A stretch of 25,594 bases of DNA from the IMG/VR virus record IMGVR_UViG_3300027965_000182, positions 1 through 25,594 of that record. One strand, given 5' to 3'. The notes beneath the pieces are model-generated. The model did not search any database. It had not been told where the DNA came from and was given only the letters and a program-made list of their open reading frames with translations. This document shows, one piece after another, positions 1-25,594 of this stretch (the stretch's first letter is position 1; each line of letters opens with the position of its first letter). Source of the stretch: a virus. Position numbers and translations under genes: made by a program.

Positions 1-303
1 ATGAAAACGATTTTGAATGGAATCATCCGCTGGGTGGCACATCGCCGGAAGGGACCGTCCCCTGATCCCAGGTCGAAGGAGTTCAGCCCGGCCGAGGTCC
101 AGCGTCTTGCCGGACGGGTGTCGGAGGTTGAATGGCAGATGAAGAGCTTGACCGAGCGATGCGACACGCTCCAGGCGACGTTATCCATCGACGAATTCAG
201 TCTCGATGCGCTGTGGGAAGAAGTCCGCGTGTGTCGGCGAGCTTCGGGTCGAATTCGCGGTGGAGTGTTTCTGAAATCGCCGAAGAAGAAAACACTGAAC
301 TGA
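1..303 (+). CDS. Small hypothetical protein (100 aa), paralogue of the decayed copy at about 634-871
   Basis: I do not recognise this 100-aa basic protein. It starts at the first base of the window, so its ribosome-binding site is not visible. The middle (about residues 40-65) is charged and could be helical. Support that it is a real gene comes from a second, broken copy about 570 bases downstream. The motifs ERCDxLQA and SLDxL and the C-terminal KTL are conserved there, and the last 34 codons align without a gap. The start codon is the least certain part. Confidence 0.55.
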   Translation: MKTILNGIIRWVAHRRKGPSPDPRSKEFSPAEVQRLAGRVSEVEWQMKSLTERCDTLQATLSIDEFSLDALWEEVRVCRRASGRIRGGVFLKSPKKKTLN

Positions 304-633
304 CGATCTGGGAGTGCCGTGCCGTTGATGCGCAATAATCGTCCGTCCGGATTTGGTGCTGGCAAGGAACGGATGGCGGTTGTAATGATGCTCACGGCGT
401 TTCCTCCGACGGGGTCTGAGTATTGCCCACAAAGGTGCACCGATGCGAATGGACGCTATGGTTGTGGGAAGAGGCCGGTCTGGCATGGGGCTAAACGTTG
501 AAGGAGGGCAATCGTTTTTCAGAGAGTGCTGCTTGTTTCGGGAACCTTGATACACCTGAGCTAGATGCCGCGATCCCGGTGATAGTGATAAAGGTTGCAT
601 TCACGCAAGGGCACAAAAAGCAGAAGAAGCGAG
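304..633. other. 330-base stretch without a convincing gene
   Basis: Several short frames are open here on both strands, but none has a good ribosome-binding site together with coding-like composition. The sequence GGAGG at 501-505 is not followed by a start codon at usable spacing. It may be remnant sequence between the two gene copies. Confidence 0.4.
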
Positions 634-871
634 ATGAGCCAAGCGACTTCGATGCGGTCACGGAGTTTCAGCCGTTCCCTCCCCGCCGAAATGCTTCGTC
701 ACCGAGATCTCACGCGACCGCGAACGGTGCGACCCGCTCCAGGCGATGGTCTCCTCCGACGAGTAGAGCCTTGACTCATTGGGGGACACGGTGCGAGAAT
801 CGGAACGAACGTCAGCACGAACATCCGGCAAATCGCCTCTGAGCGTGCCAAAAGAGAAAACGCTGCACTAA
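634..871 (+). pseudogene. Decayed second copy of the 1-303 gene
   Basis: The stretch reads ERCDPLQA, then VSSDE, an in-frame TAG at 764-766, SLDSL, and ends PKEKTLH before TAA at 869-871. The intact copy reads ERCDTLQA, LSIDEF, SLDAL and PKKKTLN before its stop. The stop-to-stop distance (105 bases from TAG to TAA) equals the distance from the Phe codon at 196 to the TGA at 301, so no indel separates them over 35 codons. By eye 16 of the last 34 residues are identical. Upstream of about 704 the homology continues in another frame (LPAEM against SPAEV), which implies a frameshift. The left boundary is approximate. Confidence 0.6.
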
Positions 872-979
872 CGATCGGCCTTGTGCTTGGCGTGTCGGTT
901 GCATGATAGTTCTCAAGCAAGATACGCGATAGGGAATAGCAAGCGGTTCTCTTGGTGAACACGGCTTCTGAGGGTTTCG

Positions 980-2425
980 ATGCCGCGAGCAAAACCGGCT
1001 CCGCTACCCGGCGACGGCAGGTCTCACGTGGCCTGTCCAGCGTGGTTGACCATCATGTTTGCGGCTCTCAAGAGCGAAGAGCAGAATGATTTTGCGAAAG
1101 CTGCGTTGAATGAACTCCGGCCAGTCGCCGTTGCAGGATTGATTGAGCTGCTCCGCCATCCCAATTTTGAGATACGACGTGATGCGGCGGATGCACTGGC
1201 ATGGATCAAAGAGGTGGATCGATCCGCTATCCCTGCTCTGCTTGAATCGCTGCGGGATCCGCATTACGAAGTAAGGGCCAAAGCCGCGTTTGTCCTTGGG
1301 AGCATGAGGGAGGCAGCTTCCACCGCATCGCAGGCCCTGATCAATGCACTTCGAGACCCGGATGACGGGGTCCGCGAAAACGTCGCCTGGGCAATCGGGT
1401 GCATCGGGCCATCGGCCAGTGGTGCTGTCAGCAAGTTGATGTCGATTCTCAAAAACAAAAAAGATCGAATATGGAGAACGACGGCCTGGGCTGTGGGATG
1501 TATGGGTTCAGCAGCGACCCCAGCAGTTCCGCTCTTGGCCAAGTCGATCAACTACCCAGATGATGGTATCAGGTTGGCCTCGATTAAGGCTCTTGGTAGG
1601 ATTGGGCCTCCGGCTGCATCGGCAGTTCCTCACTTGATGCGCTTTTATTGGGAGGGATGGCGGCAAGCACGTCTGGAAATAGTGAATGCACTTGGAGGAA
1701 TTGGCCCTTCGGCTGCGCCAGCGATTCCTGTTCTCGCAAAGGCGCTCCGCGATTACGACGAACACTGGGTGGAAGGGATGCCTTTCTACGATCTTCAGCA
1801 GGGCGCAGCCGACGCACTTCTGAAGATCGGTGCGGTAGCGGCACCGACACTGGCTGTGGCCCTTGAAGCCGGAAGCAATGACTTTCAAGATCGCGGGAAG
1901 AACCTCACCCGGCAGCATGCGGCTCGCGTTCTGGACCAGATGGCCACCACCGATCCTGAAGTCGTCAAGGTTCTTTTTTCGTGCTTGAATGATTCCGACA
2001 TAAACACCAGAACGTCTGTCGCCTCGGCCCTGGCTAGGGTCATGGCGTTACTGCCTCTTGGCACGCATCATCGTCCCCCCGAACCGAAAGATACAGGCAA
2101 GACAAACAAACTCGTGGCCAGTGCCGAAAAAAAGACACGGGAGGTGGCGCAACGGCAGCTTCATCTTGTCCGCATCTGCCTCGACTGGCCAGAACACGAA
2201 GAGGTCTCTTATCCTCGATTAATGAAAAAGCTAATGAGCGAGGGGGTGGAAGTAAGCCGGGGAACAGTTATGAACGATGTGCATGATCTTGAAGGTTTCG
2301 TGTGCTGTAAACTGATTGACGGTTCGCAAGACAGCGGCCGTCCGAGTCGATTTACGCGACATGCCAAATCGCGGCTGGCACTTGCTAGACTTCATCTAGA
2401 AAGTGTTGTAAACAGCAAATCATAA
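980..2425 (+). CDS. HEAT-repeat protein with a C-terminal winged-helix-like domain
   Basis: The protein is 481 aa. From about residue 45 to 360 it is built of roughly eight HEAT/PBS-lyase-like repeats of 36-40 residues. Examples are the helix pairs around IRRDAADALAWI, VRAKAAFVLGSM, VRENVAWAIGCIG and IRLASIKALGRIG, joined by SAxPAxPxL loops. Such solenoids bind proteins or nucleic acids. After a charged linker (about 370-390) the last 90 residues look like a helix-turn-helix or winged-helix fold, with SYPRLMKKL, VSRGTVMNDVHDLE and GRPSRFT. That combination suggests a regulator or adaptor, but this is inference. ATG 980 has GAGGG six bases upstream. ATG 1055 is an in-frame alternative without a clear site. 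No signal peptide is seen, so it is probably cytosolic. Confidence 0.8.
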   Translation: MPRAKPAPLPGDGRSHVACPAWLTIMFAALKSEEQNDFAKAALNELRPVAVAGLIELLRHPNFEIRRDAADALAWIKEVDRSAIPALLESLRDPHYEVRAKAAFVLGSMREAASTASQALINALRDPDDGVRENVAWAIGCIGPSASGAVSKLMSILKNKKDRIWRTTAWAVGCMGSAATPAVPLLAKSINYPDDGIRLASIKALGRIGPPAASAVPHLMRFYWEGWRQARLEIVNALGGIGPSAAPAIPVLAKALRDYDEHWVEGMPFYDLQQGAADALLKIGAVAAPTLAVALEAGSNDFQDRGKNLTRQHAARVLDQMATTDPEVVKVLFSCLNDSDINTRTSVASALARVMALLPLGTHHRPPEPKDTGKTNKLVASAEKKTREVAQRQLHLVRICLDWPEHEEVSYPRLMKKLMSEGVEVSRGTVMNDVHDLEGFVCCKLIDGSQDSGRPSRFTRHAKSRLALARLHLESVVNSKS

Positions 2426-2439
2426 GAAATAGGTACAAT

Positions 2440-2496
2440 TTGACACAACAACAATCAAGATATATGATATAATGCAATTGATATTGAGATTGTTGT
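2440..2496 (+). promoter_or_regulatory. Sigma-70-type promoter overlapped by a 9-bp inverted repeat
   Basis: TTGACA at 2440-2445 and TATGAT at 2463-2468 are separated by 17 bases, and a perfect TATAAT lies at 2468-2473. The stretch is much more AT-rich than its surroundings. ACAACAATC (2448-2456) and its reverse complement GATTGTTGT (2488-2496) flank the -10 region, and the second arm overlaps the GTG start codon at 2495. This layout fits a repressor operator or an mRNA hairpin at the start site. The promoter is a strong match; the operator role is inferred. Confidence 0.6.
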
Positions 2497-2923
2497 GCCT
2501 GATATTCTGACCCCGGATTTTACCAAAATCGCTTTCCCATCCGACAAGCTCACGATCGGTCATCTGCGGAAATGTTACCCCCTGCTGTTCGACAAGTCGG
2601 AAGCTATGGCCGCCGCTTTTTTCAATAATGACGAACCGGCTACAGGAGAAGTCGCGGCAATGATCGCTTGTGAGCGTGAATTCGCAGGTGCGGTCTACAG
2701 AGCGGCGATAGCTGGACAAACCCCTACGACTCTCGGGGAAACCAATCCATTTGAAGAGATGGTCGGTTTAGGTGGAACTGCTGGTGCCAGACTGATGCAA
2801 GACTATCGACGATTTGGTCTGGCCGAGGATGCCTACGAGGCGCGGGGACTACTTCGGCAGTTGACCAAGGCATCTCTTGCTCATGCCCAATCTCGTTCCA
2901 CGCGCGGCATACGAAAGCGGTAA
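2495..2923 (+). CDS. Hypothetical protein (142 aa)
   Basis: This soluble-looking protein starts with GTG directly behind the promoter at 2440-2473. No ATG suits the frame at its N-terminus. The sequence is mixed alpha-helical, with TIGHLRKCYPLLFDKSEAMAA near residues 20-40 and a Gly-rich VGLGGTAGARL around residue 90. There is no signal peptide or membrane segment. The first bases of the message form an arm of an inverted repeat, so translation may be controlled. I recognise no family, and a role in the island's regulation would be a guess. Confidence 0.6.
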   Translation: MPDILTPDFTKIAFPSDKLTIGHLRKCYPLLFDKSEAMAAAFFNNDEPATGEVAAMIACEREFAGAVYRAAIAGQTPTTLGETNPFEEMVGLGGTAGARLMQDYRRFGLAEDAYEARGLLRQLTKASLAHAQSRSTRGIRKR

Positions 2924-2951
2924 ATACGAAACAGTTCTTCTCCGAGCCGGG

Positions 2952-2971
2952 GTGTCAAACCGAATTGGCAC
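2952..2971. promoter_or_regulatory. Operator-like dyad, left copy
   Basis: GTGTCA-N8-TGGCAC differs by one base from perfect dyad symmetry and from the right copy at 2996-3015. The two copies start 44 bases apart, close to four helical turns. They lie upstream of the HTH gene at 3098, which makes autoregulation the simplest idea. The assignment of that HTH protein as the binder is inference. Confidence 0.55.
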
Positions 2972-2995
2972 GCTGGCTCCTTTGTTGTCCCGAGG

Positions 2996-3015
2996 GTGTC
3001 AAACGCGAATGACAC
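2996..3015. promoter_or_regulatory. Operator-like dyad, right copy (perfect)
   Basis: GTGTCAAACGCGAATGACAC is a perfect 6-bp inverted repeat with an 8-base spacer. It shares GTGTCAAAC and most of the rest with the copy at 2952-2971. It sits 83 bases before the start of the HTH gene at 3098. Confidence 0.6.
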
Positions 3016-3097
3016 GTATCCAACTGAAACCTTCTAGTTAAAGTGCTTTGCATGAGCTTGCGTTTCGGCTTCGCTCACATCGTTTCCGGAGATTCAC

Positions 3098-3415
3098 ATG
3101 CCGACACCGGAACTTCCCGCTCTCTCGCCGGCAGTCGCCTCGTCCATCCGCCTAATGCTTCAACAGAAGGACCGCGACTGGCTTCTGCTGCGCACCTTCT
3201 ACCTCGTCGCGGAACACGGCTCGTATTACGCAGCGGCGAAACTGCTGGGTTTGGCTGAACCGTCCTCGGTCTGGAAGCGGATCGAACGCCTTCAGGTCGC
3301 TTTGGGCAACATCGCCCTGGTTTCTCCCGGCGACCGGACAGGAACGCCATTGACGGATCTCGGCTGGGCCGTGGTTTCGATGATCCAGCCGGAATTCGAT
3401 ACCCGGTCCACCTGA
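3098..3415 (+). CDS. Stand-alone LysR-type winged-HTH DNA-binding protein
   Basis: Residues 25-95 of this 105-aa protein match the LysR N-terminal DNA-binding pattern: WLLLRTFYLVAEHGSYYAAA, then LGLAEPSSVWKRIERLQ, then LTDLGWAVV. A full LysR regulator is about 300 aa. Here the protein stops right after the HTH domain and linker, so the effector-binding domain is missing. The next 180 bases show no continuation in another frame that resembles it. The start has CCGGAG seven bases upstream. Two dyad operators lie 80-145 bases upstream. It may be a small repressor of this region, or the product of a truncated gene. Confidence 0.65.
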   Translation: MPTPELPALSPAVASSIRLMLQQKDRDWLLLRTFYLVAEHGSYYAAAKLLGLAEPSSVWKRIERLQVALGNIALVSPGDRTGTPLTDLGWAVVSMIQPEFDTRST

Positions 3416-3598
3416 TATTGTCCGCCCCGACCGCTTGTCCGAACAGACATCTTCGCGCGCGACCAGAGTGGACCGTAGAGTAATCGCAGAATCATTCCGA
3501 GGGGGATGTCCCCCACAACGAATCTTCCCAATCCGAGTTGGAACAGGCCGTGGCGCGTTACCGCGGCCCGGAGTCTGTGCGTACTTGAAGAGGCTTTT

Positions 3599-3853
3599 AT
3601 GTCTACCCTCGCCAGCCTGGGTATCGGTCAATCAACTGCCGTGGGCCTTAACGAGTTGACGGACGGTAATCCTGACCGGCGTCCGGACGGATCAGGTGAA
3701 CGGGTCGCCGATCACGATCCATTCGGAATGCCGATTTGTCCGCGTGTGGAGATTCCCTCATTCGGTGAGGCGGATTGCATCAGAGTGGACGAGTTTCAAA
3801 TCGGCGTCTGGCTTGGGGAGGGAGGTCGGGATCTGGCGGACGACGAGGAATAA
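3599..3853 (+). CDS. Small acidic hypothetical protein (84 aa)
   Basis: The ORF starts at ATG 3599 behind GAAGAGG, and the frame stays open upstream to about 3506. The product is rich in Asp, Glu and Gly, with SGERVADHDPFGMPICPRVEIP in its middle and a very acidic end (DLADDEE). No membrane segment or known motif is seen. The strongly acidic composition would suit an inhibitor or DNA mimic, but there is no direct evidence. It lies 68 bases upstream of the ParB-like gene and could be co-transcribed with it. Confidence 0.5.
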   Translation: MSTLASLGIGQSTAVGLNELTDGNPDRRPDGSGERVADHDPFGMPICPRVEIPSFGEADCIRVDEFQIGVWLGEGGRDLADDEE

Positions 3854-3921
3854 GTCACTGAATTCAAATCCAAAGGTCCTGATGAAGACCCTCTGCCGTT
3901 CGCTCACAATCTCGAGAGTCG

Positions 3922-4740
3922 ATGATGCCTCCTCCGGTCACGCCAAAACCAATTATCGAACACCGTCCGCTCGACTGGTTCAAACCCGACGAACGCGAAC
4001 TCGCTCGTCATCAAGATGTGGAGCAGATTCGCCGGCGAGGCGAGGACATGCTGGCGAACGGCCAGCTTCAGGCGGTCGGAGCCACGGAAGACGGGCGGAT
4101 GATTTACGGGCACGGTCGCTGGCTGTCAGCGAAGGCAGCCGGGATCAAGACGCTGGAGGTCAAGCTGTTTCCTTCGTCACTGCCCGACACGCAGTTCAAG
4201 CTCATCCGCGCTTCAGAAAACCTCCAACGCAATGAACTGACCGGTTTCCAGAAATGGCTCCTCTGTTCCGAACTGCTACGCGACAACCCGACATGGCAGT
4301 TGAAGGAACTGGCCGAACAACATCTTCACCTCGATCCGTCAATGGTGACCCGCCTGCTGTCGCCTGGCAAATGTATCGAAGCAATTCAAACTGCCCTCCG
4401 TGATGGTCTGATTGGAATCAGCGATTGCTACGAATTCAGCCACGAGAGTCCGGAGCGGCAAGCGGAACTGCTCCGATTACGACTCGCAGGTGCAAGCCGC
4501 AAGACGATCAAGGAAGCACGCAGCAAGGGTCAGAACACGGAAACAGACACGATCAAATTGTCCCGAGTCAAGATTGCCATGCCCAACAGCGCAACGGTCG
4601 TCATCAACGGCAACGAACTCGACATGCGCAAAGTAGTGGACCTGCTTGCCGAGACACTCAAAGAAGCACGCAAGGCCGCCGAGCAGTACGACGTGAAAAC
4701 CTTCCAGAGCATGATGAAGGACAAGGCGAAGACGAAATAA
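3922..4740 (+). CDS. ParB/Srx-fold domain protein (partition-like)
   Basis: This 272-aa protein has a ParB N-terminal domain at about residues 10-105. It carries GHGRW at 63-67 and the ENLQRNEL motif at 99-106, which corresponds to the conserved ENxxRxxL box of ParB proteins. An HTH-like helical region follows (about 107-150, with TWQLKELAEQ and PSMVTRLLSP). The C-terminal 80 residues are charged and may dimerise. Family members bind CTP and centromere-like sites in plasmid partition, or act as regulators of the KorB type. No ParA is visible in the window, so partition alone is doubtful. CGAGAG precedes the double ATG; the second ATG at 3925 is an equal choice. The coupling ATPase gene begins 11 bases after the stop. 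Confidence 0.8.
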   Translation: MMPPPVTPKPIIEHRPLDWFKPDERELARHQDVEQIRRRGEDMLANGQLQAVGATEDGRMIYGHGRWLSAKAAGIKTLEVKLFPSSLPDTQFKLIRASENLQRNELTGFQKWLLCSELLRDNPTWQLKELAEQHLHLDPSMVTRLLSPGKCIEAIQTALRDGLIGISDCYEFSHESPERQAELLRLRLAGASRKTIKEARSKGQNTETDTIKLSRVKIAMPNSATVVINGNELDMRKVVDLLAETLKEARKAAEQYDVKTFQSMMKDKAKTK

Positions 4741-4751
4741 GCCACAAATGA

Positions 4752-6428
4752 ATGGAAGTGTCAGACACCCTCATATCGGGTGATCCGTGCGCGGTGCAAT
4801 GTTTCGGATGCCAGAAGTTTGTCATGTTCGCGACGACCAGCGGCGACCATTCCAACGCGGTTGGGTTTCTTATCCTGGCGGTGATTCTCTGCCTGTGGTG
4901 GATGTATTCCCGGCGTTGGCGACCAGCGGGAACCGCTTTCGGGCAGGCCCGTTGGGCCGACAACAGGCTGCTGCGGCGTTGGGGAATGCTTGGGCAACAT
5001 GGTCTGATCCTGGGACGCACTGAGAAGGGCCGTTTGATCCGTATCCCGCGCTATTGCCACATCCTGCTCACGGGCACGACGGGCTCCGGCAAGGGGATCG
5101 GGATCATCATCCCCAACCTGCTCACGTATGTTCGCGGCTCGCTCGTGGTCTTCGATACCAAGGGCGATTTGTTTGCCGTCGCAGCCGAACGAAGCGCGAA
5201 AGGACAGCGGATCATCCGCCTGGCTCCCTTCAACGGTGGCAGCGACATGTTCAATCCCTGCGACACGATCCCTATGGGTCCGCTGTTGGTCGATCACGCG
5301 CGGGCAATGGCCGAAAGTCTCGTCGTCCGTCAGGGTACAGAACCTGATCCCCACTGGAATGACAAAAGTGTACAGACCATCACTGCCATTCTGGTGTTCG
5401 TCCTTTGTCGGCTGTCTGGGTCCGAACGCTCGCTCAGCAGTTTGCAGGATATTGCCAGCGATCCGCGGCTGGTGGAGGTTGTCGCCGACAAGCTCCAGGA
5501 GATGGGCGGCATCCCGGCCCGCATGGGCAGCCAGCTTAAAAGCTTGTTCGAGAAACCGGGTGTACTCAGCCGTGAGGGCTCAGGTGTATTCTCCACCGTG
5601 GCCCGCCACCTCTCCTTTTTGGACAGCGAGCTGGTGGCTGCTTCTCTGGAACGCAGTACCTTCGACGTGGACAGTCTGCGGAAACCCGGGGTCAGCCTCT
5701 ATCTGCAAATCCCGCCTGAACAGTTGGAAGCCCAGAAGGGTCTGCTTCGCTGCTGGATAGCGACCTTGATCCGCGTGATCGGTTCCTCGGGCAGCGAGGC
5801 GAGCAGCGAAGTGCTTTTCCTGCTCGATGAGGCGAGCACACTCGGATCGCTCTCTGCCGTCGAAGAGGCTCTGGTGCGTGGTCGCTCGGCCGGCGTCCGG
5901 TTGCTCCTGGCCTATCAGTCCGATAGCCAGGTACGGACCGCGTTCAAGGACAAGCCCACGCTGCTGTACGACAATTGCAGCACGCAAATCTTCATGGGCG
6001 CGGCCTGCAGTTACGAATCGGCGGAACGGCTCAGCAAGAGCCTGGGAGACTGGACGCAGGTCGTCGACGGCTACGGCGAGAATGCCGGTCAGTCACGCAG
6101 CACGCGGGACGACAGTGGGCAAATCAATCGTGGCTATTCGCTGAACTATTCGCAACAGGGCCGCGCGCTGCTCCGTCCGGAGGAAGTGCTCAGACTCGGC
6201 GACGACTGCATCATCGCGCTGATTCGCGGCCTGCCCGCGCCTGTTCTGGCCACACGGATCAAGTGGTATGCGGACCGCGATTTCAACCCGGCGGCGAAGA
6301 GGCCGCGGCGGTGGCGTGCAAGGTTCTGGCTGGTGTGGTGGGTTGTGGTCATCGTGCTTGTCGCCCTCGCGATCCGCGCGAAGGTGGAACGGCACGGTCA
6401 CCGACCCCCAACAATTCACAGGAGATGA
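4752..6428 (+). CDS. VirD4/TraG-family coupling ATPase (T4CP-like)
   Basis: The protein is 558 aa. A membrane helix lies at about residues 36-52. Then come Walker A GTTGSGKG at 108-115, the DTKGD motif at 135-139, and Walker B VLFLLDEAS at about 354-362, followed by an ARGRSAG-like VRGRSAG stretch and a LAYQS motif typical of TraG/VirD4 motors. These hexameric ATPases recruit DNA or protein substrates to a type IV secretion channel at the inner membrane. Unusually, a second hydrophobic helix sits near the C-terminus (about 521-541). No relaxase, VirB4 or channel gene is in the window. The start at 4752 has a weak ribosome site; ATG 4824 is an alternative that keeps the first helix. The next gene starts four bases after the stop. 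Confidence 0.85.
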   Translation: MEVSDTLISGDPCAVQCFGCQKFVMFATTSGDHSNAVGFLILAVILCLWWMYSRRWRPAGTAFGQARWADNRLLRRWGMLGQHGLILGRTEKGRLIRIPRYCHILLTGTTGSGKGIGIIIPNLLTYVRGSLVVFDTKGDLFAVAAERSAKGQRIIRLAPFNGGSDMFNPCDTIPMGPLLVDHARAMAESLVVRQGTEPDPHWNDKSVQTITAILVFVLCRLSGSERSLSSLQDIASDPRLVEVVADKLQEMGGIPARMGSQLKSLFEKPGVLSREGSGVFSTVARHLSFLDSELVAASLERSTFDVDSLRKPGVSLYLQIPPEQLEAQKGLLRCWIATLIRVIGSSGSEASSEVLFLLDEASTLGSLSAVEEALVRGRSAGVRLLLAYQSDSQVRTAFKDKPTLLYDNCSTQIFMGAACSYESAERLSKSLGDWTQVVDGYGENAGQSRSTRDDSGQINRGYSLNYSQQGRALLRPEEVLRLGDDCIIALIRGLPAPVLATRIKWYADRDFNPAAKRPRRWRARFWLVWWVVVIVLVALAIRAKVERHGHRPPTIHRR

Positions 6429-6431
6429 CCA

Positions 6432-7820
6432 ATGAAGTTCGGCGAAGGGACTTTGTCGGCGATGGGCCGCCTTGGGCTCAAAGAACTGAGAAACGCAATC
6501 AATCCCTCGCGGGAGAGCATTGCGGACTCAGAGCTGGGCATGTACGGCACGGCGACACAGGGCGAAATCGCCCAGGCACGCAATGGGCCTGGCGACGGTC
6601 CCGAGCAGGAGTCGCTGTCGATGAGCGATCTGCGTGCCGCCGCCGAGGAGAAGGCGAAAGGAAACGAGCAGGACCGTGGCATGGACGGCCCCGACCGTCT
6701 CTCGGCATGGACCGGTAATCTTCGCATGCACGGCTCAGCCGTCCCATGCGGGGACGCTGGACGCGCAAGCGAACTCATTCCTCAACTGTGGCGGTGCTTC
6801 GTCCACGCCGCTTTCTTCACAAGGAGAAGAACCGTGACTCACGCAATGCAGTCCCAACACCAATGGCTCTGGTGGCTTCTACGGCCGACTTGGTGCCGTC
6901 TGGGCTTCCTGGCCGCGCTCGTCGCTGTGGGGTGGGTGTACCTGTCGTTTTTCACCCCTCAGAAGCGGATGGTGCGGCACCGGTTGGCCGAGGCGGATGC
7001 CAAATCGCAGGCATCCATTTCGACGCGACTCAAGCCACTGTCCGAGGTGTTTGCCAAGGGGCGCAAGGGAGCCAAACGCTTTGCCGAGGAGGCGTTGTCC
7101 TGGCGGGGCAAATGGGAAGCGGTCAAGGGGCTGGTGGGCACCGATGAGTCGCACCGCCGCTACCTGGCCGAACTCTTCGCCCGCCATGTCTTCAGTTCGG
7201 ATGAACTGCGCAAGGCTCTGGAAAGCGCGATTCGTGCTTATCTCGACGACATCGAAGGATACGAGGCCGAACTGCTGGTCCGGCTTCGCGCCGATCTCGC
7301 GGACACTGGTCGCGGTGATGAGTCATTGCCAGCGCACCTGCGTGGAGATGAGCCGTTCCGGGAGGAATATCGCAAGCTGGCCGCTGGCGTGGTAAGTGAA
7401 CTGCGGCTGGATTTGGGCGTCAGTGTCGGCCGCGAGCTGGGGGTGATGCTCGCCTCGGATCTGGCCGCGCAGATTGCCCTCCAGGCTGCGACCGATATGG
7501 GCGTCAGCGCCGGGGTGTTGGGCACGGGTGCCGCCTCATCGGTCGCCACGCTCGGCGTGGGAATGATCGTCGCCATCCTCCTCGATTATGTGCTCGACGA
7601 GATTTTCAAAAGGGCGGGCTACGACCCGGCCGCCAAAATCGAGGCGCTGGTGATCGAGGCTATCAACAAGCTGGAGGCGTCTTTGCTCCACGACGCCGGC
7701 ACCTTCTCGTTCCACAAGAAGGGCGCACTGCGGGAACGGCTGGAGCAACTGCACACGGCGCGGTCCACACTGCGTCGTGAAACGATCCACCGGCTTCTGA
7801 AGGAAGGAGGACTGCGATGA
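6432..7820 (+). CDS. Membrane protein of the coupling-ATPase cluster; possibly two genes read as one frame
   Basis: The frame encodes 462 aa. Residues 1-134 are hydrophilic and charged without a recognised domain. Residue 135 is a GTG codon at 6834, preceded by AAGGAG at the right distance. From there a 328-aa protein would start with a membrane helix (about 151-175 in full numbering). A helical cytosolic or periplasmic part follows, then a glycine-rich hydrophobic segment (about residues 360-390). The second half therefore looks like a complete membrane protein with its own start. Either the ORF is a fusion or two genes lie in frame. Its place directly after the ATPase, with tight spacing on both sides, suggests a partner in the same complex. 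No family was recognised. Confidence 0.65.
   Translation: MKFGEGTLSAMGRLGLKELRNAINPSRESIADSELGMYGTATQGEIAQARNGPGDGPEQESLSMSDLRAAAEEKAKGNEQDRGMDGPDRLSAWTGNLRMHGSAVPCGDAGRASELIPQLWRCFVHAAFFTRRRTVTHAMQSQHQWLWWLLRPTWCRLGFLAALVAVGWVYLSFFTPQKRMVRHRLAEADAKSQASISTRLKPLSEVFAKGRKGAKRFAEEALSWRGKWEAVKGLVGTDESHRRYLAELFARHVFSSDELRKALESAIRAYLDDIEGYEAELLVRLRADLADTGRGDESLPAHLRGDEPFREEYRKLAAGVVSELRLDLGVSVGRELGVMLASDLAAQIALQAATDMGVSAGVLGTGAASSVATLGVGMIVAILLDYVLDEIFKRAGYDPAAKIEALVIEAINKLEASLLHDAGTFSFHKKGALRERLEQLHTARSTLRRETIHRLLKEGGLR
6821..6836 (+). promoter_or_regulatory. Internal ribosome-binding site and GTG start inside the 6432-7820 frame
   Basis: AAGGAGAAGAACC is followed directly by GTG at 6834-6836. 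In the +1 frame a TGA overlaps this GTG (6835-6837), the usual geometry of coupled genes, and that frame is open back to about 6634. The site argues that translation starts here and that an upstream gene may once have ended here. Confidence 0.5.
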
Positions 7821-8656
7821 AGACGATGCTTCTGGTGGCGGTCGCATGCGTACTATCCGCGTCAGCCGCACATGGCCAGGTACGCAGCAAGGCGGCACGG
7901 GAGGCCGCCGAGATGCTGTTCGAGCGGTTCGGGGCCAAGGCCGGCCGCAGCGTGCCGGAGTTGACGGCGCGGATCGAAGGCGCAGCCGCCCGGTATGGCG
8001 ACGAGGCGATCCTCGCGGTACGCAAGGGCGGTCCATCGGCGTTGGGCCTCATTGAGGCGGCAGGGCCCGACGGTGCCAAGGCCGTCCGGGTATTGGCCAC
8101 CTACGGCGAGCAAGGGGCATCGCGAGTGCTGTCGCGGCCGACGGCCATGAAACAGTTCCTGACTTACGGCGACGATGCGGCTTCCGTGCTGGTACGGCAT
8201 CCCGGCGTTGCCGAGCCGCTGGTGGAACGTGGTGGGGCGCAGGCGGTCAAGGCACTGGGCGCGGTCGATCCGCGTAACGGCCGGCGGCTGGCGATGCTCC
8301 TGGATGGCGAGTTCGCCAATGCCGGTCGTCACCCGGAACTGCTTGACGTGGTGGCCAAACAGGGAGGAAACCGGGTCGTGGAGTTTCTCTGGCAGAACAA
8401 GGTGACGCTGGCGGGAGCAGCGGCACTGACTGCGTTCCTCGCCGACCCCGAACCCTTCTTGAATGGCACACGCGACATTGCATCCGTAGCCGGGGAAACC
8501 GTGGTCAAACCAGTGGTGGGCGGTTTCTTCACTCTGCTGAACGTCATGCTGATCGTAGCGGGCGTGCTGCTCCTGGCCATCATCGGCCTGGCATACAAGC
8601 ATGGTCTGCCTAACCCGGAGAGCATCAAGGCGGTGTTCGCGTTGTTCAAGAAGTGA
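7817..8656 (+). CDS. Exported protein with signal peptide and C-terminal membrane helix
   Basis: The ATG overlaps the stop of the previous gene (ATGA), which implies translational coupling. Of 279 aa, residues 1-20 form a typical signal peptide (MKTMLLVAVACVLSASAAHG) with likely cleavage after HG. The body is Ala/Gly/Val-rich and helical, with loose repeats around VRKGG, GPDGAKAVRVLA, YGDDAASVLV and GGAQAVKALG. A second hydrophobic stretch near residues 235-260 (LLNVMLIVAGVLLLAIIGLAY) would anchor it in the membrane. I know no family. With the two preceding genes it forms a likely envelope complex. Confidence 0.75.
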   Translation: MKTMLLVAVACVLSASAAHGQVRSKAAREAAEMLFERFGAKAGRSVPELTARIEGAAARYGDEAILAVRKGGPSALGLIEAAGPDGAKAVRVLATYGEQGASRVLSRPTAMKQFLTYGDDAASVLVRHPGVAEPLVERGGAQAVKALGAVDPRNGRRLAMLLDGEFANAGRHPELLDVVAKQGGNRVVEFLWQNKVTLAGAAALTAFLADPEPFLNGTRDIASVAGETVVKPVVGGFFTLLNVMLIVAGVLLLAIIGLAYKHGLPNPESIKAVFALFKK

Positions 8657-8677
8657 GGGCAGAAACTGCGGGGTTGC

Positions 8678-8702
8678 CGCCGCTTGGTTAGCGAAAGCGG
8701 CG
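8678..8702 (+). terminator. Hairpin downstream of the exported-protein gene
   Basis: CGCCGCTT at 8678-8685 pairs perfectly with AAGCGGCG at 8695-8702 across a 9-base loop, 22 bases after the stop. No U-run follows, so it may be an mRNA-stabilising hairpin rather than an intrinsic terminator. Confidence 0.3.
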
Positions 8703-8724
8703 ACACATTGGAGTGGGATGAACC

Positions 8725-8922
8725 ATGATCTGGCACGAATCACACGCGGAAGACGTCGCCTCAGCCTCGGCGGCTCACACATGGAACGTGCTTGGCGAAA
8801 TCGCCAAGCTGCCGCCGACGGAAGGGTACCAACGTCTGCGCGATTTATTCTTCACGGCCCTGCTCGCCTATGTCGAGTGCCAGAGCGGCTGGGGGCTTGC
8901 GCCGGAGCCAAGCGAGAACTGA
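8725..8922 (+). CDS. Small hypothetical protein (65 aa)
   Basis: The ATG at 8725 follows TGGAGTGGG in the upstream region. The product begins MIWHESHAEDVASASAAHTW and contains a helix-forming segment with LRDLFFTALLAYVEC. There is no clear signal peptide or membrane helix. It continues the strand and close spacing of the ATPase cluster, which supports it being a real gene, but no function can be assigned. Confidence 0.55.
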   Translation: MIWHESHAEDVASASAAHTWNVLGEIAKLPPTEGYQRLRDLFFTALLAYVECQSGWGLAPEPSEN

Positions 8923-8957
8923 TCGCCCATATGAGGAGCATCGGGTGAGGTGCGGAG

Positions 8958-9248
8958 ATGACGATTGAAGAGCGGCTGGAGAAGATCGAGGCCATGCTCA
9001 CCGTCCTGGTCGAGCGGCAGCAGGTCCGGGAATGGTACTCCGTCGAGGAACTGGCGCAGCTTCTGGGCAAGGCCGAGTTCACCGTCCGCGAATGGTGCCG
9101 GCTGGGACGCATCCGGGCCGAGAAACGACTCTCCGGCCGGGGAGCATTCCCGGCCTGGTGCATCAGTCACGAGGAGTTGCTCCGCTACCAGCGCGAGGGA
9201 TTGTTGCCGCTCATGGATGCCATGCCCGGAGCAGCGCGGCTGCGGTGA
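8958..9248 (+). CDS. Excisionase/MerR-like helix-turn-helix protein
   Basis: The protein has 96 aa. A short N-terminal helix or coiled coil (EERLEKIEAMLTVLVERQQ) leads into a helix-turn-helix of the excisionase/MerR type: WYSVEELAQLLGKAEFTVREWCRLGRI, then RGAFPAWCISHEELLRYQ. Such small proteins direct excision of integrative elements or act as local regulators. The ATG has TGCGGAG upstream. In an island with a tyrosine integrase (10366-11580) a recombination directionality factor is a natural reading, though the gene is not next to the integrase. Confidence 0.75.
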   Translation: MTIEERLEKIEAMLTVLVERQQVREWYSVEELAQLLGKAEFTVREWCRLGRIRAEKRLSGRGAFPAWCISHEELLRYQREGLLPLMDAMPGAARLR

Positions 9249-9308
9249 AGATTCACTGCCCGCATCCAATAACAGGGAGCCGGGAACTGTTTGCGGGGGA
9301 GAGTTACC

Positions 9309-9413
9309 ATGCCAAGCAAAACATTGCGTGCAACTCCGGTGGCCGATCCGCCGGAGCAGGTGAACCCGGCTGGCAAGGGGAAGTCCCCGCTGTCGGCCAG
9401 GATCGCACGATGA
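9309..9413 (+). CDS. Tiny ORF (34 aa) with a strong ribosome-binding site
   Basis: The ATG at 9309 follows GGGGGAGAG at good spacing. The 34-aa product is basic and Pro-rich, starting MPSKTLRATPVADPP. Its stop overlaps the start of the next tiny ORF by ATGA at 9410-9413. Support comes only from the ribosome site and the coupling. No homologue is known to me. Confidence 0.4.
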   Translation: MPSKTLRATPVADPPEQVNPAGKGKSPLSARIAR

Positions 9414-9517
9414 AAACGAGCGACGTGCCCGCTCCGAGTCTACCGGCACGCAACAGCAGTCCCCTCCCGTCCCGAATTTCCGGGACGGGTATCCTTCCAC
9501 AACTCATGGAGATCTGA
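9410..9517 (+). CDS. Tiny ORF (35 aa) coupled to its neighbour and containing a hairpin
   Basis: The start overlaps the stop of the 9309 ORF (ATGA). The product begins MKTSDVPAPSLPARNSSPLP. A 9-bp perfect hairpin lies inside it (9466-9489), and its last codons carry the ribosome site of the next gene (GGAG at 9510-9513). It may be a leader peptide whose translation opens or closes the downstream gene, rather than a protein with its own function. Confidence 0.35.
   Translation: MKTSDVPAPSLPARNSSPLPSRISGTGILPQLMEI
9466..9489 (+). promoter_or_regulatory. Strong GC-rich hairpin upstream of the glycine-zipper gene
   Basis: CCCGTCCCG at 9466-9474 pairs perfectly with CGGGACGGG at 9481-9489 around the loop AATTTC. 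It ends 31 bases before the ATG at 9520. No U-run follows, so an attenuator or mRNA-processing role is more likely than simple termination. Confidence 0.45.
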
Positions 9518-9519
9518 AC

Positions 9520-9780
9520 ATGTCACTCGACGATGAAAACAAAAAGGTTCTGGGCGGTATTGCTGGCGCGACGGGCGGGGCATACACGGCAGCCCAGGCC
9601 GCCTTAATCCTCTCGCCCCTCGCCGGGCCGTTTGCCCCGTTGGTGATTATCGGCGCTCTCGTAGCGGGCGGTGCGGCCGGGGCTACTGTTGGCTACCGCG
9701 ACCCCGCAGCCGGGGCGCTGACGGCCCTCGGGGTCGCCGCCGGGTTGCCCGTTCCGACACCCGGCACCGGGGGCAGTTAA
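9520..9780 (+). CDS. Glycine-zipper hydrophobic peptide with double-glycine-like leader
   Basis: The 86-aa product begins MSLDDENKKVLGG. The Gly-Gly at 12-13, Glu at -8 and Val at -4 resemble the leader of peptide bacteriocins cleaved by C39 peptidases. The rest is rich in Gly and Ala, with many GxxxG spacings and a hydrophobic core (about 25-60, with PLVIIGALVAGGAAGATVG). That pattern is common in membrane-inserting bacteriocins, but also in glycine-zipper outer-membrane and phage proteins. No C39 transporter or immunity gene is evident here. The start has GGAG ten bases upstream, within the preceding tiny ORF. Confidence 0.6.
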   Translation: MSLDDENKKVLGGIAGATGGAYTAAQAALILSPLAGPFAPLVIIGALVAGGAAGATVGYRDPAAGALTALGVAAGLPVPTPGTGGS

Positions 9781-9792
9781 AGCAAGCATCGC

Positions 9793-9830
9793 CTCCACTG
9801 GATTCTCATGCTGGTGGAGATTCTCTTTTC
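9793..9830 (+). terminator. Likely terminator after the glycine-zipper gene
   Basis: CTCCAC at 9793-9798 pairs with GTGGAG at 9814-9819, and ATTCTCTTTTC follows. The long loop makes it moderate. It is 13 bases after the stop at 9780 and would end the transcript of the ATPase cluster. Confidence 0.4.
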
Positions 9831-10027
9831 GGGCGATCTCGGATAGAGCTGAATGGCGACGACCGATTACTTCCGTACCAGAGCCGGGGACGGTTGAGGA
9901 TAAGATCCACAATCAGTTCCCGGCTCCCCTTTGTCCGCAGAGCGTGTACAATCCTCTCCCGTGCTTCTGGAACCGTTCCCGCATCGCAGCTTCTGACTGC
10001 GGCGACATCAGCACCGTCCGGTACGTC
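9806..10027 (-). pseudogene. Open stretch of coding-like sequence without a start codon
   Basis: On the minus strand about 73 codons are open, and they include ARERIVHALRTKGSRELIVD, a natural-looking helical sequence. No ATG, GTG or TTG lies at the head of the frame. A neighbouring minus-strand frame (about 9920-10075) also looks coding, with MSPQSEAAMRERFQKHGRG. Together they suggest a frameshifted, degraded gene. Composition is the only evidence. Confidence 0.25.
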
Positions 10028-10159
10028 TCAACCTTGGTATGGTGTTTCCTCTCGCGAATCTCCTCATTTCACCGAAACTCGCTTCGAATGAACGGACGAT
10101 TTTCACTGCTACACACGCGAAATAATCACGTGGGGAAAACATTGCCCATACTACCCCAA

Positions 10160-10204
10160 CGTGAGTACAGTATCGAGGGAGACGATAATCGCCCGATACT
10201 CACG
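10160..10204. repeat. Imperfect inverted repeat
   Basis: CGTGAGTA at 10160-10167 followed by TATCG faces CGATACTCACG at 10194-10204. The two arms match over 11 bases with a small bulge. It lies just upstream of the tRNA-like structure and could be an operator or an integrase arm-type site. Confidence 0.35.
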
Positions 10205-10238
10205 ATATACAGAAGAAATCAACGCGACTGTAATATGA

Positions 10239-10354
10239 GCCCGATGTGGCAAGGTGGCAGACGCACAAGCTTGAGGGGTTGCTGCCTTCGCCGCAGGCAG
10301 GCCCCGTGCAGTGGAAGCCGCAGTAAGGCACTAACCCTGCTCGCCTCATCGGGC
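10239..10354 (+). tRNA. Atypical or decayed tRNA-Leu(GAG)-like structure
   Basis: GCCCGATG at 10239-10246 pairs perfectly with CATCGGGC at 10347-10354 as an acceptor stem. A D-arm-like GGTGGCAGACGC follows. The anticodon loop TTGAGGG (anticodon GAG) is closed by CAAGC and GTTG, with one bulged base. Next comes a long variable arm, CTGCC paired with GGCAG (10282-10286 and 10296-10300). All this fits a class II leucine tRNA. The T-arm is abnormal: GTGCAG starts it, but no TTCGA-type loop is present, and about 25 extra bases precede CCTGC. The total length, 116, is too long. It is probably a tRNA remnant whose T-arm was altered by integration, or an element-borne tRNA-like RNA. Confidence 0.4.
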
Positions 10355-10365
10355 TACCCGATCGG

Positions 10366-11580
10366 TTATCCGCCGAACACCTTCATCACCGCCGCCCTAC
10401 GCTGATCCGGAAACAGGTGCCGGTAGCGTTTTTGCATCTCCACAGTTGTGTGCCCCATCAACTCGTCGATCACCCGCTGGTCCACGCCTGACGCCGCCAG
10501 GTTCGATGCGAAGGAATGGCGGAAGGCGTGGTAGCCGCGGAGCACATGCCACTTCGACCCCTTGACGCCCATGAGGAACGCCTTCCACGTCTGGCCGTCG
10601 GTGAGCATCTGGTTTGCCTTGGAGCAGAATGCGAACACACCGCCCGGGTGAACCTCGGCGAAGTATTTCCGCATCACCGACTCGACGAACGGCGTCATAT
10701 CTACCGTCCTGAATGTCTCCCGTTCGCGGCTCCTCTTCTTCTCCCGAAGCAGAACCAACTTGGCATCGAAGTCGATGTCCTCAACCCGTGCCCGGAAAAG
10801 TTCGCTCCGCCTCGCTCCCGTGTGTGCGGCCGTGACGAGGAGCGGGTAGAGGTAGCGGGCGTTGGTCTTCCTACGAACGTGGGCGAGTACCTCGTCGATC
10901 TGTGCGGGGTCGAGGAACAGGCCGTCCCAAAGCTCGCGTTCCCGTCGGCGGTCCACTCCACCGCGGGCGAGGATGGCCTGAATCTGGTCGTAGGTGCGGA
11001 ATGGCTCCGGCTGTTTCTCCTTCGGAAAGACCAGCTCGACGGCCGGGAACTTGGTGGGGATGTGTCCCTGCCGGTTGGCCCAGTTCCAGACGAATCGCAG
11101 CGTGGCAACCGCCTTTCGCACCGTTTTCGGCTTGATGACCTGGCCGTTATGCTTCTCCCCACTCCTTGCATCGACGAACTGCTGGATCGTCGCAGCCGTG
11201 ATACTTGCCACCGGTGTGTCACTGCCGATAATCCGGGACAGGTGCTTCATGTGGATGTCTTCCATCTTCCGGGTGATGATCTCTTTCGCCCCGGCGGTGA
11301 ACTGCGACTGGTAAGTAGCGAACATCTCGGCAAGACGAACCGTTCGGGCGATCTCGACGGGCTTTTCGAGCTTGCCGTCGGATAGCAGGAAGAGACCGAG
11401 ATCGGCACCGTTTGGGACGGTCAGCCGGCCCCGCTCGACGAGCCGGAGATTCTCCTCCAGGCGGGCGAGGCAGCCGTCCGCTTCCTTCGGGTCTGACGCC
11501 TTCAGATTGACATGGAACTTCCGCTCGCGGAACCGGAACACGACACGAAACCGCTCTCCCCGCCGTTCAAGCCAGGCCAT
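10366..11580 (-). CDS. int: Tyrosine recombinase / phage-type integrase
   Basis: The 404-aa protein has a core-binding domain (about 80-175) and a full catalytic domain. All expected residues are seen: Arg257 in HTGARRSEL, Lys near 281, His351-x-x-Arg354 in HAFRHSF, His377 in MGHTT and the nucleophile Tyr386 in KRYRHL. It should cut and join DNA at an attachment site, driving integration and excision of the left element. ATG 11580 is chosen over 11631 because GGGAGG lies at good spacing before it and the N-terminus then starts MAWLERRGERFRVVFR, a common integrase beginning. The gene begins about 180 bases from the 3' end of tRNA-Ser, a classic integration target, and points away from it. Confidence 0.93.
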   Translation of the reverse strand: MAWLERRGERFRVVFRFRERKFHVNLKASDPKEADGCLARLEENLRLVERGRLTVPNGADLGLFLLSDGKLEKPVEIARTVRLAEMFATYQSQFTAGAKEIITRKMEDIHMKHLSRIIGSDTPVASITAATIQQFVDARSGEKHNGQVIKPKTVRKAVATLRFVWNWANRQGHIPTKFPAVELVFPKEKQPEPFRTYDQIQAILARGGVDRRRERELWDGLFLDPAQIDEVLAHVRRKTNARYLYPLLVTAAHTGARRSELFRARVEDIDFDAKLVLLREKKRSRERETFRTVDMTPFVESVMRKYFAEVHPGGVFAFCSKANQMLTDGQTWKAFLMGVKGSKWHVLRGYHAFRHSFASNLAASGVDQRVIDELMGHTTVEMQKRYRHLFPDQRRAAVMKVFGG

Positions 11581-11682
11581 CGCACAACCTCCCGAGAATT
11601 GTCGGGCGGAGGGCAAGCGATGCGACCCCAACGCAGGGCCAATGCTGCCCCCAAATTGCCCCCAAGCCTGGCGTTTGGGAAC

Positions 11683-11716
11683 GAAAAAGGCTTCTCGGGA
11701 ATCACCCGAAAAGCCT
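11683..11716 (-). terminator. Rho-independent terminator of the tRNA-Ser transcript
   Basis: Read on the minus strand, AGGCTTTTCGGG and CCCGAGAAGCCT form a stem with one mismatch and a 5-base loop, followed by TTTTTCG. It lies 46 bases beyond the 3' end of the tRNA. The position implies that the tRNA is transcribed independently of the integrase gene downstream. Confidence 0.7.
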
Positions 11717-11761
11717 GGAAATCAAGGGGTTTTTGCAGCGTTTCGACGTGATGCCAACTAG

Positions 11762-11849
11762 CGGAGAGGGAGGGATTCGAACCCTCGATACCCTATTCGG
11801 GTATATCGGTTTTCGAGACCGACGCATTCAACCACTCTGCCACCTCTCC
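11762..11849 (-). tRNA. tRNA-Ser(CGA)
   Basis: All arms of a class II tRNA fold: acceptor GGAGAGG/CCTCTCC, D-stem GCA/TGC, anticodon stem TCGGT/ACCGA around CTCGAAA (anticodon CGA), long variable arm TACCC/GGGTA, and T-arm GAGGG TTCGAAT CCCTC. The discriminator base is G and no CCA is encoded. It looks intact and functional. It sits between two tyrosine integrase genes pointing away from it. Its 3' half is a probable attachment site for the left element, but no second copy of the 3' end occurs in the window. Confidence 0.95.
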
Positions 11850-11905
11850 ATTTGCCTTGTTTTAAGGCTTATTCTTCTTCTCTATATCACTTTCTCTTCT
11901 CACAT

Positions 11906-11947
11906 CGACAACCGTTTCGACAACCTGTACACTATCGGCGGTTGTCG
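11906..11947. repeat. Three CGACAACC motifs upstream of the second integrase
   Basis: CGACAACC occurs at 11906-11913 and 11918-11925 as a direct pair 12 bases apart, and inverted as GGTTGTCG at 11940-11947. This lies between tRNA-Ser and the integrase at 12017. Such clustered motifs suit arm-type integrase or excisionase binding sites, or an operator. The motif also supplies a TTGTCG that could be a -35 element for the tRNA on the minus strand. Confidence 0.45.
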
Positions 11948-11958
11948 CAAGTTGCTCC

Positions 11959-11977
11959 CGGTGGATTGCAGCCACCG
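11959..11977 (+). promoter_or_regulatory. Hairpin in the integrase leader
   Basis: CGGTGG at 11959-11964 pairs with CCACCG at 11972-11977, forty bases upstream of the ATG at 12017. The ribosome site AGAGGTG at 12005-12011 is outside the stem. A modest signal that may regulate integrase expression. Confidence 0.25.
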
Positions 11978-12016
11978 AGAGCGGCATCACCTGAACCATT
12001 TAAGCAGAGGTGACAC

Positions 12017-13297
12017 ATGGCTAAGTCTACCGGTTCGCACTCGTCTCGAAAAGCCCCGTCCAAACCCAAGAAGCCCTACCCCGATTTCCCGCTCACCCCC
12101 CACCCCAACGGATCTTGGGTGAAGAAGATCCGTGGCAAGATTCATTACTTCGGCAAATGGGCCGCGCGGGTCGATGGGGTTCTCACTCCTGTTCCTGGCG
12201 ATGGGTGGGAAGATGCCTTGAAGGAATACAAGGCTGTCGCTGATGACCTCCACGCGGGGCGAACCCCGCGCATCAAGGGCGATGGACTAACCGTCGCGGA
12301 CCTCTGCAACCGGTTCTTAACAGCGAAGCTCCGCAAGGTGGAAGCGGGTGAACTCACGCCGCGTCTGTTCGCGGAATACAAGGAAGTTGCCGTTTTATCC
12401 GCGAGTGAATTTGGTTCGAATCGCAGGGTGGATGACCTCGCGGCCGATGACTTCGGCGCTCTCCGTGCGGCAATGGCGAAGAAGTGGGGACCGGTGCGAC
12501 TTGGGAACGCCATCACTCGCACCAAGAGTATCTTCAAGTTTGGCTACGAGACCGGATTGATGGATCGACCCGTTCGGTACGGGCCGGAGTTCGTGAAGCC
12601 CGACAAGGCGGTTTTGCGAAAGCACCGCGCAAAGAAGCCACCGAAGATGTTCGATGCGGATGAACTCCGGGCGCTGATTGACGGCGCCCTAGTCGTCGGA
12701 GAGAGCGGGCCGGAACTGGTTCGGCCGGATGCAACCCAACGCGCGATGATCCTTCTTGGCGTGAACTGCGGGTTCGGCAACACTGACTGCGCTGAGATGA
12801 CCTTCACCGGAACCGATCTAGACGGCGGATGGATCGACTTCCCCCGGCCGAAAACCGGCATTGCCCGGCGCTGTCCACTGTGGCCGGAAACCGTTGCAGC
12901 GATCCGGGCTGCGGTCGCGAATAGACCGACGCCAGCGGACTTCTCAGAATGTGGTCGCGTCTTCCTGACGATCAACGGCAACGCATTCGTCACTCACACG
13001 CCAATCGAGAAGGCCGAAGACGGCACCCATCATGGGGGTGCACGAAAAGACCTTATCGGGATTCAGTTCCGCAAGCTGATCGATGCGCTGGGTATCCACC
13101 GCGAAGGAGTTGGCTTCTACGCACTCCGGCACGTCTTCGAAACAATCGCTGGGGAATCGAAGGATCAAGTTGCGGTTGATGTGGTGATGGGTCACACTGA
13201 TCCGTCAATGGCATCCAACTACCGTGAGCGGGTTGACGATTCACGGCTGCGGGCCGTGGTCGATCATGTCCGCGCGTGGTTGTGGCCTGTCACCTAG
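12017..13297 (+). CDS. int: Tyrosine recombinase / integrase with a non-canonical first catalytic arginine
   Basis: The 426-aa protein starts at ATG 12017 behind AGAGGTG. The N-terminal HPNGSWVKKIRGKIHYFGKW (29-48) is a planctomycete-style arm domain, and a core-binding domain follows (about 90-190). In the catalytic domain Lys279 (RPKTG), Arg371-His372 (YALRHVF), His393 (MGHTD) and Tyr402 (SNYRERV) are in place. Where other enzymes have the first Arg (TGxRxxE), this one has GFGNTDCAE with Asp257 three residues before the Glu, and the His of HxxR is Tyr368. Either another residue serves, or this is a divergent subfamily. It should mobilise the right-hand element. Confidence 0.88.
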   Translation: MAKSTGSHSSRKAPSKPKKPYPDFPLTPHPNGSWVKKIRGKIHYFGKWAARVDGVLTPVPGDGWEDALKEYKAVADDLHAGRTPRIKGDGLTVADLCNRFLTAKLRKVEAGELTPRLFAEYKEVAVLSASEFGSNRRVDDLAADDFGALRAAMAKKWGPVRLGNAITRTKSIFKFGYETGLMDRPVRYGPEFVKPDKAVLRKHRAKKPPKMFDADELRALIDGALVVGESGPELVRPDATQRAMILLGVNCGFGNTDCAEMTFTGTDLDGGWIDFPRPKTGIARRCPLWPETVAAIRAAVANRPTPADFSECGRVFLTINGNAFVTHTPIEKAEDGTHHGGARKDLIGIQFRKLIDALGIHREGVGFYALRHVFETIAGESKDQVAVDVVMGHTDPSMASNYRERVDDSRLRAVVDHVRAWLWPVT

Positions 13298-13323
13298 GTT
13301 CCCGCTCGTATTCAACTCACCCA

Positions 13324-13354
13324 GAAACAGCCCGGCATCATGCCGGGCTGTTTC
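13324..13354 (+). terminator. Strong terminator after the second integrase
   Basis: GAAACAGCCCGGC and GCCGGGCTGTTTC form a 13-bp perfect stem around ATCAT, 26 bases after the stop. GTTCTGTTTTCTTTC follows. The integrase is therefore transcribed separately from the rest of the element. Confidence 0.75.
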
Positions 13355-13410
13355 GTTCTGTTTTCTTTCATGAGTTCACAAGAGATTTGAAAGCCTGAAT
13401 TCTTTTGCGT

Positions 13411-13453
13411 CGGCGTTTTCGACAGTGGGCCAAAAAACCAAAGGAAAACGCCG
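13411..13453. repeat. Perfect 10-bp inverted repeat with a 23-base spacer
   Basis: CGGCGTTTTC at 13411-13420 and GAAAACGCCG at 13444-13453 are exact reverse complements. They lie in the control region between the integrase terminator and the HTH gene at 13543. The long spacer favours two half-sites for a dimeric protein or a looped operator over a terminator. Confidence 0.5.
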
Positions 13454-13542
13454 GATTTATTAGGAAGCGGTCACACCGAAAGAGACATAGCCACCCGACC
13501 GGAAACCCAACCAAACCAAGAGCAACGAAACTTGGAGCAACC

Positions 13543-13791
13543 GTGAAGAGCTTCACTGTCCGCGATCTTCGAGAGCGCTACGGAGTGAGCGAACCGACCA
13601 TTCTGGGTTGGATACATTCTGGCGAGTTGAGGGCGGTAAACGTCGGTGGGTCTGCAAGAACCAAAAAACCTCGCTGGCGAATCACGCAAGCGGCGTTGGA
13701 TGCCTTTGAGCAATCGCGCACCACAACACCAATTCCTCCGCGCGAGCGGCGTCAGAAACCCGCGGGTGATGTGATCCAATTCATTGTGTGA
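13543..13791 (+). CDS. Excisionase-like helix-turn-helix protein
   Basis: The 82-aa protein starts at GTG 13543 behind GGAG; the frame upstream is open but lacks a good start. Residues 4-55 form an excisionase/MerR-type HTH: FTVRDLRERYGVSEPTILGW, then IHSGELRAVNVGG, then PRWRITQAALDAF. Proteins of this kind bind beside attachment sites and switch integrases to excision, or repress early promoters. It is the first gene after the integrase. A 10-bp inverted repeat lies 90-130 bases upstream, and a terminator follows directly. Confidence 0.75.
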   Translation: MKSFTVRDLRERYGVSEPTILGWIHSGELRAVNVGGSARTKKPRWRITQAALDAFEQSRTTTPIPPRERRQKPAGDVIQFIV

Positions 13792-13798
13792 AAACGCG

Positions 13799-13826
13799 AA
13801 ACCCCTCAGCGCTAACTGAGGGGTTT
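13799..13826 (+). terminator. Terminator after the HTH gene
   Basis: AAACCCCTCAG (13799-13809) and CTGAGGGGTTT (13816-13826) form an 11-bp perfect stem with a 6-base loop, eight bases after the stop codon. The Us are within the stem and the structure is symmetrical, so it could act on both strands. Confidence 0.65.
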
Positions 13827-13906
13827 CCGGTATCGAACATCAACGCGCGACCCCAAACCGGATGCTTGGCGGCTGACGGTTGGGGAAGCAAAACACAAGG
13901 GGCTTA

Positions 13907-14185
13907 ATGCGTGCTGAAACCCTACTGACAAATTTGGCAAAAGTCAAGCCATCTGTCCCATCCTCTTCTGTTGAGATGGGCAACTCTCGGTTTCTTGTTC
14001 TGGACTCGTTCGACCTCGCGAGACTCCGCGCGGAGGTAATTCGCCTCGCGGCGGAACTTCGGCCGGGCAAGGGCGCCACCAACTTCGGGGTTACCCCAAA
14101 GTGGTATCGGGAGCGTGTCGCGTTTCTGGATTCACTCCGCGCGCGACTCGCGGCGGCGGCTGAAGCTACGGGGGTGGGTGCATGA
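13907..14185 (+). CDS. Hypothetical protein (92 aa) at the head of the replication operon
   Basis: ATG 13907 follows AAGGGG. The second half contains a helical, Arg- and Ala-rich segment (LRAEVIRLAAELRP, then YRERVAFLDSLRARLAAAAEA), and there is no membrane segment. The stop overlaps the start of the initiator gene (ATGA at 14182), so the two are coupled. It may assist replication or bind DNA, but this rests only on position. Confidence 0.6.
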   Translation: MRAETLLTNLAKVKPSVPSSSVEMGNSRFLVLDSFDLARLRAEVIRLAAELRPGKGATNFGVTPKWYRERVAFLDSLRARLAAAAEATGVGA

Positions 14186-15081
14186 ATGCCTTCACCTACC
14201 CTAAGCGGCCGAAGTGCTTTGCCTTCAAGTTCTGTCGGCTGCTCGCGAAGAAGACCGTAGCCAACGATATCGGCTCGCCCGCCTGCTGGCTGCTTACCGT
14301 TATTGCGATGACTGAAGACGCCCGCGGGTATACCGATCCTGTCACGTTCTATAACGAGCAACTTCTACCCCTCATCGGCGTTGGGTCGGTTGATGCGCTT
14401 GACCGCGTTCGTGCGAAGTGCATTGCGTCCGGCTGGCTGCAATACGAACCCGGCGCCCGTGGCCGGGCTGGGCGGTACTTTGTAACCGTCCCTTCCCATT
14501 GCAACCGAACTGATGACGCGCCAACAGATGAGGGTGAAGGGGCCGAATTGTTCCGCGAAAATGCGGAAGAAAGTGCGGATGATAGGCGACGATTCATCCG
14601 CAAAAATGCGGAAGCAACCGCGAGGAATGTGCGGAAGCAACCGCGAGGAAACCGCGGAACTCTCTTCCCTGTCCCTTCCCCTATCCCTATTGCGGGCCAT
14701 TCGCCCGCCGAACCAACCCCTGAGACGAAAGAGAAAACCAAGAAGCCGCGAAAGCGGAATCCGTTGTTCGATGTGCTTGTGATGGTCACAGGCGCTGATC
14801 CTGTTGTGAATGGATCGCACGTCGGCAGGGTTGCCGCACTGCTCTCAAAAGCCGAACGGCCATTCACTCCGGAGGAAGTTCACGACTTCGCTCATCGTTG
14901 GCGTCAACTATTGCCGTGGGCAAAGCCGAGTGAACACCCCCGGCTCACTCTGGGCATCATCGAAAAGCACATCTGCACAATCCGCGACTCACCAGAGCAA
15001 CCTAACGAAACACCGCGAGTGAAAACCGCAGCGGAAGTTCTTGCGAATCAAGACACCGACTTTGCACCAATGGGGGGCTGA
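14182..15081 (+). CDS. Phage-type replication initiator (lambda-O-like by layout)
   Basis: The 299-aa protein has an N-terminal domain (about 1-110) that looks like the winged-helix domain of phage initiators: SPACWLLTVIAMTEDARGYT, then VDALDRVRAKCIASGWLQYE, then GRYFVTVP. A charged, repetitive linker follows (about 120-160). The C-terminal domain (about 190-275, with TPEEVHDFAHRWRQLLPWAK) could contact the helicase. No family is certain; the role is inferred from layout. The gene is followed by a DnaB-type helicase, as lambda O is by P, and its middle carries an iteron array as in the lambda origin. Translation is coupled to the gene before it, and the helicase start lies five bases after the stop. 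Confidence 0.65.
   Translation: MNAFTYPKRPKCFAFKFCRLLAKKTVANDIGSPACWLLTVIAMTEDARGYTDPVTFYNEQLLPLIGVGSVDALDRVRAKCIASGWLQYEPGARGRAGRYFVTVPSHCNRTDDAPTDEGEGAELFRENAEESADDRRRFIRKNAEATARNVRKQPRGNRGTLFPVPSPIPIAGHSPAEPTPETKEKTKKPRKRNPLFDVLVMVTGADPVVNGSHVGRVAALLSKAERPFTPEEVHDFAHRWRQLLPWAKPSEHPRLTLGIIEKHICTIRDSPEQPNETPRVKTAAEVLANQDTDFAPMGG
14553..14660. repeat. ori: Iteron array, putative replication origin inside the initiator gene
   Basis: GCGGAAGCAACCGCGAGGAA occurs exactly at 14608-14627 and 14631-14650, 23 bases apart. The core GCGGAA(G/C) recurs at 14563, 14608, 14631 and 14654 (steps 45, 23, 23), with a weaker GCGAC at 14586 filling the gap. CCGC-N6-GCGG dyads start at 14553 and 14598. A period of 23 is not a multiple of three, so the two exact copies are read in different frames (AEATARN and RKQPRGN). 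Conservation is therefore at DNA level, as in initiator-binding iterons. Confidence 0.65.
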
Positions 15082-15085
15082 TCCA

Positions 15086-16417
15086 ATGGTTGCGGAACAT
15101 CCTGTTAGCGTATCGGACCTGCAAAAGGCAGCCGACACAGAACGCCACTTGCTCGCGGCGTGTTTCCGCTCGTGTGAGTACGACGGCTCCGGTCTGGACG
15201 ATGTAGCCGCGGTTGTCAGTCCAGGCGACTTCTCGGCTCTGGCTCACCAACTCGTATTCGGAGCAATGCTCGAACTCCGGGCGCGCTCGGCACCCGTCAC
15301 CGTTCACGGGGTCTTCGTTTACCTCCGCGAACGGAACCAACTGGCCGAACTCGGGTCTAACCCAGCGGTCTGGTTAGCGGACCTGTACGAAGCTGAACCA
15401 ACCGACGCCGCGGCGAGGTATTACGCGAACGTGGTCAAGGAACACTCCGGGTTCCGCGCCTTGAAGCGTGTGGCTTCTCAAATCGTGGCCGAAACCCAGC
15501 ACCCAACCGGCTCCGTCGCGGAGATCGCGGGCCGGTGCGAACGGCTCTTGCTGGACGCGACAGGCGACACGGCAACAGCCGGGCCGCGATCGGTGGCGGA
15601 ACTGATCGCGAACGAACTGGCAGACATCGACAACCGACGCGAGCGCGGGCCGGAAGGGGTGCCGACAGGGTTCCGCGAGGTGGATAGGTTGTTGAGCGGA
15701 ATGCGGCCAGGGCAACTGGTGGTGATCGGGGCGCGGCCAGCAGTTGGGAAGACGAGTTTTGCGCTCGGCATCGCAGCAAACGCGACTGCCGCGGGAACGG
15801 GAGTGCTGTTCTGCTCTCTGGAAATGACTAATGCAGAACTCACCCAGCGTTTACTATCGGCGAGTTCTGGTGTGCGTCTTCGCAATATTCGCGAATCGGA
15901 CATCAACCCAGAACAAGCGGGAAAACTGGTCGATGTTGGGGAAAGAATCGCCAAGTGGCCGTTGAAACTTGAGGACTGCCCCAACCTCACGGCTGATCGA
16001 CTCGCGGCAACCGCCCGCCGCGCGGTTCGGCGGAATGGCGTTCAACTCCTGATCGTGGATTACCTTCAACTACTCACCCCAGATAACCAACGCGAGAACA
16101 GGAACGCACAAATCGGACTCCTCGCGCGGCGGCTGAAGCTCCTCGCTCGCGAACTCTCGATTCCCGTTATCGTTCTGTGTCAACTCAACCGAGAGAGCGA
16201 GAACCGCGCCGATCCCAAACCGCGGCTCTCCGACCTGCGAGACTCGGGGGAGATCGAACAGCACGCCGACTGCGTGTTGCTTCTGTCCCCCCAACGCGGT
16301 CCTGCGGATGGTGCCCGAACCCTGATTGATTGCGGCGTCGCCAAGAACCGCAATGGGCCAACGGGAGAAGTTACCCTCGCTTTCACCGGGCCGTTGACCC
16401 GGTATGAGAACGCTTGA
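15086..16417 (+). CDS. dnaB-like: DnaB-type replicative helicase
   Basis: The protein has 443 aa, typical of the family. The N-terminal helical domain (about 12-125) begins with the DnaB-like DTERHLLAACF. The RecA-like domain carries Walker A GARPAVGKT at 215-223, SLEMTNAELTQRLL, Walker B LLIVDYLQLL near 312-321, the glutamine motif VIVLCQLNRESE and the DLRDSGEIEQHADCVLLL region. These are the hallmarks of the hexameric helicase that unwinds the fork. GGGGGG precedes ATG 15086. An element-borne helicase behind an initiator gene indicates replication independent of the host loader. Confidence 0.92.
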   Translation: MVAEHPVSVSDLQKAADTERHLLAACFRSCEYDGSGLDDVAAVVSPGDFSALAHQLVFGAMLELRARSAPVTVHGVFVYLRERNQLAELGSNPAVWLADLYEAEPTDAAARYYANVVKEHSGFRALKRVASQIVAETQHPTGSVAEIAGRCERLLLDATGDTATAGPRSVAELIANELADIDNRRERGPEGVPTGFREVDRLLSGMRPGQLVVIGARPAVGKTSFALGIAANATAAGTGVLFCSLEMTNAELTQRLLSASSGVRLRNIRESDINPEQAGKLVDVGERIAKWPLKLEDCPNLTADRLAATARRAVRRNGVQLLIVDYLQLLTPDNQRENRNAQIGLLARRLKLLARELSIPVIVLCQLNRESENRADPKPRLSDLRDSGEIEQHADCVLLLSPQRGPADGARTLIDCGVAKNRNGPTGEVTLAFTGPLTRYENA

Positions 16418-16465
16418 CCGCTCCGCGTGGTTCACTCTGCCCATCCATCACCAAGAGGCTTCCTG

Positions 16466-17011
16466 ATGATCGAAAAAAACCCGGAGAAATCCTCTGCGGT
16501 CAGCATTCCCGACGACGTGTTCGCCAAAGCCTATGACGCCGCACTTGCGATTGCCGAGAAGCGGGCAAAGGCTTGTCCGTGGCATCGTGATGAGCTAATT
16601 GATGGGGCAACCAATGCGGTGTTGTGGGCGCGTGACAACTGCAAGAATGCCGACACGTTCATTCCCTTCACAAAGGCGGCTGTTCGTCGGTGGTTGGGGC
16701 GAACGATGAGCCGGATATCGCGGAAGCACAAGACGCGCGGCGACACTGTTGCTCTCACGTTCGATGTTGCGGCGACCCGCACGCAAGCTCCCGTGCAACC
16801 GATGCTGATTGAAGACTTGCCCGAAGATTTGGCGTTCGCCGTTCGGCTCTACATGATCGATGGCTACAACCTCCGTGATTGCGGAATGCTGATGGGTTGC
16901 AGTCCGAATACGGTTGACCTGAAGTTGAAGCAAGCCGCCGAACTACTCGCGGATGGCCGTTTGAAAAAGCCTGAACGACGCAAGGGCGAAAAGCGATTAA
17001 CTGCGGGGTGA
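16466..17011 (+). CDS. Sigma-70-like transcription factor
   Basis: The protein is 181 aa. The N-terminal part (about 28-85) has the look of region 2: HRDELIDGATNAVLWARD, then FIPFTKAAVRRWLGRTM. The C-terminal part (about 120-165) is a region-4-type HTH: LPEDLAFAVRLYMIDGYNLR, then CGMLMGCSPNTVDLKLKQA. Size and domain order fit a small ECF-like sigma factor or phage late activator. ATG 16466 is preferred over GTG 16427 because AGAGG precedes it. Its stop overlaps the prohead protease start by one base, so it may govern the phage-like genes that follow. Confidence 0.65.
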   Translation: MIEKNPEKSSAVSIPDDVFAKAYDAALAIAEKRAKACPWHRDELIDGATNAVLWARDNCKNADTFIPFTKAAVRRWLGRTMSRISRKHKTRGDTVALTFDVAATRTQAPVQPMLIEDLPEDLAFAVRLYMIDGYNLRDCGMLMGCSPNTVDLKLKQAAELLADGRLKKPERRKGEKRLTAG

Positions 17012-17526
17012 TGCGAATGGAACTCATCGTCAGCGGATACGCGGCCGTGTTCCACAACCAGGGCGACGCGGGAACGGAATACGAGCTTGCGCCGGGCGTG
17101 TTCGAGCGGATCGCACCAACCGCGTTCGATCGCTGTTTGCGGGACAGGCAAGACATCACGGCGACCGTTGCCCACTCCGACCGGTTCGAACTCGGCAACG
17201 TTGCTGATGGGACTCTCCGGCTTGCGGTCGATCAACGCGGACTCGCCTTTCAACTCCTGATCCCAGAAACTCCCGTGGGTGCGCATATCTGGAAGCTGGT
17301 TCGCGCTCGTGAACTCCGGCATTGTTCGATGCGATTCGAGATTCGCGACGCGCGAGAACTCCGCGCTCACGGTTACCGGATTCTGGAACTCCTCGCTATT
17401 GATCTTGACCACATCGCGTTAACGAAGCGGCCAGCATATACCGCGACGACGGTTCGCGCAGGAAGGCTTGCCGGATTCTCGACACGACCAAACACGCAAC
17501 CGGCTATAGTGGGCGCCCGGCTGTAA
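17011..17526 (+). CDS. HK97-family prohead protease
   Basis: The 171-aa protein matches the HK97 protease fold (family U35): an initial SGYAAVF strand, ELAPGVFERIAPTAF at about 25-39, the catalytic His55 in TVAHSD followed by LGN, and the catalytic Ser106 in HCSMRFEI. DHIALTKRPAYTAT follows, like the usual LxEVSLVxxPAyxxA. The enzyme trims capsid and scaffold during head maturation. The major capsid and portal genes that usually adjoin it are absent from the window. It may act on a helper phage's capsid. A strong terminator lies 22 bases after the stop. Confidence 0.88.
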   Translation: MRMELIVSGYAAVFHNQGDAGTEYELAPGVFERIAPTAFDRCLRDRQDITATVAHSDRFELGNVADGTLRLAVDQRGLAFQLLIPETPVGAHIWKLVRARELRHCSMRFEIRDARELRAHGYRILELLAIDLDHIALTKRPAYTATTVRAGRLAGFSTRPNTQPAIVGARL

Positions 17527-17548
17527 ACTTTGACTCTCGTTTCAATCG

Positions 17549-17581
17549 GCCGCGAGGGGTTTCCCCGCGGCTTTTATTTTT
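17549..17581 (+). terminator. Strong terminator ending the replication-to-protease operon
   Basis: GCCGC-GA-GGGG pairs with CCCC-GCGGC around TTT (17549-17571), with a two-base bulge, then TTTTATTTTT. It separates the operon of 13907-17526 from the second transcription unit. Confidence 0.85.
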
Positions 17582-17626
17582 GCGTAGGACGCGACCAGCA
17601 CGACGGGGAAAGCGTGAGGCAGACAG

Positions 17627-17656
17627 GACGACATATGACGACATAGGACGACACGC
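17627..17656 (+). repeat. Three tandem 10-bp repeats in a promoter region
   Basis: GACGACATAT, GACGACATAG and GACGACACGC follow each other with a period of 10, almost one helical turn. They lie between the terminator at 17549-17581 and the HTH gene at 17672. All copies present one DNA face, as expected for cooperative binding by an activator. Confidence 0.5.
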
Positions 17657-17671
17657 GGCGCGAGGGCAGAC

Positions 17672-17914
17672 ATGGTAACGAGCGACACGAATAACCGCGA
17701 GGGTGGCGAAGCGCTCGACGTTGACGGCGTTGCATCGCTACTCCGCTGCTCTGCAACGCATGTCCGCGCTCTGGTGCGAAATGGCACGTTCCCCGCACCG
17801 GCGAAGCTCGGCACTCTGGCGCGTTGGTCGCGGGCTGTTGTGCTGCGTTGGCTGGATGAAAACACCGGCGCAACCGTCAAGCGTGGCGGGCGCGAGATTC
17901 AAGTTCGGGGCTAA
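17672..17914 (+). CDS. Second excisionase-like helix-turn-helix protein
   Basis: The protein has 80 aa. Residues 14-62 fit an AlpA/excisionase HTH: ALDVDGVASLLRCSATHVRA, LVRNGTFPAP, TLARWSRAVVLRWLDE. It could be a recombination directionality factor or a regulator. The ATG has GAGGGC upstream, and the three 10-bp repeats end 15 bases before it, which suggests autoregulation. It opens the second plus-strand gene run. Confidence 0.72.
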   Translation: MVTSDTNNREGGEALDVDGVASLLRCSATHVRALVRNGTFPAPAKLGTLARWSRAVVLRWLDENTGATVKRGGREIQVRG

Positions 17915-17928
17915 CCAAACGGGGATGA

Positions 17929-18342
17929 ATGAAGCACCACGGACCGAAGCGCTACGGGCGAACCATCGGACCCATCGACCTCGAAACCGTCCGGGGGATC
18001 GACGATGCGATGGAAATTGCGATCAACTGCGGTGACCGATCGATGTTCGGACGGTTAATCGAAATCCGGCGCGCGAAAGTGGCGGCGAGCAATCCCGACC
18101 TTGCGAAAGTTGATGCGCTTCTCCGCGAGGTTTCCCAACCCGAACCGGCGCCGGGTTCCCTTCTCGCGGCTATCCAGATGGCTTCGGCGCGCTTCCGGAA
18201 AATCGCGAGCGAGTGTGACCGATCGCGGATCGCGGCGGTTCTGTCGAACACCAGCGGGCGGGCGGCACGGCCGGTGCCAGTCTGTTCGGAATGCGGCGAG
18301 CGACTTGATAGCGACGACTCTTGCGATTGGTGCGACTGGTAA
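17929..18342 (+). CDS. Hypothetical protein with a C-terminal zinc ribbon
   Basis: The 137-aa protein starts at ATG 17929 behind GGGG. Most of it is helical without recognisable motifs. The last 20 residues hold two CxxC pairs (CSEC and CDWC), a zinc ribbon. Such ribbons often stabilise small DNA- or protein-binding domains. The gene continues the run begun at 17672 (14-base spacing). No specific family is evident. Confidence 0.6.
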   Translation: MKHHGPKRYGRTIGPIDLETVRGIDDAMEIAINCGDRSMFGRLIEIRRAKVAASNPDLAKVDALLREVSQPEPAPGSLLAAIQMASARFRKIASECDRSRIAAVLSNTSGRAARPVPVCSECGERLDSDDSCDWCDW

Positions 18343-18405
18343 ACGAACAACCGGCCGGCGCTGTGTTGGCTGAGTTTCCAATGTGTTTCAAATCCAGGGT
18401 GAATC

Positions 18406-19242
18406 TTGACAGACAAAGCATCCGCTGATGCGGACATCAAAGCGGTTGAAAGCGTTCTCTCTGACATGAGCGATCCCGCGCAGACAAAGCCGCAACCAGC
18501 GAAGCGGCGGCCGGTACAACTGGCGAAGCAGCTTACCGATATCCGGCTTCCCGGCGATGGGGCAAGTGGCGCGCTGGTGCCTGATGAAACCGTTCCCCAA
18601 GCAGTCACTGCGCCGAAGGAGAAGGCCAGCGCGAAGCCGGTCGAGCTCCCCAATGTGACGGCGAGCACATCGGGGTTACCCAATGTGGAATTGGTTCCCC
18701 AAGTGCTTGCGGCACGGGCGAACCTGAAGCGACTCAGTGAACAGCGGGCGGCGGTTGCTGGCGAGGTGTCTTCACTCGAAAAGGAACTCGGGTTGAAGGT
18801 TGGTTCCAGTGCCGGCGAGATCGAAAAATTGGCCGTGCAACTGCTCGCGGCCGGTAAGTCAGATGAGGGGATTCAGAAACTCGAAACTCTTCGCGTGAAG
18901 CTCGGACGCCTTGTCAAAGCTGAAGCACAGGTTGTGAACGAATGCAACGCGGCTGTTGATGTCGCGAAACGCGAGTTAACCCCGCGGGCTGTGGCGGTCG
19001 GATTCACTCCCGCTGCAAAGCGCGTGGCGAAAGCGTTCTTGGAACTGATCGCGGCGCAGGATGAGGAATGGCAAGCCTCCGGCAACCTCCGTGCGGCCGG
19101 TTTCCCGCCACCACCCCCAACACTCCCACCGGGAGGTTTTTTCGACCCGGTTGCCAACCCGCTGATACTTCAGTTCGTTCGCGCTGGACTGGTCACAAGT
19201 GGCGAGGTTCTGGCTGTATGCCAGCGCATTGCCGGGCTCTGA
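18406..19242 (+). CDS. Coiled-coil phage-element protein, TTG start
   Basis: This 278-aa protein begins at TTG 18406 behind AGGG. The first 90 residues are Pro-, Ala- and Lys-rich and likely disordered. A coiled coil follows (about 100-200, with RANLKRLSEQRAAVAGEVSS). The end carries a proline run (PPPPPTLPPGG) and a small helical tail. It lies in the same operon as structural-type genes and could be a scaffold or virion-associated protein, by position only. Confidence 0.6.
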   Translation: MTDKASADADIKAVESVLSDMSDPAQTKPQPAKRRPVQLAKQLTDIRLPGDGASGALVPDETVPQAVTAPKEKASAKPVELPNVTASTSGLPNVELVPQVLAARANLKRLSEQRAAVAGEVSSLEKELGLKVGSSAGEIEKLAVQLLAAGKSDEGIQKLETLRVKLGRLVKAEAQVVNECNAAVDVAKRELTPRAVAVGFTPAAKRVAKAFLELIAAQDEEWQASGNLRAAGFPPPPPTLPPGGFFDPVANPLILQFVRAGLVTSGEVLAVCQRIAGL

Positions 19243-19303
19243 TTCGCGATTTCACAACCCGCGGCCATTCCGCGGGGCTTCCGTCTCAATCAAGGGCGCG
19301 TTC

Positions 19304-19585
19304 ATGGAACCGAGAAGCGAAGCGGATTGGGAAACTGCCGTTGTGGAACTCGGTAAGGTGGCGTTTCTCGCATGGGTTCGGTTCGTTGGTGCGATGCACA
19401 GGGCATGCAATACTGCAGGTGAAGCGGAAGAGGCCGGCGTTAAGGGCGCTATCAACTTGCTGCCTGGGTCAATGCCAGTGATTGACCCAAATGACCATAA
19501 CTTTCAGCGCAGTTTGGTGGACTATGTTCGGCGTGGCTTCATCAACGAAGAAGTAGCTGCCCGCGCGTTTCGCGGGCAGGAGTGA
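19304..19585 (+). CDS. Small hypothetical protein (93 aa)
   Basis: ATG 19304 starts a 93-aa product, though no clear Shine-Dalgarno precedes it. The sequence is helical (WETAVVELGKVAFLAWVRFV, then GAMHRACNTA) and ends VAARAFRGQE. Its end resembles the end of the 18406 product in spacing (VLAVCQRIAG against VAARAFRGQE), perhaps by chance. Position within the run is the main support. Confidence 0.45.
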   Translation: MEPRSEADWETAVVELGKVAFLAWVRFVGAMHRACNTAGEAEEAGVKGAINLLPGSMPVIDPNDHNFQRSLVDYVRRGFINEEVAARAFRGQE

Positions 19586-19606
19586 ACGGGTTGCTACGGG
19601 AGATTA

Positions 19607-20542
19607 ATGGCCGTCCTTTCCGCAAACGTTCTGTACACCGGTCGAACCGCGACACTGACGTTTCTCCAGCGCCGCACCTACCAAGAGGTCTGGGAGGTGG
19701 TAGTTTCTTCATGGTTAGACAACGAACAGACGATTTACGCCGCGGGCGCCGTGCCCCTGCGCGGTCAATCATTCTCGCGCGATCCGCTGGCGATCGCAAC
19801 AGAATTGGAGTTCGTGCAAAGCGAGGAGAATCCGCTAATCTGGTACGTCACTGTCAAGTACGACAGTGAACCAGACTTTCCCGACTCCAAGATTGATGAC
19901 AAGGACCAAGATCCCACAGACGTTCCGGAAAATCCTCTTGAGCGTCCACCGATCTGGCGTATCTCGTTCGCGAAAGCGAATGAGGTAGTTCGACGTTGGA
20001 GGCCAGTGGATAACGCGGGAAATCTTTCGGCGAATTTTATTGCAATCCGCAACTCGGCAAAACTCCCATTCGACCCACCCGCGATGGCGGACTACTCGCG
20101 GCCGGTACTCCGCGTCACGAAGAACGTCCCCTCTGTGACCTTCGAATACCTCTTGGTGTTACAGGATGCAGTCAATGAAAAAAAGTGGCGTGGGTTGCTG
20201 CCGCGGCAAGCGCGCGTTGATGGTGTTGAGTCAGGCAACAAGTTTGAGAACGGCGTTGCGTACGTGGAACTCACCATTGACATCATGCTGAAGCGCGAGA
20301 CGTGGGACTTGCGATTGCTTGACCAGGGCGACGCGGAACTGGTTCAAACAGGTACTACCCCAACCAATCCTCCGGTTCCGATTTTCGAATGGCGGAAGTC
20401 TCGTGACGCATTGGGGAATTTCGGACCGTTTCCCCTGGATGGCAAGGGGAGGAAGCTCGATCCAAAGGCCGACCCTGTATTCCTACGCGGTCTTCCTGAA
20501 CACTACCACTTGCAGGACTTCAACGCGATCATGCCATTCTAG
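19607..20542 (+). CDS. Unknown protein of the structural-type run (311 aa)
   Basis: ATG 19607 follows CGGGAG. The 311-aa product is mostly beta-like, with many short alternating stretches (VTLTI-type patterns such as WYVTVKYDSEP and VAYVELTIDIML). It has an Asp-rich middle (SKIDDKDQDPTD) and no signal peptide. The pattern resembles phage baseplate or neck proteins. A gene for a tail-fibre-like protein follows after ten bases, so a virion component is possible. No named family is assigned. Confidence 0.65.
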   Translation: MAVLSANVLYTGRTATLTFLQRRTYQEVWEVVVSSWLDNEQTIYAAGAVPLRGQSFSRDPLAIATELEFVQSEENPLIWYVTVKYDSEPDFPDSKIDDKDQDPTDVPENPLERPPIWRISFAKANEVVRRWRPVDNAGNLSANFIAIRNSAKLPFDPPAMADYSRPVLRVTKNVPSVTFEYLLVLQDAVNEKKWRGLLPRQARVDGVESGNKFENGVAYVELTIDIMLKRETWDLRLLDQGDAELVQTGTTPTNPPVPIFEWRKSRDALGNFGPFPLDGKGRKLDPKADPVFLRGLPEHYHLQDFNAIMPF

Positions 20543-20552
20543 GGGGTGAGGT

Positions 20553-21902
20553 GTGGCTGAGTGGGTGCTATCAGATTCCGTCGCGTCAGAATTGATGACG
20601 CTCATTCGCACGCGGCGCGGCGGATTTGGTCTGTCTGGACCGGGTAGCGGGGGCTATCACGTTGCGTTCGTCCGGTGTGATTCGGCGACCGCGACGGGCA
20701 GCGATTCCGTAACTTCTCAATGCTACCCCGCAACGGTGCTGGCCGTTGCCGCTGATGATCCTCTTCCCCCAGAAACTTACACGAGTTCCGGAGTCTTGCT
20801 TTCGCTTCTGGGAGACTCCGGAACCGCAGCAGTTCCTACCGTTGGCGCGATCTACTTGGCAGTTCTCACAGGTGATGTTGCCAGCGATAGTCAGGGATCG
20901 GTAGTTGCAGGGCGTCCGCGGGCATTTGCTGCGGCGCCTGTTACCTCTGGTTCGTCGGTTACTGGAACGGGGACGGATAAGCACGCCGTCAGGTGGAATG
21001 GAACGGGCGTCTCAGTTATCCAAAACAGCGCCGTAACGATTGATGACAGTGGAGACATAACAACGCCCGGCTACGTGTCCGCGGCCACATCGTTCGACGT
21101 TGGAAGTGGATCGCTTTATTCATTCGGGATCGGTGGAACCAACATACTCAACATCCAGCATTCCGCTGGTAGTGGGCATGCCATCTACGTCAGCAAATCC
21201 GGGGGTGATGGGCTGATTTATGTGGATGGTGGAGGTATCACGGTCGATCCGTACGGCGGCGGTTCGCCGAGTGGCAATAGTGGAACCATCAAGCTCCGCG
21301 GGAACGGTGGCGCAGACGAAGTTGGGTTCATTGCACAAACATCTATTGGAATTCCCGTCTCAGAACGGTCGGGGCTTTATTTCACTGCGGGCGGAACGTC
21401 AGTTTTCTGTCAGTCTATCACGTCTTCCGAAACGGGTGGAATATCGGGTGGCGGTCTAGCAATCAGCAGTGCTGTGTATCCTGAATCCGGATATTTGACA
21501 ACGGACAACACGGGAACGTTCTTCCTCGGAGTGGGCGCGGGAACTGGCTACTCAACTAATCTTGGTCCGGATGCTCGTTTTGCCAACGGGCTGCTCATTA
21601 GCGCTGGAACCGGATCGATACCGGGGACAGCCAGCACCAACACGTTCACTGCGCTCCAAACATTCCAAACAACGACATCCCCGGCGATCGTCGCACAGCA
21701 AACCGCGAGCAATTCGAGCAATACTGTTGCCGTCAAAAATTCGGGCGGGACAGTTACCGCGGCAATTACCGGAAACGGGGACATCACAGCCAATTCCTAC
21801 ACAGGTAATGGCAGTGGGCTAACCAATCTCAACGCAAGTAACCTCGCGACCGGCACGGTTCCAAGCTCCCGTATCGGCACCGTGGACGGCGGAACGTGGT
21901 AG
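20553..21902 (+). CDS. Tail-fibre-like repetitive protein
   Basis: The 449-aa product (GTG start behind AGGGGGTG) is rich in Gly, Ser, Thr and Asn with beta-repeat character. Its C-terminus carries the widespread phage tail pattern GNGSGLTNLNASNLATGTVP. Residues 150-430 form a stalk-like repeat region with VTIDDSGDITTPGY, GITVDPYGGG and TFTALQTFQTTTSP. Such proteins form trimeric receptor-binding fibres. It stops at a TAG (21900-21902). The next ORF lies in the same frame, so the two may form one fibre if the stop is read through. Confidence 0.75.
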   Translation: MAEWVLSDSVASELMTLIRTRRGGFGLSGPGSGGYHVAFVRCDSATATGSDSVTSQCYPATVLAVAADDPLPPETYTSSGVLLSLLGDSGTAAVPTVGAIYLAVLTGDVASDSQGSVVAGRPRAFAAAPVTSGSSVTGTGTDKHAVRWNGTGVSVIQNSAVTIDDSGDITTPGYVSAATSFDVGSGSLYSFGIGGTNILNIQHSAGSGHAIYVSKSGGDGLIYVDGGGITVDPYGGGSPSGNSGTIKLRGNGGADEVGFIAQTSIGIPVSERSGLYFTAGGTSVFCQSITSSETGGISGGGLAISSAVYPESGYLTTDNTGTFFLGVGAGTGYSTNLGPDARFANGLLISAGTGSIPGTASTNTFTALQTFQTTTSPAIVAQQTASNSSNTVAVKNSGGTVTAAITGNGDITANSYTGNGSGLTNLNASNLATGTVPSSRIGTVDGGTW

Positions 21903-22241
21903 GTGATTCATGGCGAATCCGCCTATTACCCCTCGCATGGAAACCCCGTTCCGGTCAGTGTTGCCGCGGCGGGTTCTGGGCAATCAACGGCCGCGCTGCT
22001 CACGAACGGCGTCTTGAATCTGGTCACCGGAGCGGACGGTACCAAGGGTGTGCAACTGCCTGTTGCCGCGGCGGGTGATGTCTGTCGTGTGTATAGCGCG
22101 ACAGCAACCAACGCCGTTCCGGTCTACGCGCAGACGGGCGGTCAAATCAACAGTGGAACCGCCAACGCCGCGTTCTCGTGTTCGGCTCAGACACCGTACC
22201 TTTTCGAGTGCATCGACGGTACGAGTTGGATCGCGAAGTAA
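21903..22241 (+). CDS. Small beta-rich phage structural domain following an in-frame TAG
   Basis: This 112-aa frame begins at a GTG immediately after the TAG of the fibre gene and is in frame with it. It includes TAALLTNGVLNLVTGADGT, GVQLPVAAAGDVCRVY and INSGTANAAFSC, a pattern known from small phage virion proteins and fibre domains. The ribosome site AGGTGA suits ATG 21910 in the next frame instead, which gives MANPPITPRM but closes after 35 codons. A frame change would rejoin VPVSV. The start is therefore uncertain. Confidence 0.55.
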   Translation: MIHGESAYYPSHGNPVPVSVAAAGSGQSTAALLTNGVLNLVTGADGTKGVQLPVAAAGDVCRVYSATATNAVPVYAQTGGQINSGTANAAFSCSAQTPYLFECIDGTSWIAK

Positions 22242-22366
22242 GCCGGCGCGTACCGGGTAGGCGGTCAGATTTTGACGGAATGGGCCGGAAGACCGTGTGC
22301 CCCGTGCGCAAAAAACTAAAACTGGTTTCGATAACTTTTTCCCCCACACCTGGGGCGGATGGCCGG

Positions 22367-22891
22367 ATGGGGCAGAGGGGACCAAAGCCGGGACAATTCA
22401 AGATGCGGCCAGTGCCAGCGGGTTCATCGTTGGCGAAGTCGAGCGGGCCGCGTTACGCGACCGGTGAACCAGACATGCCGAAGCATCTCGGCAAAGCGGC
22501 GCGTGCCGTGTGGAAGCGTACCGTTCGCGAGATGACCGCGGCCGGAACGCTCACACTTGTTGATCGCGATATTCTCGCGGCGTACTGCGTCGCGGTCGGA
22601 GACCTCGAAACGCTTTCCCGTGATATTGACGCCGATGGGCTGATGGTTGACGTGCCAACCGTGGACCGCAACGGCCGTCCCACTGGCGCGACCCTCCGCA
22701 AGCCGCATCCGGGGTTGAAGTGGCGGTCTGACCTGCTGAACAAGGTGAGGCAACTGGCGGCAGAGTTAGGATTGACCCCCGCGGCGCGTTCGCGGGCTGG
22801 GACGGTGGCCGAAGCTCCAAACGCAACACCAAACAAGGTACTGGCGATTCGCGACCGCATCCAAGCGGCACGGTCTGCGACGCCAGCGTAA
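22367..22891 (+). CDS. terS: Phage small terminase subunit, P27 family
   Basis: The start MGQRGPKPGQFK is the usual opening of P27-type small terminases (MGxRGPKP). A conserved core follows: PDMPKHLGKAARAVWKRTVR, LTLVDRDILAAYCVAVGDLE, then LMVDVPTVDRNGRPTGATLR with HPGLKWRSDLLNKVRQLAAE. These proteins recognise the packaging site and hand DNA to the large terminase. No large terminase follows, and the next gene is unrelated. A lone small terminase is what phage satellites use to divert a helper's packaging. The frame is open back to 22178, but the family's usual start fits 22367. The ribosome site is weak. Confidence 0.85.
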   Translation: MGQRGPKPGQFKMRPVPAGSSLAKSSGPRYATGEPDMPKHLGKAARAVWKRTVREMTAAGTLTLVDRDILAAYCVAVGDLETLSRDIDADGLMVDVPTVDRNGRPTGATLRKPHPGLKWRSDLLNKVRQLAAELGLTPAARSRAGTVAEAPNATPNKVLAIRDRIQAARSATPA

Positions 22892-22933
22892 GCCACTGGA
22901 AAGAGACTGGCGAAGCTTTAACTTGGGGGATCA

Positions 22934-23206
22934 ATGACAGTAGACAAGTTCGCCCAGCACGCAGCAACCCCGGACGGTGTTCCGGTCCGGTCGGTGGTTT
23001 TGGACGTCTCAACTGGAGATCATGAGTTGTCCGAGGTGTGCACGGTTTTCTGGTGCAGTACACCCGGCGACTTGATAGCACGCCTGAAGGACGATAAGGA
23101 AGACCGGCGGTTTGTTGTCATGGCTGGCCAGCAATACCGCGGCCGGTTCGCAGTGGTTCGGAAGAGCGGGACGACCGCGGCGGGGCTGTTCCTGTATCCA
23201 GCATGA
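22934..23206 (+). CDS. Small hypothetical protein (90 aa)
   Basis: ATG 22934 is preceded by a GGGG stretch at 22925-22929. The product starts MTVDKFAQHAATPDGVPVRS and has alternating beta-like strands with VCTVFWCST and RFVVMAGQQYRGRFAVV. It follows the small terminase gene on the same strand. There is no recognised domain. Its stop overlaps a further short ORF. Confidence 0.55.
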   Translation: MTVDKFAQHAATPDGVPVRSVVLDVSTGDHELSEVCTVFWCSTPGDLIARLKDDKEDRRFVVMAGQQYRGRFAVVRKSGTTAAGLFLYPA

Positions 23207-23325
23207 ACCACTTCGGCGTGGAGGTGGGGCGGGTAACACCGTTGGGTGTGCCACACTACCCGCCGTGTACATCTTGGAAGCTCGCGCCCTGGATCGCGGG
23301 CGATACCGGCCGGGTCGGGAGGTGA
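23203..23325 (+). CDS. Tiny ORF (40 aa) coupled to the preceding gene
   Basis: ATGA at 23203-23206 joins the stop of the 22934 gene to this start. The product begins MNHFGVEVGRVTPLGVPHYP and contains PPCTSWKLAPWIAGD. Overlap geometry is the only support. Confidence 0.35.
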   Translation: MNHFGVEVGRVTPLGVPHYPPCTSWKLAPWIAGDTGRVGR

Positions 23326-23397
23326 TCCTTGGTTGGGGGGGTCGAAGCTAATCATGGGTATCTATCCGAATAATACGGGTTCACTTGATGGATTCGC

Positions 23398-24234
23398 TCA
23401 CCGTTCCGCATCTACGATGTGCACGCGGAGTTGGCGATTCAGGAGAGCTTCGCACTTCTTCTCATCCGCAAACACGGTTGGTCGCCAGTGGAAAATGAAC
23501 TGCATGGCCTTCCTTGGTTCCATCGAATCGTATGACGTGACGCCCACAATCCGGCAGTATACTTCAATACGGAAAACGCCCTCCCGATCTTTATCAGGGT
23601 AGAATTCTGCTTGCGCTAGCGCCATCTGATCCAGCAGCAGTGAGTCCAAAAAGATTACTGCGTGTTGCTGAGGAAGTAATTTACCGAATGAGGCGTTCTC
23701 GGCAGAACTAGGTTCAGAGAGGGTGATTGGGTGGGGTTCAATTTGCTTCACCCCAAATCCATAGGCGCGACCACGGATGTAGGTAACATCGGCTCTCAGC
23801 GCGTCGATTATCTCTTCGCCAGTATTCTTGATCGAAACCCGCGGCCCCCAGCGAAGCATATCATCAACGGAGTCCAGACGGAGTATGTCTTTGTCGGTCC
23901 CCACTTCTTTTTTCGTTAACAGCTTTTCCAGAGCCGGATCGGTGGTTTTCATTTGGACGAAGGCGAAATGTGCCCGGATCTTGCCGGAGGCGCGATCTTG
24001 CGCGAATTGATTCAGAGCGGCTTGGCGATCTGAGACACGATACGACAGACACGATACCACTAATGCCAAAACGGCGATGAAAGCAGTTAATTTTGTCCAC
24101 TTTGAAACTGGGGCGGGCGGGTTCTTATCACTCGACGTCGGCGGACTGGATGGTGGTTGAGTTGCGGAACTCGGCGTTGGTGGTGTTTGTGATGGAGGAG
24201 GTGCCGCAGGCTTTGATTTTTTCTTGTTGTTCAT
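23398..24234 (-). CDS. Membrane-anchored cargo protein with a Pro-rich N-terminus
   Basis: The 278-aa protein has a Lys-rich start, then a Pro/Ser/Thr-rich stretch (about 8-43). One membrane helix follows (about 47-66, with LTAFIAVLALVVSCLSY), and then a long soluble domain with charged helices and beta strands. It is transcribed against the preceding genes, and its base composition is less GC-rich. Such opposed genes near an element end are usually cargo. No defence or toxin motif is recognised. AGAGG lies upstream of the start, and a 20-bp tandem repeat lies 47-86 bases upstream. Confidence 0.65.
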   Translation of the reverse strand: MNNKKKSKPAAPPPSQTPPTPSSATQPPSSPPTSSDKNPPAPVSKWTKLTAFIAVLALVVSCLSYRVSDRQAALNQFAQDRASGKIRAHFAFVQMKTTDPALEKLLTKKEVGTDKDILRLDSVDDMLRWGPRVSIKNTGEEIIDALRADVTYIRGRAYGFGVKQIEPHPITLSEPSSAENASFGKLLPQQHAVIFLDSLLLDQMALAQAEFYPDKDREGVFRIEVYCRIVGVTSYDSMEPRKAMQFIFHWRPTVFADEKKCEALLNRQLRVHIVDAER

Positions 24235-24280
24235 TTGGGCCTCTAATTCCTATTCGCTCGCGCACCAACGGAATTTTTTG

Positions 24281-24320
24281 GGAGAAATTGACCCAAGACG
24301 GGAGAAATTGACCCAAGACG
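24281..24320. repeat. Exact tandem duplication of a 20-bp unit
   Basis: GGAGAAATTGACCCAAGACG occurs at 24281-24300 and again at 24301-24320 without a mismatch or spacer. It lies between the ends of two minus-strand genes, in the upstream region of the 23398-24234 gene. A period of 20 is nearly two helical turns. It may be a doubled operator or a recent slippage event. Confidence 0.7.
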
Positions 24321-24392
24321 ATTTTCGCACGCGATTCAACCTTCACACAATCTTGGTTGCAACCGAGACCGCCATCCGAGATGCGCTCACCT

Positions 24393-24602
24393 CTACACTT
24401 TCGCGGGCGCCGGTTGCTTCACCCGTTCCAGCGCGTCGCGAACGCTCCACATCACGTAGAACCGGATTCCGAGCAAGAGCAGGATGCCCGCGAGGAGTAC
24501 CGCGGCAAATGTCGCAGAGAAGCTGTGTAGCCAGGATGGGCCGGCCGGATGACGCGATCGGCCGCGGCTGGGAGTGTCTGTGAACTCGAAAGGCGAGGAC
24601 AT
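24393..24602 (-). CDS. Small single-helix membrane protein (69 aa)
   Basis: A membrane helix occupies about residues 29-50 (SATFAAVLLAGILLLLGIRF), followed by a short basic tail. The Ser/Arg-rich N-terminus is likely cytoplasmic. The ribosome site AGAGGG at the start lies in the 3' arm of a hairpin (24609-24633). The gene is downstream of the HTH gene at 24652 on the same strand. No function is known. Confidence 0.55.
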   Translation of the reverse strand: MSSPFEFTDTPSRGRSRHPAGPSWLHSFSATFAAVLLAGILLLLGIRFYVMWSVRDALERVKQPAPAKV

Positions 24603-24608
24603 GGTAAA

Positions 24609-24633
24609 CCCTCTGGCGTGAATGCTCAGAGGG
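24609..24633 (-). promoter_or_regulatory. Hairpin covering the ribosome-binding site of the 24393-24602 gene
   Basis: CCCTCTG (24609-24615) and CAGAGGG (24627-24633) are exact complements with an 11-base loop. On the minus strand the AGAGGG arm is the Shine-Dalgarno of the next gene. It could sequester the site or act as a weak terminator behind the HTH gene. Confidence 0.4.
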
Positions 24634-24651
24634 GTATTTCGCGCGCTCCGT

Positions 24652-24912
24652 TCACTTCTTTCCGGCTTTCTTCGGCTTCCCCTTCTTCGGATCTGATTTC
24701 TCTTTCGCTGGCCTGCCGCGGGCCGGTGGCGTGAAGGCTTTCACGTCTTCCTCGCGAAGCAAGAACTTTGCCGATCGACCCGACCCAACGACGACCACGG
24801 GGAGCAACCCAGCGTTAATCCAGTTCTGAACCGTCTTCGGCGCCAATCCCTTCTCGGCGCACACGTCCGCGACGGTCATAAGCCCGAACTCAGAAAGCGG
24901 AATCTCGCGCAT
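24652..24912 (-). CDS. MerR/excisionase-like HTH protein with a Lys-rich tail
   Basis: Translation most likely starts at 24912, because AGGAGA lies directly upstream; a start at 24948 is also open. The 86-aa product has an HTH at about 8-55 (FGLMTVADVCAEKGLAPKTV, then QNWINAGLLPVVVVGSG) and a Lys/Pro-rich end. It is probably a DNA-binding regulator of the right end. It is divergent from the 25056 gene across a promoter region. Confidence 0.7.
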   Translation of the reverse strand: MREIPLSEFGLMTVADVCAEKGLAPKTVQNWINAGLLPVVVVGSGRSAKFLLREEDVKAFTPPARGRPAKEKSDPKKGKPKKAGKK

Positions 24913-24982
24913 TTCTTTCTCCTCTGTTCTCCATGATTCTAGGTGCATGGCGTCCCGGACGCAAATTACTTCGGGAACCCTC

Positions 24983-25012
24983 TTGAATAATCTGGCTCCC
25001 CGGACGTATATA
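24983..25012 (+). promoter_or_regulatory. Sigma-70-type promoter for the zinc-ribbon gene
   Basis: TTGAAT (24983-24988) and TATATA (25007-25012) are separated by 18 bases. CCCGGACG occurs at 24954 and again at 24999 within this divergent region and may be an operator pair. Confidence 0.5.
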
Positions 25013-25055
25013 AATGTGTCGCGACTGACGCGGCGGAAATCAAACCGGAGTGAAC

Positions 25056-25259
25056 ATGAACGCCATCTGCATCAAGTGTTGGGACGCAAGCGCGCTGGTC
25101 TGCATGGACCTCGACGGATCGCGGGAGTTCCGCTGTACTGGGTGCGAGGAGACGTTCACTTGTGAGGAAGTTCGGCAAACGCTGGACGCGATGAAACGGG
25201 GCTGGGAACGGCTGATTGGATGGGCTGAAAGCTACCCGGTGGAAGAGGCGAAGGTGTGA
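25056..25259 (+). CDS. Small zinc-ribbon protein (67 aa)
   Basis: The ATG at 25056 lies behind CCGGAG (GTG 25050 is possible). CIKC and CTGC, 21 residues apart, form a zinc ribbon in the first half. A helical, charged second half with LDAMKRGWERLIGWAE follows. It may be a small nucleic-acid-binding or adaptor protein. A promoter lies 44-73 bases upstream and a terminator follows. Confidence 0.6.
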   Translation: MNAICIKCWDASALVCMDLDGSREFRCTGCEETFTCEEVRQTLDAMKRGWERLIGWAESYPVEEAKV

Positions 25260-25287
25260 CCGTGTGATTGCGACGGGCAGAACGCAA

Positions 25288-25308
25288 GAGGGGGCTTTCG
25301 CCCCCTTC
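25288..25308. terminator. Bidirectional terminator between convergent genes
   Basis: GGGGGC (25290-25295) and GCCCCC (25300-25305) pair around TTTC. TTCTTC follows on the plus strand and Ts follow less clearly on the minus strand. It sits between the ends of the 25056 (+) and 25310 (-) genes. Confidence 0.65.
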
Positions 25309-25309
25309 T

Positions 25310-25594
25310 TCACTTCTTCGGCTTCTTCTTTGGCTTGTCCGCTGGCGTCGGCTGTTGCTCTGGCGGGGCCGGTTCGTCGGGAACGTCGAACTCCGCGATA
25401 GACACCCCCAGCGCCTTAGCCAGAGCGCGAACCGTGTTCCACGTTGGATCGGTTTCTCCGCGCTCCAACTTCGCGACAGTGGCAAGGCTGACGTTCGCGG
25501 CGCGCGCAAGTGCTTCCTGTGTCATCCCCGCATTCGCGCGAAGCTCCTTCAGGCGGACACCGAAACCGCTTGACATCCGCACGACCTCTGGCAT
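25310..25594 (-). CDS. XRE/Cro-type transcriptional regulator
   Basis: This 94-aa product has a full helix-turn-helix of the XRE family: GVRLKELRANAGMTQEALAR, then AANVSLATVAKLERGETDP, then WNTVRALAKALGVS. A short Pro/Lys-rich tail follows. Such regulators commonly keep mobile elements quiet. The first codon coincides with the window end, so the ribosome site is not visible; Met at 25576 is an alternative. It may be the master repressor of the right-hand element or belong to the flanking host DNA. Confidence 0.8.
   Translation of the reverse strand: MPEVVRMSSGFGVRLKELRANAGMTQEALARAANVSLATVAKLERGETDPTWNTVRALAKALGVSIAEFDVPDEPAPPEQQPTPADKPKKKPKK

What the first reader, a model, noticed from the sequence alone, without database searches (positions are those of the whole stretch)
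12017..25594. Candidate planctomycete phage satellite: own replication, prohead protease and small terminase but no packaging motor or capsid
The element encodes an integrase, excisionase-like proteins, an initiator with an iteron-type origin, a DnaB helicase, a sigma-like factor, an HK97 prohead protease and a P27 small terminase. A normal siphophage module (small terminase, large terminase, portal, protease, capsid) is not present. The protease and terminase are about 5 kb apart, separated by other genes and a strong terminator. Known phage-inducible islands in Firmicutes and Proteobacteria carry a lone small terminase or capsid-modifying genes and use a helper phage. I know of no such element described for planctomycetes, but cannot check. 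The portal and large terminase could lie beyond 25594.
Basis: partly seen in the sequence, partly recalled or inferred. Interest (0 to 1): 0.8.

Follow-up and report, generated by a model that had tools for sequence, protein, structure and literature searches.

The report
Planctomycete phage-satellite island, new type
This is probably a small genetic parasite of bacterial viruses living in planctomycete bacteria: it brings its own DNA-copying genes and a few virus-assembly parts but seems to need a helper virus for the rest, and complete relatives of it sit in other planctomycete genomes.

Summary
The gene list is real: tyrosine integrase, HTH_17 protein, winged-helix initiator, DnaB, weak sigma-like protein, S78 prohead protease, P27 small terminase. 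No large terminase or portal, and no capsid beyond the protease's partial matches, was found in 11850-25594. The "strong terminator" is unsupported. Bases 1-11700 are a different, conjugation-type element. The right attachment site lies outside the window, so the window alone cannot exclude a longer prophage. Relatives help: in one planctomycete family the same integrase family inserts into the 5' half of tRNA genes. Of 22 regions examined (some chosen for nearby head genes), 8 are closed by exact 34-48 bp repeats (9.8-16.8 kb); all 8 carry a terminase or head gene, one weakly; none matches a portal family. The closest, in G504, has P27, coiled coils and S78, and its empty site is intact in four congeners. 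I read the element as a phage satellite that replicates itself, marks its DNA with its own small terminase and modifies helper heads, perhaps tails; helper use and transfer are inferred. New variant of a known kind; my searches found no planctomycete satellite described.

The parts
11761..11849 (-). tRNA-Ser(CGA); its 5' half (about 11807-11849) is the inferred left attachment core
   Evidence: ARAGORN and Rfam; att rule from 8 closed relatives. Single copy in the window.
12017..13297 (+). tyrosine integrase
   Evidence: phrog_1 5e-25; relatives in 64 of 170 genomes of one planctomycete family
13405..13791 (+). HTH_17 excisionase-like protein
   Evidence: PF12728 38.2 bits; homologues lie after the integrase in several relatives
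13880..14185 (+). 101-aa unknown protein
   Evidence: no PHROG match
14182..15081 (+). replication initiator-like protein with N-terminal winged helix
   Evidence: relatives in 22 of 170 genomes; AlphaFold2 model; weak Rep/initiator matches in Foldseek
14561..14652 (+). iteron-like direct repeats, candidate origin
   Evidence: suggestive only
15041..16417 (+). DnaB-type replicative helicase
   Evidence: phrog_19 1.9e-81
16427..17011 (+). weak sigma-70 region 4-like protein
   Evidence: PF08281 23.3 bits, below cut-off
17008..17526 (+). S78 prohead protease with the His and Ser of the active site (roles recalled)
   Evidence: PF04586 91 bits; His56 and Ser107 invariant in all 6 proteins of the alignment, window included
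17672..17914 (+). second HTH_17-type protein
   Evidence: phrog_66 9e-9
17929..18342 (+). 137-aa unknown protein
   Evidence: no PHROG match
18406..19242 (+). 278-aa protein with a helix-rich part; scaffold-like by position only
   Evidence: no family match above cut-off, no homologue found
19199..19585 (+). 128-aa unknown protein
   Evidence: no match
19607..20542 (+). tail-type virion protein (family of the gene right after the tape measure in prophages)
   Evidence: homologues in prophages L210 and L213 and in L214 after the tape-measure position; 19 viral fold matches at E<=1e-3
20553..21902 (+). low-complexity, possibly fibre-like protein
   Evidence: 33-residue match to a phage protein at E 1e-3 only
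21903..22241 (+). 112-aa unknown protein
   Evidence: no match
22178..22891 (+). P27 small terminase subunit; likely start 22367
   Evidence: PF05119 76 bits, phrog_83 1e-27; the best-listed phage match begins at residue 64
22934..23206 (+). 90-aa unknown protein where a large terminase would be expected
   Evidence: no match
23398..24234 (-). unknown protein, cargo or part of a neighbouring element
   Evidence: no match above cut-off
24652..24948 (-). third HTH_17-type protein
   Evidence: phrog_66 1.3e-7
25310..25594 (-). Cro/CI-type repressor-like protein; the record is cut at its start codon
   Evidence: phrog_5823 1.2e-16

Best explanation
A phage satellite (integrative, helper-dependent island) of a planctomycete. 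Shown: its integrase gene lies against the 5' end of tRNA-Ser, and relatives with this integrase family are precisely inserted into the 5' half of tRNA genes. Inferred steps: a helper phage relieves repression; integrase plus HTH_17 protein excise a circle; the winged-helix initiator loads the element's own DnaB on repeats inside its gene; the P27 small terminase marks the satellite DNA and hands it to the helper's large terminase and portal; the S78 protease, with helix-rich partner proteins, alters helper head assembly or maturation (for example head size); the tail-type and fibre-like proteins may change the tail tip. Likelihood: satellite as a whole about two in three; own small terminase redirecting packaging about 0.6; protease remodelling heads about 0.45; tail change about 0.3.
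For: No TerL or portal match in the visible part. Of 22 integrase regions, 19 have an antisense tRNA just upstream and 8 are closed by a second exact copy of the tRNA 5' half, 34-48 bp, sizes 9.8, 10.5, 10.9, 11.0, 11.2, 12.2, 16.7 and 16.8 kb. All 8 carry a packaging or head gene: P27+S78 (L143, L173), TerL (L174, L184, L188, L190), protease-capsid fusion (L183), weak TerS (L187, 1.9e-4). Caveat: L143, L173, L188 and L190 were fetched because such a gene lay near; L174, L183, L184 and L187 were not. Apart from integrases and one antisense frame, the frames of 330 aa or more in the 8 were scanned and none matched a portal. L173: P27, coiled coils and an S78 36% identical to the window's. Empty site: in 4 congeners an intact tRNA-Ser with one att copy lies about 190 bases from the riboflavin synthase gene; in G504 the 16.7-kb element parts them. 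S78 His and Ser invariant in 6 of 6. G504 and G437, 2 of the 4 genomes with P27+S78 islands, also hold P27-TerL-portal-S78-capsid prophages.
Against: The window ends before its right att site, so missing genes could lie beyond 25594. A 41%-identical integrase sits in L182, which has TerL and portal, and the maps of L176, L177, L180 and L186, also with this integrase, show no terminase or head gene by eye (not scanned), so the integrase does not by itself mean satellite. Five large ORFs in the closed islands match nothing (486, 444 and 333 aa in L143, 462 in L173, 487 in L188), so a divergent portal is not excluded. The genome search missed the P27 of L173 and the S78 of L143 that direct scans found, so its negatives are soft. 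G453 and G439 show no PF04860 portal, so no helper was seen there. Satellite S78 proteins have long branches and the tree is mostly unresolved. The window's 278-aa protein is not demonstrably related to the coiled coils of relatives. No induction, excision or transfer data.
Confidence: 0.65

Rival explanations
1. A complete temperate phage whose head and tail module lies beyond 25594; the window shows only its early half.
For: Right att not in the window. L182 has an integrase of this family, a DnaB, an HTH_17 relative and then TerL and portal.
Against: In prophages L210 and L213 TerL follows the small terminase directly, then portal, S78, capsid, tape-measure position, the 311-aa type protein and a long tail protein. 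Here S78 and the 311-aa protein come before P27, and P27 is followed by a 90-aa ORF and then opposite-strand genes. The two closed P27+S78 relatives are 16.7-16.8 kb; at that size about 3 kb would be unseen.
Confidence: 0.17
2. A decayed prophage or mosaic of unrelated remnants that happens to keep P27 and S78.
For: Satellite S78 proteins are divergent; G437:C72 has an S78 match with a stop codon; 31 of 52 P27 places lack TerL or portal within 10 kb, some because a contig ends.
Against: The main ORFs are open, His and Ser kept in 6 of 6, the P27+S78+coiled-coil choice recurs in L173, L143, L117 and L124, and L173 is a precise insertion with empty sites in congeners. One L117 S78 and the L143 S78 form a supported clade (96/90).
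Confidence: 0.12
3. An integrative element that moves by some other route (conjugative mobilisation) and carries phage genes as weapons, for example to poison helper packaging and protect the host.
For: A conjugation-type element lies next to it. Satellites may interfere with phages (passages of PMC10803314).
Against: No relaxase among the right-half ORFs given to Pfam (12 of them). The closed relatives carry packaging or head genes, 8 of 8, four of them picked without knowing.
Confidence: 0.06

Closest known systems
PICI (phage-inducible chromosomal islands)
   Same: Integrase, regulator, own replication module, own small terminase in some (passages of PMC6092414 and PMC10690885), similar size
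   Different: Here a prohead protease and a tail-type gene are carried; other phylum; attachment core in the tRNA 5' half; induction by phage unknown
Capsid-forming PICI (cf-PICI)
   Same: Carries head genes of its own with integrase and replication genes
   Different: cf-PICIs carry capsid, protease, portal, connectors and both terminase subunits (passage of PMC10690885); here only protease and small terminase are visible
SaPIbov5 and PmCI172
   Same: Satellites carrying a single capsid-protein homologue linked to small heads (passage of PMC6092414); parallels the P27+capsid islands found in passing
   Different: The window's element carries a protease, not a capsid protein
Island in G504 (L173, 16.7 kb)
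   Same: Same integrase family, HTH_17 relative, P27, S78 (36% identical), tRNA-Ser 5'-half attachment
   Different: Primase-helicase instead of initiator plus DnaB; no relative of the window's 311-aa tail-type protein found in it

Membership tests
PICI | integrase, replication module and regulator | tested here: met
   criteria from passages of PMC6092414; the 'master regulator' is only a candidate (HTH3 at 25310)
PICI | absence of phage structural genes | tested here: not met
   S78 protease and a tail-type protein are present
PICI | attachment site never used by prophages | tested here: inconclusive
   tRNA 5'-half sites used by 8 islands; one integrase relative lies in a prophage-like region without an adjacent tRNA (L182)
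PICI | size around 12-15 kb | tested here: inconclusive
   at least 13.7 kb, right end not seen; relatives 9.8-16.8 kb
PICI | phage-dependent induction and packaging | not testable with these tools
   needs cultures and a helper
cf-PICI | own capsid, portal, connectors, protease, TerL and TerS | tested here: not met
   only protease and TerS found in the visible 13.7 kb; right end not seen
HK97/P27-type prophage | TerS, TerL, portal, S78, capsid in a row | tested here: not met
   order S78 ... tail-type ... TerS with no TerL or portal; compare L210, L213
phage satellite in general | integrative element with att repeats and own excision and replication, lacking a full virion gene set | tested here: inconclusive
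   met in relatives L173 and L143 as far as scanned; in the window one att half only
phage satellite in general | transfer in helper particles | not testable with these tools
   no particle data
P4-like and PLE | their marker genes (recalled: sid, psu, alpha; tcaP) | not tested
   no dedicated models were run; none named in the PHROGs and Pfam answers for the window

The most novel reading that the evidence does not exclude
Planctomycetes hold a large satellite superfamily built on one tRNA-5'-half integrase family, in which each lineage carries a different small subset of virion genes (small terminase + maturation protease + coiled coil; TerL alone or with a DUF2213 protease; protease-capsid fusion; perhaps tail parts) and so takes over a different step of helper assembly. 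The window's element would be the protease/small-terminase type, possibly also retargeting the tail.
Probability: 0.35. Interest if true: 0.8.

Novelty: new variant of a known kind. Interest (0 to 1): 0.62.

Why it matters
The passages I saw place known satellites in enterobacteria, vibrios, pasteurellas, bacilli, lactobacilli and streptococci (PMC10803314) and in marine and soil bacteria including Cyanobacteria and Actinobacteria (PMC11389934). A widespread set in Planctomycetota, with integration into the 5' half of tRNA genes and modular picks of virion genes, would show that satellites arise with many partial gene sets and would give test cases for what a lone prohead protease does in a hijacked capsid. 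Two searches found no paper joining phage satellites with planctomycetes (an open-access library only).

Tried and rejected
Single-protein scans of viral contigs with the terminase, protease, DnaB and initiator domain found no relatives. Exact search of the 88-nt tRNA in genome contigs found nothing. The initiator has no relative in the phage or plasmid collections. Distance of S78 and P27 as evidence by itself was rejected: prophage modules also show about 3.5-8.7 kb between them. The idea that the 311-aa protein is a capsid or portal was rejected after its homologues turned out to follow the tape measure. Lone P27 counts (31 of 52) were not used as a satellite count because contig ends split some modules; 6 of the 28 loci checked there were closed by tRNA repeats of 43 bp or more. 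Helper co-residence (2 of 4 genomes) was not treated as a statistic. The S78 tree was too poorly resolved to date the satellite lineage. Correction made on checking: the novel case went from 0.40 to 0.35 and the main reading from 0.66 to 0.65, because half of the eight closed islands had been picked for a nearby head gene and four other integrase regions show none.
Full report
WHAT THE WINDOW IS. The record is an IMG/VR virus record of 25594 bases whose two ends coincide with start codons of ORFs, as expected of a provirus trimmed at gene borders (inference). It holds two different elements back to back around one tRNA-Ser(CGA), 11761-11849, minus strand. The left one (1-11700) has a ParB-like protein, a type IV coupling protein (PF02534, 213 bits) and a tyrosine integrase on the 3' side of the tRNA; its coupling protein is closest, among plasmids, to that of Singulisphaera acidiphila pSINAC03 (34% identity). 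The right one is the finding.

THE OBSERVATION. Integrase, HTH_17, DnaB, S78 protease and P27 small terminase are confirmed by PHROGs and Pfam. The initiator has no family match, but 22 of 170 genomes of one planctomycete family hold relatives, and its N-terminal 110 residues are predicted as a winged helix (pLDDT mostly above 90; overall pTM only 0.43); Foldseek lists MarR-type proteins first, with Rep and initiator entries among weak matches, none at E<=0.001. The sigma factor is weak, the iterons suggestive, and the strong terminator unsupported. None of the 19 right-half ORFs given to PHROGs matches TerL or portal; the S78 protein also matches two 'major head protein' families over its protease part, and the HTH_17 protein at 24652 a small-terminase family weakly (2.8e-4), neither of which I count. 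No unassigned frame of 320 aa or more exists to the right of 11850 except the fibre-like one.

FINDING RELATIVES. Phage and plasmid collections gave only distant homologues (best about 34-40% identity) and none of the initiator. Through the coupling protein I reached the Singulisphaera genome and from it a sample of its phylum, Planctomycetota by the taxonomy line: 4 of 392 genomes hold the initiator, the best being G217, whose family (170 genomes, names withheld) became the study set. The window's own host is thus a planctomycete by inference only.

THE INTEGRASE FAMILY AND ITS SITE. Relatives of the window's integrase (E<=1e-20) occur in 64 of 170 genomes. I examined 22 regions with such an integrase, 20 fetched for this purpose and 2 fetched earlier (L117, L143). 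They were not a random draw: some were taken for high identity or a long contig, others because a terminase, S78 or capsid hit lay near, and several are cut short by contig ends. In 19 of 22 a tRNA lies antisense just upstream, as in the window. In 8 of 22 a second exact copy of the tRNA 5' half, from anticodon loop to 5' end, 34-48 bp, closes the element: L143 16.8, L173 16.7, L174 10.9, L183 11.0, L184 10.5, L187 9.8, L188 11.2, L190 12.2 kb. In the window the tRNA-Ser 5' half occurs once and no similar 20-mer lies to the right, so the right end is beyond 25594.

CONTENT OF CLOSED RELATIVES. L173 (G504): integrase, primase, P27 (phrog_83 1.5e-13; PF05119 29.8 bits), coiled-coil proteins, S78 (phrog_80 1.8e-32), then cargo; of 10 further ORFs scanned none matched TerL, portal, capsid or tail families. 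L143 (G453): integrase, HTH_17, primase, P27, S78, coiled coil. L174, L184, L188 and L190 carry TerL; L184 also a DUF2213 protease; L183 a protease-capsid fusion; L187 only a weak TerS match. No PF04860 portal or PF05065 capsid hit lies in any of the 8, and of the frames of 330 aa or more inside them all but integrases and one antisense frame were scanned without a portal match. Five such ORFs match nothing at all (three in L143, one each in L173 and L188). Four of the 8 (L143, L173, L188, L190) were fetched because a head or packaging gene was near; the other four were not. Other integrase regions (L176, L177, L180, L186) show no terminase or head gene by eye, and L182 looks like a full prophage, so the integrase family is shared by several kinds of element. 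Two truncated relatives add to the P27+S78 type: L117 (G437:C72: integrase, HTH_17, initiator, P27, two PF04586 stretches and a third S78 by homology to that of L143, two coiled coils; contig start) and L124 (G439:C464: another integrase, S78, coiled coil, P27; contig end). One coiled coil of L117 and that of L143 are homologous (32%, 3e-18). The His and Ser that I take for the S78 active site (recalled from HK97 protease) are invariant in all 6 aligned proteins. The S78 tree is largely unresolved, with mostly long satellite branches and one supported satellite clade, L117 with L143.

EMPTY SITE. In G504 the 16.7-kb element lies between a riboflavin synthase gene and tRNA-Ser. All 15 genomes of the genus match the query somewhere. 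I checked six congeners by their fetched loci (2.3-3.5 kb): in G515, G516, G511 and G513 the synthase gene and an intact tRNA-Ser with one att copy lie about 190 bases apart with no integrase between; in G514 and G518 no tRNA lay in the locus. The other eight congeners were not checked. The closest closed relative is therefore a precise insertion.

TAIL-TYPE GENE. A two-row profile of the 311-aa protein (19607-20542) matches in 11 of 170 genomes, one of them its own second row, several weakly; the window protein alone finds L210 (2e-6) and a few others, not L213 or L214. In prophages L210 and L213 (P27, TerL, portal, S78, capsid) and in L214 the homologue follows the long gene at the tape-measure position (a tape measure by PHROGs in L210) and precedes larger tail-type genes. 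The predicted fold is all-beta (mean pLDDT 77), with 19 uncharacterised or unnamed viral proteins at E<=1e-3 and no solved structure at that level. The next protein is fibre-like only by a 33-residue match.

MECHANISM. Shown: gene content, att rule and empty site in relatives, kept His and Ser, presence of P27-TerL-portal-S78-capsid prophages in G504 and G437. Inferred: helper-triggered excision, own replication, P27 redirecting helper TerL, S78 with helix-rich partners altering head assembly, tail change. The precedent of a satellite small terminase redirecting packaging is in a passage of PMC10690885.

AGAINST. The window's right end is open; integrase relatives occur in a prophage-like region and in islands without visible phage genes; five large ORFs of closed islands are unidentified; the genome search missed two genes that direct scans found, so its negatives are soft; G453 and G439 show no PF04860 portal; no experiment exists. 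Hence 0.65.

KNOWN SYSTEMS AND NOVELTY. PICI criteria (PMC6092414, passages) fail on 'no structural genes'; cf-PICI criteria fail on capsid, portal and TerL. It works like a satellite but is filed under no named family. A search for 'phage satellite' with 'planctomycet' and a five-term search with 'satellite' and 'Planctomycetota' returned no paper; the library is open-access only. Four papers were seen as passages (PMC10690885, PMC11389934, PMC10803314, PMC6092414), all others as listings, none read whole.

Noticed in passing
window 1-11700: A separate conjugation-type element (ParB-like, type IV coupling protein, HTH_17, integrase) on the 3' side of the same tRNA-Ser, included in the IMG/VR provirus record.
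   Followed up: partly
L118, L119, L120, L122 (and L121, with a serine recombinase): Islands of 9.2-9.9 kb, four of them closed by 44-45 bp tRNA repeats, carrying integrase, primase-type protein, P27 small terminase and an HK97 capsid with no PF03354 TerL or PF04860 portal hit: a capsid-carrying satellite candidate type.
   Followed up: partly
L125, 6413-16234: A second 9.8-kb island of the same genome as L120 (G412), closed by a 47-bp tRNA-Arg repeat, with P27 and a primase-like protein but no PF05065 capsid hit.
   Followed up: partly
L174, L184, L188, L190: Islands with the window's integrase family that carry a large terminase (plus a DUF2213 protease in L184) but no PF04860 portal or PF05065 capsid hit.
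   Followed up: partly
L217, L218, L220: A portal (PF04860) and capsid (PF05065), with TerL, protease and tail-like genes by appearance, interleaved with host genes such as an asnS-like gene and a transporter; same order and 77-85% identity for TerL, portal and capsid in two other genomes, and portal-capsid pairs about 7.3-7.4 kb apart in several more: looks like a domesticated gene-transfer-agent-like cluster.
   Followed up: partly
L136, 7560-10245: Apparently only an integrase and a P27 small terminase between host-like genes, about 3 kb: a minimal element or remnant.
   Followed up: no
L194 and L145: S78 protease next to a tape-measure-like protein (in L145 phrog_8462, 2e-24; in L194 by appearance only), with no PF04860 portal hit on those contigs: possible tail-length change by a satellite.
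   Followed up: no
L122, 2798-8188: A second element with integrase, primase-like and P27-like proteins (by appearance) lies next to the capsid-carrying island: possible tandem satellites.
   Followed up: no
L193, 9745-10503: Another lone S78 protease in G504 beside repeated small proteins.
   Followed up: no

Follow-up and report, generated by a model that had tools for sequence, protein, structure and literature searches.

A predicted replication origin within the initiator gene of a putative planctomycete phage

Identical stretches of DNA that are read in different frames of a single gene raise the question of what keeps them identical. Such repeats occur in the IMG/VR virus record IMGVR_UViG_3300027965_000182 (25,594 bases; classed as possibly a fragment), which was analysed over its whole length and is referred to here as the window. 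A reading of the sequence alone had interpreted them as a lambda-type origin. Our data make it very probable that positions 14551-14691 are the replication origin of a planctomycete phage or prophage, placed inside its own initiator gene. We infer that the initiator binds this region, that the duplex is opened and the helicase loaded there, and that the region is active as an origin.

From about 12 kb onward the window reads as a temperate phage. The phage-like part includes a tRNA-Ser(CGA) gene (11761-11849, minus strand) and a tyrosine integrase gene (12017-13297, plus strand); its other ORFs comprise an excisionase-like HTH protein, a prohead protease, a small terminase and a weak match to sigma region 4. 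The putative replication initiator of 299 aa is encoded at 14182-15081 on the plus strand (defined by its ORF, an AlphaFold model and structure matches), and, in the manner of an early phage operon, its ORF either overlaps the adjacent ORFs or adjoins them. Directly 5' of it, overlapping its start, the ORF list contains a small ORF (13880-14185, plus strand) without a match in Pfam and PHROG searches, for which a 45% identical counterpart, also 5' of the initiator, is found in the closest relative (L161). The helicase gene that had been noticed after the initiator was confirmed: a DnaB-type replicative helicase is encoded just 3' of the initiator ORF (15086-16417, plus strand; PF03796 with E=1.1e-78, PF00772 with E=5.6e-14, phrog_19 with E=1.9e-81).

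A second tyrosine integrase gene (10366-11631, minus strand), different from the first, lies on the other side of the tRNA gene, and this arrangement of two integrases around one tRNA suggests two integrated elements with a common attachment tRNA. ParB-like and VirD4/TraG-like ORFs, named by sequence resemblance only, are located left of the integrase pair. The window also carries a perfect 20-bp tandem duplication at 24280-24319 (GGGAGAAATTGACCCAAGAC), which is not part of the replication module and lies close to a hypothetical ORF on the minus strand.

Within the initiator gene, the core GCGGAA recurs at 14563, 14608, 14631 and 14654 with steps of 45, 23 and 23, as first described, and the four units are indeed translated in different frames (codon frames 0, 0, 2 and 1). 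Two exact copies with a step of 23 are present as well (TGCGGAAGCAACCGCGAGGAA), but they are 21 nt and not 20 nt long (14607-14627 and 14630-14650). The longest repeat in the gene did not exceed 14 nt in 1000 synonymous shuffles or 17 nt in 1000 codon-order shuffles, and this excludes chance as the source of the 21-nt repeat. The unit at 14586 had been considered degenerate; it exists, but as one member of a series of eight direct half-sites of the type GCGGA/GCGAC/GCGAG (14563-14659, plus strand) and not as a lone oddity. These half-sites start at 14563, 14575, 14586, 14608, 14620, 14631, 14643 and 14654 (steps 12, 11, 22, 12, 11, 12 and 11) and fall into codon frames 0, 0, 2, 0, 0, 2, 2 and 1. 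The series demonstrates that the real step is 11-12 bp: the spacing of 23 bp is there, but it represents a double unit, the basic unit being one helical turn (about 11.4 bp). Autocorrelation of the gene at lags 11, 12 and 23 was above that of all 2000 synonymous shuffles. Seven half-sites fall within 110 nt; elsewhere in the window no stretch of this length has more than four, and no other multi-copy array was detected there.

The array begins with an 18-bp inverted repeat (TTCCGC-GAAAAT-GCGGAA, 14551-14568), which is the best palindrome of the linker. A second one (ATCCGC-AAAAAT-GCGGAA, 14596-14613) belongs to the direct-repeat family D1 with a spacing of 45. Both have an A-rich centre, and each includes one half-site.

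The AlphaFold model of the initiator shows pLDDT values of 85-96 for about residues 11-100, mostly below 56 for the linker, and 73-87 for about residues 191-270. The predicted architecture thus consists of an N-terminal winged helix, modelled with confidence, a disordered linker and a small C-terminal domain. Based on the model and on conservation, the winged-helix domain spans about residues 10-104 (14209-14493, plus strand; modelled elements H32-47, E54-56, H58-65, H70-82, E86-89 and E97-101) and is the predicted reader of the iterons. The array had been placed in a linker-like part of the protein, and in the model the disordered linker does coincide with it. In Foldseek the model matched, at E 1e-4 to 5e-4, viral proteins whose names are replication initiator, replisome organizer or lambda GpO N-terminal. 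Weaker matches were the plasmid Rep-DNA complex 5kbj and the initiator 4pt7 (E 0.03-0.04, probability 0.99-1.0). No match to Pfam, PHROG (E<0.1) or NCBIfam was obtained for the window protein. Five relatives (L120, L128, L130, L158, L159) match phrog_678, 270, 391 or 345 with E values as low as 1e-30; these are replication-initiation or O-like families, matched mostly via the C-terminal half. The array-bearing gene is therefore predicted to encode an initiator with a DNA-binding domain, for the window protein on evidence that is entirely at the level of fold.

Pattern-based homologue searches returned nothing for the initiator, the helicase, the integrase or the phage ORF at 19607-20542 further downstream, and tblastn of the initiator against named phages and plasmids gave no match. 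Relatives were found by whole-genome searches in the class of an Isosphaeraceae genome that was reached with a 16S probe. In a sample of this class, 38 of 398 planctomycete genomes contain relatives of the initiator, the best being 59% identical, and one genome has several. A phylum-wide profile search matched five of 392 genomes, all of them already known, and added none. Since the relatives reside in planctomycete genomes, the host of the window is very probably a planctomycete as well. Across the homologues the winged-helix half is kept, the protein sequence of the linker is poorly conserved, and the C-terminal half has been exchanged between different domains. Tblastn detected a DnaB-type helicase downstream of the initiator in 12 of 20 neighbourhoods of relatives and no DnaB in the other eight; nine downstream proteins from five of the DnaB-less neighbourhoods had no helicase domain in Pfam. 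In these elements the supply of the helicase appears to differ, or its gene to lie elsewhere.

The genome with several members (G063 C1: L119, L151, L155, L157, L159) carries different arrays in them, and one duplicated member copy is interrupted by a stop codon. We read these members as several co-resident elements with distinct iterons. Two further genes, L133 (stop at the array end) and L202 (G042:C25), have a reading frame that stops inside the array or exactly where it finishes; both retain the N-terminal domain and L202 also the CCT-rich tract described below. They may represent split initiators or decayed copies.

Could the repeats simply be a by-product of neutral slippage or tandem duplication in an unconstrained linker? 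The disorder and the poor conservation of the linker would allow this, and the 21-nt pair, with its perfect and adjacent copies, would fit such events. The sequence-only reading had concluded from the identity of the copies that they are kept as DNA; that conclusion stands, but it has to be drawn from the family, because the identity of the pair alone could also reflect a recent duplication. We analysed a discovery set of 35 genes with a complete N-terminal domain and a held-out set of 11 genes fetched later, a total of 46 genes that share ancestry and are not independent. The homologues keep the repeats: in 32 of the 35 genes the strongest DNA repeat is located in the linker zone, which makes up about one quarter of the gene length. 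Mean autocorrelation of the 35 linkers peaks at 11-12, 22-24, 33-35 and 45 bp; the N-terminal and C-terminal parts of these genes give flat profiles. The held-out genes again gave peaks at 11-12 and 22-24 bp. Synonymous shuffles leave the protein unchanged; relative to this null, lag 11 was raised by 11 sd in the discovery set and by 4 sd in the held-out set, and lag 12 by 7 sd in both. None of the steps 11, 22 and 23 is divisible by three, so selection on the protein cannot produce this periodicity. The array is maintained as DNA across the family.

The word that is repeated varies strongly: GTGCGGA in the window, L119 and L120, AGCGGGAGAGA in L122, ACAACGGGAACC in L144, and others in other genes. 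Considering these large differences, the common step is unlikely to result from simple inheritance of sequence. The repeats also co-vary with the N-terminal domain, as linker k-mer sharing correlated with N-terminal identity (Mantel r=0.36, reached in 0 of 2000 permutations), a correlation that partly reflects shared ancestry; the same comparison with C-terminal coding DNA gave r=0.17. Slippage would neither hold a step of 11-12 bp with divergent units throughout the family against synonymous shuffling, nor link the repeat unit to the N-terminal domain, nor put the same tract after the array in different frames (see below), and we regard it as very unlikely. Palindrome enrichment in the linkers is weak on average (6.8 versus 6.5 pairs of 9); palindromes with at least 8 pairs of 9 occur in 10 of 35 linkers and in 1 of 70 control stretches. 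In homologues a leading palindrome is often located 23-36 nt into the linker. Two genes, L149 and L154, combine a C-terminal domain of the window type with an unrelated N-terminal half and a different linker. The linker of L149 has its own GTTAC-type repeats, which suggests that iterons travel with the DNA-binding domain.

A constraint on the mRNA instead of the DNA, such as hairpins or a pause or attenuation signal, would be in agreement with the slightly better folding of the region compared to shuffles (z = -2.4; 3 of 200 shuffles were as good). The palindromes alone already yield hairpins, however, and the arrays of some relatives are near-pure direct repeats (e.g., L122 with period 11, L144 with period 12) that form no common RNA structure. 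Since helical phasing is meaningful for duplex DNA only, a signal in the mRNA is a most improbable cause of the pattern.

Maintenance as DNA suits an origin, and the DNA next to the array supports this reading. Directly at the downstream end of the array starts a pyrimidine tract of the form (NNNCCT)n (CTCTCTTCCCTGTCCCTTCCCCTATCCCTATT, 14660-14691, plus strand), a predicted unwinding or single-strand element with CCT at 14668, 14674, 14680 and 14686 (period 6). For the window this run of four CCT at period 6 has P=0.02 versus synonymous shuffles. Runs of at least three were found in 19 of the 35 homologues, whereas 0.67 are expected from synonymous shuffles, and in 24 of 46 when the held-out set is included, in all three reading phases (16, 5 and 3). 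Where the tract is read as xPxP, proline is encoded by CCT in 87 of 120 cases (73%), compared to 73 of 669 (11%) elsewhere in the same genes; for this count the stretches were chosen by the protein pattern (xP)3 and not by CCT runs. Other genes translate similar DNA as SLSL. The occurrence in all three frames and the bias for CCT codons demonstrate that the tract is kept as DNA, while the bias among the frames allows some contribution of the protein.

Averaged over the family, duplex stability has its minimum at the junction of array and tract (-1.40 versus about -1.56 kcal/mol per step, in an average anchored by pyrimidine content and not by stability). The AT-rich unwinding element that was to be looked for beside the array may have a counterpart in this local minimum, but with a GC content of about 53% versus 62% the DNA around the tract is moderately, not strongly, AT-rich. 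The tract region is likely to be the unwinding site. A G-quadruplex on the purine strand was also considered and dropped, because several relatives have CC steps only.

The array might also act as an autoregulatory operator or copy-control site, at which the initiator blocks transcription into the helicase gene. Repeated protein-binding sites within an early operon would likewise be maintained at the DNA level and change together with the DNA-binding domain, and the leading palindromes resemble operator sites. The normal place of an operator is, however, a promoter and not a position about 370 nt into a gene, and neither the long helically phased arrays nor the conserved (NNNCCT)n tract and the downstream stability minimum are explained by this function. 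We therefore consider an operator in place of an origin unlikely, although the two roles of the array could co-exist.

For the origin that we favour, we propose the following sequence of events, in which initiator binding, melting and helicase loading are modelled on lambda and SPP1 (PMC5043065, PMC7466680, PMC6316719). Initiator dimers would seed on the two 18-bp palindromes, and the winged-helix domain would bind the ladder of half-sites, which are spaced by about one turn of the DNA. From there the initiator could extend over the half-sites on a single face of the helix as far as 14659, so that downstream the bound array would face the weakest duplex, that of the (NNNCCT)n tract. Strain would be released in this weak tract (14660-14691), which would open, and the initiator or the helicase would probably be held on one strand. 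The phage's own DnaB-type helicase, supplied by the next gene, would then be loaded at the opened tract.

If this holds, dozens of origins are predicted for phages of the planctomycete phylum, and the same layout with differing repeats constitutes a natural experiment. Because the layout recurs with different repeat sequences, comparisons among the elements can test for a code between winged-helix residues and iterons and for the role of the tract. In the tract a DNA signal clearly shapes a protein, since similar DNA is translated as xPxP in one frame and as SLSL in another.

Origins within initiator genes are already known from lambda and from oriL of SPP1; for planctomycete phages, our searches of open-access papers retrieved none that describes such an origin. 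The designation as lambda-type is correct for the architecture, but neither for ancestry, as similarity to lambda O is not detectable (hhalign probability 0.1, E 0.54), nor for the layout of the iterons. Like lambda O and ori-lambda (and lambdoid Stx-phage origins), the window has iterons in the middle of the gene, here followed by a predicted unwinding region; the initiator gene has 900 bp in both, with the lambda iterons at nt 349-433 and the array at about nt 370-478. The 18-bp palindromic sites with an A-rich centre in lambda resemble the two sites described here. In lambda, however, four such palindromes follow each other with steps of 20, 24 and 23, whereas the window has two palindromes 45 bp apart and half-sites every 11-12 bp; lambda autocorrelation peaks near 23-24 and not at 11-12 bp, unlike the planctomycete family. 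In lambdoid origins a higher or lower number of iterons lengthens or shortens the protein (PMC7466680). The lambda origin contains a 40-bp A+T-rich region (PMC5043065), in place of which a pyrimidine (NNNCCT)n tract is found here, and lambda obtains DnaB from its host through P, whereas the window element encodes its own.

The Bacillus phage SPP1 carries direct repeats and a DUE inside its initiator gene (gene 38/oriL) and encodes its own DnaB-family helicase (PMC6316719). Repeats within the initiator gene and an own helicase of this family among the phage replication genes are thus common to both. SPP1 differs by a second origin (oriR) and the helicase loader gp39, neither of which is seen in the window, and tblastn in the phage collection revealed no sequence match to the window initiator. 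O-like or 'primosomal protein I' initiators of Pseudomonas, Xanthomonas and Acinetobacter phages (phrog_270, 391, 678) have a C-terminal 'FWxxYP' domain in common with part of the family, but their N-terminal domain has no tblastn match to it. Among six O-like initiators of other phages, intragenic repeats were present in some and a (NNNCCT)3 tract in none. Two Pseudomonas phage genes (L212, L217) show GGTGCAA-type repeats with a 22-bp step and palindromes in their 'primosomal protein I' linker, which are likely to be unannotated intragenic origins.

Iteron plasmid origins and DnaA-trio/13-mer DUE origins also place phased initiator sites beside a repeated unwinding element that can be bound as single strand (PMC5043065, PMC10797057). 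Helically phased sites next to a repeated element are shared with the window; the units of these origins are longer and their DUE is AT-rich, whereas the array here is intragenic and followed by a C/T-rich tract that repeats every 6 nt. It is conceivable, though we would put it somewhat below an even chance, that planctomycete phages use a distinct grammar, in which half-sites of about 11.4 bp are rewritten for each DNA-binding domain and combined with a widely shared, strand-biased (NNNCCT)n tract for sequence-specific single-strand opening or helicase loading, which would constrain the encoded protein and act as an analogue of the DnaA-trio for a non-AAA+ initiator.
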